Below are positions 1 to 64,000 of a stretch of DNA of 64,000 nucleotides, piece by piece; within the stretch, counting starts at the first letter, position 1, and each line of letters starts with the position of its first letter. The stretch spans positions 1 through 64,000 of the forward strand of contig JAFUOO010000004.1 in NCBI GenBank assembly GCA_017472685.1. Direction: 5' to 3'. The notes under the pieces are model-generated. The model searched no databases. It saw nothing but the letters and a program-made list of their open reading frames with translations, and had not been told where the DNA came from. This stretch comes from Clostridia bacterium (GTDB lineage: Bacteria > Bacillota > Clostridia > UMGS1883). Made by a program: the position numbers and the translations under genes.

Positions 1-4
1 GCCT

Positions 5-98
5 CCAAAAAATCCTCATGCAACAGCATGGGGATTTTTACTTATTCCTTATTCCTTCTTCACTATTCCCTAAAAATTGTCGCATGAGGATTTTTTGG
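5..98. terminator. Hairpin terminator with a duplicated right arm around a small repeat
   Basis: The left arm at 5-21 (CCAAAAAATCCTCATGC) pairs with 26-39 to give a terminator followed by T residues. It also pairs perfectly over 17 bases with a second right arm at 82-98. Between the two right arms lies a TTATTCC-type repeat (about 40-81) related to copies at 34.86, 49.59 and 62.82 kb. The simplest reading is one terminator whose right arm was duplicated when the repeat inserted. The gene it served lies outside the window. Confidence 0.7.
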
Positions 99-129
99 TA
101 GGAAATAATGAAGTTGTAGGTTAGTTTGG

Positions 130-296
130 GTTTGATATAAATTTAATGTTTTGAGCAAAAAACATATGCATTATATATAGATTTATATCAAACTCTCCAT
201 TAAACATAAAAATACATTGTTATTTTTGTTGTGAAACCAATGATAACGCATTTCAAATTAAAAAACGCTTGATTTTTGATTTGAAATGTGCTATCA
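130..296. promoter_or_regulatory. Two inverted repeats upstream of the Fic gene
   Basis: A perfect 13-base inverted repeat has arms at 130-142 (GTTTGATATAAAT) and 181-193. A second, imperfect 20-base inverted repeat has arms at 241-260 and 277-296, ending about 30 bases before the chosen start codon. Paired palindromes in an AT-rich region upstream of an isolated gene suggest operator sites, possibly for autoregulation, but no regulator can be named. The region contains no other gene. Confidence 0.4.
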
Positions 297-328
297 TTAT
301 GAATATAATCAAGATTGAGGTGAAATTT

Positions 329-1573
329 ATGAGTTACAAGGAGCTAAAGAGTTTATATTATGGCAATAACGAGATTTATGCTCAGGAATACTTGAATAGA
401 TTTAACTCAGAAGAAACTATAAAGCTCAACTTTTATATAGGTGAGAATCAGGCGTTCTTTATGGAAAACTCCGAAGTAATGAAAATGGCATTCAATATTG
501 CAAAACTGGATAAAGAAATAGGAAACTTATGTGGAGAACTTCCGGGTGTTGCAATAGGTCAGTATTCAAGAAAGTGTTTGATTGACGAAATTGTTATTAC
601 AAATAAAATAGAGGGAGTACACAGCAGTCGAAAAGAGATTGGCGAGGCATTAGACATATTGGAATCACAGTCGAAAAGTAAAGGAAAGCATCAACGCTTT
701 GTCAGCTTGGTTAATAAATATCTGAAATTAATTAATCAAGAAAATATTTCTCTGGAAAGTTGCGGGGATATCAGAGATATTTATGACGAAGTATTTCTTG
801 AAGAAGTGATTCACGAAGAGCCGAGGAACAAACCGGATGGTGAAATTTTCCGCAAAGAAGTTGTTACTGTTCATAGTGAAACAGACAAGGTGATTCACAC
901 CGGTTTAGCCCCTGAAAGCAGAATAATTGAAGCCATGACACAAGCTCTTGATTTTTTAAATGATGATTCTGTAGAAGCTTTGTTCAGGGTCTGCATTTTT
1001 CATTACCTGATAGAGTATATTCATCCATTTTATGACGGTAACGGCAGGTTGGGAAGATTTATATTGAGTTATGGTATTTCTAATACCTTGACACCTTTAA
1101 TTTCTTTTAGAATTTCGGAAACCATAAAAGAGAATATTAAGGCGTATTATAAGGCTTTTGACACATGTAATGATCAACGTAATCTTGGTGACTTGACACC
1201 TTTTTTGTTAATGCAACTAAAAATGATTTTTGCAGCAATGGCAGAGCTTGAAAAATCTTTGCTTGAAAAATTAGCAACATGGAACAAGTATGAAGAAGCT
1301 ATCGAAAAGCAGTGTGATAATTTTGAGTTGCTCAGACTGTATAGCTTTCTGATTCAAGCTGCATTATTCAGTGAAAAAGGTATTTCCATGATAGAATTGC
1401 AACAGAATATGAAATTAAGTAATTATATGATTAAAAACTTAATGTACAAAATACCTGAAGATATGATTGTTGTTAAAACAAAAAAGAAATTTAAATTTTA
1501 TTCTATTAGTTTAGAAAGGCTGAACACAATTATTCTGGAAGACAGTGTAGAGGCTATTCAAAAAGCGGAGTAA
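329..1573 (+). CDS. Fic family protein (class II, autoinhibited)
   Basis: Fic-fold enzyme, 414 residues. This family transfers AMP or another nucleotide moiety from a nucleoside triphosphate to hydroxyls of target proteins. The active-site motif HPFYDGNGR is intact at residues 232-240, with His232 as the catalytic base. TNKIEG at residues 91-96 fits the inhibitory motif [S/T]xxxE[G/N], so the protein should be a class II Fic protein held off by Glu95. The last 80 or so residues look like a winged-helix segment, as in Fic proteins that bind DNA. The ATG at 329 is preferred because GAGGTG lies just upstream and an in-frame earlier start would overlap the palindrome. No antitoxin gene is adjacent, consistent with intramolecular inhibition. 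Targets cannot be inferred. Confidence 0.9.
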   Translation: MSYKELKSLYYGNNEIYAQEYLNRFNSEETIKLNFYIGENQAFFMENSEVMKMAFNIAKLDKEIGNLCGELPGVAIGQYSRKCLIDEIVITNKIEGVHSSRKEIGEALDILESQSKSKGKHQRFVSLVNKYLKLINQENISLESCGDIRDIYDEVFLEEVIHEEPRNKPDGEIFRKEVVTVHSETDKVIHTGLAPESRIIEAMTQALDFLNDDSVEALFRVCIFHYLIEYIHPFYDGNGRLGRFILSYGISNTLTPLISFRISETIKENIKAYYKAFDTCNDQRNLGDLTPFLLMQLKMIFAAMAELEKSLLEKLATWNKYEEAIEKQCDNFELLRLYSFLIQAALFSEKGISMIELQQNMKLSNYMIKNLMYKIPEDMIVVKTKKKFKFYSISLERLNTIILEDSVEAIQKAE

Positions 1574-1632
1574 TTGTCAGAGCTGTTTTAATGAAATACA
1601 CTTCGTGTATGAAATAAAGCTGAGGTGTTATT

Positions 1633-2088
1633 GTGAAAAAAGCTTTTATAGCTATTATAAGTTTAATTTTGGTGGCAGGGCTTGTTTTATCGGTTGTGCG
1701 TTATAGGTTTAATTTTTATGACAGCGAACAGGCAAATGAATATAGTGTTGTAAGCGGTACTGATGAAGAAATTGCAGAAAATGTCATGGAGCAATATTTT
1801 GATTATTATAAAGCCCATGGTTTAAAAATGAGGTTAGCCGATTACAGGATAAATGAAATTGCCCTGTGCGAGGACGAAATAAATGAAAAATATGCGACAG
1901 AAAAAGACGGATTTGTTTTTCGTGTAACGTTTGATGTAAAACCCTTTTTCGGAATTTTGTTTGATGATTGGTATGCAGGCAATGGAAAAGACGCACCAGA
2001 CGGCTGGTGTGTTGATAAAACAGGGTACCATATGATTACTGTTGAAGACGAGGTTTGTTACCTGGAGTATATAGGAACAATGTGTTAA
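1633..2088 (+). CDS. Hypothetical membrane-anchored protein
   Basis: GTG start with AGGTG upstream; 151 residues. Residues about 4-23 are one hydrophobic segment, probably an N-terminal anchor with the rest outside. The soluble part is acidic and rich in Tyr and Asp, with two cysteines in its middle to late part (a CEDE and a GWCVD context) and a third near the end. I do not recognise a family. It lies 15 bases upstream of another small membrane-anchored protein, so the two are probably co-transcribed. Confidence 0.7.
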   Translation: MKKAFIAIISLILVAGLVLSVVRYRFNFYDSEQANEYSVVSGTDEEIAENVMEQYFDYYKAHGLKMRLADYRINEIALCEDEINEKYATEKDGFVFRVTFDVKPFFGILFDDWYAGNGKDAPDGWCVDKTGYHMITVEDEVCYLEYIGTMC

Positions 2089-2103
2089 GGATAAGGTGAC
2101 AAC

Positions 2104-2562
2104 ATGAAAAAATTTTTTGATATTATATGGGGCGGGACGATAATTGTATTAGCTGTAATATTAATCAGTTTTTTTGCTCTTTTGTTTGTGCCGCAAATTG
2201 TTAATGACGCGGCGCTTCCTCCCTTTCGGGAAGAGGTTATTGAAAATTTAACCCTGCCTGAGAAAAGCGAAATGATTGAATACGTATCAGGCTGCGGTAA
2301 TACGTCGGGAACGGGCGACCACACTGAATTGTATGTGGCAGTTTTAATAAAGAGTTCTCTTACCTTGGAGGAGCTTAAAGCATACTATGCCCGTGAAAGT
2401 AATACATATGTTCACGATTGTAGTGGTTTTGAAGCCATGCCTGTCGGAATGATGGCAATAAATGCAGAATTTGAAACGGATATAGAAAAAGCTGAGGGGT
2501 ATTACATTCTTGAGTATCGCAAAAGTGCACCGCTCAGCTGGCTTGATATCAGAGGGATGTAA
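2104..2562 (+). CDS. Hypothetical membrane-anchored protein
   Basis: 152 residues; ATG start with a GGATAAGG-type site upstream. One strong hydrophobic segment at about residues 10-32 suggests a single-span anchor with an extracellular domain of about 115 residues. No family recognised. The domain contains a CGNTSGTGDH stretch and a later cysteine, which could form a disulfide. It follows the previous small membrane protein closely and is followed at once by a terminator, so the two form a small transcription unit. Confidence 0.7.
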   Translation: MKKFFDIIWGGTIIVLAVILISFFALLFVPQIVNDAALPPFREEVIENLTLPEKSEMIEYVSGCGNTSGTGDHTELYVAVLIKSSLTLEELKAYYARESNTYVHDCSGFEAMPVGMMAINAEFETDIEKAEGYYILEYRKSAPLSWLDIRGM

Positions 2563-2563
2563 G

Positions 2564-2588
2564 GCGCGGATTTTCCGCGCTTTTTTGG
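2564..2588 (+). terminator. Rho-independent terminator
   Basis: GCGCGGATTTTCCGCGC hairpin (7-base stem) followed by six T residues, directly after the stop codon of the preceding gene. Confidence 0.85.
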
Positions 2589-2600
2589 CTCGAATAGCTG

Positions 2601-2629
2601 TTGCACCAATGGTAATTATGTGGTAGAAT
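2601..2629 (+). promoter_or_regulatory. Sigma-A-type promoter
   Basis: TTGCAC at 2601-2606 and TAGAAT at 2624-2629 with a 17-base spacer, upstream of the TPR protein gene. Confidence 0.55.
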
Positions 2630-2695
2630 TATGACAGTAACTTTTTCGTAAGACATAAGGGATATTGAAAAATCTGATTATAGCAGGGTGATAGT

Positions 2696-3514
2696 ATGAA
2701 GGTGAAAACAAAAATAATTATATTGTCGGTGCTTTTTTTTGCTCTTGTGGCAATAATTGTGTACGGAATGATAACAGGCGAGGAAACAATTAAAAGCGCC
2801 ATTGCGGAGCTTGCAGTGGCAGCGGCATCCTTTGCAGGTGTAATTGTAAGAATTTTGTGGGGAAGAAGGCGCGGACACAGACCCTTATCTTTTTATGAGG
2901 TGTCTTATCAGAGGCAGATTGAACACGCTTTTGAGGATGACGATAAAAAACGTAAAATGCTGTTGAAGGCTTTAAGATTGTATGATGAGGATAAATGTAA
3001 AAAATCCATAAAGCTATTGAAAAAGCTTGAAAAGGAGTGCGCAACAAGCTACGACAGATGTGCTGTGGGACTTTTTCTTGCCCGTAATTACACTGACTTG
3101 AAAAATTACGGTGATGCATACAATAAGTACAAGGAGCTTATTGAGAGGTTGGATGTGAACGAAAGCGTTTATAACAACATGGGATATCTGGCACAGGAGC
3201 ATTTTTCGGATCTGGATACTGCTTTTGAGTGCTACAAAAAAGCACTTGACATCAATCCAAAGCACGCCTATACATACAACAATATAGCACAGATTTATTT
3301 CGACTGGGGCGAATGGGCTGCCGCAGAGGATTTTGCAAAGAGAGCATTGGAATTCAATCCTAAGGTGCATCAGGCAGCATCCTTGCTTGCTATTATTTAT
3401 TCCTGCACCGGTGCTGAAGAGGAAGCGGATAAGTATTTTGCCATTGCTATCCGAAGCGGAAAGAATAAGGCGGAGCTTATGAATTCGATTAAGTATTATA
3501 AAGAAAGACAATGA
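2696..3514 (+). CDS. TPR repeat membrane protein
   Basis: 272 residues. Two hydrophobic stretches occupy roughly residues 6-25 and 32-55, followed by a basic GRRRGHRP turn, so the N-terminus is membrane-anchored and the rest probably cytoplasmic. From about residue 75 to the end there are helical pairs with tetratricopeptide spacing; the clearest are the YNNMGYLAQEHFSDLDTA and YNNIAQIYFDWGEWAAAE segments. TPRs mediate protein-protein contacts, and nothing in the sequence identifies the partner. It is a single-gene unit with its own promoter and terminator. Confidence 0.8.
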   Translation: MKVKTKIIILSVLFFALVAIIVYGMITGEETIKSAIAELAVAAASFAGVIVRILWGRRRGHRPLSFYEVSYQRQIEHAFEDDDKKRKMLLKALRLYDEDKCKKSIKLLKKLEKECATSYDRCAVGLFLARNYTDLKNYGDAYNKYKELIERLDVNESVYNNMGYLAQEHFSDLDTAFECYKKALDINPKHAYTYNNIAQIYFDWGEWAAAEDFAKRALEFNPKVHQAASLLAIIYSCTGAEEEADKYFAIAIRSGKNKAELMNSIKYYKERQ

Positions 3515-3550
3515 ATTAAAGGAGGGATAAATCTCTCCTTTAATTTTCTT
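3515..3550 (+). terminator. Rho-independent terminator
   Basis: Inverted repeat ATTAAAGGAG / CTCCTTTAAT (3515-3524 and 3535-3544) followed by a T-rich run. Confidence 0.75.
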
Positions 3551-3577
3551 GTAATGTGGAAAATTGTGTGATAAAAT
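3549..3577 (+). promoter_or_regulatory. Sigma-A-type promoter
   Basis: TTGTAA (3549-3554) and TAAAAT (3572-3577) separated by 17 bases. It overlaps the end of the preceding terminator and lies upstream of a membrane protein gene. Confidence 0.6.
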
Positions 3578-3611
3578 ATATTTAAGAAATATTTTACAGG
3601 AGGAAAAATGT

Positions 3612-4223
3612 ATGCCCGAAATTTTATTAATTGTTATTTTATTGCTTGTGTATATTGGTGTATTCGGAGTTTGTATTGCACAGTATGTTATGCAGTCGAT
3701 GGCGATGCATTCAATTGCCGACAAAAGAGGCGTTAAAAATGCGTGGCTTGCGTGGATACCTGTTGGCGAAAGCTGGGTAGCGGGCAAGGTTGTTGACGAA
3801 TACGACGAAAGAACAGGCACAAAGAAAAACTGGGCAAAGACACTTCTTATATTGTCCTTGGCAGGCGGCGGCTTCTTTGTTGTGACCTATATTGCGTTTT
3901 TTGTATTTGTGATTGTGGCGACTGTTTCTCAGGGTGGCGAGTTGGAGACATTGCCAATTGTACCCTTTGTGGTATTGTATGTGCTTTTGTTGGTAGCGGC
4001 ACTTTTGATGTGTGCGTGGTCAATGCTCAGAATGATTTGTACATATAAGGTTTATGAATCTATCGTGCCCGAAAAGGCTATAAAGTATATGATTGTGTCA
4101 GTTATTGTGCCTTTGGGTATAGGCGTGTGCATGCTCAAGGCAAAGAAGGTTTTGTGCGCACAGGTTAATGCTGCACGGGTTGAGGAATACAAGCATATGC
4201 TTAAAGAGCAGCTTGGACAGTAA
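3612..4223 (+). CDS. Hypothetical polytopic membrane protein
   Basis: 203 residues with four likely membrane segments (about residues 3-28, 72-98, 112-136 and 152-172). Between the first two is a soluble loop with the KRGVKNAWLAWIPVGESWVA stretch, seen in many small uncharacterised Firmicute membrane proteins. ATG at 3612 is chosen because AGGAGG sits 7-8 bases upstream. Function unknown. It has its own promoter and terminator. The promoter and leader resemble those of the following kinase gene (GTGTGATA around the -10 and AAGAAATATTTT downstream), so the two may have arisen by duplication of a leader. Confidence 0.75.
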   Translation: MPEILLIVILLLVYIGVFGVCIAQYVMQSMAMHSIADKRGVKNAWLAWIPVGESWVAGKVVDEYDERTGTKKNWAKTLLILSLAGGGFFVVTYIAFFVFVIVATVSQGGELETLPIVPFVVLYVLLLVAALLMCAWSMLRMICTYKVYESIVPEKAIKYMIVSVIVPLGIGVCMLKAKKVLCAQVNAARVEEYKHMLKEQLGQ

Positions 4224-4236
4224 AAAAACAGATAAG

Positions 4237-4272
4237 GACCGTTTGGAATTGGTTTTCCGAACGGTCTTTTTG
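4237..4272 (+). terminator. Rho-independent terminator
   Basis: GACCGTTTGGA / TCCGAACGGTC stem with one G-T pair, then a run of five T residues. Confidence 0.85.
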
Positions 4273-4301
4273 TTGCATAAGAGGGTAATGTGTGATATAA
4301 T
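4273..4301 (+). promoter_or_regulatory. Sigma-A-type promoter of the kinase gene
   Basis: TTGCAT (4273-4278) and a consensus TATAAT (4296-4301) with a 17-base spacer. Confidence 0.7.
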
Positions 4302-4335
4302 TTGAGCAAGAAATATTTTGCAGGAGGGAAAAGGT

Positions 4336-5364
4336 ATGGATTTTATCAAGAAGAGTGCAGATTTTGACCTTATAGGCTTTGGTGAGGTAATGTTAAGACT
4401 GTCGCCTCCCGACAAGGAAAAAATTTCCCAGAGCGAGGTTTTTGAAAAGAACTGCGGCGGCAGTGAGTTTAACGTTGCAAGTGGTGCGGCAAACTTAGGC
4501 ATACGCTCCGCTATTGTTACAAAGCTTCCAAAAAATAAATTAGGCCACTTTATTGCCCGCCGTATCCGCTACGGTAACGTGAGTGACGACTATGTTGCAT
4601 GGGACGAAAGTGACACTAAGAGGCTTGGCATTTACTACTACGAAAGCGGCGTTTACCCCAGAAAGAGCGCTGTTGTTTACGACAGAGCCAACGCTTCCGT
4701 ATGCAGTTTGAAGCTTAGTGAAATACCCTACGAAATTTACGACAGAACGAGAATGTTTCATATAAGCTCAATTTCCCTTGCTTTAGACCCGTACCTTCGC
4801 GAAACTGCGCTTGAGATGATTAAGCGCATGAAGATGGCAGGTGTGGCAATAAGCTTTGACGTTAACTACCGTGCGGCATTATGGAGTGAGGAAGAGGCAA
4901 AGAAGGTTGTGGAGAGTATTTTCCCCTATGTTGACATTTTGTTTGTTTCGGAAGAGACAAGCCGCAGAATGCTCCAGCGTACAGGCACTTTAGATGAAAT
5001 TATGAAGGGCTATGCTGATACCTACGGCTGTAAGGTTGTTGCCACAACCCGCCGCGAGGTTATAAGCCCCACAAAGCACAACTTCGGCTCAAGAATTTAC
5101 TACGACGGAAAGTTCTATGAGGAGCCTCACTACGTGGGCATTGAGGTTATTGACCGTGTGGGCAGCGGCGACGCTTACGTTGCAGGCGTGCTCTACGGCA
5201 TACTTAAAACAGGCGACATTGAAAAGGCTATGAGCTACGGTAACGCTTTAAGCGCTGTTAAAAATACTGTATCGGGCGACATGAGCGTTAGTAGCATTGA
5301 AGAAATTGATTCTATCATAAAGTCACATAAGGCTACGGGGCACCAGGACGAAATGGTACGATAA
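4336..5364 (+). CDS. PfkB family sugar kinase (2-keto-3-deoxygluconate kinase-like)
   Basis: 342-residue ribokinase-fold enzyme that should phosphorylate a sugar or sugar acid with ATP. It shows the N-terminal GFGEVMLRLSPP strand, the GGSEFNVASGAANLG substrate-site glycines, and near the C-terminus DRVGSGDAYVAGVLYG, which contains the anion hole and catalytic Asp of the family. The N-terminal phrase resembles 2-dehydro-3-deoxygluconokinases, but fructokinase cannot be excluded. ATG at 4336 follows AGGAGG by 8 bases; an upstream TTG would put the ribosome binding site inside the gene. A keto-deoxygluconate kinase would fit uronate use alongside the secreted glycosidases downstream. Confidence 0.8.
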   Translation: MDFIKKSADFDLIGFGEVMLRLSPPDKEKISQSEVFEKNCGGSEFNVASGAANLGIRSAIVTKLPKNKLGHFIARRIRYGNVSDDYVAWDESDTKRLGIYYYESGVYPRKSAVVYDRANASVCSLKLSEIPYEIYDRTRMFHISSISLALDPYLRETALEMIKRMKMAGVAISFDVNYRAALWSEEEAKKVVESIFPYVDILFVSEETSRRMLQRTGTLDEIMKGYADTYGCKVVATTRREVISPTKHNFGSRIYYDGKFYEEPHYVGIEVIDRVGSGDAYVAGVLYGILKTGDIEKAMSYGNALSAVKNTVSGDMSVSSIEEIDSIIKSHKATGHQDEMVR

Positions 5365-5365
5365 T

Positions 5366-5464
5366 ATTTGCCTGCGGCAAATGCGATATGCCTTCGGCGC
5401 GATATGTTAAAAACGCGATATAAATCCCTGCGGGATTTGTGATATGTTTTGCTCACGCAAAACG
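5366..5464. repeat. Hairpin-chain element A (GCGATAT linkers)
   Basis: Five short palindromes in a row: ATTTGCC-TGC-GGCAAAT, GCC-TTC-GGC, GTT-AAA-AAC, AAATCCC-TGC-GGGATTT and GTTTTGC-TCAC-GCAAAAC. Neighbours are joined by GCGATAT (GTGATAT at the last junction). It fills the gap from the kinase stop codon to just before the Shine-Dalgarno of the next gene. Confidence 0.85.
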
Positions 5465-5482
5465 TTAGTTAGGAGTGATGGC

Positions 5483-6340
5483 GTGAAGGACAGAACAAAA
5501 AAGGAAATACGTGATTATTTTTTCATAATAGTCGGCACGGTTATGCTGACATTCGGCGTTTACTTTTTTAAGATACCTAACGGCTTTGCCACGGGCTGCG
5601 TCAGTGGTATTGGTACTATACTGGGCAAGATAACGCCAAATGTTTCACCGGGTAGCTGGATTATGATTATAAACGTGGTGCTGCTGCTTCTCGGCTTTGC
5701 TTTTTTAGGAAAGCAGAACGGCATACGGACGGTTTTCTGCAGCTTACTGTTTTCCTTCCTTACATATGCACTGGAGTTTGTGATGCCGCTTTCAAAACCG
5801 CTTACGGACCAGCCCTTGCTGGAGTTAGTGTATGCAATGCTTTTAACAGCCTTTGGCTCGGCAATTATTTTTAACACAGGCGCCTCCAGCGGGGGTACGG
5901 ACATTGCAGCCTTGATACTTCGAAAGTACACAAGCTGGGATGTGGGCAAAGCACTTTTGGTTATTGACTTTTTTGTTGCCGCGTCAACCTTTGTTGTGTT
6001 CAACGTAAAGGCGGGGCTTTTCTCAATGGCGGGGCTGTTTGCAAAGGCGTTTTTAGTGGACAGTATTATTGACAACATCCAGAGCTGTAAATACTTTGTT
6101 GTTATTACCGACAAGAGCGAGGAAATAAACGCCTACATAACAAAGGAATTGAAGCATTCCTCAACAATTACCGAGGCTATGGGCGGCTACAGCGGTGAGG
6201 GCAAGGTGATGATACACACGGTGTGCAAGCGAATTGAGGCGATAAGGCTACGAAGGCACATTAAAGAGATTGACCCCCATTCCTTTGTGATAATCACAAC
6301 AACAAGCGAAATTATTGGCCGCGGCTTCAGAAGCGTGTAG
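5483..6340 (+). CDS. YitT family membrane protein (DUF2179 domain)
   Basis: 285 residues. The first 190 or so contain five or six hydrophobic segments, starting with FFIIVGTVMLTFGVYFFKIP, followed by the PNGFATGCVSGIGTILG and TGASSGGTDIAALIL segments typical of YitT proteins. The C-terminal 80 residues (from CKYFVVITDKSEEI) form the cytoplasmic DUF2179 domain. The family is widespread in Firmicutes and its transported substrate is not established. GTG at 5483 is chosen because AGGAG lies 7 bases upstream; an in-frame ATG at 5444 lies within the hairpin chain. Probably transcribed with the upstream kinase, since no terminator other than the hairpin chain separates them. Confidence 0.85.
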   Translation: MKDRTKKEIRDYFFIIVGTVMLTFGVYFFKIPNGFATGCVSGIGTILGKITPNVSPGSWIMIINVVLLLLGFAFLGKQNGIRTVFCSLLFSFLTYALEFVMPLSKPLTDQPLLELVYAMLLTAFGSAIIFNTGASSGGTDIAALILRKYTSWDVGKALLVIDFFVAASTFVVFNVKAGLFSMAGLFAKAFLVDSIIDNIQSCKYFVVITDKSEEINAYITKELKHSSTITEAMGGYSGEGKVMIHTVCKRIEAIRLRRHIKEIDPHSFVIITTTSEIIGRGFRSV

Positions 6341-6349
6341 AATGAGCGC

Positions 6350-6461
6350 AAATGAATAATTAATAATGAATGATGAATAATTTCGGTTGAAAATCGCTAT
6401 GACGATTTTCTTCATTAATTTTTCATTATTCAATATTCATCAGCGAAGCGGTTTCATTATT
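6350..6461. repeat. AT-rich intergenic repeat R1, copy 1
   Basis: About 112 bases nearly identical to 24054-24167. It opens with AATGAATAATTAATAATGAA and closes with ATTCATCAGCGAAGCG and TTTCATTATT, so the ends are roughly inverted. The interior has an AAAATCG/CGATTTT hairpin that differs between copies. Both copies are followed by a hairpin containing TTTTGxxCATTGTGCAAA. It resembles a small non-coding mobile repeat. Confidence 0.8.
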
Positions 6462-6504
6462 AATTGCTGTTTTGCACATTGTGCAAAGCAGTAATTAATA
6501 AAAG

Positions 6505-6573
6505 AGAGAGCAATATTTGCAATGTAAAACGCAACTATTGCTCTTTGATTATTGTTTGATATTATGCTACAAT
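6505..6573 (+). promoter_or_regulatory. Hairpin and promoter of the secreted-enzyme operon
   Basis: AGAGCAATA / TATTGCTCT (about 6507-6544) forms a 9-base stem that could terminate read-through from yitT. It is followed by TTGATT (6545-6550) and TACAAT (6568-6573) with a 17-base spacer, upstream of the GH2-like gene. Confidence 0.55.
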
Positions 6574-6609
6574 AGTGTTAAAAGAAGTGCTGTGAAAGGT
6601 GGAATATGA

Positions 6610-9600
6610 ATGAAAAAAGTTCTGATATTTGCACTTGTTGCTATTATGCTTATAGGCATGCTGCCCGCATTTGCCCAGGAGGCTGAGGGCTATACTGCGC
6701 CTGTGGGCGAAAATGTGACCTATAACTTAAATGTTGACTGGAAGTATAAAAGGCCTCCTGTTGCGGTGCCCCTGAAGGATGCCCGCGAGAGCGTGGTTAA
6801 GGACGGCTTGCAGTTTTATGAGGTTGGCTACGACGATTCCGACTGGGAAAATGTCAGCGTGCCTCATGCCATAAACAGTGTTGACTCCTTTGACAATTTA
6901 GGTGTTGACGCAGGGGAAAGCGGATTGTACCGCGGCTTTTCCTTTTACAGAAAGAACATAACAATTGCTCCGGAGCATGTGGGTAAAAAATTTATACTTG
7001 AGTTTGAGGCTGTGCGTCAGACCGTTTACCTTTACGTTAACGGAAAGGAAGCAGGCTACTACGAGGCAGGCGTTACGGCTATGGGCTTTGACATTACGCC
7101 CTACATAGTAGAGGGTGAAAACCTTATTGCCGTTGCAACAGACAACACTGCCGCACGTGGCACAAGCTTTGTTGTGAGTGAAACAAAGCCCGGTGACGAA
7201 ATGGGAACTAACACAGGCTGGGGCTACCAGTGGAACACAAAGGACTTTAACGAGGTCCAGGGCGGTATTACGGGCAATGTAAATTTGTACGTTAAGCCCA
7301 TGCTCTATCAGACATTGCCCCTTTACAGCAACATGAAGACAACAGGTAACTACGTTTATGCCACTGATTTTGACATATTGGGTCACAAGGCGGTAGTTAA
7401 CGTTAAGGCTGAAATACGAAACGAAAGCGGAGTAGATAGGCAGATTACCGTTAAAACAGATGTTGTTGACAGCCAAGGTAAGCTCATAGGCAGCTTTGAA
7501 ACAGCGGCAGGGGTTAAGGCGGCAACGGACAGTGGCGTGACCTTTAAAACCGTTGTGCCCATTGACGCATACGAGGAAAACCCCGCACCCACGCCTACAG
7601 ACACAGTGGAGGTAACCTACGTTACAAACAGCGCCTTAGTTCAAAACCTCAACTTCTGGAGCCCTGACAGCCCTCATCTTTACGATGTGTACACCTCCAT
7701 TATTGAGAACGGCAAGGTTATTGATGTTAATAAAATAACAACAGGCTTCCGTAAGGTTGAATACGACCTTAACGATGGTGGCTTGAAGATTAACGAAAGA
7801 AGCGTGTGGCTTACAGGCTACGCACAGCGCTCCACAAACGAGTGGGCAGTTATAGGTGTTGCCAACGACTGGCTTACAGACATTGACATGCAGCTTGTGA
7901 AGGAGTCAAACGCGAACTTTATCCGCTGGATGCACGTTGCACCCAAGCCCAACGCCATCCGCTCGGGCGACAAGTACGGCGTTGTGTCCGTGTGCCCTGC
8001 AGGCGACAAGGAGGGCGATGTAGGCGGTAGAACATGGGATATGCGTGTTGAAGCAATGCGCGACGCCATGATTTACTTCCGTAACTCTCCGTCTGTGCTT
8101 TTCTGGGAGTCGGGTAACAACCAGATAAGCCCCGAGCATTTGCACGAAATGGGCGAGCTGGAAGCAAAGCTTGACCCCTATACAGACCGCTTCTCGGGCT
8201 GCAGAACACTTAACTCACCCGAGCAGATTACCGAAACCGAATTTGTGGGCACAATGCTCAACCGCCATGCGGCATGGTCAAAGAGCTCCATGGCAACAGT
8301 TAATAAGTTCGTGCCCATTATTGAAACAGAATATGCCCGTGAGGAAGCGCCCAGACGAGTTTGGGACGATTTTTCACCTCCGGATTACGACTACAGAAAC
8401 AAGTGGCTTGGTGCAGGGGCAAAGAAAAAGGACGGCTTTGACGTGCACGACTTGACAAGCGAGGATTTTGCAATAAGCAATGTTTACGGCTATAACGAGT
8501 TTTACAGCGACAGAGTAGGCGGTGTTTCGGGTAACGATTTTTACTCTGCTGCGGCGGCTTTGGTATGGAGTGACTCTAACCAGCACGTGAGAAACTCGGG
8601 CAGTGAAAACTGCAGAACAAGTGGCAAGGTGGACGCTGTGAGAATAAAGAAGCAGGCGTTCTACGCATATCAGGCAATGCAGGCTACAGAGCCCGTTATA
8701 AATATTATAGGTCACTGGAGCTACCCCCAGCTTACCGACGACACCTATTGGTATGAGGTTAAGGAAAAGGTGGGCGGCAGCTTTGCTCCTACAGGAGAAA
8801 AGGCACAGCGTGACCCCAAACATAAGACAGTTTACGTTATAGGCAGTGAAGCGGTTAGTTCAGTTGAGCTTTTTGTAAACGGCGTAAGCCGCGGCGTGTG
8901 CACAGAGCCCAGGGTCAACTTTATATACTTCTTTGACAATATCGATGTTACCGAAAGCGGTACAGTCAGTGCAAAGGCGTATAATGCTAAGGGCGAGGTT
9001 TTGTGCGAGGACAGCATTGTGACAGCAGGCGAGAAGGAAACTGTTCGTCTCACACCTGTAACAGGTCCCGACGGACTTCTTGCCGACGGCAGTGATGTTA
9101 TGTACTTTGATGTTGAAATAGTTGACAAGGACGGCAACGTGTGCCCCCTTGCATATGACAAGATTAACCTTTCCGTTGCAGGTGAGGGCGTGCTTTTAGG
9201 CGGCTACAACTCAGGCGAGGGAGATGCTGTTGAAAACTACGGCTGGAAGGGCGTTAACGAAATAGGTGCTGACTTTGTGTATGCTGAATGCGGCGTTAAC
9301 AGAGTGTTTGTAAGAAGCACAAGAGAGGCAGGCAACATTACACTTACTGCATCAATTGAAGGCATGATGCCCGTGTCCAGAACGGTTAAGTCAAACCCTG
9401 TCACTGTAACAGGCGGCATGATGACAACTCCCCAGAGAAGCTACAAGCAGGGCGAGGTAAAGGTTATCGAGCCCGAAACAGTTACACCCTTAAAGCCTCT
9501 TGCAGGCAAGTTTACACCCGACACTAATACAATCTACATTGCCGAGGCTGAGGTAGCTGAAATTGATACCTACACAGTAACGGTTAACGGCAAGGCTGTT

Positions 9601-9993
9601 CAGTTCTCTGAAAGCCCCTACCGTCCCGACAGCACAACAGGCGTTGTGTGCGCAATTGTGCCTGTGCTGGATGAGCTCTTCTACGCGGGTGCGTGCACAC
9701 CCTATGAATGGACAACTGAAATTCCTTCCTATTGTGACGGACACTCCTTAAGGGTTAATATCATAGGCGGTCTTATTGACGGCTGCAGCAACGTTGAAGC
9801 TGTTAACGGCTCTACGACGCTCTTTATAAATCAAGGCAGCGAAAAGAACTTACTTAACGCTGAAACCTTCATAAACTCCCACGGCGACATAAGCTGTGAA
9901 ATTGCGCCGCTCTTGGGCTACTTAAAGGGCGTTGAATGCAACCTCAACACAGAAACAAAAACACTTGAAATTACATATAAGGAGGCAGAATGA
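6610..9993 (+). CDS. Secreted GH2-like protein with altered acid/base residue
   Basis: 1127 residues with a signal peptide ending near AFAQ at residue 22. Regions in order: GH2 sugar-binding jelly roll (about 50-230, with RGFSFYRKNI and NGKEAGYYEAG), Ig-like domain (about 235-365), TIM-barrel-like part (about 370-690), Ig-like domains including a DUF4982-like VSSVELFVNG segment (about 735-900), and a C-terminal domain resembling a copper-amine-oxidase N-terminal repeat (about 980-1125). In the barrel, SPSVLFWESGNN occupies the place where GH2 enzymes carry GNE; Asn504 sits at the acid/base position. A nucleophile candidate remains at IIETEYA (Glu572 or Glu574). Activity may therefore be altered or lost. 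It overlaps the next gene by four bases (ATGA), so the two are coupled. Confidence 0.8.
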   Translation: MKKVLIFALVAIMLIGMLPAFAQEAEGYTAPVGENVTYNLNVDWKYKRPPVAVPLKDARESVVKDGLQFYEVGYDDSDWENVSVPHAINSVDSFDNLGVDAGESGLYRGFSFYRKNITIAPEHVGKKFILEFEAVRQTVYLYVNGKEAGYYEAGVTAMGFDITPYIVEGENLIAVATDNTAARGTSFVVSETKPGDEMGTNTGWGYQWNTKDFNEVQGGITGNVNLYVKPMLYQTLPLYSNMKTTGNYVYATDFDILGHKAVVNVKAEIRNESGVDRQITVKTDVVDSQGKLIGSFETAAGVKAATDSGVTFKTVVPIDAYEENPAPTPTDTVEVTYVTNSALVQNLNFWSPDSPHLYDVYTSIIENGKVIDVNKITTGFRKVEYDLNDGGLKINERSVWLTGYAQRSTNEWAVIGVANDWLTDIDMQLVKESNANFIRWMHVAPKPNAIRSGDKYGVVSVCPAGDKEGDVGGRTWDMRVEAMRDAMIYFRNSPSVLFWESGNNQISPEHLHEMGELEAKLDPYTDRFSGCRTLNSPEQITETEFVGTMLNRHAAWSKSSMATVNKFVPIIETEYAREEAPRRVWDDFSPPDYDYRNKWLGAGAKKKDGFDVHDLTSEDFAISNVYGYNEFYSDRVGGVSGNDFYSAAAALVWSDSNQHVRNSGSENCRTSGKVDAVRIKKQAFYAYQAMQATEPVINIIGHWSYPQLTDDTYWYEVKEKVGGSFAPTGEKAQRDPKHKTVYVIGSEAVSSVELFVNGVSRGVCTEPRVNFIYFFDNIDVTESGTVSAKAYNAKGEVLCEDSIVTAGEKETVRLTPVTGPDGLLADGSDVMYFDVEIVDKDGNVCPLAYDKINLSVAGEGVLLGGYNSGEGDAVENYGWKGVNEIGADFVYAECGVNRVFVRSTREAGNITLTASIEGMMPVSRTVKSNPVTVTGGMMTTPQRSYKQGEVKVIEPETVTPLKPLAGKFTPDTNTIYIAEAEVAEIDTYTVTVNGKAVQFSESPYRPDSTTGVVCAIVPVLDELFYAGACTPYEWTTEIPSYCDGHSLRVNIIGGLIDGCSNVEAVNGSTTLFINQGSEKNLLNAETFINSHGDISCEIAPLLGYLKGVECNLNTETKTLEITYKEAE

Positions 9994-11378
9994 TGAAAAA
10001 GATAGTTTTATTTATAGCTTTAGCGTTGATGCTTTCTGCCTTTTGTGTGCCTGCCATGGCCTCCGATGCGCTCCTTTTTGAGGATAAGTGCGAAACAGAG
10101 CTTAACGGTGTAGCAGTTATGGAGGGCAGTGTGGACGGAAGTAAATTTTACCGCTGTGAGGGCGCTGACTTAGGCTATCTGCCCTACGAAACCTCGTCGG
10201 ACTTTATTTACGAGCTGGATGTGCGCTTCAATAACGAGGGCTGCGGCTTCTCCTTTATGAAAACGGGCAAGTGGAACAGCTGTATAAGAGTTAAGGACGG
10301 ACATTTTGCTCTTCAGACAGGGGGCAACAACTTTGCAAAGCTTTGTGTGATTGACCTTGATAGTTGGTATCATTTTACCTTCTTAGGCAGAACAAATAAG
10401 GATGCAAATTCCGTTACCTACGGACATATTATCCTTGAAAGGTACGAAAACGGCAAAAGGGTTGACAAGCAGATTTTCCAGAACGTTAACCTCAGAAACA
10501 ATGCGGCAACACACTACATAAACGCTTTCGGCGGCTGTGACCTTGACAACCTAAAGGCATCAGTTCCGTCACCTACATTAGTTGAGCTTTCCTGCGACAG
10601 TGAAAGCATTGTGGCAGGCGAGAGCGCACAGTTTAATGTAGCGGCGTTTTATAACGAGCTGCCCATGCACGGCGTTAACAAAAGTGACATTGCCTTCAGC
10701 CTGTACGATAGTACCGGAGAGTACCTTTTGGAGGACGAAACAATTACCCTTGACGAAAACGGCTTACTCACAACCAACCCCCTTACCCCTGCTCAGGAGG
10801 TAACCATTAAGGTTACAAGTAAGGCGTCAAAGCTTACAAGTGAAAAGAAGCTTAAGATTGTAACAGGCGACATTTTCACCGTAACAGGCATGGGCGTTAA
10901 TTCCCAGGGAACGGTTATTACAAAGCTTGACGTTAAAAAGAACTTTGCCGCATATAAGGACACTGTAACCTTTGCGGTGGCGTTTTATAACCAGGACGGA
11001 AGCCTTAAGGGCTTTGAATATAAGGCGATAAGCGCAAAGACCTTGGGTGAGGGCGACAACACTGTTAACGTGAACATTCCGGTTCCAAGTGGCTTTGACG
11101 TTTACAAGGACAAAATAAATGTGTACGTTGTGACAGCCTTTTCCGGCATAAGTAACGCTGCTAAGGTGAAAGCAGAAGAGTTGCCTCTTTTTGACGGCGC
11201 GGTTGTAATTATATCCGTTAAGGAGGACTGCGACATAGCAAAGGTAAAAGCTGAGGATGTAGTTTACTTTGACATTGTGCATCCTGTAGACGGTAAGGTG
11301 CAGCTGCCCGCCTTTGGCAAAACCTATGTAATGGGCAGTGTTGAAAGACTTGACACATTATTTGAAATAGTAAAATAA
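9990..11378 (+). CDS. Secreted LamG-like protein
   Basis: 462 residues with a signal peptide ending near PAMA. Residues about 28-195 look like a concanavalin/LamG beta-sandwich (FIYELDVRFNNEGCGFSFMK, then SWYHFTFLGRT), usually a carbohydrate-binding module. Residues about 200-290 form an Ig-like bacterial domain ending in TVKVTSKAS-like strands, and the rest is a beta-rich domain. No catalytic motif is visible. It starts inside the stop of the GH2-like gene after GGAGG and ends at a terminator, so the two proteins are probably made in equal amounts and act together on one surface glycan. Confidence 0.65.
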   Translation: MMKKIVLFIALALMLSAFCVPAMASDALLFEDKCETELNGVAVMEGSVDGSKFYRCEGADLGYLPYETSSDFIYELDVRFNNEGCGFSFMKTGKWNSCIRVKDGHFALQTGGNNFAKLCVIDLDSWYHFTFLGRTNKDANSVTYGHIILERYENGKRVDKQIFQNVNLRNNAATHYINAFGGCDLDNLKASVPSPTLVELSCDSESIVAGESAQFNVAAFYNELPMHGVNKSDIAFSLYDSTGEYLLEDETITLDENGLLTTNPLTPAQEVTIKVTSKASKLTSEKKLKIVTGDIFTVTGMGVNSQGTVITKLDVKKNFAAYKDTVTFAVAFYNQDGSLKGFEYKAISAKTLGEGDNTVNVNIPVPSGFDVYKDKINVYVVTAFSGISNAAKVKAEELPLFDGAVVIISVKEDCDIAKVKAEDVVYFDIVHPVDGKVQLPAFGKTYVMGSVERLDTLFEIVK

Positions 11379-11388
11379 AAAAACATAC

Positions 11389-11418
11389 AAAAAGAGGGGA
11401 TTTCCCCCTCTTTTTTGT
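11389..11418 (+). terminator. Rho-independent terminator
   Basis: AAAGAGGGG / CCCCTCTTT stem followed by T residues, closing the GH2-LamG operon. The terminator after the next gene (about 14798) has almost the same stem. Confidence 0.85.
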
Positions 11419-11465
11419 TTGCAGTTAAGGCAAAAAAGTGCTAAAATAAAAGGGAGGTGAAATAC

Positions 11466-14400
11466 ATGAAAAAGGTTATTTGTTTATTGGTTGCATTATT
11501 AATGCTTATTGGCTTGCTTCCCCTGGCGAGCCTTGCGGAGGAGGGTGAGGTTACATACCTTTTGCGTGATGTCAATGACGGGGCTGCTACAGAGGTGGCA
11601 ATGAGCAGGTATAAAACCTACCAGACGGAGCATTTCCAGATTTTTTACGATACAGATGGTGCAAACAGCCATCTTGTGACAGACGCGTTTCTGGAGCAGT
11701 GCGAAGCGGTGCTTGAAAACTGCTGGGACTTATTTATAGTTAAAATGGGTATGGAGCCTACAACCACATCGGTGCTGCCCAATGGCGACCATAATACACA
11801 GTATAAGACTAACGTTGTATTAATGGGTACAGGTGTTGACCACTATTACCTTGATGCTAACGGCTGGGGTGCCTACGGAAGCGTTGACACAGCGGGTTAT
11901 CCCTACTTTATGTGCTGTATTGCGGCTATGAGCTCACCTACAACAGTTGCTCATGAGTTCGGTCATGCGGTGCATTATGCCCAGGGCGACAATGCATGGG
12001 AAAACAATATTTACCTTGGCCCCTGGTTTGAGGCTGTGGCAAACTGGTTTGCAGAGCAGTATATGTACGAATACGACACAAATATTGCTTACGATACGGA
12101 GCTTTCCCACTTGTACCTTCGTGCCACGCATTTGACTAAGATGAACGGACGTGGCTACTATGAGGCATGGCCCATACTTCAGTATCTGACAGAAGACCCC
12201 GATAATACGGGCATTTACGGAAAAACCTTTGTGCAGAAGCTGCTTGGCTACAACTCGGGAAGCACAAACACCCTTTTCTGGGAAGTGTTAGAAGAGTGTA
12301 ATGGTGATTTGACCACTGCCGACACTGTAGGCTTATACGCCTCCCACATGGCAACCTTGGATTTTGAAAACAAAGAAAACTATAATAACAAGATAAACTC
12401 ACTTATAAATGCGAGGGTATTTTACTGGCAGCAGAGATACACAATGCTTGAAAAGCTGGGTGATGTAAGTGGCACCTATGCTGTGCCCATAGAAAGAGCA
12501 CCCGAGGCTATGGGCTATAATATTATTCCTCTTGAGTTTACTCCCGGGGAAGTAAGTGTGACACTTAACTCCTTGACCGACACAGAGGGCGCAAGCTGGC
12601 GTGCAAGGCTTGTTATTGAAAGTCAGGCAGGCGAAACAAGCTATTCGGACCTTTTTAAAGAAGGGGAAACAATGCCAGTGACCGTGGGCGAAACAGACAC
12701 TCTTTATCTTACGGTTGCGGCTACGCCAGAATTGGACACAGTGGTGCGCCACACAATAGGTGGCTGGGCGACACATTCCACAGAGAGTAATATGCCCTAT
12801 GAGGACAAAACAATTTATCCCTATTCTGTTACATTAGAAAATGCAGAGCCCATGGAAAGACCCAAGACAGGCTACGGCATGATGACTGTGCATCCTAACG
12901 GCGGAGGCAGAAAAGCCTTTACGGCAAAGGTTGATGACAGTGCATACATTGGCCCTGATGCAATTGTGTGGGGCTATGCAGAGGTAACAGACAATGCAGT
13001 AATTGACGGCTATGCAATTGTTGGCGGCAATGCAAAGGTCGGCGGCAATGCTTATGTTGGCGATTACGCGGTGCTTTTTGACAGAGCAGAGGTAACAGAC
13101 AATGCAAGAGTGATTGAAAACGCCTGCTTGTATGTTGATTATAAGGTCAGTGGCAATGCTGTTGTAAAGGGAAGCAGCTTAGGTCTTTATAACGGAGGAG
13201 CATCGGGCGAGGCTATTACGTACGGCGACTGGTTTGAAGATATGGGTTACCATATTGCAGGCGGCAGCTTTTCGGGTTATCATGCAATATCGGCGGATGA
13301 CAGCTACGCACCCTTAGTGCTTGACGGAGCTCATGTAAGGAGCTATGCACCTGCTCTGCGTGCAAGCTACGAATTTGATGCTTCTTTGCGTGACAGCGTT
13401 GCATACAGCGATGCATACTCTGTTGGAGAAACCATCTTTGAGAGCGGCAGTGCAGTATTTGACAACAATAATTATGTGGCGCTGAACAAGTCGGTTTTAC
13501 ATTACGACAATGCAAAAATTACTGTAAGCGCTCAGGGCGAGGGCGATGTACTCACGCTTGGCGACCTTACCCTTACCTTTACTGAGGATGCAATAAAGCT
13601 TACAACCCAAATGGGCGAGGCTGAAGTGAGTAAAAAAGAGGGCTTTAATGAAATTGAGCTCGTATTTGACGAAAACAAGGTAAGCCTTAACGGTAAATGG
13701 GTTGAATGCACCGCTCTGTCTGCATCTGTCCGTGAGGGAGGCTGCTATCTTGGCTGCAACTTTACAGGTAAGGTGGACTACCTCAGAATTTTTGACGGAA
13801 CTGCACCGGAAGGCGCTTTCCGCACTGTGGAGGATGCAGATGTTATTTTTGAAGCTGACGAAAGCTCGGGCACGGTTTTTGCAAGCGGAAAAGATGAAAG
13901 CTCGGCGTGGTACGGCTGGAGCGCAGTGAATACAAACGCATACGCTGTAGACGGTGGTCTCAACATTACGGGCAACGGCACAGGTACAATTAATTCGCCA
14001 TTGTACCAGACGGACAAATTTGTGCTCGAATTTGAGCCTATGGGCGGAAAAGCCTACCCCGACCACGGCATAACCGACATTGACGGTGATGTGCTTTTTG
14101 CACACCGCTATGCCTCTGACGCTAATGCAATTCATGCAGGGCGTGGCGAAATAAACGATAGTATAAGAGGCACAAGCTTTGTGACAGATACCACAGGGCA
14201 GAAGAGGCTTAGTAATTTTGTGGCAGAAAAGCTTTACGGCGCATCCATACGCTCGGACAGAGGCGCAATAGGCTATAGTGTGGGCGACACTGTACGCATT
14301 ACTGCCGAAAACCGTATCTGGAGCGAGGGTATGGCAGAATCTTTCGCGGCAAGCGAAAATAAAACGTCCAATTTTGGTAACATGACAGAGGGCGAAAAGG

Positions 14401-14795
14401 TTTACACTGTTACTTATTCAGTGATTGAAAACGGCGTGGAAATGCCTGTAAGTGTGAGCGTATACAAGGGTAGCTTTAATGGCTTTGGCGGATTTTTGGT
14501 ATCAGGCGGTGCCGCGGGAGTGACGGTAAGTTATAAGAATTTAAAGGTGTATACCTACACGAGGGCATATATTGCGGCAGTTGACGGCAAGGTTTATGTG
14601 AGAAACCTTAAGGGTGATGCGGTGGCAGTTTTTGCAAAATACGAGGGAAAAATTTTAAAGGGCGTGATTGTCCTGCCGCTTGATAACGGAGAATGTGATA
14701 TTCCCGAGGGCTTTGAAAACAGCACTGTAATGGTGCTTCGAGGAACTGACAGCCTCACTCCCTTGACACAGGCAAAAATCATAGCAGAAAATTAG
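11466..14795 (+). CDS. Large secreted HExxH zinc metallopeptidase-like protein with hexapeptide beta-helix
   Basis: 1109 residues; signal peptide to about residue 22. Residues 30-310 form a peptidase-like domain with HEFGH at 163-167, preceded by a hydrophobic strand (TTVAHEFGHAVHYAQG), resembling DUF6055-type proteins. A beta-rich segment follows (about 330-450). Residues 488-578 are repeats such as GNAKVGGNAYVGDYA and TDNAVIDGYAIVGG, the signature of a left-handed parallel beta-helix. Two LamG-like sandwiches follow (about 625-775 and 800-1010) plus a short C-terminal domain. ATG at 11466 is preferred over a GTG nine bases earlier because GGGAGGTG would otherwise overlap the start. The likely role is extracellular attack on, or binding to, a glycoprotein. 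Peptidase activity is inferred from the motif only. Confidence 0.75.
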   Translation: MKKVICLLVALLMLIGLLPLASLAEEGEVTYLLRDVNDGAATEVAMSRYKTYQTEHFQIFYDTDGANSHLVTDAFLEQCEAVLENCWDLFIVKMGMEPTTTSVLPNGDHNTQYKTNVVLMGTGVDHYYLDANGWGAYGSVDTAGYPYFMCCIAAMSSPTTVAHEFGHAVHYAQGDNAWENNIYLGPWFEAVANWFAEQYMYEYDTNIAYDTELSHLYLRATHLTKMNGRGYYEAWPILQYLTEDPDNTGIYGKTFVQKLLGYNSGSTNTLFWEVLEECNGDLTTADTVGLYASHMATLDFENKENYNNKINSLINARVFYWQQRYTMLEKLGDVSGTYAVPIERAPEAMGYNIIPLEFTPGEVSVTLNSLTDTEGASWRARLVIESQAGETSYSDLFKEGETMPVTVGETDTLYLTVAATPELDTVVRHTIGGWATHSTESNMPYEDKTIYPYSVTLENAEPMERPKTGYGMMTVHPNGGGRKAFTAKVDDSAYIGPDAIVWGYAEVTDNAVIDGYAIVGGNAKVGGNAYVGDYAVLFDRAEVTDNARVIENACLYVDYKVSGNAVVKGSSLGLYNGGASGEAITYGDWFEDMGYHIAGGSFSGYHAISADDSYAPLVLDGAHVRSYAPALRASYEFDASLRDSVAYSDAYSVGETIFESGSAVFDNNNYVALNKSVLHYDNAKITVSAQGEGDVLTLGDLTLTFTEDAIKLTTQMGEAEVSKKEGFNEIELVFDENKVSLNGKWVECTALSASVREGGCYLGCNFTGKVDYLRIFDGTAPEGAFRTVEDADVIFEADESSGTVFASGKDESSAWYGWSAVNTNAYAVDGGLNITGNGTGTINSPLYQTDKFVLEFEPMGGKAYPDHGITDIDGDVLFAHRYASDANAIHAGRGEINDSIRGTSFVTDTTGQKRLSNFVAEKLYGASIRSDRGAIGYSVGDTVRITAENRIWSEGMAESFAASENKTSNFGNMTEGEKVYTVTYSVIENGVEMPVSVSVYKGSFNGFGGFLVSGGAAGVTVSYKNLKVYTYTRAYIAAVDGKVYVRNLKGDAVAVFAKYEGKILKGVIVLPLDNGECDIPEGFENSTVMVLRGTDSLTPLTQAKIIAEN

Positions 14796-14797
14796 TA

Positions 14798-14826
14798 AAA
14801 AAGAGGGGATTTTCCCCTCTTTTTTG
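14798..14826 (+). terminator. Rho-independent terminator
   Basis: AAAGAGGGGA / TCCCCTCTTT stem with a T run, three bases after the stop codon. Confidence 0.9.
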
Positions 14827-14854
14827 TTGCTTTTTTTTCTGTTAGTTGTATAAT
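14827..14854 (+). promoter_or_regulatory. Sigma-A-type promoter
   Basis: TTGCTT (14827-14832) and TATAAT (14849-14854), 16-base spacer, upstream of the DUF5695-like gene. Confidence 0.6.
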
Positions 14855-14884
14855 AAAACCAGGGAAATTTTTGGAGGAACAGAT

Positions 14885-17800
14885 ATGAAAAAAGCTATAA
14901 GTATATTAATGTGTGCAGTAATGGTGATGGGCTTGCTGCCTGTGGTATCCTTTGCGGAGGATTTTGTATGCAAAAGGGAAATAACCTCTCCACCTGAGTG
15001 GATGAATGCTGAGGCAGGCTACGAGAGCTTTTACACAAAGTGCGTAACTGTGTATTCCATACCCATCTGCTCTACAAACGATGTGCCCGACGAGGCGCTT
15101 TTTAAGGCATATGATGTTATTGAAATACTCCTTCGCAAAATTGCAAAGGAATACCCTGAAATTGTAAGGCAAATGAATAAGCACCGCGTAAACGTTATTA
15201 TTGTTGGCGAAAACGAAACGAATGCCATGCACCCCTCTTGGCGAAACTGGGAGGATAAAGCCGAGCGCCGTGGCGGTGGCGGCAGGGAGACAACCGTTTT
15301 GGTTGAGGATTTGATTGTGCCGGAGAGTGACACATGGAGAAGGAGTTTTGCAGGTCTGGTGCACGAGGCAACACACACCCTTTTAACCTACGGCATTGGC
15401 GACGCACAGGGCATTGGCGCAAGGCAGGATATTTACGAAAGAATACTCGCCTGCTATGAAAATGCGGCTTCTAAGGATATGTACCCCTATCCCAACGAAT
15501 ACGATGCGTCAAACTATCACGAATATTTTGCAGGGCAGGTGGGCAGGTTTTTTAACGGCAGCCCCACAGAGCTTCCTGTGGAAAACGCTTCCAACCTTAC
15601 AGACCGCGAAGAGCTTGAAGCCTACGACCCTGATGTATATAAAATCTGTACAGAGCTTTTCGGGCTCTATGAGCTTCCCGAGCCCTGGGGCACGGGAGAA
15701 AATCACGAAGAGAAGGAAAACAGTATGCTCAGCACAAATTCCTTACAAATGAAAATTGGTGAATACGGGCAGATTGAGTCCCTCAGGATTATTGACGACA
15801 TAAATGCCGACTTTTGCAATACCGAATATGTTTTAAACGCTAAAAATGCCCCCAATCAAGGGAATAGCGACGAGCACAACTGGATGGGCGAGCTTATTTT
15901 TACCACAAAGCGCAATGGCGAGTGGATTGAGTATAAAACAAGCGGGCAGGACAGAGCTATAAAGTACGAGGACGGTAAAATAACCGTTATCTACGAGGGC
16001 GATTTTAAGGTGGTTGAAACCTACCGCGTTGAAAACGATGCCATTGTGTGGGAAACTGAGGTTATAAACAATAAAGACAGCGACCTTACCATAGGCGACT
16101 GGGGCATGCCAATGGCGTTCAACCAGTACTGGACCCCTGCCTATAGTGGCGAGGAATTGTACGACACACGCTGTGTGTACCATTCCTTTGTGGGTAAAAA
16201 TTCAAGCTATATATACGCAACACGCCCCTCGGGTCAGGGCAAAATGCTCCTTTTTACACCCGTTGGCGAAACGGGCGCAGGCTTTGAATACCGCGACCAT
16301 TGGAGAGTAAATAACGGGCATAATGGCTCAGTATGGGCGCAGGATCAGGCAGGGTATCACAGTGGTCTTGACGTTTTCTACATACATTCTGAAAGCATTC
16401 AGAAAACAGGCAGCGGATATATGCCCTCTACCAGCCTTACCTTAAAGGCAGGGGAAAGCAAAAAGTACGCCTTTAAGTTTACGGCGGTTGATAACGAGGA
16501 GGACTTGAAGAGCACACTTTATGAAGCAGGGGTTATAGACGCTGTGGCGGTGCCAAGTATGGCATTTGCAACCGACATGCCCGCCCGCTTTTACCTGCAC
16601 GCAAATGACGAGGTGGAAATAAATAATGTGTATGGCAAGTGCGTGCACGAAACACTTCTTTACAGCGCACAGGAAAACATGGTTAACAACAACCATCCTT
16701 GCACAGGTCAGGCAGAGATTGAATTTGCCGAAACCGTTACCTACAAAAACGAAAAATACCATGTGTATGATATTAAATTAAACTGCCTTGGTGCAAACCA
16801 TGTGTATGTTGATTACACCTTAAAGGGCAAAAAAATGGAAACCATGCTCCAGTTTTACGCTATGGAGCCACTCGGCGATGCAATTGAGCGCCGAAGCGAG
16901 TTTTTAACTAAGCACCAGACCGACACCCCCGGCATGGTGGGCGACAAAACCTTTGACGACTGGATGATGGATAATAAAGCCAACCGCGCGGATGTCACAA
17001 ATGGCTACTGGGACATGAGCTACTGGGGCTACGGCGACGACTGGGCACTTACCCATGGCGAATACCTTGCACAGAAAAACGTGTACATGCCCGCGGAGAA
17101 CCAGGTTAAGGCTGTGGACGAATACTTAGATGTGGCAATATGGAACACCCTTATGCGTGAGCATCAGGAGGATTATTTAATACACGACTTTTTGTCAAGT
17201 GAGCCCAATTTGTCACCAACCTACCGAGGCTATGCCTACCCCCATATTTATAACACCTATTTTGCAATGTACAGAATATGCGCTTCCTACCCCGACCTCA
17301 TTGACTATAAGGAAGACAGGCTTACATACCTTTTAAGAGCCTATAACATTTTAAAGGCCCTTTATTCCGACAAGGTTGCCTACAACTGGGCAACAGGGCT
17401 CATGGGCGAAATTACAACCCCCGACATTATCGAGGCACTTTACTTTGAAGGCCTCACGGATGAAGCAAAAGAAGTAGAGCGCATTATGGGCATTAAGTAC
17501 AATAACTTTAAAAACACAAAGTACCCCTACGGCAGTGAATACAGCTATGACAACACGGGCGAAGAGGCAGTTTACACCCTGGCAAAAATGAACGATAATG
17601 ACACAATGATGTACAAAATTGACCTTAAGACCCGTGCCTGCAGAGGCTTACAGCCCGTGTGGTATTACTATGCAAACCCTGTTACCATCTGCGGCGAAAA
17701 CTGGTGGAACTTCCAGTACACGGCGGCGTTGGCAGGCTACTGCATGGACGATTATTTAAGGTATGTGGACGAAAGTATGACCGAGGACGAGCGCGCCATT

Positions 17801-19651
17801 GCCCAGAGGGTTAACTATGGCGGAAAAATAGCAAACTTCACCTGCATTAATTCAGGACAGATTGACGCCGACAGTGAAAACATAGGAACTGTTTCCTGGA
17901 CCTACCAGGCAGAATTGGGGCACAGTGGCGGTCAGGGCACAGGCGGAGGAAAATTACACAACGGCTGGAGGCAGATGGCAGGCGAAGCTGATTTAGGGCT
18001 TTTCGGCGCACTTGAAATAATATCTGCCGATGTGGCGCGAGACCCTGTTTTCGGCCTCTTTGGCTACGGCTGTGAGGCAGAAGAAACAAGAGACAGCTAC
18101 ACAGTTATCCCCCGTGATGCACTCTGTATGAGGCTTAACTTTATAAACGAGCATTTAAGTTTGGAAATCACGGGCGCAACCTATGAAAAGGCTGTTGTTG
18201 ATAAAAACAAGGAATATATTGAGCTCGACATAACGGATGACGGCAGCTTCACACAGATTAAAATTGACGGGCTCAAGAAGGGCGAAATGTATGCTCTTTA
18301 TTCAAACGGTCGCATCAAGGCAACAAGCCGTGGCGAAGATGGCTACTTCTCCTACAGTGGCGACACGAGCGGCAAGGTTGTTATTAAAAAGGCTGACCAT
18401 GTGAAATATATTGAGCCCTACACACTTCCCAAGGGCGAGGAAGTGGGTGCTGTGCGAGGCAAAACAGAGGGCACCATGTTTGTTTATTTTGATACCACCT
18501 ACGATGAAGTGAAATACGTAGGCGATGTTAAAATTGAGGAAACACGGGTTTATTCCGACGGAACTGTAAGAAGCTATGTGCGCCTTAGTAACGCCTTTAC
18601 AAATAATGTTGACGATTTTGTGTTGGGAATAAACATAGGCTTTGAAAAAATGCAGAAGGAGGGCGTAAGGGTTATTGAATTTTCCGACATGGAGGGACGT
18701 AACCTTTCCGTTGTATTCGGCAAGGATAATGAATTGGGTCTTAACATTAACGGGGAATTTATTTCCTCGGGTGTGTGTTTGCCCGAAAAGTACGAGGGCT
18801 ATGTGGTGCTTCAGAGCATAAAGGGTAAGCTTCAGCTAATCTGCGGAGGGGATGTAATTCTTTCTTATGTTACGCCTTTGCGTCTTAAGGATTTTGGCGA
18901 AGTTCAGCGTAACTACATAGGCCGCGGCAGCGACGAAAGTACGGGAAGCTTAGACGGCTTCTATTCTGACTTTGTGTTCAGCCTTGATTACTGGAAGTTT
19001 GAAATTGAGGACGATACAGAGGCTGTAGCGGTAAGCTATGAGGAGATTGTTTACGACACACTGTCGCCCTTACCCGAAAGCGTTATGGTGACCTACTCCG
19101 ACGGCTTCAGGAGAAGATGCAAAATTGCCTGGGGAGAGGAGAAGGACGGCTACATATTTGGCATGGCAGATAATCTTGAAATAAAGGCTGAAATACGAAG
19201 GGTTAACCTTGATGTTAACCACGCACCTACGGCTACTGCCACTGCAAGCTACTGCGCTGCATGGGAAAGCGTGAATGCTTTAAATGATGGAATATACACC
19301 TTGGAAACAAGTAACCCATCGTCAGAGGAAATGCTCCGCTTCGGCACATGGACCCGTGATAGTAGCGAAGAGTGGATACAGTACACCTGGGAGAAAGAAA
19401 AGGACATTAACGCCATAGGCTTAGTGTTCTTTGACGATGGCGGCGGAACACGTGCGCCCGTAAGCTACAAGATAGAATACCTTAACGAAAACGGCGAATG
19501 GAAGAGTGCCGAGAAGGTGGCAGGGCTTAACAATACGCTTAAGAAAATGAACATAACAAGCTTTGAAAAGGTGACGACAAAGTCCATCCGCGTTGTTATG
19601 AGTAAAGGCACTTATGCAGGCATTGGCGTTCTGGAATGGGAAGTATATTAA
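14885..19651 (+). CDS. Giant secreted protein: HExxH domain, DUF5695-like region, discoidin-like C-terminus
   Basis: 1588 residues; signal peptide ending near SFAED. Residues about 30-260 carry HEATH at 160-164 with a downstream NYHEYFAGQVGRFF segment, consistent with a zinc-dependent peptidase or basic-secretory-protein-like fold. From about 279 to 1150 the sequence (KIGEYGQIESL, WMGELIFTTK, GDWGMPMAFNQYW) resembles the DUF5695 family, whose members occur with glycosidases but are uncharacterised to my knowledge; this part includes a helical region like an (alpha/alpha) barrel. A LamG-like sandwich follows (about 1220-1370). Residues 1444-1588 are discoidin-like, with FDDGGGTRAPVSYKIEY as also found beside GH127 enzymes. 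ATG at 14885 follows GGAGG. A peptidase head joined to a glycan-active body suggests a glycoprotein target. Confidence 0.7.
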   Translation: MKKAISILMCAVMVMGLLPVVSFAEDFVCKREITSPPEWMNAEAGYESFYTKCVTVYSIPICSTNDVPDEALFKAYDVIEILLRKIAKEYPEIVRQMNKHRVNVIIVGENETNAMHPSWRNWEDKAERRGGGGRETTVLVEDLIVPESDTWRRSFAGLVHEATHTLLTYGIGDAQGIGARQDIYERILACYENAASKDMYPYPNEYDASNYHEYFAGQVGRFFNGSPTELPVENASNLTDREELEAYDPDVYKICTELFGLYELPEPWGTGENHEEKENSMLSTNSLQMKIGEYGQIESLRIIDDINADFCNTEYVLNAKNAPNQGNSDEHNWMGELIFTTKRNGEWIEYKTSGQDRAIKYEDGKITVIYEGDFKVVETYRVENDAIVWETEVINNKDSDLTIGDWGMPMAFNQYWTPAYSGEELYDTRCVYHSFVGKNSSYIYATRPSGQGKMLLFTPVGETGAGFEYRDHWRVNNGHNGSVWAQDQAGYHSGLDVFYIHSESIQKTGSGYMPSTSLTLKAGESKKYAFKFTAVDNEEDLKSTLYEAGVIDAVAVPSMAFATDMPARFYLHANDEVEINNVYGKCVHETLLYSAQENMVNNNHPCTGQAEIEFAETVTYKNEKYHVYDIKLNCLGANHVYVDYTLKGKKMETMLQFYAMEPLGDAIERRSEFLTKHQTDTPGMVGDKTFDDWMMDNKANRADVTNGYWDMSYWGYGDDWALTHGEYLAQKNVYMPAENQVKAVDEYLDVAIWNTLMREHQEDYLIHDFLSSEPNLSPTYRGYAYPHIYNTYFAMYRICASYPDLIDYKEDRLTYLLRAYNILKALYSDKVAYNWATGLMGEITTPDIIEALYFEGLTDEAKEVERIMGIKYNNFKNTKYPYGSEYSYDNTGEEAVYTLAKMNDNDTMMYKIDLKTRACRGLQPVWYYYANPVTICGENWWNFQYTAALAGYCMDDYLRYVDESMTEDERAIAQRVNYGGKIANFTCINSGQIDADSENIGTVSWTYQAELGHSGGQGTGGGKLHNGWRQMAGEADLGLFGALEIISADVARDPVFGLFGYGCEAEETRDSYTVIPRDALCMRLNFINEHLSLEITGATYEKAVVDKNKEYIELDITDDGSFTQIKIDGLKKGEMYALYSNGRIKATSRGEDGYFSYSGDTSGKVVIKKADHVKYIEPYTLPKGEEVGAVRGKTEGTMFVYFDTTYDEVKYVGDVKIEETRVYSDGTVRSYVRLSNAFTNNVDDFVLGINIGFEKMQKEGVRVIEFSDMEGRNLSVVFGKDNELGLNINGEFISSGVCLPEKYEGYVVLQSIKGKLQLICGGDVILSYVTPLRLKDFGEVQRNYIGRGSDESTGSLDGFYSDFVFSLDYWKFEIEDDTEAVAVSYEEIVYDTLSPLPESVMVTYSDGFRRRCKIAWGEEKDGYIFGMADNLEIKAEIRRVNLDVNHAPTATATASYCAAWESVNALNDGIYTLETSNPSSEEMLRFGTWTRDSSEEWIQYTWEKEKDINAIGLVFFDDGGGTRAPVSYKIEYLNENGEWKSAEKVAGLNNTLKKMNITSFEKVTTKSIRVVMSKGTYAGIGVLEWEVY

Positions 19652-19652
19652 T

Positions 19653-19756
19653 GTTGACTTCGTCAACGTGATATATTTGCCTACGCAAATGCGATATGTG
19701 CGTTGCACGCGATATAAATCCCTGTGGGATTTGCGATATGTTCGGCTGTGCCGAAC
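19653..19756. repeat. Hairpin-chain element B (GCGATAT linkers)
   Basis: Five palindromes: GTTGAC-TTC-GTCAAC, ATTTGC-CTAC-GCAAAT, GTGC-GTT-GCAC, AAATCCC-TGT-GGGATTT and GTTCGGC-TGT-GCCGAAC, joined by GTGATAT once and GCGATAT three times. The last hairpin ends about 8 bases before the GAGAGGAG ribosome binding site of the GH127 gene. Confidence 0.9.
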
Positions 19757-19780
19757 GTGAACGAGAGGAGATAATAAGAA

Positions 19781-21715
19781 ATGGGTATTAAGACAAACGA
19801 ATTTGCGCCTTTAAAAAATGTAAAGGTGAAGGACGGCTTTTGGTCAAAGTATGAGGACATTGCGAAAAATGTTATCATTCCCTATCAGTGGGAGGCGCTT
19901 AACGACCGCGTGCCCGACACAGCACCCAGCCATGCAATAGAAAATTTCCGCATTGCTGCAGGGGAAGCAGAGGGTGAGTTCCATGGCTTTGTTTTCCAGG
20001 ACAGCGATGTGGCAAAATGGCTTGAGGCAGTAGCTTACCGCCTCACCATTGCCCCCGACGAAAACTTGGAGAAAACAGCCGACGATGTGATTGACCTTAT
20101 CGGCAGAGCACAACGTGAGGACGGATATCTGGACACCTATTACCTTTTGAAGGAAAAGGGCAAGGAATTTACAAATTTACTTGACTGTCACGAAATGTAC
20201 GTTGCAGGCCACATGGCGGAGGCGGCTGTTGCATACTTTGAAGCAACAGGCAAGAGAAAGCTTTTAGACATTATCTGTAAGTTTATTGACCTTATTGCAA
20301 CAAGAGTTGGTAAGGAGGAGGGCAAAATCCACGGCTACAGTGGCCATCCTGAAATTGAGCTTGCGCTTGTGAGAGTGTACAAGGCAACAGGTGAAAGGAA
20401 ATACCTTGATTTTTGCGAATATTTAGTTAACGAACGCGGCACAGAGCCGAACTTTTTCCAACAGGAATTGGAAAGCCGCAACTTTATAAACATGTGGGGC
20501 GGCACCGACAAAAAGGCAGACACTGTTTACTGTCAGGCACATAAGCCCCTTCGCGAGCAGAAGGAAGCGGCAGGTCACAGCGTGCGTGCAGGCTATCTCT
20601 ACACAGGTGCAGCACACCTTGCTGTGGAAACAGGCGACAAGGAGCTTTTTGACACCTGCGAAACACTCTGGGACAACGCCACCCAAAAGCAGATGTATGT
20701 AACAGGCGGCTTTGGCTCACAGGTGCACGGCGAAGCCTTCAGCTTTGACTATCAGCTGCCCAACGATTTATCCTACACCGAAACCTGCGCCGCAATAAGC
20801 TTTTTGTTCTTTGCGCAGAAAATGCTCATGTGCGATGTAGATTCCAAGTATTCCGATGTTATGGAAAGGATTTTATACAACGGCTCAATTTCGGGCATGG
20901 CGCTTGACGGCAAGCATTTCTTCTACACAAACCCGTTAGAGACCTGGGACGAGCAGAACAAACGCGTTCCTGCCTTCCGTCACAATAAGATAAAGCGCCC
21001 GGGCTGGTTTGGCTGTGCCTGCTGCCCGCCTAACCTGGCGAGAATGATAACTTCCTTAGGTAACTATATTTACTCCACAGGTGACAACACAATTTACACA
21101 CACCTTTACATAGGCAGCGATGCAAAAGTAAAGGTGGGCGATTGGAGTGTTACCATAAGCCAGAAGTCCTCAATGCCCTGGGAGGGTAAGAGTGAGTTTA
21201 CACTTTCAGGCGGCAGCTACACCTTTGCCGTAAGAGTGCCCTTCTGGGCTGATAAGTTTAACCTGAGTGTTAACGGCAAGGCGGTAGAATATGAGGTTAA
21301 AAAGGGCTACGCATACATAAAAGGCGATTGGAAGGACGGCGACAAGGTGACAGTTGACATGCCCCTTGAAGTTAAAATGATTGAAGCAAACCCCTTTGTT
21401 CGGGCAGACAGTGGCAAGGTTGCAATTTGCCGCGGACCTGTGGTGTACTGCTTAGAGAGCAAGGACAACGGCGACAGACTGTCCTCTATCCGTCTTGTGG
21501 GTGAAGCAGATTTCCGCTGCGAAAAGGACGAAGAGCTTTTCCCCAATAGTGTAAGCATTTATGCAAAGGCACTTAAGAAAAAGGCTTGGGAAACAAACGA
21601 TTTGTACAAGGCATTTACAGCAAGCTTTGACGAAATTGAAATAAAGCTGATACCCTACGCATTTTGGGGCAATAGGGATGATAACAGAGAGATGGCGGTT
21701 TGGGTACGTTATTAA
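19781..21715 (+). CDS. GH127 beta-L-arabinofuranosidase
   Basis: 644 residues, no signal peptide, so cytoplasmic. GH127 enzymes release beta-1,2-linked L-arabinofuranose using a zinc-bound cysteine nucleophile. All expected residues are present: Glu318 in VHGEAF (acid/base), Glu334 and Cys336 in YTETCAA, and the pair Cys414-Cys415 in FGCACCPPNLAR, equivalent to the Zn-cysteine site described for HypBA1. The N-terminal (alpha/alpha)6 barrel (to about residue 440) is followed by two beta-sandwich domains. ATG follows GAGGAG. The neighbouring giant protein has a C-terminal domain like those accompanying GH127, which supports a joint role in using arabinosides, possibly hydroxyproline-linked ones, imported after extracellular digestion. 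Confidence 0.92.
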   Translation: MGIKTNEFAPLKNVKVKDGFWSKYEDIAKNVIIPYQWEALNDRVPDTAPSHAIENFRIAAGEAEGEFHGFVFQDSDVAKWLEAVAYRLTIAPDENLEKTADDVIDLIGRAQREDGYLDTYYLLKEKGKEFTNLLDCHEMYVAGHMAEAAVAYFEATGKRKLLDIICKFIDLIATRVGKEEGKIHGYSGHPEIELALVRVYKATGERKYLDFCEYLVNERGTEPNFFQQELESRNFINMWGGTDKKADTVYCQAHKPLREQKEAAGHSVRAGYLYTGAAHLAVETGDKELFDTCETLWDNATQKQMYVTGGFGSQVHGEAFSFDYQLPNDLSYTETCAAISFLFFAQKMLMCDVDSKYSDVMERILYNGSISGMALDGKHFFYTNPLETWDEQNKRVPAFRHNKIKRPGWFGCACCPPNLARMITSLGNYIYSTGDNTIYTHLYIGSDAKVKVGDWSVTISQKSSMPWEGKSEFTLSGGSYTFAVRVPFWADKFNLSVNGKAVEYEVKKGYAYIKGDWKDGDKVTVDMPLEVKMIEANPFVRADSGKVAICRGPVVYCLESKDNGDRLSSIRLVGEADFRCEKDEELFPNSVSIYAKALKKKAWETNDLYKAFTASFDEIEIKLIPYAFWGNRDDNREMAVWVRY

Positions 21716-21719
21716 AGAC

Positions 21720-21816
21720 GTTGCCTTTGGCAACGCGATATGTGCTGCGCACGCGATATACCTTCGGTGCGATATATTTGCCTTTGGCAAATGCGATATG
21801 TTCGGCTTTGCCGAAC
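21720..21816. repeat. Hairpin-chain element C (GCGATAT linkers)
   Basis: The most regular copy: GTTGCC-TTT-GGCAAC, GTGC-TGC-GCAC, ACC-TTC-GGT, ATTTGCC-TTT-GGCAAAT and GTTCGGC-TTT-GCCGAAC, with GCGATAT at all four junctions. It fills the GH127-comM gap and stops shortly before the ribosome binding site of comM. Confidence 0.92.
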
Positions 21817-21838
21817 GTGAGACAGGAAGGAGATTATT

Positions 21839-23356
21839 ATGGTAGTTAAGGTTAATACGGCAACTCTCTTGGGCATTGAAGGTAAGATTGTTATTGCCGA
21901 GGCTGATTTTTCGGGCGGGCTACCCTCATTTGACATTGTAGGGCTTCCCGATGCGGCAGTTAAGGAAGCAAAGGAGAGAGTTAAAGCCGCCATACGAAAC
22001 AGCGAGTTTGAATTTCCTGCAAAAAAAGCTGTCATTAACCTTGCGCCTGCCGATTTGAAAAAGGAGGGCTCCCAGTTCGACCTGCCAATTGCAGTTGCCT
22101 GCCTTGCGGGCACAGGTCAAATAAAGGGCAGCTTTGACGATTACGTATTTTTAGGCGAATTAGGCTTGTCGGGAGATATAAGAGGCGTGAGCGGTATTCT
22201 GCCCTCGGTTATAGGTGCCAGGGACGCGGGCTTTGCAAAGTTTATTGTGCCATATGAAAACCGCGAGGAAGCCGCCTTGGTTGAAAACGTGGAAATTTAC
22301 GGCGCAAAAAGCCTCAGTGAGGTTTATTGCCACATAACGGGCGAAAAGGTGATAGATAAAACAGAAACGCAGCTTATACACGAGGAAGAGCTTTTGTACG
22401 ATTTTGACTTTTATGAGGTTAAAGGTCAGGAAAAGCTTCGCCGAGGCGTTGAAATTGCCGTTGCAGGAGGGCACAACGTTTTAATGGTTGGCTCACCCGG
22501 CTCGGGCAAAAGCATGATTGCAAAGCGCATACCCACAATTATGCCCCCCATGACCTTTGACGAGGTGCTGGAGGTTACGAAAATACATTCCGTTGCAGGG
22601 GTGCTACAAAGCGGTAAGGCTGTTACAAAGCGTCCCTTCCGTGCACCGCACCACAGCGCCTCGGGCGTGAGCATTGTGGGCGGTGGCGCCAAGGCAAAGC
22701 CGGGCGAAATTTCCCTTGCGCATAAGGGCGTGCTGTTTTTGGACGAGCTGCCCGAATACAAAAAGGATGTTATCGAGGCGATGCGTCAGCCCATTGAGGA
22801 CGGCGCGGTTACCGTTGCAAGAGCAACGGGCACGTACACGTATCCTGCCAATGTGATGCTTGTTTGTGCAATGAACCCCTGCCGATGCGGCTACTACGGC
22901 GACAAAAACAAAAAGTGCCGCTGCAGTGAAAGCGATGTTGCGAAATATCTTAATAAGGTTTCTGGACCCATGCTTGACAGAATTGACATTCAGCTTGAGG
23001 CAAAAAGCGTAAATTACGACGATTTGCAAAAGCCCAAGGGCGAATCGAGTGCGGCACTAAGAGAGAGAATTGAAAAGGCACGGGCAATACAGCAGGAGCG
23101 CTATAAAAACGAAAGCGTTACTTGTAATGCTGACCTTTCGGGGTACTTAGTTGAAAAGTACTGCGTCCTTGGCGAGGATGAAAAGGCACTTTTGGAAAAT
23201 GCCTTCAAAACTATGACCCTTTCCGCACGCGCCTACACACGCATTCTTAAGGTGGCACGCACCATTGCAGACTTAGACGGCAGAGAAAATATTGACACTA
23301 TGGACATTGCCGAAGCAATAGGGTACAGAAGTTTGGATAAGAAGCTTTGGAAATAA
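21839..23356 (+). CDS. YifB/ComM family Mg-chelatase-like AAA ATPase
   Basis: 505 residues. The N-terminal 180 or so residues carry the Lon-protease-like ATP-independent fold (VKVNTATLLGIEGKIVIAEA). The AAA+ core has Walker A GSPGSGKS near residue 220 and Walker B LFLDELPEY, followed by AMNPCRCGYYG with the paired cysteines typical of this family. The C-terminal part ends in a helical domain (SARAYTRILKVARTIADLDG). ComM promotes branch migration during integration of foreign DNA in naturally transformable bacteria; dprA also lies in this window, at 58.2 kb. Start has GGAG upstream. The gene is probably transcribed from the GH127 side through the hairpin chain. Confidence 0.9.
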   Translation: MVVKVNTATLLGIEGKIVIAEADFSGGLPSFDIVGLPDAAVKEAKERVKAAIRNSEFEFPAKKAVINLAPADLKKEGSQFDLPIAVACLAGTGQIKGSFDDYVFLGELGLSGDIRGVSGILPSVIGARDAGFAKFIVPYENREEAALVENVEIYGAKSLSEVYCHITGEKVIDKTETQLIHEEELLYDFDFYEVKGQEKLRRGVEIAVAGGHNVLMVGSPGSGKSMIAKRIPTIMPPMTFDEVLEVTKIHSVAGVLQSGKAVTKRPFRAPHHSASGVSIVGGGAKAKPGEISLAHKGVLFLDELPEYKKDVIEAMRQPIEDGAVTVARATGTYTYPANVMLVCAMNPCRCGYYGDKNKKCRCSESDVAKYLNKVSGPMLDRIDIQLEAKSVNYDDLQKPKGESSAALRERIEKARAIQQERYKNESVTCNADLSGYLVEKYCVLGEDEKALLENAFKTMTLSARAYTRILKVARTIADLDGRENIDTMDIAEAIGYRSLDKKLWK

Positions 23357-23360
23357 CCTA

Positions 23361-23388
23361 TTGACAAAATTGAATAACGCGATATAAT
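23361..23388 (+). promoter_or_regulatory. Strong sigma-A promoter for the thiamine-uptake operon
   Basis: Consensus TTGACA (23361-23366) and TATAAT (23383-23388), 16-base spacer. It lies directly upstream of the TPP riboswitch and 4 bases after the comM stop. Confidence 0.8.
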
Positions 23389-23396
23389 TAAAAGTG

Positions 23397-23480
23397 CATT
23401 AGGGGAGCTGAGGCAACGAAGCTGAGAGGATATCCGACCCTTATGACCTGATCAGAGTAATGTCTGCGTAGGCAAATGTA
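23397..23480 (+). promoter_or_regulatory. TPP riboswitch
   Basis: Contains the thi-box landmarks in order: AGGGGAGCTGAGG, GCTGAGAGGAT, GACCCTTATGACCTGATC and GTAATGTCTGCGTAGG. TPP binding should promote termination at the hairpin at 23585-23618, shutting down the thiamine-binding protein and ThiXYZ-like importer downstream. This fits the predicted function of that operon. Confidence 0.95.
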
Positions 23481-23508
23481 CACAAAGTCTTTATTGGTGG
23501 GGGGATAA

Positions 23509-23555
23509 CACCTCATCCGTCGCCTTTGGCGACACCTTCTCCTCAAGGAGAAGGC
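23509..23555. repeat. CACCTCATCC repeat R2, copy 1, inside the riboswitch leader
   Basis: Starts CACCTCATCC, then a GTCGCC-TTT-GGCGAC hairpin, then CCTTCTCC-TCAA-GGAGAAGG. The same architecture occurs at 29936-30046 and 45621-45673. It lies between the TPP aptamer and its terminator, so it is transcribed as part of the expression platform. Confidence 0.85.
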
Positions 23556-23584
23556 TATAAGGAAATTTATTTTATGTGTATATA

Positions 23585-23618
23585 AAGCGCAAGCATTATG
23601 CTTGTGCTTTTTTTGTCT
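23585..23618 (+). terminator. Terminator downstream of the TPP riboswitch
   Basis: AAGCGCAAGC / GCTTGTGCTT stem (one G-T pair) followed by seven T residues. Probably the terminator switched by the riboswitch. A further hairpin CTTGAAA/TTTCAAG follows at 23617-23638. Confidence 0.8.
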
Positions 23619-23649
23619 TGAAAGTCCGGAATTTCAAGCAAGAAAGGAT

Positions 23650-23739
23650 ATAAATCGATATGTTTCCTGCGGAAACTCGATATATCCAAAGATTCGATAT
23701 GCTTATTTCGTAAGCTCGATATGTTCGGCAATACCGAAC
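23650..23739. repeat. Hairpin-chain element D (TCGATAT linkers)
   Basis: GTTTCC-TGC-GGAAAC, ATC-CAAA-GAT, GCTTA-TTTCG-TAAGC and GTTCGG-CAATA-CCGAAC joined by TCGATAT rather than GCGATAT. It ends about 12 bases before the AAGGAG of the thiamine-binding protein gene. Confidence 0.8.
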
Positions 23740-23760
23740 GAGAAAGAAAGGAGAAGTAGT

Positions 23761-24054
23761 ATGACAGAAGCAAGTGTGGCAATACAGGTGTTGCCAAAGG
23801 TTAGTGAAACAGCCGAGGTTTTGCGCATTGTGGACAAGGTTATTGAATACATAGCATCTACAGGCTTTAAGTATTTTGTGGGCCCCTTTGAAACAACCAT
23901 CGAGGGCGACTATGATTCTTTAATGGAAATTGTAAAGGAATGCAACAAAATTTGCATCCGCGAGGGCGCAGGCGGTGTAAGCACCTATGTGAAAATTTCC
24001 TATAACCCCGAGGGCGTATTGACAATAGGCGAAAAGGTGGATAAGTACATGTAA
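23761..24054 (+). CDS. Thiamine-binding family protein (MTH1187/YkoF-like)
   Basis: 97 residues, a one-domain member of the MTH1187/YkoF superfamily of small ferredoxin-like-fold proteins that bind thiamine or its precursors in the cytoplasm. Visible features are the ASVAIQVLP first strand, the KYFVGPFETTIEGDYDSLMEI centre and the GVSTYVKISY strand. It is the first gene after the TPP riboswitch and is followed by the ABC importer, which supports a role in thiamine or pyrimidine-precursor salvage. ATG at 23761 follows AAGGAGAAGTAGT; the upstream in-frame extension crosses hairpins and is rejected. The neighbouring genes contain no thiamine biosynthesis enzyme, so the operon is dedicated to uptake. 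Confidence 0.88.
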   Translation: MTEASVAIQVLPKVSETAEVLRIVDKVIEYIASTGFKYFVGPFETTIEGDYDSLMEIVKECNKICIREGAGGVSTYVKISYNPEGVLTIGEKVDKYM

Positions 24055-24167
24055 ATGAATAATTAATAATGAATGATGAATAATTTCGGTTGAAAATCGC
24101 CAAATATGATTTTCTTCATTAATTTTTTATTATTCAATATTCATCAGCGAAGCGATTTCATTATTCA
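24054..24167. repeat. AT-rich intergenic repeat R1, copy 2
   Basis: Near-identical to 6350-6461. It begins at the stop codon of the thiamine-binding protein gene and is followed by a TTTTGTGCATTGTGCAAAA hairpin that starts hairpin chain E. Confidence 0.8.
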
Positions 24168-24171
24168 TTAC

Positions 24172-24247
24172 GTTTTGTGCATTGTGCAAAACGCAAAGTG
24201 CGATATAAATCCCTGTGGGATTTGCGATATGTTCGGCGTTGCCGAAC
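24172..24247. repeat. Hairpin-chain element E (GCGATAT linkers)
   Basis: GTTTTGTGCATTGTGCAAAAC, then AAATCCC-TGT-GGGATTT and GTTCGGC-GTT-GCCGAAC with GCGATAT linkers. It ends directly before the AAAGGAG of the permease gene, inside the thiamine operon. Confidence 0.85.
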
Positions 24248-24264
24248 GTGTAAAGGAGAATACC

Positions 24265-25005
24265 ATGAAGAAGTTTAAGCTTTGGGACAAGGCACTTATT
24301 ATATTTATTTTAATATTGTGGCAGATTGTGGGCATGATGGGTATTGTTCCCGAATTTATGCTGCCAACGCCTGTTGAGGTTTTAACGGCGTTGATAAATG
24401 ATTGGCAGCTTATAGCCCAAAGCAGTCTTGTAACACTGTGGGAAGCAATGCTCGGCATGGGGCTTGCACTTATGGTAAGTGTTGCTACAGCTGTTGCCAT
24501 GGACCGCTTTAAAGTTATACATGAGGCGCTTTTCCCCATATGCGTTGTGAGCCAGACGGTGCCCACAATTGCAATTGCACCCTTACTTGTTTTGTGGTTT
24601 GGCTTTGGCATGACACCTAAGGTGCTGCTTGTTTTTATAACCTGCTTTTTTCCACTCCTTGTGGGGCTTGTGTCGGGCTTTGACAGCGCTGACAAAAACG
24701 TTTTAAGGCTCTATAAGTCCATGGGGGCAGGGTATGTAAGAGTGCTTTTTGACGTTAAGTTCCCTTATGCTACAGAAAGCTTTTTTGCAGGGCTCAAGGT
24801 GTCCGCCTCCTACAGCATTGTGGGCGCTGTTATTGCCGAATGGCTCGGCGGTGAAGGCGGGCTTGGCGTGTACATGACAAGGGTACGTAAGAGCTTTCAG
24901 TTCGACAAAATGTTTGCGGTTATTATTGTTGTAAGCGCCCTGAGCCTTATACTTATGAAGCTTGTGGAAAAGCTTCAGAAGAGGGCGCTGAAATGGAAAA
25001 ATTAG
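24265..25005 (+). CDS. thiX: ABC transporter permease (thiamine precursor import)
   Basis: 246 residues with five or six membrane segments and the cytoplasmic coupling loop of the SsuC/TauC/ThiX permease family (the stretch around LYKSMGAGYVRVLFDVKFPYA). With the next two genes it makes a complete importer: permease, NMT1-type binding lipoprotein and ATPase. The thiXYZ assignment, for a formylaminopyrimidine-type thiamine precursor, rests on gene order and on the TPP riboswitch upstream, since the permease alone cannot be told from aliphatic sulfonate systems. ATG at 24265 follows AAAGGAG; upstream in-frame codons fall in the repeats. Confidence 0.82.
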   Translation: MKKFKLWDKALIIFILILWQIVGMMGIVPEFMLPTPVEVLTALINDWQLIAQSSLVTLWEAMLGMGLALMVSVATAVAMDRFKVIHEALFPICVVSQTVPTIAIAPLLVLWFGFGMTPKVLLVFITCFFPLLVGLVSGFDSADKNVLRLYKSMGAGYVRVLFDVKFPYATESFFAGLKVSASYSIVGAVIAEWLGGEGGLGVYMTRVRKSFQFDKMFAVIIVVSALSLILMKLVEKLQKRALKWKN

Positions 25006-25020
25006 AAAGGAAAAATGATT

Positions 25021-25995
25021 ATGAAGAAATTAGTATGTTTTTTATTGGCAGTGATGCTTGTTTGTCCTGCGGCAGGCTGCACAAAGGACGACGGGCTTGA
25101 TGAAATTACCCTTGTGTTGGACTGGACACCCAACACAAACCATGCAGGGCTTTTTGTTGCCGAGAGTGAGGGCTATTTTGAAGATGCAGGGTTAAAGGTT
25201 AACATTATTCAGCCGCCTGAGGGCGGTGCCGAGGCGCTTGTTGCGTCAAACAAGGCGCAGTTTGGCATAAGCTTTCAGGACTCCATGGCGCCTGCCTTAA
25301 GCCTGGATAAGCCTCTTGACATTGTCGCAGTTGCGGCGATTTGTCAGCATAATTTGTCGGGCATTATTTCAAGGGCAGATAAAAATATTTACACCTTCTC
25401 TGACTTGGAGGGCAAAAGTTACGCAACCTGGGGAAGCCCTATTGAGCAGAGCATTATAAAGCACTGTATGGCTCAGGAGGGTGCCGACTTCCTGCAGCTT
25501 AACATGATTGATAGTACGGTGACGGATGTGCTTGCAGCACTTGAAACAGACACCGTTGACACGGTGTGGGTGTACGAATACTGGGATGTTATAAAGGCTG
25601 AAATAGAGGGCTTTGATTTTTCCTACATGGATTTTATATCCGCTGACGATATGCTCGACTACTACACCCCTGTTATTATTACCTCGGGTAAATATGCTTC
25701 GGAAAACGAGGATGCTGTAAAAAGGTTTTTAACCGCAGTAAAACGCGGCTATGAACTGAGCGCGGCGGACCCCCTTATTGCCGCAGAGGCATTGCTCAAT
25801 GCGGACGAAACCCTTGACCGTGAGCTTGTAACACGAAGCCTTAATCTTTTGCAGAATTACTTTTTAGACGATAACGGTGACTGGGGCTATATAGATGCTG
25901 ACCGCTGGAACGGCTTTTATGCTTGGCTTTACGAAAACAAGCTGGTAACAAAAAATTTAGAGAACGTGGGCTTTAACACTGAATATTTAAGGTAG
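25021..25995 (+). CDS. thiY: ThiY/NMT1-like substrate-binding lipoprotein
   Basis: 324 residues. The lipoprotein signal ends in PAAGC, so the mature protein should be anchored through its cysteine outside the membrane. The core LVLDWTPNTNHAGLFVAESE and the EGGAEALVASNKAQFGISFQD segments are typical of NMT1/THI5-like binding proteins, which bind thiamine pyrimidine precursors. An alternative start two codons earlier (25015) is possible; the GAAAGG site sits 4 bases from one and 10 from the other. It is ten to twenty bases downstream of the permease and eight upstream of the ATPase gene. Confidence 0.85.
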   Translation: MKKLVCFLLAVMLVCPAAGCTKDDGLDEITLVLDWTPNTNHAGLFVAESEGYFEDAGLKVNIIQPPEGGAEALVASNKAQFGISFQDSMAPALSLDKPLDIVAVAAICQHNLSGIISRADKNIYTFSDLEGKSYATWGSPIEQSIIKHCMAQEGADFLQLNMIDSTVTDVLAALETDTVDTVWVYEYWDVIKAEIEGFDFSYMDFISADDMLDYYTPVIITSGKYASENEDAVKRFLTAVKRGYELSAADPLIAAEALLNADETLDRELVTRSLNLLQNYFLDDNGDWGYIDADRWNGFYAWLYENKLVTKNLENVGFNTEYLR

Positions 25996-26003
25996 GATAA
26001 AAT

Positions 26004-26729
26004 ATGGTTGTGCTTGAGGGCAAAGGCTTAAGTAAAAGCTTTGATGGTGAAAAAATAATTGAAAATGTTTCCCTGAGGGTGGAAAGGCGCGAAATTGTGA
26101 GCCTATTGGGCGTGAGCGGTGTGGGCAAAACAACCCTTTTTAACATCCTCTCCGGATTGGAGGTGCCCGATAGCGGCGAGGTGTACCTTGAGGGAGAATG
26201 CATTACGGGGGTTTCGGGCAAGGTTGGATATATGCAGCAGAGCGATTTGCTACTTCCCTTTAAAACCGTGCTGCAAAACGTTTGTGTGCCCCTTTTATTA
26301 AAGGGTGTGGACAAAAAAACTGCCCACAGTGAGGCAAGTGCTATCCTTGCAGAGTTTGGTCTGGGCGAATGCATGGACATGTACCCTATGAAGCTGTCGG
26401 GCGGTATGCGCCAGCGGGCGGCACTTGCAAGGACCTTTTTAACCCATTGCAGTGTGTTTTTGTTGGACGAGCCCTTTTCCGCTTTAGATGCCTTAACCCG
26501 CAGTGAAATGCAGCACTGGTTTCGCTCTGTTATTAAAGACAAGGGCGCATCGGGCGTTTTCATAACACACGACATTGACGAGGCAATAATCCTTTCCGAC
26601 AGGATATATATCCTCTCGGGCGAGGTGGGCAGCATAAAGCACGAGATAGAAGTGAAGCTAAATGAGCGCGACGTTTTTAAGGAAGATTTCCTCAGAGTGA
26701 AAAAAGAGCTGCTCGAAAAAGTGAAATAA
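26004..26729 (+). CDS. thiZ: ABC transporter ATPase (thiamine precursor import)
   Basis: 241 residues. Walker A is GVSGVGKTT, signature LSGGMRQRAALAR, Walker B VFLLDEPFSALD, and the switch histidine lies in FITHDIDEA. It resembles the SsuB/TauB/ThiZ branch that partners NMT1-type binding proteins. It is the last gene of the riboswitch-controlled operon, followed by a strong terminator. A short AGG-containing ribosome binding site precedes the ATG. Confidence 0.87.
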   Translation: MVVLEGKGLSKSFDGEKIIENVSLRVERREIVSLLGVSGVGKTTLFNILSGLEVPDSGEVYLEGECITGVSGKVGYMQQSDLLLPFKTVLQNVCVPLLLKGVDKKTAHSEASAILAEFGLGECMDMYPMKLSGGMRQRAALARTFLTHCSVFLLDEPFSALDALTRSEMQHWFRSVIKDKGASGVFITHDIDEAIILSDRIYILSGEVGSIKHEIEVKLNERDVFKEDFLRVKKELLEKVK

Positions 26730-26734
26730 TTGAT

Positions 26735-26772
26735 AAAAGAGCATGGATTTTCGTAATCCATGCTCTTTTTTT
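26735..26772 (+). terminator. Rho-independent terminator
   Basis: AAAGAGCATGGATT / AATCCATGCTCTTT, a 14-base perfect stem with a seven-T run. Confidence 0.95.
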
Positions 26773-26930
26773 GCGTGTCGAAAGAGTCGACACGCAACCG
26801 CAAAGCTTGACTGAAGCAATCTTTGCGGTTTGATGTTTTTATAAGGAACAAAGTGCCGATTTCTCGTGCAAGAGGCTTAAAAGCCTCCTTAAATCGGCAC
26901 TTTCGACAGGGCAATGCGATTGCCCTGTCT
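26773..26930. repeat. Multi-hairpin element K, copy 1
   Basis: Four hairpins in series: GCGTGTCGA/TCGACACGC; CCGCAAAG/CTTTGCGG; a long stem AAAGTGCCGATTT/AAATCGGCACTTT enclosing TCTCGTGCAAG and an AGGCTT/AAGCCT sub-stem; and GACAGGGCAA/TTGCCCTGTC. The second copy (53750-53908) keeps the fold with different stem sequences. It fills the gap after the thiamine operon. Confidence 0.85.
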
Positions 26931-27010
26931 ATTTTTATGAAGAAAATGCAACTTTTTGCAGCTTTCGCTAATTTCTGTAGGTGCTTTTATGATGCATAGT
27001 CACAGCTAAT

Positions 27011-27039
27011 GTAAAAGAGTGTCGGGAACACTCTTTTAC
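27011..27039. other. Perfect 12-base hairpin upstream of the sigma-F operon
   Basis: GTAAAAGAGTGT / ACACTCTTTTAC with a 5-base loop, not followed by a T run on either strand. It lies about 80 bases before spoIIAA. A sequence AAAGGGGAC ... GGCGAATAT (about 27065-27093) further on loosely resembles a sigma-H promoter, as expected for this operon, but the match is weak. The rest of 26931-27116 shows nothing else I can identify. Confidence 0.5.
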
Positions 27040-27116
27040 AGTCGGTATTTTTGGTAATTTTTGTAAAGGGGACAGGCAGGGCTGCGGCGAATATGATAAG
27101 GAGAACAAAAGAGAGG

Positions 27117-27428
27117 ATGAAGACTTTGGAAGTTAATTTTAAAGCGATTGACAATGCGCTTGTGGTTAAAATCCGCGGGGAGATAGACTCCCAGAGCGCA
27201 ACACGGCTGAGACGGAAAATTGACATTGAGTACGACTGCGCAAATGTGCGGAACATGGTTTTTGACCTTAGCGAGGTGGACTTTATGGACTCCTCGGGAA
27301 TAGGGCTTATTATAGGCAGATACAAAAGGGTATCGGCACTGGGCGGAGTGATAAAAATTAAGGGTGCAAACAAAACTGTAAGAAGAATTATAGAGCTGTC
27401 GGGCTTGGGAAGGATTGTGAAATTCTGA
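27117..27428 (+). CDS. spoIIAA: Anti-sigma-F factor antagonist SpoIIAA
   Basis: 103 residues, a STAS-domain protein. In the forespore, unphosphorylated SpoIIAA displaces SpoIIAB and frees sigma-F. The phosphorylation site is Ser59 in the FMDSSGIGLIIGRYK loop, matching the family. ATG at 27117 gives the usual length; AAGGAG lies 13 bases upstream, somewhat far, so a start at 27093 is possible. Its last base overlaps the first base of spoIIAB, so translation is probably coupled and keeps the partners near equal amounts. Confidence 0.92.
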   Translation: MKTLEVNFKAIDNALVVKIRGEIDSQSATRLRRKIDIEYDCANVRNMVFDLSEVDFMDSSGIGLIIGRYKRVSALGGVIKIKGANKTVRRIIELSGLGRIVKF

Positions 27429-27853
27429 TGACTAATCATATAAAGGTTGAATTTGAGGCAAAGGAGTGCAATGTGGGGTTTGCCCGCCTTGTGGCGGCAG
27501 GCTTTATTGCGCCCTTGGACCCCACCGTGGACGAAGCGGAGGATGTTAAGGTTGCAATAAGCGAGGCTGTTACAAACTCTGTTGTGCACGGCTACGAGGG
27601 AGGTGAGGGTACTGTTTTTATGGAGGCATTTTCCTACGATAATACGGTGATGTTTTCAATCCGTGACGCAGGGTGCGGCATTGAAGACATTCAGAAGGCG
27701 AAGGAGCCCCTTTTTACAACAAAGCCCGATGAGGAGCGAAGCGGGCTTGGCTTTACGGTGATGGAAAGCTTTATGGATTCCTTACATATTGAGTCGAAAA
27801 TGGGTGAGGGAACAACTGTTACAATGACAAAGCGGATAGGGAGCAGACACTGA
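27428..27853 (+). CDS. spoIIAB: Anti-sigma-F factor SpoIIAB
   Basis: 141 residues, a GHKL-fold serine kinase and anti-sigma factor. It binds sigma-F and phosphorylates SpoIIAA. The N-box ISEAVTNSVVHG, the DAGCGIED ATP-lid motif and GLGFTVMESFMD are all intact. It overlaps its neighbours by one base at each end, giving a tightly coupled three-gene operon that is diagnostic of a lineage with the sporulation programme. Confidence 0.95.
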   Translation: MTNHIKVEFEAKECNVGFARLVAAGFIAPLDPTVDEAEDVKVAISEAVTNSVVHGYEGGEGTVFMEAFSYDNTVMFSIRDAGCGIEDIQKAKEPLFTTKPDEERSGLGFTVMESFMDSLHIESKMGEGTTVTMTKRIGSRH

Positions 27854-28554
27854 TGCTTGACGAGGTAAAAAATCTTATATTTCTGGCACAAAAGGGCGAC
27901 GAAAAGGCTATGGAGGAGCTCATTTGCCGTAACTTAGGGCTTATAAGGAGCGCGGTGAGGAGGTTTTACTCACGCGGGGTAAGTGAGGAGGACTTGTTTC
28001 AGCTTGGGGCAATGGGGCTTGTAAAGGCAATAAAGCGCTTTGATTTAAAGTACGAGGTGGAATTTTCCACCTATGCGGTGCCCATGATAATTGGCGAAAT
28101 ACGTAGGTTTCTCCGTGACGACGGAATTATAAAGGTGAGCCGCACTGCAAGGGAGAGGGCGGCTGCTATAAGAAGAATCCGCACCGAGGAGGGGGACGGC
28201 GAAATTGCTTCCATTGCACTGCGGCTGGGCATAACCTACGAGGATGCCATATTTGCCCTGGAGGCAACCGTGCCGCCCGAGTCCACCGACAGGGAAATTT
28301 TTGAGCATGACGGCAGCAGGACACGCCTTGGCGACATGATACCCTCCAAGGATAACGAGGATGACACCGTTTTGAAAATTGAGCTGAGAAGAGCTATTGA
28401 GGAGCTTCCCGAAAGGGACAAAAAAATAATTATGCTGCGCTACTACAGGGAAATGACCCAAAGTCAGGTGGCGAAGATTATGAACATAGGGCAGGTGCAG
28501 GTGTCGAGACTGGAAAAAAAGATTATTGAAAGGATAAGGGAGAAGATAAGCTGA
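27853..28554 (+). CDS. sigF: Sporulation sigma factor SigF
   Basis: 233 residues, a sigma-70 family factor with region 2 (ARNLGLIRSAVRRF-like and the EDLFQLGAMGLVKAIKRFD core), region 3 (KVSRTARERAAAIRRIRTEE) and region 4 ending in MTQSQVAKIMNIGQVQVSRLEKK. It directs early forespore transcription once released from SpoIIAB. Its position directly after spoIIAA and spoIIAB identifies it as SigF rather than SigG or SigB. Confidence 0.95.
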   Translation: MLDEVKNLIFLAQKGDEKAMEELICRNLGLIRSAVRRFYSRGVSEEDLFQLGAMGLVKAIKRFDLKYEVEFSTYAVPMIIGEIRRFLRDDGIIKVSRTARERAAAIRRIRTEEGDGEIASIALRLGITYEDAIFALEATVPPESTDREIFEHDGSRTRLGDMIPSKDNEDDTVLKIELRRAIEELPERDKKIIMLRYYREMTQSQVAKIMNIGQVQVSRLEKKIIERIREKIS

Positions 28555-28555
28555 G

Positions 28556-28777
28556 GGCTTCGCAAATGATATGCCTCCGGCATGATATGTGACACATCAC
28601 ATGAAATGGCTTTGCCATGATATGCACCATGTGCATTTTGGTGGATTTGCCATGCAAATCATAGATTGAATAAAACGAAAAATCTTTGATTTTTCTACAA
28701 TAATGAACCGTAGGTTCATATCATGTCGCATAGCGATATATCATGCGGAGCATTTCATGTGCGAAGCACATATCATT
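28556..28777. repeat. Hairpin-chain element F, two-armed (ATGATAT / ATATCAT linkers)
   Basis: The left arm has GCC-TCC-GGC, GTGA-CACA-TCAC, ATGGC-TTT-GCCAT and GCAC-CAT-GTGC hairpins separated by ATGATAT-like linkers. The right arm has TGAACC-GTA-GGTTCA, GTCGCA-type and GTGC-GAA-GCAC hairpins separated by the reverse complement ATATCAT. The centre (GGTGGATTTGC and AAATCTTTGATTTTTCTAC) is shared with element I at 55.8 kb. No gene is seen between sigF and 28888. Confidence 0.85.
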
Positions 28778-28821
28778 TAATCTAAAACATTGTCCTTGGA
28801 TAAAAGTATATTGCTATCCTC

Positions 28822-28850
28822 TTGCAAAACGTGAAGCGGTGTGATAAAAT
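28822..28850 (+). promoter_or_regulatory. Sigma-A-type promoter
   Basis: TTGCAA (28822-28827) and TAAAAT (28845-28850), 17-base spacer, 37 bases before the DUF6062-type gene. Confidence 0.65.
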
Positions 28851-28887
28851 AGACCTAATAGAATTTGTTTGAAAAGGGGACGGAAAA

Positions 28888-29598
28888 ATGAAAGAAAGAA
28901 TTTATTCTATACCGCTTACGGAAGCGCTTGAATCCGATTGCGACTGCATAATGTGCTCTGTTGCAAAAACTATGGAGGATAATAATATTGACTACTTTTT
29001 AGGGCCCTCCATGATGGAGCCCGAATGCAGAATGGTTACAAATAACCGTGGCTTCTGCCCCAGACACCTCACTGCGCTTTACGAGCGCGGAAACCGCCTT
29101 TCCCTTGCGCTTATGCTTGACACACACCTTGAAGAGGTGCGCGGCAGACTTAAAAAAAGAGCAAAGATGTTTAAAATGACAGGCTTCGGCTCAGGTGGTG
29201 CAAAAAAGAGCGTTGAAAAGCTTGTTGAAGACCTTGAAAAAATTGTGGACAGCTGTGCCGTGTGCGACAAGCTTGACCATGAAATAGAAGCGGCGGCTGA
29301 AAACCTTGTTTACCTCTGGGACAAGGAAAAGGACTTCCGCGACAAATTCTCCCGCAGTAAGGGGCTGTGCCTGCCTCACATGAAGATGGTTGTAAAGGCG
29401 AGCGCCGAGGAATTGACGGGCAAAAGCCTTGACGAATTTATCCGCGAGCTCAATATGCTCCAGAACTCCCGTCTTGACGAGCTTAATGAGGACGTGCACT
29501 GGTTTACACAGAAGTATGACTACCGCAACCAGGATGCGCCCTGGGGCAATGCCAAGGATGCACTTCCGAGAGCAGTGAAGCGCCTTGGAGGGGAATGA
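28888..29598 (+). CDS. DUF6062 family protein with two CxxC...CxxH sites
   Basis: 236 residues, cytoplasmic. It matches the DUF6062 pattern found in anaerobic Firmicutes, whose function is not known to me. Two similar metal-site sets are visible: Cys20-Cys23 (CIMC) with Cys57-His60 (GFCPRH), and Cys123-Cys126 (CAVC) with Cys161-His164 (GLCLPH). This suggests an internal duplication with two zinc or iron sites, separated by basic helical segments. It has its own promoter, and its stop codon is embedded in hairpin element G. Confidence 0.75.
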   Translation: MKERIYSIPLTEALESDCDCIMCSVAKTMEDNNIDYFLGPSMMEPECRMVTNNRGFCPRHLTALYERGNRLSLALMLDTHLEEVRGRLKKRAKMFKMTGFGSGGAKKSVEKLVEDLEKIVDSCAVCDKLDHEIEAAAENLVYLWDKEKDFRDKFSRSKGLCLPHMKMVVKASAEELTGKSLDEFIRELNMLQNSRLDELNEDVHWFTQKYDYRNQDAPWGNAKDALPRAVKRLGGE

Positions 29599-29645
29599 GC
29601 GAAATGCAAAACATTTCGCTCGTGATATGCCTGACGGCATATGAT
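29597..29645. repeat. Hairpin-chain element G (short)
   Basis: GAGCGAAATG / CATTTCGCTC hairpin, a GTGATAT linker, then GCC-TGAC-GGC followed by ATATGAT. It overlaps the stop codon of the DUF6062-type gene and could act as its 3' end. Confidence 0.7.
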
Positions 29646-29698
29646 GGGATAAAATTGTCTTGTGTGCATATAATAGGTTTAAATGAAAGGGTGTTTTT

Positions 29699-29875
29699 AT
29701 GAAAAAGGAAAAGCTTTCAGGTGCTGAGAAGCTGTTTTCTCAGATGATTGACCGTGAATATGCAGAAATGGCTGATGTGCCCGAGGACAAAGTCTGGGAA
29801 GAAGATGTTGATTCTATTTTCGACCCGGAGGAGCAGATTGATGAGACAAAGGATATTGAAATAAAAGGACGCTAA
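29699..29875 (+). CDS. Small acidic hypothetical protein (58 aa)
   Basis: ATG preceded by GAAAGGGTG; 58 residues (begins MKKEKLSGAEKLFSQM), rich in Asp and Glu, without membrane segment or cysteines. No family recognised. It is probably a genuine gene: it has a ribosome binding site, a TATAAT at 29669-29674 upstream, and its stop codon lies in a strong terminator. Promoter, gene and terminator together occupy only about 250 bases. Confidence 0.7.
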   Translation: MKKEKLSGAEKLFSQMIDREYAEMADVPEDKVWEEDVDSIFDPEEQIDETKDIEIKGR

Positions 29876-29916
29876 AAAACAATGGAGACTGTTTATGCAG
29901 TCTCCATTGTTTTTTA
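29873..29916 (+). terminator. Rho-independent terminator
   Basis: AAAAAACAATGGAGACTG / CAGTCTCCATTGTTTTTT, an 18-base perfect stem with T run, overlapping the stop codon of the 58-residue gene. Confidence 0.95.
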
Positions 29917-29935
29917 GTGCAAAATGCAGAGTTAA

Positions 29936-30046
29936 CACCTCATCCGACGGCTGTCGCCGCCACCTTTTCCTTGCGGAGACGCACCCCTTTTGTCTGCTTC
30001 GCAGACATTTCCCCCGGCACGGGGGAATTTACCTCGAGGAGAAGGC
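29936..30046. repeat. CACCTCATCC repeat R2, copy 2 (long form)
   Basis: Begins CACCTCATCCGACGG and ends GAGGAGAAGGC like the other copies, but carries extra internal hairpins (GTCTGC-TTC-GCAGAC and TCCCCC-GGCAC-GGGGGA). Confidence 0.8.
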
Positions 30047-30058
30047 TTAATAATGAAG

Positions 30059-30090
30059 AAAGCCACCGCTTTAAGCGATGGCTTTTTTTC
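30059..30090 (-). terminator. Terminator of rpmE (possibly bidirectional)
   Basis: AAGCCACCGCT / AGCGATGGCTT stem. It has a C-A mismatch when read on the plus strand but a G-U pair when read on the minus strand, so it fits rpmE termination better. The plus side nevertheless carries a seven-T run. Confidence 0.7.
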
Positions 30091-30100
30091 ATTGCATTGA

Positions 30101-30301
30101 TTAACCAATGTTGAACTTCTTCTTGAACTTTTCTACACGTCCGCCTGTGTCAACAAGCTTCTGCTTACCTGTGTAGAAAGGATGGCACTTGGAGCAGATT
30201 TCAACGTTGATGGATTCCTTAACAGAACCTGTTTCAAAGATTGCGCCACATGCACACTTGATAGTTGCAGGACCATAGTTGGGATGGATACCTTCTCTCA
30301 C
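30101..30301 (-). CDS. rpmE: Ribosomal protein bL31
   Basis: 66 residues from a GTG start (reads [10 protein letters not shown]), with AGAGGTG upstream; an earlier TTG would place that site inside the gene. It is the zinc-binding (C+) form, with Cys16, Cys18, Cys36 and Cys39 in KCACG and CSKC. It is a component of the large ribosomal subunit. A TATAAT lies upstream on the minus strand at 30339-30344. It is divergent from the phage-like cluster. Confidence 0.95.
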
Positions 30302-30489
30302 TACGTTCACCTCTTTCAAAGAATTGTGTATATAAATAATTATAATCTATTACAGACAACGATGATTATAACATACCAAAAAAAAGATTGCAAGTATTTT
30401 TTTGAAAAAAATAAGGTTTTTTTGAGATGCCTGAAAGTAGGGGACGAAATGACACAAAAGGGTGTGATATATTCATTTTGCAAGAACAA

Positions 30490-30984
30490 ATGTTCGCTAT
30501 TGAAGGGGGCGATAGAATCAGTGAGAAGCAAAGGGTTTTTGCAGAGGCGTACCTCAGGTGCCTCAACGAGGCGAAAGCCTACAGCGAGGCATACGGGACG
30601 ATGGATGCTTCCGTGGCGGCAAAGAGGGGAGCAAGCTTGTTAAAAAAACCCGAAATAAAGGAATATATAGACAAAAAGACAGAGGAAGAGAAGGCAGGCG
30701 TACAGACTGATAAGGTTATAGAGCTTTTGCAGGCAATTGCGTTTACCTCGCCTGCAGATTTTGTGCGTATTGATACGGAGGGCGGAAAGCAGAAAATTGT
30801 GTGGCAGGATATTGACACCATGCCAAAAGATGCAAAAAAAGCTATCTGCGCTATAAAAAACACGCCGTCGGGAATTTGCATTGAAACGTTAGACAGGATG
30901 AAGGCAATTGACCTGCTGATGAAATACACCGACCGCAAAACGGAAGGTGGAAGCGGAGTTATTATTGAGGGAAATGTAGAGTGA
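30490..30984 (+). CDS. Phage terminase small subunit (XtmA-like)
   Basis: About 164 residues. ISEKQRVFAEAYL followed by EAYGTMDASVAAKRGASLLKKPEIKEYI is the DNA-binding N-terminal region of Terminase_2-type small subunits, which select DNA for packaging. The start is uncertain. ATG at 30490 lacks a good ribosome binding site, and an ATG at 30427 is also in frame. The best site, GAAGGGGG, lies 7 bases before an in-frame ATC at 30517 that begins directly at the conserved ISEKQ. First gene of the PBSX-like cluster. Confidence 0.85.
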   Translation: MFAIEGGDRISEKQRVFAEAYLRCLNEAKAYSEAYGTMDASVAAKRGASLLKKPEIKEYIDKKTEEEKAGVQTDKVIELLQAIAFTSPADFVRIDTEGGKQKIVWQDIDTMPKDAKKAICAIKNTPSGICIETLDRMKAIDLLMKYTDRKTEGGSGVIIEGNVE

Positions 30985-31026
30985 GTGCAGAATGAAGAGA
31001 GAATAACGGGGAGAGAAGAGTGAAGC

Positions 31027-32268
31027 GTGAAAAGGGTGAAATTGCCCCTGGCTGTGGGCGGAGGCTATGGTGAGTTCTGGAATTTTAAGGGGCGCTACCG
31101 TGTTGTTAAGGGCTCACGTGCCAGCAAAAAAAGCAAAACCGCCGCGCTGTGGTTTATATACAACATGATGAAGTACCCCGAAAGCAACACCTTAGTGGTG
31201 CGGAAAACCTACCGCACGTTAAAAAATTCCTGCTTTGAGGAGCTTATGTGGGCAATAGAGCGGCTTGGTGTGTCAGACTACTGGCAGATAAAGCAGTCGC
31301 CCATGGAGATGGTTTACACGCCCACAGGGCAGAAGATATATTTTCGCGGGCTTGATGACCCTATGAAGGTTACAAGTATTACGGTGAACTGTGGGGTACT
31401 GTGCTGGATGTGGATTGAGGAGGCATACGAGATAACCGACGAGAGCCATTTTGACATGCTGGACGAATCCATCCGAGGTGAAACAAAGGACGGCTTATTC
31501 AAGCAGATTACCTTAACCTTTAACCCATGGAATGAACGTCACTGGCTGAAAAAAAGGTTTTTTGACACACAAAGCGACGAGGTGCTTGCCATTACCACAA
31601 ACTATATGTGCAACGAATTTCTGGACGAGGCTGACAGAAAGCTGTTTGAAAGCATGAAAGTAAAAAATCCCGAGCGCTACCGTGTTGCAGGGCTTGGTGA
31701 CTGGGGCAGGAGCGAGGGCTGTATATACACCGCCTGGCACGAGGAAAACTTCAGTGTTAAGGACATTCTTAATAAAAAGACAGGAGCACGCACGGTTTTC
31801 GGGCTCGACTTTGGCTACGTAAACGACCCCACGGCGCTGTTTTGTGCAATTGCCGACGATGAGGAGAAAAAGCTGTACGTGTTTGACGAAATGTATGAAA
31901 AGAATTTGTCCAACGAGGAGATTTATTCGCGCGTTGAAGCCATGGGCTATGCAAAGGAAAAAATAAGGGCGGATTGCGCCGAGCCCAAGAGCATTGACCG
32001 CCTCAGGAGCCTTGGCATGAGCCGTATAAGAAAGGCTAAAAAGGGTGCAGACAGCATACGCTACGGTATTGCTCTTATAAAGGAGTATGAAATTATTGTG
32101 CATCCCTTGTGCGTGAATTTTATTATGGAAATCTCCAACTATTCCTGGGACAGGGACGAAGCGGGACGAGGCATAAACCGCCCTAAGGACGAGTTCAATC
32201 ACCTGATGGATGCAATGAGATATGCAATGGAAAGCGCAGGCAACGGCGAGAGCTTTTCCTTTGTGTGA
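31027..32268 (+). CDS. Phage terminase large subunit (XtmB-like)
   Basis: 413 residues. The packaging motor ATPase has a Walker-A-like KGSRASKKSK near residue 30 and Walker B CWMWIEEAYE near 130. The C-terminal nuclease part shows GLDFGYVNDPTA, an ADCAEPKSI strand and HLMDAMRYA, which carry the acidic metal ligands of the family. Together with the small subunit it should cut and pump DNA into the procapsid. GTG start. All key residues look intact. Confidence 0.93.
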   Translation: MKRVKLPLAVGGGYGEFWNFKGRYRVVKGSRASKKSKTAALWFIYNMMKYPESNTLVVRKTYRTLKNSCFEELMWAIERLGVSDYWQIKQSPMEMVYTPTGQKIYFRGLDDPMKVTSITVNCGVLCWMWIEEAYEITDESHFDMLDESIRGETKDGLFKQITLTFNPWNERHWLKKRFFDTQSDEVLAITTNYMCNEFLDEADRKLFESMKVKNPERYRVAGLGDWGRSEGCIYTAWHEENFSVKDILNKKTGARTVFGLDFGYVNDPTALFCAIADDEEKKLYVFDEMYEKNLSNEEIYSRVEAMGYAKEKIRADCAEPKSIDRLRSLGMSRIRKAKKGADSIRYGIALIKEYEIIVHPLCVNFIMEISNYSWDRDEAGRGINRPKDEFNHLMDAMRYAMESAGNGESFSFV

Positions 32269-32279
32269 GGAGGTAAAGT

Positions 32280-33059
32280 GTGGGAGTTTTAAAGGATTGG
32301 AGCAGTATTATGGAATGCCTTACAGAGTTAGATGTGTTCGAGGCTTTGATGACAGTTGTGCCTTATACGGAAAACGTGGAGGAGCAGGGGCACTATGTGG
32401 AGGCTTATATGCATAATGGCTTTGAAGGAGCATTCAATAAGGCTTTTTTTGAAAAGGAGCAGGAAAAAGAAAAACAGAGGAAGCCTTACCTTGGCTTGTT
32501 TACCCATGAGGACCATGGCTTTGACAGTGAGAAATTATTAAGTAGCTTCGAAGGGCTTTATGAAGCCGAGGATTTACCGGATGGCTATGAAATACTTTCT
32601 GCAATTGCACTGCCCTTTGTTGAAAGAGGACAGATAAGCTATGCATTGGCAGAAAGCGAAGGCGCAAAAAAGGTGCTTTACTCTTTATTTGACGAGGAAA
32701 TGAGGAAGGAGGGTGTTTTTACACTGCCTGAGGAAAGCTTTGGCTACCCGGGGCACCTTTTTGCCCATATGGCAGAGCCCATGGCAAAATACAGCGAGGC
32801 AGTTTACCCCGCCCTGACGGACAGGGAGGATAGCGGCGTGGCTGTCGGGTACAAGGAGGCAATGGAAAAGGCTAAGGTTGAGAAAATACTGAGCGGTGTC
32901 GCACGGGAAACAAAGGATGCAAGAAAGCACGAAATCAAGGTGGAAATGATAAACCGAGAGGGCGGCGGTGAGGATTTTGACCCTGACGAAATGCTTGAAA
33001 AAATAACCGAGCGACTTTGCATGATGATGGCAAAGGGTGCAGACGGAATTTATTTATAG
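32280..33059 (+). CDS. Hypothetical protein between terminase and portal
   Basis: 259 residues; GTG start six bases after AGGAGG. It is acidic and mostly helical in appearance, with a charged linker near residue 60 (EKEQEKEKQRK). The last 45 residues (HEIKVEMINREGG, then DPDEMLEKITERL and ADGIY) loosely resemble the C-terminal ends of some phage tail length or assembly proteins. I do not recognise the family. Head-protein processing or assembly is a guess from position alone. The gene is intact and tightly packed. Confidence 0.6.
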   Translation: MGVLKDWSSIMECLTELDVFEALMTVVPYTENVEEQGHYVEAYMHNGFEGAFNKAFFEKEQEKEKQRKPYLGLFTHEDHGFDSEKLLSSFEGLYEAEDLPDGYEILSAIALPFVERGQISYALAESEGAKKVLYSLFDEEMRKEGVFTLPEESFGYPGHLFAHMAEPMAKYSEAVYPALTDREDSGVAVGYKEAMEKAKVEKILSGVARETKDARKHEIKVEMINREGGGEDFDPDEMLEKITERLCMMMAKGADGIYL

Positions 33060-33072
33060 GAAGGATGATACT

Positions 33073-34443
33073 GTGAGCATATGGGAGAGCCTGACAGAAA
33101 ACGTGGTGGGGAGGTTGAATGCAGGACGGGTTATGAGCGAAAAGGAATTTTTTGAGGCTGAGATAGCGCGCTGGAGATGTGACGAAAAGCGGAGCACCAT
33201 GATTGACGGTGAGCGTTACTTCCGCGGTGAGCACGACATTTTAAAGGCGGAGAGAACTGCCATCGGCAAGGACGGAAAGCTTAAAAAGGTGGACAACCTG
33301 CCCAACAACCGCATTGTGGACAATCAGTATCAGAGGCTGGTAAACCAAAAGGTCAACTACCTTTTAGGGCGCGAGGCTGTGCTTGACGGCGAAAGTGAGG
33401 CATACATAAAGCTATTAAAAAATGCCCTGGGGGAAAACTGGGGCAGAATGCTCAAGTGTTTGCTCAGAGATGCAATCAACATGGGTGTTGCCTGGCTTTT
33501 TGTGTATGCAGATGAGGATGGCAAGGTGGCATTCAAGCGCATTCCCGCCTATGAAGTGATTGCCTACTGGAAGGACGACGGACACACCCTGCTTGATAAG
33601 GCGGTGCGCATTTACCAGGTAGAGGGCTACAAGGGTAAGGACGAGTGTGTGCGCGAAATGGTTGAGATATACCACTCTGACCGTGTTGAAATTTTTGAGT
33701 GGGAGGAGGGCGTTTTACGCAAGTGCGAGGAGCACACCTACTTTAAGGAGCATGGCATCCCCTTGGTGGCGTTCAAGTACAACGAAAAGGAAATACCCCT
33801 TATAAAAAGGGTAAAGACCTTGCAGGATGCCCTTAACCAGACCTTGTCCGACTTTGAAAACAACATGCAGGAGGATGCGAGAAACACCATTATTGTACTG
33901 CAGAACTACGACGGCACCGACCTTGGTGAATTCAGACAGAATTTAGCTGCCTATGGTGCAGTGAAGGTGAAAACCGTTGACGGTGCCGCAGGTGACATTA
34001 AAACCTTGACCACGGATTTTAAGGCGGAGAATTATTCGGTTATTATAAACCTTATCAAAAGCTCGCTCATTGAAAATGCCATGGGCTACGATTCAAAGAG
34101 CGACAAGCTGGGCAACAACCCCAATCAGCTTGTGATGAAGAGTATGTTTTCGGACCTTGATTTGGACATGAGCGAGGCTGAGGTGGAATTCAGGTATTCC
34201 TTCAATGTGCTACGTAAGCTCTTGAACGAGTATTTTGAAATTTACGGCTACGGATATTTTGAAGAGGAAAGAGCAAACATTATTTTTAACCGTGATTGCC
34301 TCATTAACGAAAGCGAGGCTATTGACAACTGCATCAAGAGCAGGGAAATTCTCAGCGAGGAGAGCGTTCTGCTTCAGCACCCCTGGGTCAGTGATGCGAA
34401 AAACGAAATGAAAAAAAGGAGTGGCAGCAGTGGAGAGAGATGA
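33073..34443 (+). CDS. Phage portal protein (SPP1 gp6 / XkdE-like)
   Basis: 456 residues. The portal ring at the capsid vertex acts as packaging channel and tail attachment site. Family features are the NNRIVDNQYQRLVNQKVNYLLG segment near residue 80, the AFKRIPAYEVIAYW core and the long helical C-terminus. GTG at 33073 follows AGGAAGG by 8 bases. An ATG at 33037 overlaps the upstream gene and lacks a site. The gene overlaps the next one by 14 bases. Confidence 0.9.
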   Translation: MSIWESLTENVVGRLNAGRVMSEKEFFEAEIARWRCDEKRSTMIDGERYFRGEHDILKAERTAIGKDGKLKKVDNLPNNRIVDNQYQRLVNQKVNYLLGREAVLDGESEAYIKLLKNALGENWGRMLKCLLRDAINMGVAWLFVYADEDGKVAFKRIPAYEVIAYWKDDGHTLLDKAVRIYQVEGYKGKDECVREMVEIYHSDRVEIFEWEEGVLRKCEEHTYFKEHGIPLVAFKYNEKEIPLIKRVKTLQDALNQTLSDFENNMQEDARNTIIVLQNYDGTDLGEFRQNLAAYGAVKVKTVDGAAGDIKTLTTDFKAENYSVIINLIKSSLIENAMGYDSKSDKLGNNPNQLVMKSMFSDLDLDMSEAEVEFRYSFNVLRKLLNEYFEIYGYGYFEEERANIIFNRDCLINESEAIDNCIKSREILSEESVLLQHPWVSDAKNEMKKRSGSSGER

Positions 34444-34855
34444 ACTTATTGCCTTAGGGCTTGAGGATGCGGCGATAGAGCGCATTTTAGAAAATGAGCA
34501 GCAGCTTCGGGCAGATTACGAAGGCAGGATAGAAGCCGTTAAGAGAGAGTACGAGGTGGAAAGGCTTCTTAGTGAAAGCGGAGCAAGAAACGTTAAGGCT
34601 GTGCGCGCACTTGTAACGGGCGGCGATGTTGAAAGCGTTAAGGCGGAAATTGAAAGGCTTAAAAATGACGAGGAAACAAAATTTCTTTTTGAAAAGAGAG
34701 GTAGCTTTCATCCTGCAAGGAGCCCCGAAAGATTGCCCGATGTTAAGAAAAACAGCTTTGAAGAGCGCCTTAACGCCGCAAGGCGGGCGGGCAACACCAT
34801 TGAAGCAATAAGAATTAAGCAGCAGGCGGCAAGCGAAGGAGTAATGCTTTTATAA
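34430..34855 (+). CDS. Phage scaffold-like protein
   Basis: 141 residues, highly charged and predicted helical/coiled-coil (for example EQQLRADYEGRIEAVKREYE), the usual composition of GP20-type scaffolding proteins that shape the procapsid. It sits directly before the capsid gene. GTG at 34430 is chosen because AGGAG lies 8 bases upstream; a GTG nine bases earlier overlaps that site. It overlaps the portal gene, indicating translational coupling. Confidence 0.75.
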   Translation: MERDELIALGLEDAAIERILENEQQLRADYEGRIEAVKREYEVERLLSESGARNVKAVRALVTGGDVESVKAEIERLKNDEETKFLFEKRGSFHPARSPERLPDVKKNSFEERLNAARRAGNTIEAIRIKQQAASEGVMLL

Positions 34856-34925
34856 GTGATGAGTGAATAGAGAAGAGTGAATAGTTAAGGAAAGAATTTT
34901 GCATTGCAAAATTCAGATATATAAT
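34856..34925. repeat. TTATTCC-type repeat, a hairpin and a possible promoter before the capsid gene
   Basis: GTGATGAGTGAATAGAG and GAGTGAATAG (34856-34889) belong to the same family as the sequences at 40-81, 49.59 and 62.82 kb. Next is a perfect GAATTTTGC-ATT-GCAAAATTC hairpin (34894-34914) and a TATAAT at 34920-34925. This could give the capsid gene its own start or RNA end; no good -35 is visible. Confidence 0.5.
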
Positions 34926-34951
34926 TTTATTTTTTTAGGAGGAATTTATTT

Positions 34952-35908
34952 ATGGCAAATGTAACAGGAGTAGGTACAAGCTGGAATTTACCCAACTATG
35001 CAGGTGAATTGTTTACGGCGGACAGCAGCCAGACGCCGCTTCTTTCAATTATCGGCGGTCTCACAGGCGGCAGACAGACTTTATCAAGCGAATTTCCCAC
35101 AGCGGTTTTGTTTGATTATCCCGAGGCAGCACAGCCCGAAATTTCCGAAAGTGCATCGGTTAATGCACCGCAGTCAAGCCTTATTGCGCGTGAGCAGGAA
35201 ACAAACGTTGTGCAGATTCATCAGGAGGTTGTAAACCTTACATATATGAAGATGTCCAACAGCGGCAATATGTCGGGCCTCAATAGCACTATGGCAAACA
35301 GCGTTGAGGACGAAAAGGCGTTCCAGATTCATCACAAGCTTGTGAAGATTGCGCGCGATGTGGAGCACAGCTTTATTAACGGTGTGTTCAACAAGGCGAC
35401 AAGCGCAGCCGATGCAAACAAGACACGAGGTCTTATTGAGCTTACAAAGAACGGCACTACAATCGATGCCGAGGGCGGTGTGCTCACTAAGAGCATGCTT
35501 GACTCACTCTATCGCTCCATGGCTGAAGCGGGTGCATACTTTGACAACATGGTAATGTTCCTGCCTGCATACCAGAAGCAGGTGCTTACAGACATTTACG
35601 CAAAGGAATTCAATGCCACAATGAGCACACGCGAAACAATCGGCGGTGTGAGCATTGCACAGATTGAAACCGACTTTTTCCGTATGGGCGTTGTGTGGGA
35701 CCGCTTTATGCCCCGTGACACAATTTTGATTGCTGACGTGGCACACATTGCACCCGTGTTCCAGGCTGTGCCCGAAAAGGGTGTAATTTTTGAAGAGCAG
35801 CTTGCAAAGACAGGCGCATCCGACATGATTCAGATCTATTCTCAGATTGGTCTTGCGCATGGTCCTGCATTTTTACACGGCTCTATCACAAATCTTGCAG
35901 TGGCGTAA
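34952..35908 (+). CDS. Major capsid protein (SU10/DUF5309-like)
   Basis: 318 residues, start after AGGAGG. It resembles the SU10-type major capsid proteins of HK97 fold: the N-terminal GELFTADSSQTPLLSIIGGL segment, a central stretch around FQIHHKLVKIARDVEHSFING, and ETDFFRMGVVWDRFMPRDTI near the end. No separate prohead protease gene is seen nearby, and no long N-terminal delta domain is present, in line with a separate scaffold protein. Confidence 0.87.
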   Translation: MANVTGVGTSWNLPNYAGELFTADSSQTPLLSIIGGLTGGRQTLSSEFPTAVLFDYPEAAQPEISESASVNAPQSSLIAREQETNVVQIHQEVVNLTYMKMSNSGNMSGLNSTMANSVEDEKAFQIHHKLVKIARDVEHSFINGVFNKATSAADANKTRGLIELTKNGTTIDAEGGVLTKSMLDSLYRSMAEAGAYFDNMVMFLPAYQKQVLTDIYAKEFNATMSTRETIGGVSIAQIETDFFRMGVVWDRFMPRDTILIADVAHIAPVFQAVPEKGVIFEEQLAKTGASDMIQIYSQIGLAHGPAFLHGSITNLAVA

Positions 35909-35920
35909 GAAGGGGTTTGA

Positions 35921-36271
35921 ATGACAGATACACAGAAGTTAAGAGAGCGGCTTTCCGACATGGGCTTTGAGGTTGAGGAAAACGAGGAGGATGTGCTTAA
36001 AAGGGCACTTTCACGCGCAGAGCAGACACTTATGAACTACTGCAACTGTGAAAGCGTGCCCGAGGAGCTTTACTTTGCGCTTCTTGACATGGCGGCGGGA
36101 GAATATCTCGCCTCCATTCATTGCCGTGGCGGAGAAAACGATAACGTAAAGAGCCTTTCCGAGGGCGATATGTCCATTAGCTTCGGCGAGGGCGGTGTGG
36201 AAACAACTATTGACGAGCTCTTCAAAAGAGGCAGGGAGGAAATGCTATCCTTCAGGAGGCTGAGATGGTAG
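35921..36271 (+). CDS. Phage head-tail connector protein
   Basis: 116 residues, mostly helical, with the LSRAEQTLMNYCNC and LYFALLDMAAGEYL helices typical of gp6/gp15-type head completion (adaptor) proteins that sit under the portal. A C-terminal SISFGEGG stretch is the usual loop of this group. It overlaps the next gene by seven bases. The assignment relies partly on position after the capsid gene. Confidence 0.75.
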   Translation: MTDTQKLRERLSDMGFEVEENEEDVLKRALSRAEQTLMNYCNCESVPEELYFALLDMAAGEYLASIHCRGGENDNVKSLSEGDMSISFGEGGVETTIDELFKRGREEMLSFRRLRW

Positions 36272-36633
36272 AAAAGGTTAAGCGGGCTATTGCTCCCTTT
36301 TATACGGACAGGTGCACCGTTTATGAAAAAAAAGCGGTGAATGTAAACGGGCGAACATGCTTTGAAAAGGTTGTAAAGTATGAAAGTGTTCCCTGCAGGA
36401 TTTCGTCAAAGGCATACCTTTTCGGGGAGAGTGCCGCAAGCGAAAGCAAAAATACGCTTAAGCTCAGCAAGAAAACACGTGTGTTCTTGCCCACGGAGTA
36501 CATAATCTCCCCCGGCAGCATTATTGAGGTTACAACAAAGGGACACAAAAAAGCCTTTGCAAAAAGCGGCGACATGAGCTTTTACGACACACATAACGAG
36601 GTTATGGTGGAGCTTTTGAAAAACTACGCATAG
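36265..36633 (+). CDS. Phage head closure / stopper-like protein (XkdH position)
   Basis: 122 residues, beta-rich in appearance (DRCTVYEKKAVNVNGRTCFE, VFLPTEYIISPGSIIEVT). Size, composition and place between the connector and the tail terminator match XkdH-type head closure proteins, which seal the head after packaging. No decisive motif is visible. Confidence 0.65.
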   Translation: MVEKVKRAIAPFYTDRCTVYEKKAVNVNGRTCFEKVVKYESVPCRISSKAYLFGESAASESKNTLKLSKKTRVFLPTEYIISPGSIIEVTTKGHKKAFAKSGDMSFYDTHNEVMVELLKNYA

Positions 36634-36647
36634 GGCGGTGAACGAAT

Positions 36648-37088
36648 ATGGTGGACAAGCTTATCGGTGCACTGGCACAAAGCATTGAAAAGGCACTTGA
36701 CGGTGAATACATCATTTACACGGAGGATGTACATCAGAATGCTGAAAAGCCCTGCATTTTTGTCCGGTGTGAAAGTGCCGAAAGGGTACAGATGCTTAAC
36801 AGACACTTTTTTGTGAGGGTAAACGTTAAGCTTACAGTTGAGCCGGGCAGCGACGAGAAAAATGCCCGGACCGAGGCCTTAGTGGCAAAGCTTTTTAACG
36901 TGCTTGGCATGGTGGAGGCAGGCGGTGTGTGCTTTAACGGGCGCAAAATACATGGAAAGTGGGCTGAGGGCAGCTTCGTTGTCGGGTGTATTTACGATAT
37001 GTGGCAAGAGAAGATAAAAGAGTGTGACCTTATGGAAAAAATCGAAGTGAAAGGAATAGGGCATGGAGGAGCGGTATACGAAGAGTGA
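36648..37088 (+). CDS. Phage tail terminator-like protein (DUF6838)
   Basis: 146 residues. The sequence (IYTEDVHQNAEKPCIFVRC and FFVRVNVKLTVEPGSDEK) resembles DUF6838 proteins, found at the tail terminator/completion position of PBSX-like phages. Tail terminators cap the tube and sheath so the tail can join the head. Its end overlaps a 50-residue gene by 26 bases. Confidence 0.7.
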   Translation: MVDKLIGALAQSIEKALDGEYIIYTEDVHQNAEKPCIFVRCESAERVQMLNRHFFVRVNVKLTVEPGSDEKNARTEALVAKLFNVLGMVEAGGVCFNGRKIHGKWAEGSFVVGCIYDMWQEKIKECDLMEKIEVKGIGHGGAVYEE

Positions 37089-37215
37089 GATAAAACAGTC
37101 GGAAAGATTTAAAGCAAGGTGTGATGCTGTGGAGGCACTCCTTAAAGAGGATGTGTGCTACAGCATCGAAGAGGCTGAGGAAATTATAGAAGGATTTATG
37201 AAAGGATGTGTATGA
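37063..37215 (+). CDS. Small phage protein (50 aa)
   Basis: 50 residues (begins MEERYTKSEIKQSERF), helical and charged, with two cysteines. It starts inside the tail terminator gene after AAAGGAATAGGG and ends two bases before the sheath gene. The KSEIKQSERF start and the later YSIEEAEEII segment resemble short helical proteins found before sheath genes in PBSX-like elements. Overlap with both neighbours supports a genuine coding region. Function unknown. Confidence 0.65.
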   Translation: MEERYTKSEIKQSERFKARCDAVEALLKEDVCYSIEEAEEIIEGFMKGCV

Positions 37216-37216
37216 T

Positions 37217-38518
37217 ATGGCATTGGGCGGAGGCAGTTTTACAAATTACAATAAGGTTTTGCCCGGTACATATATAAACTTTGTGTCCAGCGCAAATGTT
37301 TCAGGAGCAGTAGGCGACAGAGGTGTGTGCGCCGTTGCCATGGAGCTTGACTGGGGCAAGGAGGGAGAAATGGTTGCCGTGACAGCGGAGGAGTTTAATA
37401 AAAACAGTCTTAAGCTTTTCGGCTATACGGTGACAAGCAGTAAGCTTAACCCTCTTAAGGATTTGTTCATGAACGCATCGCTGACCTATGTGTACAGATT
37501 GGGCACAGGCGTGAAGGCAAGCTGCAGTCTTGGCGAGGCTAAGTGTTCGGGTGTGGCAGGTAATGCCATAAAAATTAAGGTTGCGGCAAATATTGACGAT
37601 GCTGCCCTTTTTGATGTGACTACATATTTCAGAGGCAGCAGGGTGGATACCCAGTGTGTTACTGATGCCACCACTCTTACAGACAACGACTACGTACATT
37701 GGGACACAGAGTGTACCCTGACAGCAGGCATTGTTGATATGACAGGCGGCGCCAATGCCCGCGTGACAGGTGCTGATTATCAGGCATTCCTTGATGCAGC
37801 TGAGGCAGTACGCTTCAACACCCTTGCTGTGGCGAGCGAGGATAATGAGGTTAACAGCCTTGTGGCGGCATATACAAAGCGCATGCGTACAGAGCGCGGC
37901 ATTAAGTTCCAGAGCGTGCTTTATAACTGCGAGGCTGACGATATGGGCATTATCAACGTGGCTACCCCTGCGACATCAGTAGGCTTTTCCCACGCTTCAC
38001 TTGTGTGGTTTGTGGCAGGTGCTACGGCGGGCTGCAGTGTTAACAAGAGCCTTACAAACAAGGTTTATAACGGCAGCTTCAATGTGACAAACAACTACAC
38101 CCAGTCTGAGCTTGAGGAGGGCATAAAGGCAGGCAAGCTCCTTTTGCACCGTGTGGACGGCACCTTAAGGGTGCTTTGCGACATAAATTCCTTAGTGAAT
38201 ACAACGGCGGAAGTGGGCGATGTGTTCAAGGAAAACCAGACCGTGAGAATTGTGGACCAGATTGCATACGATGATGCTACACTTTTTACAACAAAGTATT
38301 TGGGTGTGGTGCCTAACGACGAGGCAGGCAGACTTTCCTTGTGGAACGACATTGTTGAGCACAGAAAGAGCCTGCAGAGAATGCGTGCCATTGAAAACTT
38401 CAAGGACGAGGATGTTAGGGTGGAAAGAGGCAACAGCAAGACGAGCGTTGTGATTTCCTGCGCAATTTGTCCCATTAATTCTATGACACAGCTTTACATG
38501 ACAACTACATTGGAATAG
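37217..38518 (+). CDS. Contractile tail sheath protein (XkdK-like)
   Basis: 433 residues. It starts MALGGGSFTNYNKVLPGTYIN, the hallmark opening of XkdK-type sheath proteins, and ends with CAICPINSMTQLYMTTTLE, the conserved C-terminal strand that links neighbouring subunits. The sheath contracts to drive the tube through the target envelope. ATG at 37217 follows AAAGGATG; a GTG nine bases earlier is less likely. Confidence 0.95.
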   Translation: MALGGGSFTNYNKVLPGTYINFVSSANVSGAVGDRGVCAVAMELDWGKEGEMVAVTAEEFNKNSLKLFGYTVTSSKLNPLKDLFMNASLTYVYRLGTGVKASCSLGEAKCSGVAGNAIKIKVAANIDDAALFDVTTYFRGSRVDTQCVTDATTLTDNDYVHWDTECTLTAGIVDMTGGANARVTGADYQAFLDAAEAVRFNTLAVASEDNEVNSLVAAYTKRMRTERGIKFQSVLYNCEADDMGIINVATPATSVGFSHASLVWFVAGATAGCSVNKSLTNKVYNGSFNVTNNYTQSELEEGIKAGKLLLHRVDGTLRVLCDINSLVNTTAEVGDVFKENQTVRIVDQIAYDDATLFTTKYLGVVPNDEAGRLSLWNDIVEHRKSLQRMRAIENFKDEDVRVERGNSKTSVVISCAICPINSMTQLYMTTTLE

Positions 38519-38528
38519 GAGGAGAAGT

Positions 38529-39002
38529 ATGGCGGCTATAACTATGAAGGGCAGTGACGCTGTATCGGCATCTCTTGCGGAGTGCTACGTTACCATTGGT
38601 GACAACAGATACAACTTCATGCAGATGATTAATTTTGAGGCTTCTATTACAAAAAACAAGACAACCGTGCCCATTTTAGGGCAGACAGGCAGAGGCAACA
38701 AGGCCAACGGCTGGAAGGGTGTTTTCCGCGGTAAGGCACATTACAATCAGTCGGTGTTCAGAACACTCCTCATGGAGTACAAGGAAACGGGCGAGGATGT
38801 GTATTTCGACATTCTTATTACAAACAATGACCCTGCGAGTGAAGCGGGCAAGCAGACGGTTATTTTTACGGGCTGCAACATTGACGGCGGTATTCTTGCG
38901 GCATTTGATGCCGAGGGCGATTACCTTTCTGAGGAAATTACGGGCACCTTTGAGGACTTCAAGCTGCCTGAAAAGTTCAAGGTATTAAGCGGCATGAAGT
39001 AA
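38529..39002 (+). CDS. Tail tube protein (XkdM-like)
   Basis: 157 residues, XkdM-family tube protein: MKGSDAVSASLAECYVTIGDNRY, a central GNKANGWKGVFRGKAHYNQS and the FTGCNIDGGILAAFDAEGDY strand are family features. Stacked hexamers form the inner tube of the contractile tail. Preceded by GGAGGAG and followed after 40 bases by a GAAA-capped hairpin. Confidence 0.93.
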   Translation: MAAITMKGSDAVSASLAECYVTIGDNRYNFMQMINFEASITKNKTTVPILGQTGRGNKANGWKGVFRGKAHYNQSVFRTLLMEYKETGEDVYFDILITNNDPASEAGKQTVIFTGCNIDGGILAAFDAEGDYLSEEITGTFEDFKLPEKFKVLSGMK

Positions 39003-39040
39003 GAAAGCGTGTCGAAAAAGAGGGTTATGGAGAGTTTGAG

Positions 39041-39064
39041 GAGAAGGCGGAAACGCCTTCTCCG
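39041..39064 (+). other. Perfect GAAA-tetraloop hairpin between tube and chaperone genes
   Basis: GGAGAAGGCG-GAAA-CGCCTTCTCC: a 10-base GC-rich stem with a stable GNRA loop, no T run after it, ending 5 bases before the AGGAG of the next gene. It could protect the abundant tube mRNA or block read-through. Confidence 0.7.
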
Positions 39065-39078
39065 GATAGGAGATTGAA

Positions 39079-39489
39079 ATGGAAAACTTAAAGCTGTTTT
39101 TAAAGGAAAACAAAATTAAACGCCAGAGTGCATTTTATGCGGCTACAGAAAGCATGAAGGACGAAAACGGCGAGGCACTTAAGTGGGAAATAAGAGCTGT
39201 TACAACGCTTGAGGACGAAAAAATCCGCGAGGAATGCTTAAAAGAGGCAAAAAGAGGAGTAAAGCTTGACTACAACCTTTACCTTAAGAAGCTGGCAGTG
39301 GCAAGCGTTGTGTATCCGCCACTATATAATGCGGCTTTGCAGGACTCGTACAATGTGCACTCGGCTGAGGCATTGCTTTCGGAAATGGTGGACAACCCCG
39401 GCGAATATCAGGAGCTTTTGAGGTTTGTGCAGAAAATGAACGGCTTTGATGTGAAGCTAAGTGACAAGGTGGATGAAGCAAAAAACTGA
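39079..39489 (+). CDS. Tail assembly chaperone, short form (XkdN-like, gpG equivalent)
   Basis: 136 residues. It resembles XkdN-family tail assembly chaperones (MENLKLFLKENKIKRQ start; AVASVVYPPLYNAALQDSY centre). In related phages this protein coats the tape measure before tube assembly. Its last codons GCA AAA AAC just before TGA form the slippery heptamer A AAA AAC (39480-39486), so a fraction of ribosomes should make the longer form described separately. AGGAG precedes the ATG. Confidence 0.88.
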   Translation: MENLKLFLKENKIKRQSAFYAATESMKDENGEALKWEIRAVTTLEDEKIREECLKEAKRGVKLDYNLYLKKLAVASVVYPPLYNAALQDSYNVHSAEALLSEMVDNPGEYQELLRFVQKMNGFDVKLSDKVDEAKN

Positions 39490-39638
39490 TTTGTGAAGGT
39501 GACGGTCAGGCTGTTTATGCCTACTGGTGCCTTCACAATTTAGGCATGAGACCGTCGGAATTTATAAAGATGAGCAGAAACGAGCTTGCTTTTATTATTG
39601 CGGCGGTGGATATTTACAACGAAAGGCGGGGTGCGTAA
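39079..39638 (+). CDS. Tail assembly chaperone, -1 frameshift product (gpGT equivalent)
   Basis: Slipping back one base at A AAA AAC (39480-39486) continues in frame from CTG at 39486 to TAA at 39636-39638 and adds 50 residues: LICEGDGQAVYAYWC onward, including LHNLGMRPSEFIKMSRNELA and ending NERRGA. The extension has its own phage-like composition and a WCLHNLGMRPSEF stretch like the T domains of other phages, so it is not random read-through. It ends three bases before the next gene. The equivalent -1 shift in phage lambda produces gpGT, which recruits tube subunits. Confidence 0.85.
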
Positions 39639-39641
39639 AAA

Positions 39642-40271
39642 ATGTATATGCTTTATATTGACAATGTGCTTTTTCCCGTGGCACCCGGAAAAATTGTTAC
39701 CCAGACCGAAATTGAAAACGAAACCTATGCTTTAGTTGACGGAAGCAGGGTGAACAGAAGCGGCGGCAGAGGGCTTAAGAAAATTTCCTTTGAGCTTTTG
39801 CTGCCCATGAAAAAGTATCCCTTTGCACATTACGAGGTTAAATACTGCGACGGAGAATACTACGTTGAGCTTTTAAACCATATTGCGGATGAAAACGAGC
39901 CCGTGAGCTTCGATTTGTACCGAAGCTATGCAGGCAGTGAGGTTGTGTACCTTACCAGCATGAAGGTGCTGATTGAAAAAATTTCGGTTGTGGAGGATGC
40001 GGAAAATTCGCCCGATATTTTAGTGAGCGTTGTGCTGCGCGAGCACAGAAGCGTGAGTACAAAAACCATTACACAAAAGGACGAATACGTAAGAAAAGAG
40101 GATAGCTATACCCTGCCTGAAACCTACAGAGTGCAACAGGGCGACAGCTTGTGGCTTATAAGCAAGCGCTTTTACGGCGACGGGGCAAGGTATGTGTATC
40201 TTGCCGAGATTAATTCCATAAAGAAGCCCTATACAATTTATACGGGTCAGCAGTTGAAGCTGAGGGAGTAG
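39642..40271 (+). CDS. LysM-domain baseplate protein (XkdP-like)
   Basis: 209 residues. The N-terminal part matches XkdP-type tail proteins (MYMLYIDNVLFPVAPGKI). The last 50 residues form a LysM module (TYRVQQGDSLWLISKRFYGDG to GQQLKLRE) thought to bind peptidoglycan-like structures or hub proteins at the tail tip. In PBSX the gene order is xkdN, xkdO (tape measure), xkdP; here this gene follows the chaperone directly, so the tape measure gene is absent from its usual place. Confidence 0.9.
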   Translation: MYMLYIDNVLFPVAPGKIVTQTEIENETYALVDGSRVNRSGGRGLKKISFELLLPMKKYPFAHYEVKYCDGEYYVELLNHIADENEPVSFDLYRSYAGSEVVYLTSMKVLIEKISVVEDAENSPDILVSVVLREHRSVSTKTITQKDEYVRKEDSYTLPETYRVQQGDSLWLISKRFYGDGARYVYLAEINSIKKPYTIYTGQQLKLRE

Positions 40272-40276
40272 TTTGC

Positions 40277-41305
40277 GTGACGATTATAAAAAACAAAAAC
40301 AAGTTTGACAAAAGCACATACCGCGAGGTTTTTGATGTAGAAACAAAAGAGAGCAGGCTGAAAATTTACATAAAGAGCGCTCTTAAGGTTTACGAGGTGT
40401 TCGCGGTGGACACCGTAGTGATTGACAAGGAGGAATTCTGCGCGTCACGCCTGACCTTTCACCTTCTGAAGGACGAGGTTATCAGTTTTAATCAGGGCGA
40501 TGCGGTGAGCGTAAAGTATGACGGAGAGGTGCTTTTTTACGGGTACGTGTTTTCAAAGTCGAGAGATAAAAAGGGTCTTATAAAGGTTGAGTGCTACGAC
40601 CAGCTCCGATACATGAAAAACCGCCGAAGCTACACACGCGGCAGCATGAGCCTTAGTGAAATTGTGCGAAAGATTGGTGATGAATGTGCACTGCACATAG
40701 GAGAGGTTGACTTGTCCGATACCCTTCTTTCGCCCGTTGCGGCAGACAATGTGAGCTTGCTTGATGTTGTGAAAAAGGCCTGCGCGGAAACAAGGCGCAT
40801 ATCCGGAAGAAGATATATTCTCTACGACGACGGCGGAAAGCTTAATCTTAAGGACGAAAAAGAGCTTGTGCTCGATGTGCTTATTGACCCCTCCCAGGCT
40901 GAAAATTTCATCTACAGCGACACCATTGACCGTGATGTGTACAATATGGTACAGCTCTACAGCGACACAAAACGGCTTAACCTGAGGGAAGTTACAACCT
41001 TTACAGACAAGGAGACAATGGACCGATGGGGCACCTTGATACTTACAAAAAAGGCAACCGACCCTGCTCGCGCCTATTCCGAGGGGAAAATACTTTTGGA
41101 CGAATACAACAGAATTAACCGCACCATTGTGCTTAAGAGGGTAGAGGGGGATGTGCGGTTTGTCCCCGGGTGCTCTGTGATGCTGAAAATGGTCATGGGC
41201 GATCTTGCCTTTGACGGCTATGTGCGCATAAAGCGGGCGGTGCACACCTTTAAGAACAATTTCTATCGGACAGATTTATATGTAGACGGGAGTGAGGTAG
41301 AATGA
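40277..41305 (+). CDS. Baseplate hub protein (XkdQ-like)
   Basis: 342 residues, GTG start after GGGAG. It resembles XkdQ/YqbQ and gpD-like hub proteins, with beta-rich domains (FEVFAVDTVVIDKEEFCASRL, then VKYDGEVLFYGYVFSKSRDK) and the helical SLSEIVRKIGDECAL segment. It forms the central hub that connects tube to spike. It overlaps the next gene by four bases (ATGA). Confidence 0.87.
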   Translation: MTIIKNKNKFDKSTYREVFDVETKESRLKIYIKSALKVYEVFAVDTVVIDKEEFCASRLTFHLLKDEVISFNQGDAVSVKYDGEVLFYGYVFSKSRDKKGLIKVECYDQLRYMKNRRSYTRGSMSLSEIVRKIGDECALHIGEVDLSDTLLSPVAADNVSLLDVVKKACAETRRISGRRYILYDDGGKLNLKDEKELVLDVLIDPSQAENFIYSDTIDRDVYNMVQLYSDTKRLNLREVTTFTDKETMDRWGTLILTKKATDPARAYSEGKILLDEYNRINRTIVLKRVEGDVRFVPGCSVMLKMVMGDLAFDGYVRIKRAVHTFKNNFYRTDLYVDGSEVE

Positions 41306-41601
41306 ACCTTGCAGAGGCTATTAAGCAGTGCTCCATGGATGCATGGGAGACAAGTGTGCCCTGCGATGTGATGCTGGGTGTGGTGACGGGCACCGACCCT
41401 GTAAAAATTACAATAGGCGAGATTAAAATACCTGCGGAGCTTTTGTATGTGCCGGAGCATCTTACCTACAGAGAGGAAGAGATAAAGCTTGGAGTTTACG
41501 AGAGGACAGTGGTTATAAACAAGGGGCTCAGCGCGGGTGATGAGGTTATTGTTATGAGAAAAAGCGGCGGAGGCGGCTATGCTGTGATAGGTAAACTGTA
41601 A
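41302..41601 (+). CDS. XkdR-like protein (DUF2577)
   Basis: 99 residues, a DUF2577 baseplate protein. The N-terminal MNLAEAIKQCSMDAWETSVPCDVMLGVV and the C-terminal GDEVIVMRKSGGGGYAVIGKL strand are characteristic. Probably a small OB-fold part of the hub or spike. ATGA overlap with the hub gene. Confidence 0.88.
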   Translation: MNLAEAIKQCSMDAWETSVPCDVMLGVVTGTDPVKITIGEIKIPAELLYVPEHLTYREEEIKLGVYERTVVINKGLSAGDEVIVMRKSGGGGYAVIGKL

Positions 41602-41612
41602 GGAGGGGTTGA

Positions 41613-42011
41613 ATGCTGCCGGAGAACAGTATTGAAGAAATAGCGCAGGAGGTTAAGTTTTACAAAGCCTTTAAAATAGATTTTGAAAAAAAGCGCATAG
41701 GCGAGATAATTGACGGAAAGGAAGCCTTGGAGCAGGCGGTGAGAATGGCGCTTACGACAGAAAGGTATAAATACCCTGCCTTTTCCCACTCCTACGGAAC
41801 TGACTACAGCTCTGTTTTCACGGAGGGGTATGAGAAGGCAATGGGCAGGCTGAAAAATGCCGTGTGCGACAGCTTAGAGTGCGACGAAAGAATAAAGGCA
41901 GTTGATAATTTCAGCTTTGAAAGGCGTGGAACAAAAATGATTGTGAGTTTCAGAGTTTTGTCCATTTACGGGGCAATAGAAAGTGAGATTGAGGTGGCAG
42001 ATGGTCAGTAA
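41613..42011 (+). CDS. XkdS-like protein (DUF2634, gp25-like wedge)
   Basis: 132 residues. It resembles DUF2634 proteins with a gp25-like lysozyme-fold wedge domain: IDFEKKRIGEIIDGKEALEQAVRMALTTERYKYPAFSHSYGT is the usual signature. It links baseplate and sheath. AAGGAGGGG precedes the ATG, and the end overlaps the baseplate J gene by 11 bases. Confidence 0.88.
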   Translation: MLPENSIEEIAQEVKFYKAFKIDFEKKRIGEIIDGKEALEQAVRMALTTERYKYPAFSHSYGTDYSSVFTEGYEKAMGRLKNAVCDSLECDERIKAVDNFSFERRGTKMIVSFRVLSIYGAIESEIEVADGQ

Positions 42012-43047
42012 GAAAACCTATGAGGATATAATGAACAGCTATTCAAGCTATTTTCCCCATGATATGGACACACGAGAGGGAACACTGGTGCACCTTGTAA
42101 AGAGCGTTACCGCAATGAGCATTGCAGAGCTTTACGAGGAGCTGGCAATACTTGAGGAAAATGCCTACGGCGTAAGCGCAACGGGTAGCTGGCTTGACAA
42201 AAGTGTTGCCATACTGGGGCTTGAAAGACTGGGAAAGGTCAATGCCCTGGTTAAAATCGAGGGCGACGAGGGGCTTTATGCGGGCGATGTGGTGCAGGGC
42301 GGTGAGCTTACCTACACCATAACAGAGGTGAAGGACGGCTACTATGTTGCCCAGTGTAACACGGCAGGAATGGAGGGCAACAGCTACCTTGGCGAGGTTT
42401 TGCCCGCAAACGGCGCAGCGCTTAATCTGAGCATTACAGCCATAATTCTTAAGGGCAGTGAAGAGGAGGACGACGAAAGCCTCCGCAGGCGATACCTTGA
42501 AAGGCTTGTGTGCCCTGTGTGCATGGGAAACGTGAGCTACTATAAGGACGCCATACACTCTCTTTTGGGCGTGGGCGGCATAAAGGTTGTGCCCGTGCCC
42601 GAGGGGGCAGGCACTGTTAAGGTTGTTATTACGGACAACGAGTACAACATGGCAAGCGATGAGCTGATTAATTACGTAAAGGAATACCTTGACCCTGCGG
42701 AGCATTCGGGCATGGGCTACGGTGTAGTGCCTATAGGGCACAGTGTCGAGGTGGGCACCGTTGAGAAAGTGGATGTTCACATAACGGTTGAAATAAACGG
42801 CGGTGCTGTGCCGCAGCTTTATATGCGTACTGCACGCCCCTTGGTGAAAAAAGCCGTCAAAGAACTTAACCCACTCTGGGATAGTGCGGATAACATTATT
42901 GTGTGGAACAGGCTCATTGAGGATGTTATTTTTGATATCAGCGAAGAGATAAAGGATGTTAAGGTTACGTCAATCAACGGCGAAATAAGCCGTCTTATTC
43001 TCGGCGAGCATCAGATAGTGGGGGAAGTGTATATAAATGAAGACTGA
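42001..43047 (+). CDS. Baseplate J protein (XkdT-like)
   Basis: 348 residues, a wedge protein that forms the baseplate arms (gpJ/gp6 family). Visible features: the SSYFPHDMDTREGTLVHLVK start, the NAYGVSATGSWLDK segment and GSEEEDDESLRRRYLERL. ATG at 42001 is preferred because GAGGTG lies just upstream; an in-frame upstream start overlaps xkdS. Overlaps the next gene by 11 bases. Confidence 0.93.
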   Translation: MVSKKTYEDIMNSYSSYFPHDMDTREGTLVHLVKSVTAMSIAELYEELAILEENAYGVSATGSWLDKSVAILGLERLGKVNALVKIEGDEGLYAGDVVQGGELTYTITEVKDGYYVAQCNTAGMEGNSYLGEVLPANGAALNLSITAIILKGSEEEDDESLRRRYLERLVCPVCMGNVSYYKDAIHSLLGVGGIKVVPVPEGAGTVKVVITDNEYNMASDELINYVKEYLDPAEHSGMGYGVVPIGHSVEVGTVEKVDVHITVEINGGAVPQLYMRTARPLVKKAVKELNPLWDSADNIIVWNRLIEDVIFDISEEIKDVKVTSINGEISRLILGEHQIVGEVYINED

Positions 43048-43462
43048 GCACATGGTGAAATATCCCGACTTTCTGGCGGATTTTAAGGAGATAGCAGCTC
43101 TGGCTGAGTGGCAGAAAAGCGTAATGAACAGATACTGCTACGACGGTACATGGGTGCTCAATTACATAAAGCTGGTTTCAATATCTGACCATTATGACTT
43201 TCTTAAAAAGCGCTACGGAAATTTTTATAATGAAGATGACATAATCACACTGCACAGGCGCTATAGTGTTACCACGCTGGAGGTGCTGAAGGAGTATATC
43301 GGCATATGGCTGAAGCCCTCAGCTACAACCATTGAATACCAAAGGGACACAAATACATTGACGGTACGCACCTCACTGAACGAGGACAACAGTGTTGTGA
43401 GACGCCTTACAAGAAACATTATTCCATGCAATATGGTACTGGATTACGCAGTGGCAGAATAA
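43037..43462 (+). CDS. XkdU-like protein (DUF2313)
   Basis: 141 residues; short form of the DUF2313/YmfQ-type baseplate protein (gpI equivalent) that connects wedge to tail fibres. It ends the cluster: no fibre, holin, lysin or other phage gene follows, and a host-like promoter begins 6 bases after the stop codon. About 45 residues at its C-terminus are beta-rich (IEYQRDTNTLTVRTSLNED). Confidence 0.75.
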   Translation: MKTEHMVKYPDFLADFKEIAALAEWQKSVMNRYCYDGTWVLNYIKLVSISDHYDFLKKRYGNFYNEDDIITLHRRYSVTTLEVLKEYIGIWLKPSATTIEYQRDTNTLTVRTSLNEDNSVVRRLTRNIIPCNMVLDYAVAE

Positions 43463-43467
43463 TAGGG

Positions 43468-43496
43468 TTGACAAAATTTTTCTGCAATTATAAAAT
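43468..43496 (+). promoter_or_regulatory. Sigma-A promoter of the ricin-domain protease gene
   Basis: Consensus TTGACA (43468-43473) and TAAAAT (43491-43496), 17-base spacer, directly after the last phage gene. Confidence 0.75.
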
Positions 43497-43526
43497 GTAT
43501 TATATATACAGAAAGGTTGTGGAATT

Positions 43527-45620
43527 ATGAAAAAAATTTTGTCAGTCCTGATGGTTGTGGTTATGGCTTTCAGCATATGCACCATAGCACCCGTTATGGC
43601 AGAGGAAGCTACAGATTTTACAAACAAAATCTGTACTATCGAAAACGAAAACGGCTATCTTTCGCCCTCGGGCACAGAGCGCGGCAAGGCACTTTGTGTA
43701 AATGATACTGCCACAGAGTGGAGATTTAAGGCGTTTTTAGGCGGAAGCTATGCCTTTGTAGGTGCCGGAGACCTTGCAGCTGACGTAAATAGCGCCTCCA
43801 TGGATGAGGGCGTTACTATCATTCAGTGGACCAGTACAGGCGCAAATAACCAGAGATGGCTTCTTGAAGAGGCTGAGGGCGGCTATTACATAAAGTCGGC
43901 ATACTCTAACCTTTACGTGACAGAAACAGACGGCGCTATCACACAGGAAGCAAAGAACGAGGAATTAAACCAGGTATGGAAGCTTACTGTTGTGGGCGAG
44001 TTTGAGCCAATGGTTGAAAAAATGCTCGAGAGCGATGCTGCCAAGAGCCTTTCCGACTACCGTTACAAGCGTCTTTACGACTTTTTAATGTCGGGCGGTG
44101 AGTTTAACCTTCTTACATACGACCAGGTTGAAAAGATGATTATCGAGCGTGACTATTTCAACCTTTCCTACGAGGAGCAGGTAGCCTTTGTGGAAGAATG
44201 CTTTACTGTTGAGCCCACAAGCTTAATGTACGGAAGCATGGCTACAAAGCTCAAGAGAGAAATCAAGGTTGAATATGTTGGCATTGAAGAGGGTGCATGG
44301 CAGTCCTGGCATGGTATTCCCGAGGAAGCACCCAGACTTTATAACGTAACAATTACAGATACCGAGACAGGCGAAAGTCACGTTATGCAGTACATTTCCC
44401 CCTACGATAACGACGAGGAATACGCTGCTACAGTGGGCGAAGCGGTGGCTTGCTTTGAGATGCCCATTGTAAAGTGCTTGTGGAGATTTGTGTACACAAG
44501 CATGAACACCTCCTCCTGGAACGGCGGCGACGGCACAATCTGGAATAACACAGGCTACCGCGGCGACGTTAACAACATGGTGCAGATGTTTGCACACGAG
44601 CTTGGTCACGTTATGGACAACGGCAGACAGGACAATAACGTGTGGTACAGAGCAATCGCTCAGGACATGGTGCCCGTAACAGGCTACGGCAACACAAACC
44701 GCTGGGAGGATCTGGCTGAATATTCACGCCTTTACCTTCTTGCACGCGGCGACGATATGAGAGTAAAAGCTATTGAAAACACATACCCTGCTCGTGCAAA
44801 GGCATATAAGGCACTTTTGTACAGAGTTGACAGCGAGTTCTACAGTGACTACAAGGACGAATGCGAAGCTGTTGAAAACGTGGCAGATGCAATAACGAGC
44901 AGTCAGATAGCAACCGTTAAGTTTGCGGGCAAGTATCTTACTGACGAAAACGGAACACTTGTGCTGGCAGAGGAAAAGGCTGCGGCAAAGGATTGGCAGC
45001 TGTGGGAAGTGTACTCCCAGGATGATATGTGGGGTACATTCAGAAACAAGGCTACAGGAAGATATATTTGTGTTGAAAACGGAAAGCTCACTTTGGGTGA
45101 AGCGGGCAGCAAAATCGGATTTAAGAGGGTTGAAGGATACAACTTCACAAACATGATTGATGCTGCAACAGGCTTTTGCATTAACGAAAAGCTTGAAGTT
45201 TGCGAAGATGCAAGCGGATGGAATTTATACTATGAAGACAGAATTCCTTATGAAGGAATTAAGACACTTTCCCTTCATTCAACAGGCGAAAAGCTCGCAT
45301 TTGTTGAGGGCGAAGGTCTTATGCTTAACGAAGAGGGCAACACCTGGAAGCTTGTTCCCGTGGATAAGGACTACTACCTCATCATGGACAAGGAAACAGG
45401 CAAGGTGTTCGACATTTCCGGCGGCAGTGTTGAAAACGGCGCAAGTGCAATTCTTTACTCTGTAACAGGCGGCACCAACCAGCACTTTAAGCTCGTAAAC
45501 AACGGCAACGGCTCCTATAAGCTTCAGTTAAGACACAGCGGACTTTACCTTACAAAAACCGCAGATGGCTTCTGCCAGAGCGACGGTAGCTTGGGCTATG
45601 TAAACTGGGTAATTGAATAA
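43527..45620 (+). CDS. Secreted HExxH metallopeptidase-like protein with ricin-type lectin domains
   Basis: 697 residues; signal peptide to about residue 26 (ends PVMAEE). Residues about 33-150 form a ricin-type beta-trefoil with QxW-like motifs NQRWLL and NQVWKL. The central domain carries HELGH at 357-361 followed by DNGRQDNNVWYRAI, consistent with a zinc peptidase. Two more trefoil-like parts follow (about 455-560 and 575-697, ending in SVTGGTNQHFKLVN). A peptidase with glycan-binding modules fits cleavage of glycoproteins such as mucin or plant cell wall proteins. It has its own promoter and no phage-like features, so I treat it as a host gene beside the phage cluster. Confidence 0.8.
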   Translation: MKKILSVLMVVVMAFSICTIAPVMAEEATDFTNKICTIENENGYLSPSGTERGKALCVNDTATEWRFKAFLGGSYAFVGAGDLAADVNSASMDEGVTIIQWTSTGANNQRWLLEEAEGGYYIKSAYSNLYVTETDGAITQEAKNEELNQVWKLTVVGEFEPMVEKMLESDAAKSLSDYRYKRLYDFLMSGGEFNLLTYDQVEKMIIERDYFNLSYEEQVAFVEECFTVEPTSLMYGSMATKLKREIKVEYVGIEEGAWQSWHGIPEEAPRLYNVTITDTETGESHVMQYISPYDNDEEYAATVGEAVACFEMPIVKCLWRFVYTSMNTSSWNGGDGTIWNNTGYRGDVNNMVQMFAHELGHVMDNGRQDNNVWYRAIAQDMVPVTGYGNTNRWEDLAEYSRLYLLARGDDMRVKAIENTYPARAKAYKALLYRVDSEFYSDYKDECEAVENVADAITSSQIATVKFAGKYLTDENGTLVLAEEKAAAKDWQLWEVYSQDDMWGTFRNKATGRYICVENGKLTLGEAGSKIGFKRVEGYNFTNMIDAATGFCINEKLEVCEDASGWNLYYEDRIPYEGIKTLSLHSTGEKLAFVEGEGLMLNEEGNTWKLVPVDKDYYLIMDKETGKVFDISGGSVENGASAILYSVTGGTNQHFKLVNNGNGSYKLQLRHSGLYLTKTADGFCQSDGSLGYVNWVIE

Positions 45621-45687
45621 CACCTCATCCGTCAACCTGCGGTTGACACCTTCCCCTCAAGGGGAAGGCATGCGGGTAATTGAATAA
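45607..45687. repeat. CACCTCATCC repeat R2, copy 3, with 14-bp flanking duplication
   Basis: The repeat (45621-45673) has CACCTCATCC, GTCAACC-TGC-GGTTGAC and CCTTCCCC-TCAA-GGGGAAGG. On both sides lies GGGTAATTGAATAA (45607-45620 and 45674-45687), which includes the stop codon of the protease gene. This looks like a target-site duplication. Confidence 0.9.
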
Positions 45688-45690
45688 TAT

Positions 45691-45727
45691 ACAAAAGGGC
45701 AGTACACAAGCTGCCCTTTTTTGTTTC
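45691..45727 (+). terminator. Rho-independent terminator
   Basis: AAAAGGGCAG / CTGCCCTTTT stem with T run, after the duplicated gene end. Confidence 0.88.
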
Positions 45728-45808
45728 ATTTATTTCTTGATTTTACTTATAAAATATGTTTAAATATAGTATATAGTTATGTAAAAGTTTCCGACGGGAG
45801 GATTTACT

Positions 45809-47902
45809 ATGATAAATGAAAAACCCTTAGGTGAGTATTTCGGTTGTAACGTATTTAGTGACGATGTTATGCGTGAAATGCTTTCGGATAAGACATACAC
45901 AGAATTCAAGAACGGAGGTCCCCTGTCAAAGAGTGCGGCAGACGAAATTGCCGAGGCAATGAAAACTTGGGCAATGGCAAAGGGTGCAACACACTACACA
46001 CATCTCTTTTTGCCCCTCACAGGTCTTACGGCAGAAAAGCATGATGCTTTCATAAACCCCGACCCCAAAACGGGCAAGGCTATTATGGAATTTACGGGCG
46101 AGCAGCTCATAAAGGGCGAGAGCGATGCGTCGAGTTTCCCTTCGGGCGGTATCCGTGCAACCTTTGAAGCGCGCGGCTACACCACCTGGGACACAACCTC
46201 CCCTGCGTTTTTGAAGGAGGATGCGGCAGGCGTTACACTTTGCATTCCCACGGCGTTCTGTTCCTACACAGGCGAAGCACTTGATAAAAAAACACCCCTT
46301 CTGCGCTCCTGCGAAGCCTTGGAAAAGGAAGCACTGAGGGTTTTAAGAGCTCTTGGCGATAAGGAAACAAAGGAAATTATTGCAACGGTTGGCCCCGAGC
46401 AGGAATACTTCCTAGTGTCCAAGGAGCACGTTGAGAGACGAAAGGACATTAAAATTACGGGCAGAACACTTTTCGGCGCTCCTGCACCCAAGGGTCAGGA
46501 AATGGACGATGCCTACTACGGCTCCCTTAGGGAAAACGTTGCCCTTTTCATGAAAGAGGTTGACAAGGAGCTTTACAAGCTTGGTATTTTCGCAAAGACA
46601 AAGCATAACGAGGTTGCCCCCTGTCAGCATGAGCTGGCATGCGTGTACAGCTCTGCAAATACGGCAGTTGATGCAAACTACATGGTTATGGAAACACTCA
46701 AGAAGTGTGCCGACCATTACGGCTTGGTATGCTTACTGCACGAAAAGCCCTTCAAGGGTCTTAACGGCTCGGGCAAGCATAACAACTGGGCTGTTTCCAC
46801 CGACACAGGCAGAAACCTTTTAAAGCCCGGCAAGGACCCTGTTCACAACATTGAGTTCTTGGTGTTCTTAGCTGCTACAATGGAGGCTGTAAGCCTTCAC
46901 GGCGGTCTTTTGCGAGCAAGTGCGGGCAACGCGTCAAACGACCACCGCTTGGGCGGTAACGAGGCGCCTCCCTGCGTTATTTCAATGTTTTTAGGCGATG
47001 CTCTTGACAAGGTTTGCGAAAGCATTATAACAGGCGACGAGTCTGTTGACCTTGACTGCGGCACACTTGATTTGGGCACATCCACAATCCCTGCCTTCAA
47101 GCGCGACGACACAGACAGAAACAGAACAAGTCCCTTTGCATTTACGGGCAACAAGTTCGAGTTCAGAACTGTTGGCTCCTCCGCATCCATTGCAGGCCCC
47201 AACACGGTTATCAACTCAATTGTTGCAGACAGCTTAAAGCGCATTGCCGACAGGATTGAGGGAAAGGCTGACCCCAAGACAGAGGCGTTCAAGGTTGTGC
47301 GTGAGCTTATAAAGGCTCACTACGGCAGGATTGTGTTCAACGGCAACGGCTACAGCGAGGAGTGGGCAAAGGAAGCCGAAAGACGCGGACTGCCTGCCTT
47401 GAAGAGCTCTATCGAATCCTACGGAGAATATACCAAGGAGGAAAGCGTAAAGCTTTTTGAAACCCTGGGCGTGTACACACGTGCGGAGCTTGAAAGCCGT
47501 TACGAAATCCGCATGGAAAAGTATTTTAAAATCAATAACTACGAATGCCTCACAATGCTTGACATGGCTAAAAAGGAAATTATTCCTGCGGTGAGCAAGT
47601 ACCTTACATACCTGGCAGGTGCGGTTAAATCCATGAGCGGGCTTGGTCTTGACGCTGTTGTTGAAACAGACATGATTTACAGAATAAAGCCCCTTTTTGA
47701 AAAGCTTTATGCCACCACCGCAAAGTTTGAGGTTGAAGTGGAAAAGGCAGAAGCGATGAATGTTATGGAGGGCGCAAAATATATGCATGATGTGGTGCTT
47801 CCTCTGGCAGAAGAGGTGCGCGGCTACGCAGATGCAATTGAGCCCATGGTGGGCAAGGACTTCTGGCCCATGCCTACATATGAGGATATACTGTTCTATT
47901 AA
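45809..47902 (+). CDS. glnN: Glutamine synthetase type III
   Basis: 697 residues, the length typical of GSIII and about 250 longer than GSI. It makes glutamine from glutamate, ammonia and ATP in the cytoplasm as a dodecamer. Active-site segments are present: TVGPEQEYFLV, KHNEVAPCQHELACVY, NGSGKHNNWAVSTDTGRNL and NKFEFRTVGSSAS. GGGAGG lies upstream of the ATG. A TATAGT at 45765-45770 may be its -10 element. It is transcribed alone and its stop codon is folded into a 28-base stem. Confidence 0.96.
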   Translation: MINEKPLGEYFGCNVFSDDVMREMLSDKTYTEFKNGGPLSKSAADEIAEAMKTWAMAKGATHYTHLFLPLTGLTAEKHDAFINPDPKTGKAIMEFTGEQLIKGESDASSFPSGGIRATFEARGYTTWDTTSPAFLKEDAAGVTLCIPTAFCSYTGEALDKKTPLLRSCEALEKEALRVLRALGDKETKEIIATVGPEQEYFLVSKEHVERRKDIKITGRTLFGAPAPKGQEMDDAYYGSLRENVALFMKEVDKELYKLGIFAKTKHNEVAPCQHELACVYSSANTAVDANYMVMETLKKCADHYGLVCLLHEKPFKGLNGSGKHNNWAVSTDTGRNLLKPGKDPVHNIEFLVFLAATMEAVSLHGGLLRASAGNASNDHRLGGNEAPPCVISMFLGDALDKVCESIITGDESVDLDCGTLDLGTSTIPAFKRDDTDRNRTSPFAFTGNKFEFRTVGSSASIAGPNTVINSIVADSLKRIADRIEGKADPKTEAFKVVRELIKAHYGRIVFNGNGYSEEWAKEAERRGLPALKSSIESYGEYTKEESVKLFETLGVYTRAELESRYEIRMEKYFKINNYECLTMLDMAKKEIIPAVSKYLTYLAGAVKSMSGLGLDAVVETDMIYRIKPLFEKLYATTAKFEVEVEKAEAMNVMEGAKYMHDVVLPLAEEVRGYADAIEPMVGKDFWPMPTYEDILFY

Positions 47903-47954
47903 AAACATAACCCCGAAGAAATAAAATTCTTCGGGGTTATGTTTTTAATAGAAC
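47893..47954 (+). terminator. 28-base perfect-stem terminator of glnN
   Basis: Arms 47893-47920 and 47927-47954 are perfect inverse complements around a 6-base loop. The stem includes the last codons and stop of glnN. A five-T run lies inside the right arm at the point where an ordinary terminator stem would end. Confidence 0.9.
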
Positions 47955-47962
47955 AACTAAGT

Positions 47963-48158
47963 TTGCCCAAAGGGCAAGTGAAGTTGCCTGAGGCAGTGAA
48001 GTTACTTCGTAGTGAAGTTTCGGCTTCGCCGAAGTGGCGCCCTGAGCGAAGCGAGGAAGTACTCTTGGGGTGCAAACTTAACTTCACTTTGTACGCAGTA
48101 CAAAACTTCACTGTAGCATGCTACAACTTCACTTTAACCGAAAGGTTAAAACTTCACT
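47963..48158. repeat. Hairpin-chain element H, two-armed (GTGAAGT / ACTTCAC linkers)
   Basis: Left arm: TTGCCC-AAA-GGGCAA, TGCC-TGA-GGCA, TAC-TTC-GTA and TTCGGC-TTC-GCCGAA, each followed by GTGAAGT (GTGGC after the last). Right arm: TTTGTAC-GCA-GTACAAA, TGTAGCATGCTACA and TTTAACC-GAAA-GGTTAAA, flanked by ACTTCAC. The centre contains GAGCGAAGCG and CTCTTGGGGTGCAAA, shared with element I. Apart from a TATAAT at 48272-48277, nothing else is seen before 48316. Confidence 0.9.
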
Positions 48159-48315
48159 GTTTTTTGTACATGTAAGAATATATAATTTGTTAAAAAGTAT
48201 TTTTCAGAAAGTTAATATCCTTTCTCTATGCGCTTAATAAAAAAACAGTAATATTAAACTGAAAGAAGGCATATAATAGAATGTTGACTTTATTTTAATG
48301 GAAGGAAAATGAAAA

Positions 48316-48972
48316 ATGCTCAAAGAAGTAACACAAAGCGTATATTTTGACTACTACGGCGAAAATTTGTTTTATATTGAAGCTGTTATTGAAAAGCTTT
48401 TGGAGAGAATTCACGAGATTGATTCGCGGCGAGAGGTGCGCGGTGAAAGAAAGCTTACCGACAATGTTCGATACCGCATAAAAAGCCCCGAAAGCATGAA
48501 GGCAAAGCTTAAAAAGCGTGGAATGGAAACCGATTGCCACTCTGCCCTTACAAACCTTTACGATGCGGCAGGACTCAGGATTATATGCCCTTATATCGAC
48601 GATGTTTATTTAATGGCAAAAAAGCTTTCACATATGAGCGACATTGAGGTGATAGAGGTTAAGGATTACATAAAAAATCCTAAGGAGAACGGCTATAGAA
48701 GCTACCATATGATAATTAAAACTCCTGTTCTGTATAACGGCGAAACAAAGCACGTTATTGCCGAGGTGCAGATACGCACAATGGTCATGAACTCCTGGGC
48801 ATCCTGCGAGCATCAGCTGAAGTACAAAAAGGACGTGAGTGCAAAGGAAAGTGTGGCGCTTTTAAAGCGTTGTGCCGACGAAATGCTCAAGATTGACTAC
48901 TCCATGCTCGCCATAAGAGAAATGATGGAAGGCAAAGAAAGTGCAAAGTGCAGAATGCAAAGTGCAGAATGA
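48316..48972 (+). CDS. Small alarmone (p)ppGpp synthetase, RelQ-like
   Basis: 218 residues: a single RelA/SpoT nucleotidyltransferase domain without HD hydrolase or regulatory domains. Motifs: YRIKSPESMKAKLKKRG (substrate binding), DAAGLRIICPYIDDVYLMA (catalytic Asp), GYRSYHMII and AEVQIRTMVMNSWASCEHQLKYK (catalytic Glu). It transfers pyrophosphate from ATP to GDP or GTP as a stress signal. The last ten residues are encoded by a duplicated TGCAAAGTGCAGAA stretch that looks like repeat sequence added to the gene end. Confidence 0.9.
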   Translation: MLKEVTQSVYFDYYGENLFYIEAVIEKLLERIHEIDSRREVRGERKLTDNVRYRIKSPESMKAKLKKRGMETDCHSALTNLYDAAGLRIICPYIDDVYLMAKKLSHMSDIEVIEVKDYIKNPKENGYRSYHMIIKTPVLYNGETKHVIAEVQIRTMVMNSWASCEHQLKYKKDVSAKESVALLKRCADEMLKIDYSMLAIREMMEGKESAKCRMQSAE

Positions 48973-49098
48973 TGCTGACACTATAGCGGTTGGTTGTGGG
49001 ATAGAGATATCTGTGCTGTGTTTATAAATTTTAAGTGCGTATTGCAATAAATGGGAAATTGTCGTATAATTAAGAAAAGTGTTTTGGGAGGGCTACAA

Positions 49099-49584
49099 AT
49101 GATTGAAATTATGAAAATTATAAACACTCACGGCGTAAAGGGCGAAATGAAGGCGCTGCATTATGCGGATTCGCCCATGTTTTTCAAAAAGGTTAAAACC
49201 CTTTACGACAAAAAGGAAAACACCTACAATATAAATTCTGTAAGAGAGGGAAAGAACTGCATCCTTGTTACAATTGAGGGCATTGAGGACATGACCGCCG
49301 CAGAAAGAATGAAAAATGTGTATCTTTATGCTAAAAGAGAGGATTTTCCAGCTCTTCCCGAGGGTGAATATTATCTCATTGATTTGATTGGTCTTAGTGC
49401 TGTAACAGTGGACGGCGAAGAGATTGGTTTGGTCTCCGACATACAGGAAAAAGCGGCACAGAACCTTCTTGTTATTAAAAAGGGCGATAAGGAAATTTTA
49501 ATCCCCAAGTGCGACGCTTTTGTTAATAGGGTTGACCTTGAGGAAAAGAAGATATTCATTACACCCATCGAAGGACTTATTTGA
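49099..49584 (+). CDS. rimM: Ribosome maturation factor RimM
   Basis: 161 residues, two-domain RimM. The N-terminal beta-barrel begins IEIMKIINTHGVKGEMKA (family motif GxxxxxHGxxGE), and the C-terminal PRC-barrel contains PEGEYYLIDLIG and IPKCDAFVNRVDLEEKKIFI. It assists 30S subunit assembly at the head region. ATG at 49099 follows GGGAGG. It is followed by trmD, the usual partner; rpsP and rplS, common neighbours in this operon, are absent from both sides. Confidence 0.93.
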   Translation: MIEIMKIINTHGVKGEMKALHYADSPMFFKKVKTLYDKKENTYNINSVREGKNCILVTIEGIEDMTAAERMKNVYLYAKREDFPALPEGEYYLIDLIGLSAVTVDGEEIGLVSDIQEKAAQNLLVIKKGDKEILIPKCDAFVNRVDLEEKKIFITPIEGLI

Positions 49585-49650
49585 GGGAATGAGTAATAAG
49601 GAATAGGGAATAGGTTTGGTACAAACTCGCTTGCGAGTTTGTTTGATATG
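49585..49650. repeat. TTATTCC-type repeat and single hairpin before trmD
   Basis: GAGTAATAAGGAATAGGGAA (about 49590-49609) is the same family as 40-81 and 62818-62850 on the other strand. It is followed by a perfect ACAAACTCGC-TT-GCGAGTTTGT hairpin and a TTGATATG like the linkers of the hairpin chains. Confidence 0.7.
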
Positions 49651-49669
49651 AATAAAACAGGAGAACAAT

Positions 49670-50413
49670 ATGAAGTTTTCGGTATTGACGCTTTTTCCCG
49701 AAATGTTTGAAAGCGTTTTAGGTGAAAGCATTATAGGCAGAGCCCTGAAAAAGGGCATTATTGAAACCGAATATGTAAACATACGCGACTTTTCCGAGGG
49801 CAACTACCGCCGTGTGGATGACTATCCCTATGGTGCAGGGGGCGGCATGGTTATGCAGCCTATGCCCATATACAAGGCGTATAAGTCTATATGCACGGAT
49901 GTAAAGCCCTACGTTGTGTACATGTCGCCTCAGGGCAATGTGTTTAACCAACAGAAGGCGCGTGAACTTGCCACCAAGGAGCACGTTGTGCTCCTTTGCG
50001 GTCACTACGAGGGTGTTGACGAAAGAATTATTGAAGAAATTGTTGACGAGGAAATTTCTGTAGGGGACTATGTCTTAACAGGTGGCGAGCTTCCCGCAAT
50101 GATTGTTATCGATGCCACAAGCCGAATGCTGGAGGGTGTGCTTGACTCCAATGAAACTATGGAGATTGAAAGCCATTATGACGGACTTCTGGAATACCCC
50201 CAGTATACACGCCCCGTGGAATTTATGGGAAGACGGGTGCCCGAGGTGCTTTTGAGCGGGCATCATGCAAATATTGAGGCGTGGAGGCGCGAGCAAAGCC
50301 TCGTACGAACAAAATTAAAGCGCCCCGACCTTATAAAAAAGGCACAGCTTACAGATAAGGAAAAGGAAATGCTTAAAAAAGTGAGAAGGAAACGAAAGAA
50401 ATGCTCAGAATAA
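49670..50413 (+). CDS. trmD: tRNA (guanine-37-N1)-methyltransferase
   Basis: 247 residues, SPOUT-class methyltransferase that makes m1G37 in tRNA, preventing frameshifts. Family segments: [51 protein letters not shown] (SAM-binding knot) and [16 protein letters not shown]. Start follows AGGAG. The 3' end overlaps addB by 13 bases. Confidence 0.96.
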
Positions 50414-53400
50414 TTACCTCTCGGAGCGGTGGCGGAAAAACACAGGAAATGCTCTCTGCCATGAAAAAAAGTGAAAATGCAATATACATCGTACCCGAGC
50501 AGTACAGCTTTTCCGCAGAAAAGCTTATTACAGAGGTTTTCGGCATGAGCGGTATGGGTTACCCCTCGGTTTACAGCTTCCGTCGGCTTGCCTATTACTT
50601 TGAAGAGCTTTACGGCTCAGGCATGGGCGAAAATCTGTCGGGTGCGTCACGTGTTATGGTGCTTGGCGACATTGTGCGCCGTCTTGCACCCTCCTTAAGC
50701 CTTTTCGGGGGCAGTGCACGCCGCGGTGAAATGGCTCAGGAGGCGGCTGTTATCATAACAACCTTCAAGCAGTACGGCATAACCGAGGAAAAATTAAGAC
50801 GGGCAATGGATAATACCAAAAACCCGCTCCTTAAGAAAAAGCTTAACGACTGTATGCTCATAGCGCGTAGCTATGACGACTTCCTTAAGTCGGGCTACCG
50901 CGACAGCGACGATTTGCTGGAGGGCTTGTGCAAAAATATTGACGAGAGCGATTATCTTCGTGGGAAAGACATTTTTATAGACTCCTTCCAGGCGTTCACG
51001 CCATTGGAATACGCGGTTATTGAGCGTATGCTCAGAAAGAGCAATTCCGTTACGGTTGCCCTTTGTGCAGCAGGCGACGGCGACGAATTTGTAACTGCTC
51101 AAAGAACAAAAATGAGGCTTGAAAAGCTTTGCCGTGACAAGGGCTTCACCTTTGGCGGCATAACGGAGCTTAAGGGTGCCATGTACACCGCAACGGACGA
51201 GGCGAAAGCCCTGGAAAAAAGCTTTTTTGACGAGGACGAAATTTACCCCCATGCAACCGACAAGGTGCACGTGCACCGCGCAAGGGACGAATACGGCGAA
51301 TGTGTAAAGGCGGCGAGCGAGATTGAAAGGCTTTGCCGCACCGAGGGCTACCGCTACCGCGACATTGTTATTGTTGCCCGCGAAATGGAGCCCTACGAAA
51401 AAAGCCTGTCACGTGTTTTTGAAAGCTTTGACATACCGCTGTTTATGGACAAAAAAACACCCCTTTCAACCTCTGCGGCGGCAATTTTTGCTCTCAGTGC
51501 CATAAGGGTTGTGTCACGGGGCTGGAAAAACAGCGATGTTTTCGCATATATGAAAACTGCCTTTTCGCCTGTTAACCACATATCGGCATGCGAATTGGAA
51601 AACTATGCCTTGGCATCAGGCGTAAAAGGCAGGGACTGGAAAAGGGACGAGGACTGGAGCATGCCCTCCTCGGTTAAGGCAGAGGAGATTGATTTTGAGT
51701 ACCTCGAAAGAATTAACAGGGCAAGGCGTGCTGTTGCAGCGCCTCTTATCAATCTGGAAAAGAAAATCAAGGGCACTCACACAGGCAGGGAATTTGCCGT
51801 GGCTTTTTACGAGTTTATGGAGGAATGTGGCCTTGAAGAAAAAATAAACGCCATTGCCGCAGCCCTTATGGAAAAGGGCGAGGGCGACCAGGCACAGCGT
51901 ACACGCCAGGTGTACGACATGCTGATTGGCACCCTGGAATGCTTTGACGATGCCTTTTCTGAAAAGACACTTACTGCAGACGAGTTCATGACTGTTTTAA
52001 GTGCAGGCATAGAAAGCGTTGAGATTGGCGTTATACCCTCAAACACCGACTGCGTATGCGTGGGCAGCATTGACCGTGCCCGCGGACACGGCGCAAAGGC
52101 TGTTATCATTTTAGGTGCTGCCGAGGGCGTTTTCCCTGCGGTGCCCAAGGACACGGGCGTTTTCACAAACGCGGACAGGCTTGAGCTGGCCATGTACGGT
52201 ATTGAGCTTCCGCCCGACACATTGGGCAAGGCATACATGGAGGAAAGCTTAGTTTACAGTGCACTTAGTTGTGCTACAGAGCGCCTTTTTGTAAGCTACA
52301 GCGCAGGCAAGGACGGCGCAAACCCCTCCACCATAATAAAACGCATTAAAAGGGTTTTTCCCTTGTGCACTTTAAGTGATGAGCTTAAGGACACAGACGT
52401 GCTTAACCTCATCGGCAGTGCAAAGAGCACCTACGAAAACTTTGTAGTGGCATATTCAAAAGCACGCAAAGGAGAGGCTGTGGGCGACGAGTGGCTCACA
52501 GCACTTGACTACTATAAGGAAACGCCCATCTGGCGTGACAGGGTTAAGGAAATTGAAAGGAACACCACCTTTGAAAACAGAACGGAGTTTATCCGAGAAG
52601 AGCTTATCCGTGCACGCTACGGCGATGGCATTGAAACAAGCGTTTCAAACCTTGAAAGGTATGTAAAGTGCCCCTTTTCCTACTTTGCAAAGGTGACCTT
52701 GGGACTTAAGGAGCGACGCGAGCTGCAGGTTACTGCGGCAGACAGCGGCACCTTTCTGCACGAGTTTGTTGACCTTTTCGGCAAGGGGCTTCGTGACGAT
52801 AACCGCACCTGGCGTGATGTTGACAAGGCATATATAGACCAAAAGACGGAAGAAATTACAATGGAGCTCTTAAAGGGGCTCAATGGTCATATGCTTGAAA
52901 CCTCGCCAAGGGTAAGAAACCTTTTTATAAGGCTTAAGCGCATTGCAAAGCGCAGTGTAACTGTGCTCAGCGAGCACATGAAAAAGGGCACCTTTGAGCC
53001 CTTGGGCTACGAAATTGTGTTCGACAAAAACGGCGACTTCAAGCCCCTTACAATTGACCTTCCTAACGGACAAAAGGCACTACTGCGTGGCAGGGTTGAC
53101 CGCTGTGACATTCTTGAAACACAGCGTGGCAGCTTTGTACGCATTATTGACTATAAGTCAGGGGAGAAAAAGTTTTCACTTTCAAACATTTATCACGGCA
53201 TGGATTTGCAGCATGCAGTTTACCTTACAACCATCTGCGAAAACGGCAACTACCACCCTGCAGGCATGCTTTACTTTAAAATTGACGAGCCCGTTATTGA
53301 CCGCAGCGCGGCACGTGACGAGGAGAGCTACGAAAAAGAGGTTATGAAAAAGCTCCGCATGGATGGCTTAGTTCTTGAGGATAGTGACATTCTTTCGGCA

Positions 53401-53736
53401 ATGGATGCATCTTACGCTCAGGGTAGCACCGTTATCCCCGTTAAAATAACCTCAAAGGGTGTTTTTGACACCCACTCAAAGGTTGCAACGGCGAGCGAAT
53501 TTGCCTCCATTTCAAAGCACGCAAAGCGCACGGTAAAAAAGCTCTGCAGCGAAATACTGGGCGGTGTGAGTAAGGTAAGCCCCACAAAGAACGCCTGCAC
53601 CTACTGCGAAATGAAGCCCCTTTGCGGCTTCGACCCCACCGTGGCAGGCTATACCTACCGCGATGTGGAAAAATTAGATGACACAGATGCTCTTCTTAAA
53701 ATGATTGAAGAGGAAAAAGAAACGGCACAGGATTAA
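50401..53736 (+). CDS. addB: AddB subunit of the AddAB helicase-nuclease
   Basis: 1111 residues, the expected length. AddAB processes double-strand breaks for recombination. Walker [11 protein letters not shown] is at residues 5-14. The C-terminal nuclease domain has the [11 protein letters not shown] motif. Iron-sulfur cysteines are visible at CPFSYFAK (near residue 757) and in the terminal [12 protein letters not shown]. It begins inside trmD. addA, which usually follows immediately, is absent: the next sequences are a repeat element and genes on the other strand. Its stop lies inside a palindrome. Confidence 0.92.
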
Positions 53737-54005
53737 TCCTGTGCCGTCGGCGTGTCGAAAAAAGTCGACACGCAACAAAAAATATTGCAGGTGGCAATAT
53801 TTTTTGTCTATGATTTTTTGAGGAACAAAGTGCCGATTTCTCGTGCAAGGGGCTTGCGAGCCCCCCCTAAAATCGGCACTTTCGGCAGGGTAATGCGATC
53901 ACCCTGCCTATTTCATTCGGGAAACCTTCTTTCCCGAACCCTTCGCGATTGTGCTTAAAAATAGGTTTTTCTACAGTCTGACGGCACAGGAGTAATCCTG
54001 TGCCG
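53723..54005. terminator. Duplicated terminator hairpin flanking element K2
   Basis: CGGCACAGGATTAATCCTGTGCCG (24 bases, palindrome) lies at 53723-53746 and again, with one change, at 53982-54005. Including flanks, the direct repeat is 26 bases. Only the second copy is followed by TTTT, so it probably acts as the terminator of addB and perhaps of the opposing aminotransferase gene. Confidence 0.8.
53750..53908. repeat. Multi-hairpin element K, copy 2
   Basis: Same four-hairpin order as 26773-26930: GCGTGTCGA/TCGACACGC; AATATTGC/GCAATATT replacing the CCGCAAAG stem; AAAGTGCCGATTT/AAATCGGCACTTT with a GGGCTT/GAGCCC sub-stem; and GGCAGGGT/ACCCTGCC. A further TTCGGGAAA/TTTCCCGAA hairpin follows at about 53927-53938. 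No gene is present. Confidence 0.85.
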
Positions 54006-54020
54006 TTTTACGTTTCATTA

Positions 54021-55196
54021 TTATTTTTTGTGTCTTTCAACAAAGTTGCCTATTCTCTTCAAGGCTTCCTGAATGCTTTCAATTGAATAAGCATAGCTGC
54101 AGCGCACAAAGCCTTCGCCACATTCGCCGAATGCCGTGCCGGGAACAACTGCAACCTTTTCCTCCTCTAAAAGCTTCTTTGCAAAATCCTCACTACTGTA
54201 GCCTAAGGACGAAATGTTGGGGAACACGTAAAATGCACCCTCGGGCTCAAAGCAGGAAAGCCCCATTTTCCTGAAGCCGTCAACCAACACTCGTCTGCGC
54301 TGGTTGTATTCCTTGCACATGTTTTCAACGTCACCATCGCAATTTTTGAGCGCTTCAACAGCCGCAAGCTGGCTTGTTGTGGGCGCACACATAATTGCAT
54401 ACTGGTGGATTTTGTACATAACAGAGCAAAGTGGTGCAGGTGCCGCAAGGTAGCCTAATCTCCAGCCTGTCATGGCAAATGCCTTACTAAAGCCGTTTAT
54501 TGTAACGGTGCGCTCCCACATGCCGTCGATAGATGCAAAGGAAACGTGCTTCTTGCCGTTGTATGTAAGCTCGGAATAAATTTCGTCGGATAAAACAATT
54601 ATGTTTGTATCACGGAGCACAGAGGCAATTGCTTCTAAATCTTCCTTTTCCATAATAGCGCCTGTGGGGTTATTGGGGAAGGGCAGAATCAAAACCTTTG
54701 TCCTGTCCGTAATCTTTTCCAGAAGCTTTTCCTTTGTAAGGCGGAAGTTATCCTTCTCTTCTGTCACAATGGGCACGGGGACGCCGCCTGCAAGGATTGT
54801 GCAGGGCTTGTAGCACACAAAGCTCGGCTCAGGAATTAAAACCTCGTCGCCGGGGTTTAAAAGAGCACGGAGTGTTATGTCAATGGCTTCGCTGCCGCCT
54901 ACTGTAACTATAATTTCGTTTTTGGGATTATAGTTAAGATTGTACTTGCGGTTAACGTAACGGGAAATTTCCTCTCTTAATTCCATTGTGCCTGCGTTGG
55001 AGGTGTAGTGCGTTCTGCCCTTTTCAAGGCTTGTTACACCTGCCTCGCGGATGGGCCAGGGGGTTACAAAGTCAGGCTCGCCAACGCCCAAGCTAATAGC
55101 GTCCTTCATTTCACTTACTATGTCAAAAAACTTCCTTATGCCCGACGGAGGGATACAGGAGGCCTTCTTTGACAGAATGTTATCGTAGTTCATCAT
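54021..55196 (-). CDS. Class I/II PLP-dependent aminotransferase
   Basis: 391 residues, fold type I. GVGEPDFVTPWPIREAG is the usual opening, FPNNPTGA the Asn of the PLP site, LSDEIYSELTY carries the Asp/Tyr pair, TINGFSKAFAMTGWRLGY contains the PLP lysine (SKAF) and the substrate carboxylate Arg lies in the C-terminal part (FVRCSYAYS). Most likely an aspartate or aromatic aminotransferase; the substrate cannot be fixed. It starts within the stop of the lrp gene (ATGATGA), so translation is coupled and the Lrp protein probably controls it. Confidence 0.9.
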   Translation of the reverse strand: MMNYDNILSKKASCIPPSGIRKFFDIVSEMKDAISLGVGEPDFVTPWPIREAGVTSLEKGRTHYTSNAGTMELREEISRYVNRKYNLNYNPKNEIIVTVGGSEAIDITLRALLNPGDEVLIPEPSFVCYKPCTILAGGVPVPIVTEEKDNFRLTKEKLLEKITDRTKVLILPFPNNPTGAIMEKEDLEAIASVLRDTNIIVLSDEIYSELTYNGKKHVSFASIDGMWERTVTINGFSKAFAMTGWRLGYLAAPAPLCSVMYKIHQYAIMCAPTTSQLAAVEALKNCDGDVENMCKEYNQRRRVLVDGFRKMGLSCFEPEGAFYVFPNISSLGYSSEDFAKKLLEEEKVAVVPGTAFGECGEGFVRCSYAYSIESIQEALKRIGNFVERHKK

Positions 55197-55675
55197 AATG
55201 TAATAACCTCTCTGGGATCTTTGTCGGGATGCTGGAAAATAACGTTTTCCTTCTTATACGTTTTGAGCACAAAATGAGTTGTTGTAGCAATAACAGAATC
55301 CATCTGCGAAAGCTTTTCGGAAACGAACATTGCCACGTCACGGAGTGTTTCGCCTTCAACCTCTAAAAGGAGGTCATAAGCGCCGCTCATTAAGGTAAGG
55401 CTCTTTACCTGGGGGTATTTATAAATCTTTTCTGCAACGCGGTCAAAGCCCTTTGCCGCCTGAGGTGTTATTTTAAGCTCAATATATGCCTTGATTGTGT
55501 CCTTGTCAACCTGCTCCCAGTTGATGAGTGTGCGGTAGCCGAGGATAATTTTGTCACTTTCAAGCTTTTTTATTTCTTCCTTTACCGCTTCTTCCGTTGT
55601 GCCGAGCATAACGGCGATTTCAGCGGGAGTTATACGGCTGTTTTTTTCGAGTATTGACAACAATTCCTTATTCAT
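55193..55675 (-). CDS. Lrp/AsnC family transcriptional regulator
   Basis: 160 residues. N-terminal winged helix (LLSILEKNSRITPAEIAVMLGTTEEAVKEEIKKLE) and C-terminal RAM domain (TIKAYIELKITPQAAKGFDR, YDLLLEVEGETL), which binds amino acids and forms octamers. ATG at 55675 follows AAAGGAC. An upstream in-frame extension runs through hairpin element I and is rejected. It forms a two-gene operon with the aminotransferase, a common arrangement for a feedback regulator of amino acid metabolism. Confidence 0.93.
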   Translation of the reverse strand: MNKELLSILEKNSRITPAEIAVMLGTTEEAVKEEIKKLESDKIILGYRTLINWEQVDKDTIKAYIELKITPQAAKGFDRVAEKIYKYPQVKSLTLMSGAYDLLLEVEGETLRDVAMFVSEKLSQMDSVIATTTHFVLKTYKKENVIFQHPDKDPREVITL

Positions 55676-55715
55676 CAAATCAAGTCCTTTCAATATAAAA
55701 GTCCAAATTACAGTT

Positions 55716-55744
55716 ATTATATAACAGGAAAAAAGGAAATGCAA
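55716..55744 (-). promoter_or_regulatory. Sigma-A promoter of the lrp-aminotransferase operon
   Basis: Read on the minus strand: TTGCAT (55744-55739) and TATAAT (55721-55716) with a 17-base spacer. Confidence 0.8.
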
Positions 55745-55767
55745 TAAAAATGTGAGGCAATTTTTTT

Positions 55768-55960
55768 GATGATATGCACAATGTGCATGATATGGCATTG
55801 CCATGATATGAAATCTTGCGATTTCGTGATATGCAGACGCATTTCGGTGGATTTGCGATGTGCTGTGAGCGAAGCGTGAATGTGCTCTTGGGGCGCAAAT
55901 CTTTGATTTTTCTACCTGAATGAACCAAAGGTTAATATCATTCGCAGAGCGAATATCATT
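55768..55960. repeat. Hairpin-chain element I, two-armed (ATGATAT / ATATCAT linkers)
   Basis: Left arm GCAC-AAT-GTGC, GGC-ATT-GCC and GAAATC-TTG-CGATTTC with ATGATAT linkers (GTGATAT after the last). Right arm AACC-AAA-GGTT and TTCGC-AGA-GCGAA with ATATCAT. The centre has GGTGGATTTGC, GAGCGAAGCG, CTCTTGGGGCGCAAATC and TTTGATTTTTCTAC, combining motifs of elements F and H. It separates the divergent lrp and infC operons. Confidence 0.9.
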
Positions 55961-55980
55961 AAATTTTTTTAAAAAAGGTA

Positions 55981-56009
55981 TTGACATGGCGGGAAAGTTA
56001 TGGTATCAT
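55981..56009 (+). promoter_or_regulatory. Sigma-A promoter of the infC operon
   Basis: TTGACA (55981-55986) and TATCAT (56004-56009), 17-base spacer. Confidence 0.75.
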
Positions 56010-56019
56010 ATGCGGGAAT

Positions 56020-56169
56020 AAAGCAGAAGTAACCGCTTCTCACCTCAAGCGAAATGCGGCTGGGGTTAATAATGTAACCGGAAAAGTACCGGTAATTTAT
56101 TTGAGTGCGGTGAAATTGGGTTTTCATCGTATTTTTTGTTTTGTTCAAAAAAATTCGGAGGTGTTTTTT
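56020..56169 (+). promoter_or_regulatory. infC operon leader, candidate L20-type regulatory RNA
   Basis: About 150 bases of untranslated leader with AGAAG/CTTCT (56027-56040) and ACCGG/CCGGT (about 56079-56095) hairpins. In many Firmicutes, L20 binds the infC-rpmI-rplT leader and represses the operon. Gene order and leader length fit, but I cannot confirm the binding structure from the sequence alone. Confidence 0.45.
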
Positions 56170-56679
56170 ATCAGTAAGGAATTGTTGATAAACGAAGAAA
56201 TTCGTGAAAAGGAAGTCAGAGTAATAGGCAAGGACGGCAGCCAGCTGGGTATCATGTCCATTAAGGACGCATTAGAGGTTGCTGCAAAGGAAAATATGGA
56301 CCTTGCGCTTATTGCGCCTAAGGCAACTCCTCCTACCTGCAAAATTATGGACTACGGTAAGTTCAAGTTCGAAGAAGCTAAGCGCGAAAAGGAAAACCGT
56401 AAAAACCAGAAGGTAGTGGACACAAAGGAAGTAAGACTTTCACCTTCCATTGATACACACGATTTTGAAACAAAACTCAGAAATGCCGTTAAGTTCCTTA
56501 AGGGCGGCGACAAGGTTAAGGTTACAGTTCGTTTCCGCGGCAGAGAGGTTCACCACAGTGCAGTTGGTGAAGAGCTGCTTAACAAGTTCGCAGAGGGCTG
56601 CAGTGAGGTTGGCGTTGTTGACAAGAAGCCCAAGCTTGAAGGCAGAAACATGGCGATGTTCTTATCGCCTAAAAAATAA
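56170..56679 (+). CDS. infC: Translation initiation factor IF-3 (AUC start)
   Basis: 169 residues. The protein starts at an ATC codon (56170) placed 8 bases after GGAGGTG; the sequence from there, (M)SKELLINEEIREKEVRVIG, is the usual IF-3 N-terminus. No ATG, GTG or TTG exists at a matching position. Rare start codons on infC are known from other bacteria and let IF-3, which rejects non-standard starts, repress its own synthesis. Domains: N-terminal (to about 75), lysine-rich linker (KREKENRKNQK), C-terminal domain (SIDTHDFETKLRNAVKFL). It heads the infC-rpmI-rplT operon. Confidence 0.93.
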   Translation: MSKELLINEEIREKEVRVIGKDGSQLGIMSIKDALEVAAKENMDLALIAPKATPPTCKIMDYGKFKFEEAKREKENRKNQKVVDTKEVRLSPSIDTHDFETKLRNAVKFLKGGDKVKVTVRFRGREVHHSAVGEELLNKFAEGCSEVGVVDKKPKLEGRNMAMFLSPKK

Positions 56680-56738
56680 GACTTCATCGCCATATGGCGT
56701 GAAAAATAAATCACAAAGATTATGAGAGGAGAGGTATT

Positions 56739-56936
56739 ATGCCTAAAATAAAGACACACAGAGCTGCTGCTAAGCGCTTCAGTCTTACTAAGAGCGGCAA
56801 GGTAAAGAGAGCTAAAGCTTTCAGAAGTCACATTCTCAACAAGAAGGACACTAAGAGAAAGAGAAGACTCAGAAAAGGCGGTTACGCTTCCGTTCCTAAC
56901 GCAAAAGTTATCAAGAAGCTTATACCTTACAAATAA
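56739..56936 (+). CDS. rpmI: Ribosomal protein bL35
   Basis: 65 residues, very basic: [20 protein letters not shown] opening is the bL35 signature. Second gene of the infC operon, with GAGAGGAGAGG upstream. Large-subunit protein. Confidence 0.97.
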
Positions 56937-56955
56937 TTGATAGGAGGATTAACTA

Positions 56956-57309
56956 ATGGCTAGAGTAAAAGGTGCACTTAACACCAGAAAACATCATAAA
57001 AAAGTTTTAAAGCTTGCTAAGGGTTACCGTGGCGGTAAGAGTAAGCTTTACAGAACAGCAAACCAGGCTGTTATGAAGTCTATGACCTATGCATATGTAG
57101 GTAGAAAGCTCAAGAAGAGAGATTTCAGAAGACTTTGGATCACAAGAATCAGCGCTGCTTGCAAGATGAACGGAATCAACTATTCCAAGTTCATGAACGG
57201 TTTAAAGAAGGCAAATGTTGAAATCAACAGAAAGATGCTTTCCGAAATCGCTATCAACGATGCAGCTGCATTCACAAAGCTTGTAGAAACAGCTAAGGCT
57301 GCTCTTTAA
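56956..57309 (+). CDS. rplT: Ribosomal protein bL20
   Basis: 117 residues. [20 protein letters not shown] and the long basic helix ([20 protein letters not shown]) identify bL20. It is needed for early assembly of the large subunit and, in several bacteria, represses its own operon by binding the leader. AGGAGG precedes the ATG; a terminator follows. Confidence 0.97.
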
Positions 57310-57321
57310 TCAAGAGAAAAC

Positions 57322-57356
57322 ACGAGAGGTTGTAATTTACAGCCTCTCGATTTTTG
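57322..57356 (+). terminator. Rho-independent terminator of the infC operon
   Basis: CGAGAGGTTGTA / TACAGCCTCTCG stem (one G-T) followed by a T run. Confidence 0.9.
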
Positions 57357-57414
57357 CATTAATGACATACATTAAAATTGTGTTGCCTACAAATATTGTA
57401 CAGGAGAAAATGGT

Positions 57415-58209
57415 ATGGAACAGTTAATTACAAGCCGAGACAATAAATACGTAAAGCTGGCAAAAAGCCTTTCAGTTAAGCAAAACCGCGACAAGGAAGG
57501 CATGTTCATCATCGAAGGCTACAGAAATGTGCACGATGCATCAGTGAAGGGCGCAAAGATTGAATTTATCCTTGTAAGTGACCGCTGCAGCTACGATTTG
57601 TCCGTTTTTAAAAAGCACAAAATGTTCACCCTTGCACCCAAAATATTTGACTACGTTTCCGACACCGTAACACCTCAGGGCGTTATGGCTGTGTGCACTA
57701 TGGAGGAGTATAATTTTTCGGACATTGAGCTTGATACAAACAGCCTTATTGTTGTATGCGAAAACCTCCAGGACCCGGGCAATGCAGGCACCATCATACG
57801 CACTGCAGATGCGGCAGGGGCAAAGGCTGTTATCCTTACAAAGGGCTGTGTTGACCTTTATAACCCCAAGGTAACACGCAGCATTATGAGCAGTCTTTTT
57901 TCCGTAAAGGTAATCCGAAACAAAAACATCGACTCTGTATTCGGCTTTCTTAAGAGCAATTCCATAAAATCCGTAGCAGGTGCACTTTCTGACAATTCCT
58001 GCCACTTGTTTGACTCCGACATGACGGGAAGCTGTGCCGTTTTCATAGGCAACGAGGGTAACGGCCTCACCTTGGATACAGTAAAGCGCTGTGATGTTAA
58101 GGTCACAATCCCCATGCTGGGCGGCGCTGAAAGCCTTAACGCATCGGTTGCAGGCGCAGTTATGATGTACGAATTTGTGCGACAGAATAATACCTACAAA
58201 AAGGACTGA
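57415..58209 (+). CDS. TrmH/SpoU family RNA methyltransferase
   Basis: 264 residues, SPOUT class. The N-terminal substrate-binding domain contains FIIEGYRNVHDA. The knotted catalytic domain has motif 1 VVCENLQDPGNAGTIIRTADAAGA, motif 2 VFIGNEGNGL and motif 3 IPMLGGAESLNASVAGAVMMYE. Members 2'-O-methylate a ribose in 23S rRNA or tRNA; the exact site cannot be told. An AGGAG lies 9 bases upstream of the ATG. It is followed by dprA after four bases. Confidence 0.92.
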   Translation: MEQLITSRDNKYVKLAKSLSVKQNRDKEGMFIIEGYRNVHDASVKGAKIEFILVSDRCSYDLSVFKKHKMFTLAPKIFDYVSDTVTPQGVMAVCTMEEYNFSDIELDTNSLIVVCENLQDPGNAGTIIRTADAAGAKAVILTKGCVDLYNPKVTRSIMSSLFSVKVIRNKNIDSVFGFLKSNSIKSVAGALSDNSCHLFDSDMTGSCAVFIGNEGNGLTLDTVKRCDVKVTIPMLGGAESLNASVAGAVMMYEFVRQNNTYKKD

Positions 58210-58213
58210 GAAA

Positions 58214-59323
58214 ATGGAAAACACTGTAGCCTGGCTCCTGCTTTCTGCAAAAAACCGACCCCGAAAGAAAATGAGCATGCTTGCACATAACTTTGAAAAA
58301 GAAATGAAAACTCTTGACATGACCACCAACGAAGCCGTTGCAACCTGCAGCATTGTGGAAAAGGCACTTAAGGCCGGTTATGGCATTATTACATATATGG
58401 ATGAAAGCTATCCTGACGAATTGAGGAATATTGCCTACCCTCCGCCATATTTATTTGTAAGAGGGAATGTGAGCCTTCTTAAGTATCCCGTTAAAATAGC
58501 AGTGGTGGGAAGCAGGGAGGCAACAGTTTACGGCATGAACACTGCCGCCGACTTTGCTCATAGGTTTGCCCAAAGTAACCTTTGCGTTGTAACGGGCGGA
58601 GCAAGGGGCGTTGACACAGCGGCGCTCCGCGGTGCCATGCGTGCAAAGGGTAAGGTTATTGCTGTAATCGGCACAGGCATCGATGTTGACTACCCCAAGG
58701 AAAACGGGGAGCTGTTTGATAAAATTGCCAAATCGGGCGGGCTTATTGTGTCGGAATTCCCCATGGGAATGGGCCCCTTAAGGGAAAATTTTCCCATACG
58801 AAACCGCGTCATGACAGCCATAAGCAACAGCTTGCTGGTTGTTGAGGCCGCCCAAAAGAGCGGCGCCTTAATTTCGGCAGCACATGCTACAGAGCAGGGT
58901 AAAACAGTTTTTGCAGTGCCAAGCAGTATCGACAGCCCAAACAGCGTGGGCGTTAACACTCTTCTTCGTGACGGCGCAGCCTTTGCTCTTTCCCCGGAGG
59001 ATGTTATCGACGAGATTTTAGAGCGTGAGCCCGACAAATTCCGCAAAGCACGGGATTATGAGGAGCCAAAGGCAGAAGAAAAGGTAATTTTACCCAAAAG
59101 CACACCAAAAAAAGAGCAGGAACAAAAACATTTAACGCCCTTTGAGCAAGCTGTGGTAAATGCCTTAAATTCGGGAAAAGAAACCTACGAGGAAATACAG
59201 GAATTTACCCTTATGGACACAAAACGCTTAACTTCGCTCTTGACAATTATGGAAATTAAGGGCATAATAAAGCTTGCTTTCAGAAATAAATATAAATTGA
59301 ACAACCGGACAGAGGGGAAATAA
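58214..59323 (+). CDS. dprA: DNA processing protein DprA
   Basis: 369 residues. The Rossmann-like core has AVVGSREATVYG, VTGGARGVDTAALRGA and NRVMTAISNSLLVVEAAQKSGA, which form the DNA-binding groove. A C-terminal winged-helix domain follows (FEQAVVNALNSGKETYEEIQE). DprA loads RecA on incoming single strands. With comM in the same window it hints at a transformation apparatus, although both genes also occur in bacteria not known to be transformable. AAGGACTGAG precedes ATG 58214. Operon order dprA-topA-trmFO is common in Firmicutes. Confidence 0.94.
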   Translation: MENTVAWLLLSAKNRPRKKMSMLAHNFEKEMKTLDMTTNEAVATCSIVEKALKAGYGIITYMDESYPDELRNIAYPPPYLFVRGNVSLLKYPVKIAVVGSREATVYGMNTAADFAHRFAQSNLCVVTGGARGVDTAALRGAMRAKGKVIAVIGTGIDVDYPKENGELFDKIAKSGGLIVSEFPMGMGPLRENFPIRNRVMTAISNSLLVVEAAQKSGALISAAHATEQGKTVFAVPSSIDSPNSVGVNTLLRDGAAFALSPEDVIDEILEREPDKFRKARDYEEPKAEEKVILPKSTPKKEQEQKHLTPFEQAVVNALNSGKETYEEIQEFTLMDTKRLTSLLTIMEIKGIIKLAFRNKYKLNNRTEGK

Positions 59324-59325
59324 GA

Positions 59326-61416
59326 ATGGCTAAAAGTCTTGTTATAGTTGAGTCGCCCGCAAAGGCGAAAAGCATAAATAAATATTTAGGCAAGAATTAT
59401 ACCGTCATGGCATCCATCGGTCATGTAAGGGATTTGCCCAAAAGCACCTTAGGTGTTGACGTTGAGGACAACTTTGAGCCCAAATACATCACCATCCGCG
59501 GCAAGGGCGACCTTCTTGCAAAAATGAAAAAGGCGGCAAAAAGTGCCGATAAAATTTATCTGGCAGCCGACCCTGACCGCGAGGGTGAAGCCATAAGCTG
59601 GCATTTAGCTCAGCTTTTGGAGCTTGACGAAAAGTCAAAATGCCGCATTACCTTCAACGAGGTAACAAAAAACGCTGTTGTTGCATCGCTCAAAAACCCC
59701 AGAAGCATTGACATTGACCTTGTAAACAGCCAGCAGGCAAGGCGTGTGCTTGACAGGATTGTGGGCTATAAAATAAGCCCCATTCTCTGGAAAAAGGTTA
59801 AGAGAGGGCTTAGCGCGGGCAGAGTGCAGAGCGCCGTTACAAAAATGATTGTTGACCGCGAAAAGGAAATTGAAAACTTTATTCCCAAGGAATACTGGAC
59901 AATTACATTGGCTCTTACCGACGAAAAGGGCAAGCATCCCTTTGAAGCGCGCTACTACGGCATAAACGGCAAGAAAAAGGAAATTACCTCCGACAAGGAC
60001 GCACAAAAAATTCTTGACACAGTAAAGGACAATGAGTACACCGTTACAAAGGCTACTTATTCCGAAAAGAAAAAGCACCCCCTTCCGCCCTTTACAACAA
60101 GCACTCTTTTGCAGGATGCAAGCCGTAAGATAGGCTTTACATCACAGCGCACAATGAGCGCGGCACAGATACTTTACGAAGGCGTTAATGTGCCGGGCAA
60201 GGGTCCTATGGGTCTTATCACATACATGCGAACAGACTCAATGCGTATCTCCACTGAGGCGCTCAGTGCAGTGAGAGAATTTATCGGCGAAAAATACGGT
60301 GCAGAGTATCTTCCATCTAAGCCCAACTACTACAAAACAGGCAAGGATGCACAGGATGCCCACGAAGCAATCCGTCCCACGGACTGCACCATAACACCCG
60401 ACATGATACAAAAGAGCGTAACAGCTGACCAGTATAAGCTCTACAAGCTTATCTGGGAAAGGTTTGTTGCCTGCCAGATGACAAGTGCACTCTACGACAC
60501 CATCGCGGCAGATATCAACTGCGGCGGCGTTACCTTTAAGGCATCGGGCAATGCAATAAAGTTCTATGGCTACCGCGCAGTATATATCGAAGGCAGCGAC
60601 ACCTTGGTTGAAAAGGACTCAAAGAAGCTTTTAAAGCTTACCGAGGGTCAGACGCTTCTTTTGGACACCATCACACCCGACCAGCACTTCACCGAGCCTC
60701 CCGCACGCTTTACCGAAGCCAGCCTTATTGAGGCAATGAAGGATGCGGGCATCGGTCGCCCCAGTACCTACACACCTACAATCACCACAATTATAGGCCG
60801 TGGCTACGTGGCACGCGAAAAGAAAATGCTCAAGCCTACGGAACTGGGCTCCATTGTAAACGAAATAATGCAGAAAAACTTTGAAAGCATTGTTGACGCG
60901 GAATTCACCGCTGCAATGGAGGCTGACCTTGACAAGGTTGAAGAAGGCGAAAGAGACTGGATTGACCTTCTCAAGGAGTTCTACAACCCCTTTAAGGTTA
61001 CTCTTGAAAACGCCGAAAAGAACATTGATAAGGTGCAGATTGCAGACGAGGTTTCCGACGAAATTTGCGACAAATGCGGCAGAAACATGGTTATAAAGGT
61101 AAGTAAGTTCGGCAAGTTCTTGGCGTGTCCCGGCTTCCCCGAATGTAAGAACACAAAGCCTATCATAAAGGACACAGGCGTTGAATGCCCCAAGTGTAAG
61201 GCAAGAATTGTGGAACGAAAGAGCAAAAAGGGCAAAAAGTTTTTTACCTGTGAAAATGCACCCCAATGCGACTTTCTGCTTTGGGACCAGCCCATTAAGG
61301 CAGCATGCCCCGTATGCGGCGGCATTATGGTTAAAAAGTACTTCAAAAAGGGCAGTGTAACTCTCTGCTCCAACCCCGAGTGCAGCTCAAATAAAGGCAA
61401 GAAAACTGAAGAATAA
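59326..61416 (+). CDS. topA: DNA topoisomerase I (type IA)
   Basis: 696 residues. The Toprim domain begins KSLVIVESPAKAKSINKYLG and has DPDREGEAISWH metal ligands. The active-site tyrosine is Tyr300 in YMRTDSMRIS. The C-terminus has three zinc-ribbon-like four-cysteine repeats (CDKCGRNMV with CPGFPEC; CPKCKARIV with CENAPQC; CPVCGGIMV with CSNPEC). It relaxes negative supercoils. It starts two bases after the dprA stop codon. Confidence 0.97.
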   Translation: MAKSLVIVESPAKAKSINKYLGKNYTVMASIGHVRDLPKSTLGVDVEDNFEPKYITIRGKGDLLAKMKKAAKSADKIYLAADPDREGEAISWHLAQLLELDEKSKCRITFNEVTKNAVVASLKNPRSIDIDLVNSQQARRVLDRIVGYKISPILWKKVKRGLSAGRVQSAVTKMIVDREKEIENFIPKEYWTITLALTDEKGKHPFEARYYGINGKKKEITSDKDAQKILDTVKDNEYTVTKATYSEKKKHPLPPFTTSTLLQDASRKIGFTSQRTMSAAQILYEGVNVPGKGPMGLITYMRTDSMRISTEALSAVREFIGEKYGAEYLPSKPNYYKTGKDAQDAHEAIRPTDCTITPDMIQKSVTADQYKLYKLIWERFVACQMTSALYDTIAADINCGGVTFKASGNAIKFYGYRAVYIEGSDTLVEKDSKKLLKLTEGQTLLLDTITPDQHFTEPPARFTEASLIEAMKDAGIGRPSTYTPTITTIIGRGYVAREKKMLKPTELGSIVNEIMQKNFESIVDAEFTAAMEADLDKVEEGERDWIDLLKEFYNPFKVTLENAEKNIDKVQIADEVSDEICDKCGRNMVIKVSKFGKFLACPGFPECKNTKPIIKDTGVECPKCKARIVERKSKKGKKFFTCENAPQCDFLLWDQPIKAACPVCGGIMVKKYFKKGSVTLCSNPECSSNKGKKTEE

Positions 61417-61419
61417 AAG

Positions 61420-61451
61420 TGTTGCAGGTTGCATTTTTGTAACCTGCAATA
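61420..61451 (+). other. Hairpin between topA and trmFO
   Basis: TTGCAGGTT / AACCTGCAA stem around an 11-base loop, followed by TATTT. It may be a weak attenuator; no strong T run. Confidence 0.45.
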
Positions 61452-61470
61452 TTTAAAATGAGGTGAAATT

Positions 61471-62784
61471 ATGCAGGAGTTAAAAATAATAGGCGGAGGC
61501 TTAGCAGGCTGTGAAGCGGCATGGCAGGCGGCACAGCGCGGAGTAAAGGTAAAGCTTTACGAAATGAAGCCCGTCTGCTATTCCGATGCACACACAAACC
61601 CCGACCTGTGCGAGCTTGTGTGCTCAAACTCCTTAAAGGGAGCAGGACTTGATAACGCCTGCGGTCTTTTAAAGGAAGAAATGCGCCGTATGGGCTCAAT
61701 TGTCATTGCCTGCGCCGACAAAACACAGGTGCCTGCAGGTGGTGCGCTGGCAGTTGATCGTGACAGGTTTGCCAGAGTGGTTACAGAAGCAATAAAGGCT
61801 CACGAAAACATTGAGGTTATAACTTCTCTTGTGGAGGACATTAACCCCGATGAATATACAATTGTTGCAACAGGCCCCTTAACCCACGGCAAGCTGTGCG
61901 ACGCAATTGCCCGCCTTACAGGCAGCTCTCATCTGTCCTTTTACGATGCGGCGGCACCCGTTATTGAAACCGAAAGCATTGACTTTGACAAGGTTTACAA
62001 AAGCGCGCGCTACGGAAAAGGCACAGCCGACTATATAAACTGTCCCATGGACAAGGACGAATACTTAGCTTTTTACGAGGCTCTCATAAATGCCGAAAAA
62101 GCTCCCGTGCACGAAAACATTGACAAGCCCAACGTATTTGAGGGGTGCATGCCCGTTGAAATAATGGCGTCACGCGGGGTGGACACACTTCGCTTTGGTC
62201 CCTTGAAGCCCAAGGGCTTACCTGACCCCAAAACAGGCCGCGAGCCCTATGCTGTTGTGCAGCTGCGGCAGGACAACACCGAGGGCACCATGTTCAACAT
62301 GGTCGGCTTCCAGACAAACTTAAAGTTCGGCGAGCAGAAGAGGGTTTTCTCCATGATACCCGGCCTCGGTAACGCTAACTTCCTGCGCTACGGCGTAATG
62401 CACCGCAACACCTATATAAACTCGCCACAGTGCCTTGAGCCCACCTTTGAAATGACACAGTATCCAAAGGTTTTCTTTGCAGGGCAGATAACAGGCGTTG
62501 AAGGCTATGTTGAGTCTGCGGCAAGCGGGCTTATGGCAGGCATTAATGCGGCGAAGGCAATAAAGGGCGAGGATAAAATTGTGCTGCCCACATCAACCGT
62601 TACGGGCGCACTGTCACGCTACATTACCGTTGGTCCGGTAAAGGGCACCTTCCAGCCCATGAACGCCAATTTCGGCATTATAGAGCACCACGTGGGCAGA
62701 ATTAAAAACAAAAAGGAAAGATACCTTGCAATAGCAGAGGAAGCGCTTCAAAGTCTTTCCGAAGCTTTGGAAAACGCAGAATAA
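61471..62784 (+). CDS. trmFO: Folate-dependent tRNA (uracil-54-C5)-methyltransferase
   Basis: 437 residues. FAD-binding start LKIIGGGLAGCEAAWQAA, then YEMKPV and CSNSLKG, all TrmFO features. It methylates U54 of tRNA using methylenetetrahydrofolate and FADH2. The catalytic cysteines fall in LCELVCSNS and in the ADYINCPMDKDEY segment. GAGGTG lies upstream of the ATG. Last gene of the dprA-topA-trmFO group, ending at a terminator. Confidence 0.96.
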   Translation: MQELKIIGGGLAGCEAAWQAAQRGVKVKLYEMKPVCYSDAHTNPDLCELVCSNSLKGAGLDNACGLLKEEMRRMGSIVIACADKTQVPAGGALAVDRDRFARVVTEAIKAHENIEVITSLVEDINPDEYTIVATGPLTHGKLCDAIARLTGSSHLSFYDAAAPVIETESIDFDKVYKSARYGKGTADYINCPMDKDEYLAFYEALINAEKAPVHENIDKPNVFEGCMPVEIMASRGVDTLRFGPLKPKGLPDPKTGREPYAVVQLRQDNTEGTMFNMVGFQTNLKFGEQKRVFSMIPGLGNANFLRYGVMHRNTYINSPQCLEPTFEMTQYPKVFFAGQITGVEGYVESAASGLMAGINAAKAIKGEDKIVLPTSTVTGALSRYITVGPVKGTFQPMNANFGIIEHHVGRIKNKKERYLAIAEEALQSLSEALENAE

Positions 62785-62788
62785 AATG

Positions 62789-62814
62789 AAAACTCCGCCG
62801 TGGCGGAGTTTTTT
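62789..62814 (+). terminator. Rho-independent terminator
   Basis: AAAACTCCGCC-GT-GGCGGAGTTTT with a six-T run, just after the trmFO stop. Confidence 0.93.
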
Positions 62815-62817
62815 CCA

Positions 62818-62850
62818 TACTTATTCACTATTCCTTATTACTTATTCCTT
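62818..62850. repeat. TTATTCC-type short repeat
   Basis: ACTTATTCACTATTCC and TTACTTATTCCTT, the same family as 40-81 and, on the other strand, 34856-34889 and 49590-49609. It separates the trmFO terminator from the convergent ylmC end. Confidence 0.75.
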
Positions 62851-63104
62851 CAATCCTCGTCACCTAATGTGACGAGGATTATATCTTCGCCTATTTTCTG
62901 TATCCTGTTCCAGGGGATAACAACGTCCTCACCTGCGGCAAAAAGCCCGAAAAAGCGCCTTTTTGCAGGTATGATTATGGCGTTTATCCTGCCGGAGGAC
63001 AAATCAACATCAATGTCGGTCATAAAGCCTAAGCGGTTGCCCGTTGTTATGTCGATAACCTCCTTGTGCCTGAAATCGGACGCACGGTTTGTATTCTGGT
63101 TCAT
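62850..63104 (-). CDS. YlmC/YmxH family PRC-barrel sporulation protein
   Basis: 84 residues with a PRC-barrel fold: VIDITTGNRLGFMTDIDVDLSSGRINAIIIP, then DVVIPWNRIQKIGEDIILV. The family is conserved in spore-formers and its biochemical role is unclear. ATG at 63104 follows AGGAAGGTG on the minus strand; an upstream in-frame start overlaps the divergent promoter region. The last codons are part of a 12-base hairpin AATCCTCGTCAC / GTGACGAGGATT (62852-62880) that may act in termination. Confidence 0.88.
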   Translation of the reverse strand: MNQNTNRASDFRHKEVIDITTGNRLGFMTDIDVDLSSGRINAIIIPAKRRFFGLFAAGEDVVIPWNRIQKIGEDIILVTLGDED

Positions 63105-63154
63105 AAAAACACCTTCCTGCGCAGGAATAATCTTAAAAAATGAGGAAAAAATGC

Positions 63155-63183
63155 TGTACAAAAGCAAATATTTGTTATATAAT
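63155..63183 (+). promoter_or_regulatory. Promoter of the gdpP-like gene
   Basis: TATAAT (63178-63183) with a weak TGTACA at 63155-63160, 17-base spacer, 36 bases before the start codon. Confidence 0.5.
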
Positions 63184-63218
63184 ACACTATGTATATGTAT
63201 GTTTTATGAGGGGTAACA

Positions 63219-64000
63219 ATGAATAAGAAAAACGGAATTTTTAATTTAATATTGAAAAACGGTCTCTTTATGTATTGTTTACTTGTTGCACTTTGCGCAA
63301 TAGGCATCTGCTTTTATAACATATTCGTGGGGCTGCTGCTTCTTAGCGTGAGTGTAATAACCTTTGTGCTTACTCTTAAGGCGGAAAAGAAGTCCCTTGA
63401 CGAAACCGTTAAATACTATTCCTCAATGGCTGATGTAAACAGCAAGTTTGACATAACAAAGGGTGTTACCATTGCCATGATTTCTGTGGGCACAGACGGC
63501 AAAATCAACTGGTGGAACGAGGCATTTTGTGCAATATGCCCCACCATTTCAATGCACGACGGCATAACAGAGCACATTCCCGCAATAACAATGGACCTTT
63601 TAAGTAAGATGGGCAACGGAGATGAATGCCGCATCGACCACGGCGAGAAGTGTTATCTTCTCACAAACGTGCCCTTTAAGGCAGACAACGCCACAGACAG
63701 CGCCTTTGTTATAACACTTAAGGACATAACAGAGCTTGAATACTACAAAAAGGAAGCCCGTGACATACGAACTGTTATCATGCACGTGCTTATCGATAAC
63801 TACGACGAGCTTTTAACCGAAGAGGGCGATGATGTTTCCTACCAGGCTGAAAAGGAAATTGAAACTCTCATTTTTGACTGGGTAAAGGGTCACGGCGGCA
63901 GCGTAAGGCATATTGAAAAGGGCAGATACATGTGTCTTTTCAACTCCGAAACACTTGAAAAAATAAAAAGCGATAAATTCGATGTGCTTGAAAAAGCCAA
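63219..64000 (+). CDS. gdpP: GdpP-type cyclic-di-AMP phosphodiesterase, N-terminal part (cut by window end)
   Basis: The first 260 residues are visible; the gene runs off the window. Two hydrophobic segments (about residues 16-35 and 38-55) are followed by a PAS-like domain (ISVGTDGKINWWNEAFC, about 85-170) and the start of a degenerate GGDEF domain (VLIDNYDELLTEEGDD, about 190 on). This is the layout of GdpP, whose DHH/DHHA1 phosphodiesterase domains would lie beyond the window. The enzyme hydrolyses c-di-AMP and so influences osmolyte transport and cell wall stress. GAGGGG precedes the ATG. Confidence 0.85.
   Translation, partial: MNKKNGIFNLILKNGLFMYCLLVALCAIGICFYNIFVGLLLLSVSVITFVLTLKAEKKSLDETVKYYSSMADVNSKFDITKGVTIAMISVGTDGKINWWNEAFCAICPTISMHDGITEHIPAITMDLLSKMGNGDECRIDHGEKCYLLTNVPFKADNATDSAFVITLKDITELEYYKKEARDIRTVIMHVLIDNYDELLTEEGDDVSYQAEKEIETLIFDWVKGHGGSVRHIEKGRYMCLFNSETLEKIKSDKFDVLEKA

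Follow-up and report, generated by a model that had tools for sequence, protein, structure and literature searches.

Hairpin-chain repeats of gut Clostridia: linker dialects and a link to the 23S rRNA-intervening sequence protein

The five chains of small hairpins (A to E) found in the window, a 64,000-nt stretch of the genome of a Clostridia bacterium (G000; contig JAFUOO010000004.1), belong to a larger, dialect-bearing repeat family of gut Clostridia that resembles the intervening sequences (IVS) of 23S rRNA. Complete members consist of two mirror-image chains with complementary linkers, and some lie upstream of or around the gene of a 23S rRNA-intervening sequence protein (IVP). The linkers come in dialects that match the lineage of this protein, and copies are present in one species and absent from another. 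The explanation that we favour, with fair confidence, is that IVP probably binds its own chain and probably helps orphan copies to spread.

Chains A to E and their two-half relatives

Hairpins joined by a constant linker had been described at five places of the window, and all five chains are present as drawn, with TCGATAT as the linker of chain D (Table 1). The stems of chain A are ATTTGCC/GGCAAAT, GCC/GGC, GTT/AAC, AAATCCC/GGGATTT and GTTTTGC/GCAAAAC, and its linkers, at 5383, 5399, 5415 and 5439, are three copies of GCGATAT and one of GTGATAT. Each chain starts after a coding region, with its end a short distance 5' of an SD sequence and a start codon, and all five lie between protein genes, outside rRNA genes. 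The last hairpin is followed by the tetramer GTTA (A), GTGA (B and C), GAGA (D) or GTGT (E), after which come the SD sequence and the start codon. Chain D is flanked on one side by a terminator-like hairpin with a T run and on the other by the start codon at 23761. No inverted half was found near A-E, which are one-sided, and no IVP frame was found within the window.

Table 1. Chains and two-half elements of the window, and IVP genes of the same genome (G000)
Feature	Position	Strand	Description
Chain A	5366..5463	+	five hairpins, four linkers; next start GTG at about 5483, preceded by SD
Chain B	19653..19756	+	five hairpins; linkers at 19668 (GTGATAT), 19691, 19709, 19733
Chain C	21720..21816	+	five hairpins; linkers at 21735, 21753, 21769, 21793
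Chain D	23655..23739	+	four hairpins, TCGATAT dialect; linkers at 23655, 23677, 23694, 23716
Chain E	24171..24247	+	three hairpins; linkers at 24200, 24224
Two-half element	28566..28776	+	ATGATAT/ATGAAAT dialect; without protein gene
Second two-half element	55769..55959	+	ATGATAT dialect; without protein gene
IVP gene	C26:79143-79427		directly behind complete TCGATAT element; 15 kb past window
IVP gene	C8:286523-286813		inside ATGATAT element
IVP gene	C28:5744		inside GTTATAT element
IVP genes	C3 and C17		next to A/T-rich inverted repeats

The preliminary description had named a lack of enrichment over shuffled sequence as what would refute the linker-palindrome pattern, and the pattern proved to be enriched. 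Over 397 kb of this genome, taken from contig C8 and part of C6 without selection for chains, 26 chains of at least two linkers and 3 chains of at least three linkers were observed, compared with 3.6 and 0.05, respectively, in dinucleotide shuffles. GCGATAT alone occurred 239+165 times, against 73+76 occurrences of the reversed pattern. At loci retrieved solely by the spacing of their linkers, a flush stem no shorter than 3 bp was present in 241 of 384 distinct inter-linker segments (25.05 in shuffles). These shuffle comparisons rule out plain palindromic noise. The proposed placement before start codons applies to A-E and fails as a rule, since in a sample of the genus only 10 of 37 one-sided chains had an SD sequence and start codon within 80 nt downstream (4/37 on the opposite strand); the position before start codons is just one among several settings of the chains.

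At many loci a complete copy consists of a chain followed, about 16-130 bases on, by its mirror image. The layout comprises, in order, an outer hairpin, four linkers that alternate with hairpins, a short centre, often GTGA..GGATTT ATATC ATATCGC, and the inverted half. In 25 of the 26 complete elements that were read with the AAA-first half as the left one, this half had four linkers, indicating five hairpins in it with the outer one included. The heptamer linkers of the two halves are reverse-complementary, so that linker could pair with linker in a fishbone form. Among 61 distinct two-half elements (64 rows, with three loci present twice), the majority dinucleotides of left and right linkers matched in 55 (GC/GC in 42, TC/TC in 7, AT/AT in 6), and for 52 of 58 elements the predicted RNA fold paired at least two left linkers with linkers of the right half. 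A search that did not require complementarity revealed two successive blocks, each with a heptamer repeated at least three times, at 30 of 78 IVP loci (L320 and L321, the same genes as L275 and L274, were excluded); at least one block pair was exactly reverse-complementary at 28 of these 30, including L317, which has no labelled dialect, the exceptions being L315 and L330.

As to the mode of integration, no target-site duplication was found flush with the complete elements, no flush match being longer than 2 nt in 58 two-half elements with flanks. In the same elements the longest shared flank word averaged 4.30, compared with 3.98 after permutation, which is inside the permuted range. Purine-rich repeats were seen by eye at chain D (AAGAAAGGA) and at C8:51152 of the same genome (AAGGAGTGGA); they were left out of the duplication evidence because they are SD-like.

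The IVP gene and the linker dialects

A small gene recurs on the right flank of complete elements, its SD sequence abutting the element and its protein beginning M[NS][DE]KTIKELA... The protein belongs to PF05635, the 23S rRNA-intervening sequence protein (82.6 and 78.3 bits, cut-off 33.8), and to TIGR02436, four helix bundle protein (92.4 bits, cut-off 24). A solved relative is PDB 2rld (85.9 bits), the entry holding five chains of that sequence. A passage in PMC4990558 describes the IVP/S23p family as being without known function and S23p of Xanthomonas as a homopentamer.

The linkage between gene and chain was determined with a detector that required hairpins and three direct and three inverted copies of a heptamer, with one mismatch. 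Of 52 IVP genes, 22 (17/28 in a first set and 5/24 in a second) had a two-half chain with any linker in the 380 nt upstream, as had 1 of 325 control ORFs (Fisher 2.5e-20). Two direct and two inverted copies of an exact heptamer were found at 20/52 IVP genes and 3/325 control ORFs. The strict detector revealed no upstream chain at 30 of the 52 IVP genes, some of which have a chain around the gene. At G000:C8:286523-286813 (L291), L277, L265 and G000:C28 the gene lies between the two halves. IVP was present in 18 of 20 chain-bearing genomes, which had been chosen for GCGATAT chains or kinship, in none of 14 control genomes and in 42 of 118 across the class. No IVP match was found in G003 and G323, which carry chains and are 73% and 71% complete. 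The link is not family-wide, since the IVP clade L295-L307 showed no chains with the same detector. Most chains are orphans, since an IVP frame of at least 55 aa was found in only 2 (L045 and L084) of the 119 chain-pattern matches listed, which are loci of up to 8 kb each and not all true chains. A 23S rRNA setting was rejected for the IVP genes, as no LSU rRNA match was found around them in the five loci scanned (L296, L298, L302, L305 and L269). Among the titles and abstract openings listed in our searches of open-access papers, we found none tying PF05635 to hairpin-chain repeats.

Five IVP genes were found in the genome of the window (Table 1). In the C28 cassette the left half is followed after 23 nt by the IVP start, and the right half lies behind the gene. 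The distance from the last hairpin to the start of the host gene is 19-24 nt in A-D and 17 nt in E. With this cassette as the model, chains A-E would be orphan left halves placed ahead of host genes, at a spacing to the start like that of the IVP gene. No IVP of the GCGATAT dialect was found in this genome (assembly 89% complete), although most linkers of A-E are GCGATAT.

About ten linker dialects were distinguished, namely GCGATAT, TCGATAT, ATGATAT, RTGAAAT, GCTAAAT, ATGAATT, ATGATGT and others. In the surroundings of 30 IVP genes, judged by eye and unclear in five cases (L270, L275, L279, L282 and L290), two-half chains were seen whose linkers included GCTAAAT/ATTTAGC, ATGATGT/ACATCAT, GTGAAGT/ACTTCAC, ATGAATT/AATTCAT, GTGATAT/ATATCAC and RTGAAAT. 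When dialects were placed on a tree of 75 IVP proteins (leaving out L333 and the short L281 and L282), 14 changes were required, the minimum being 12 and the shuffled mean 51.4, and none of 200 shuffles was as low; a tree of 52 proteins gave 12 changes against 31.1. The labels were set by eye, those of L225, L274, L276, L322, L336 and L337 being the least sure, and the label TTCATTA is A/T-rich and weak. The dialect also agreed with copy number in the 20 chain-bearing genomes, a comparison in which the IVP-linked copy itself was counted and not every IVP gene was given a dialect. GCTAAAT triples numbered 6, 28, 34 and 53 per genome with a cognate IVP and 0-5 in the 16 genomes without (p 0.0009). 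For TCGATAT the match was less clean, with 1, 9, 10, 15, 35 and 131 triples with a cognate IVP and 0-22 in the 14 genomes without (p 0.006); G274:C24, with a weak IVP match next to a TCGATAT chain, was scored as without cognate IVP. The earlier suggestion of a protein that reads GATAT is in line with this, IVP being the candidate partner; the two-half layout and the linker dialects are additions to the first description. Dialects that track a protein tree offer a sharp and cheap test of protein-nucleic acid recognition.

Turnover of the chains and rival explanations

A three-linker pattern matched at least 119 stretches of the genome collection, many of them in assemblies of gut Clostridia, Oscillospiraceae and Ruminococcus and others plainly unrelated. 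It matched 27 of 391 whole genomes of the class, the reversed pattern giving 0 in the control columns; by eye some matches are false (for example G386, G166, G143, G038, G022 and G082, and also several non-clostridial contigs). The distribution is patchy even inside one family. Chain B is present at the orthologous junction of G000 only, with short spacers in G001, G002 and G003. Chain C is shared by G000 and G002 and is not found in G001 and G003. The junction of chain E is occupied by a GCGATAT chain in G000 and by an ATGAAAT chain in G003, and holds none in G001. This presence and absence among species of one genus fits the spreading repeat that had been proposed as one reading.

In chain C of G002 two of the five hairpin stems are replaced and one linker base differs, within the same architecture. 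At L217/L232, where a complete element occupies a common site, the stems of both arms differ and pairing is kept. A modular structure of constant stems and linker with variable loops, as first described, is borne out, with the addition that stems change between orthologous loci while pairing is maintained. Chain C is one-sided and lacks a matching half, yet its linkers differ by a single base in G000 and G002; this speaks against the reading favoured here, in that linker pairing alone does not account for it.

Under the reading that we favour as the most economical, the chains would form a two-component repeat, an IVP and a hairpin chain of matching dialect, and orphans would be copied or moved in trans. 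IVP, as a ring-forming four-helix bundle, may recognise the hairpins and linker in a folded strand, which could be RNA or single-stranded DNA. The copies would be selfish units, tolerated just behind stop codons or terminators and before ribosome binding sites, in parallel to the intervening sequences of 23S rRNA, which are tolerated because RNase III excises them. In A-E, as left halves, the host gene would occupy the place that the IVP gene has in a complete cassette. A more specific version, which we regard as speculative and rather unlikely, is that a pentameric IVP ring docks one hairpin of the five-hairpin half per subunit and checks the linker, that each lineage copies and protects only its own dialect, and that orphans such as A-E put host genes under the same protein.

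The main rival is a host function in mRNA leaders: the chains would be host-owned elements, acting as hairpin leaders or as spacers between cistrons in the protection, processing or tuned translation of the next gene, the IVP gene being one of many users. We consider this possible, though on the unlikely side. The strong orientation of the elements agrees with it, since a stop codon within 100 nt before the left end of 40 oriented complete GC/TC elements was on the same strand only in 18, on the opposite strand only in 1, on both in 4 and on neither in 17 (29, 10, 11 and 20, respectively, for 70 one-sided chains). In 9 of these 40 elements a -10-like box was located 13-45 nt ahead of the left linker, and at L051, L196 and L203 promoter, chain, SD and start were seen by eye in that order. 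The turnover of chain C, where stems change with pairing kept and one linker base differs, and the scarcity of IVP among the matches listed are also as host elements would have them. On the other hand, locations are not conserved, with B in one of four congeners, C in two of four and differing dialects at the junction of E. Several complete elements come, by eye, after a terminator-like hairpin, where little transcription would be expected, and the match between dialect and IVP lineage is not predicted by a host function. A function as terminators only was rejected, since by eye the left ends lie variously behind a terminator-like hairpin, a -10 box or a stop codon.

A site acting at the DNA level, either a binding site or a cruciform serving chromosome organisation or the insulation of transcription units, is improbable. 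It would suit the elements seen by eye between terminator-like hairpins and promoter-like boxes at several loci, and one complete element folded as single-stranded DNA was more stable than its shuffles (z -3.57), but the distribution is patchy and dialect-specific.

Still less probable is a REP/RAYT-like system, in which a Y1 transposase would act on the hairpins and copy them in single-stranded form. Y1_Tnp was detected in 9 of 13 chain-bearing genomes, and the chain hairpin with its short conserved tag resembles REPs, but G000, G011, G112 and G113 have chains and no Y1_Tnp. Moreover, 12 of 13 stretches around Y1 genes contained no chain with the GATAT or GAAAT linkers searched for, the thirteenth giving a poor two-linker match. 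Missing from 4 of 13 chain genomes and, in 12 of the 13 stretches, not flanked by such chains, the Y1 transposase was rejected as a general partner. A retro-element, whose reverse transcriptase would copy the chain RNA, IVP being related to the DGR protein Avd, which a passage in PMC10053308 likens to PF05635, is equally improbable, since RVT_1 was found in only 5 of 20 chain-bearing genomes; with no hit in the other 15, reverse transcriptase was rejected as a general partner.

Comparison with known systems

The repeat family gives a joint context to two orphans, Gut-1 RNA and the IVP/S23p protein family. Gut-1 RNA (RF01706), listed since 2010 (PMC2864571), is a fragment of the hairpin-chain family. 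With the RF01706 covariance model the left half of L116 scored 51.7 bits (cut-off 50) and L025 scored 49.7, whereas chains B, C and E of the window, with 30.9, 21.4 and 18.5 bits, were all under the cut-off; chain D was not listed up to an E-value of 10, and chain A gave no match in a scan at the gathering threshold. The three hairpins on heptamer single-stranded linkers that characterise Gut-1 are found here, and by eye its GUGAAAU-linked hairpins are like one half of the ATGAAAT/GTGAAAT dialect. The describing paper, in the passage on Gut-1, takes it as certainly RNA, probably not cis-regulatory, a free noncoding RNA and present in human gut samples only (PMC2864571); in the present family it corresponds to a single half of a two-half element, with a linker that is one dialect among some ten, and the family is linked to IVP genes. 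Identity to a catalogued repeat of known explanation, raised earlier as what would undo the pattern, applies in part: the catalogue lists a fragment, Gut-1 RNA, but that passage gives no explanation and B, C and E stay under the cut-off.

A passage of PMC4990558 describes the 23S rRNA IVS as a selfish, structured insertion that carries an S23p frame and is removed by RNase III. The protein family is the same, and there too complementary ends close a structure with the gene inside (PMC4990558), comparable to G000:C8, L277, L265 and G000:C28. An IVP frame is present in some complete relatives and was not found in the window, whose chains, unlike the IVS, lie between protein genes, have repeated heptamer linkers and belong to a family with many protein-less copies. 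The family suggests how 23S rRNA intervening sequences could arise from elements living outside rRNA.

REP/REPIN-RAYT (TnpA-REP) systems are likewise intergenic palindromic repeats perhaps mobilised by a cognate protein (PMC3116915, PMC8266576). The candidate partner here, however, is a four-helix bundle and not a Y1 transposase, and the chains have multi-hairpin halves and complementary linkers. Avd of diversity-generating retroelements is similar in that a passage in PMC10053308 suggests its homology to PF05635, and the chains differ from the DGR setting in that 15 of their 20 genomes gave no match to a reverse transcriptase.

Surroundings of chains D and E

Upstream of chain D, a one-sided string of tiny hairpins joined by TCGATAT, lie a TPP riboswitch and a terminator-like hairpin with a T run. 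The riboswitch and this hairpin also precede a set of genes that, on visual inspection, looks like an operon for the uptake of thiamine or pyrimidine; chain E, which is linked by GCGATAT, also lies within this putative operon.

Features near chains D and E in the window
Feature	Positions	Remark
TPP riboswitch RF00059	23391-23491	60.4 bits
CACCTCATCCGTC...CTCAAGGAGAAGGCT	~23503-23560	intergenic repeat, distinct from the hairpin chains
A/T-rich inverted repeats, TGAATAATGAA type	24056-24170	5' of chain E

The CACCTCATCCGTC...CTCAAGGAGAAGGCT repeat, whole or in pieces, was also found at junctions of the congeners G003 and G001, and the junctions carrying it or its fragments are sites of hairpin chains in other species. 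A/T-rich inverted repeats resembling the TGAATAATGAA type flank genes of the 23S-rRNA-intervening-sequence protein (IVP) family at L275, L290 and L325. The TGAATAATGAA type may represent another linker type (dialect), in degenerate form.

Promoter-like boxes and the extent of complete elements

Upstream of the IVP genes at L265, L273, L287, L288, L289 and L338, the stretch separating chain and gene contains a promoter-like TATAAT, which at other loci is located 5' of the outer hairpin. Since its placement differs among loci, chain transcription may be dialect-dependent.

GGCATCTAAATCGTTYACTGATTT-like sequence recurs 3' of the right ends of complete elements (two mirror-image chain halves) in several genomes (e.g. 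L119, L186, L191, L197 and L215), suggesting that the repeated unit may be longer than the hairpin chain and continue beyond that end.

Similar strings in Bacteroidota

Dense strings of mini-hairpins in GCCTACGGC-GATATT style were observed on Bacteroidota contigs (L078, L081, L095, L026 and L058); these are possibly a distinct repeat that resembles the chains in appearance.
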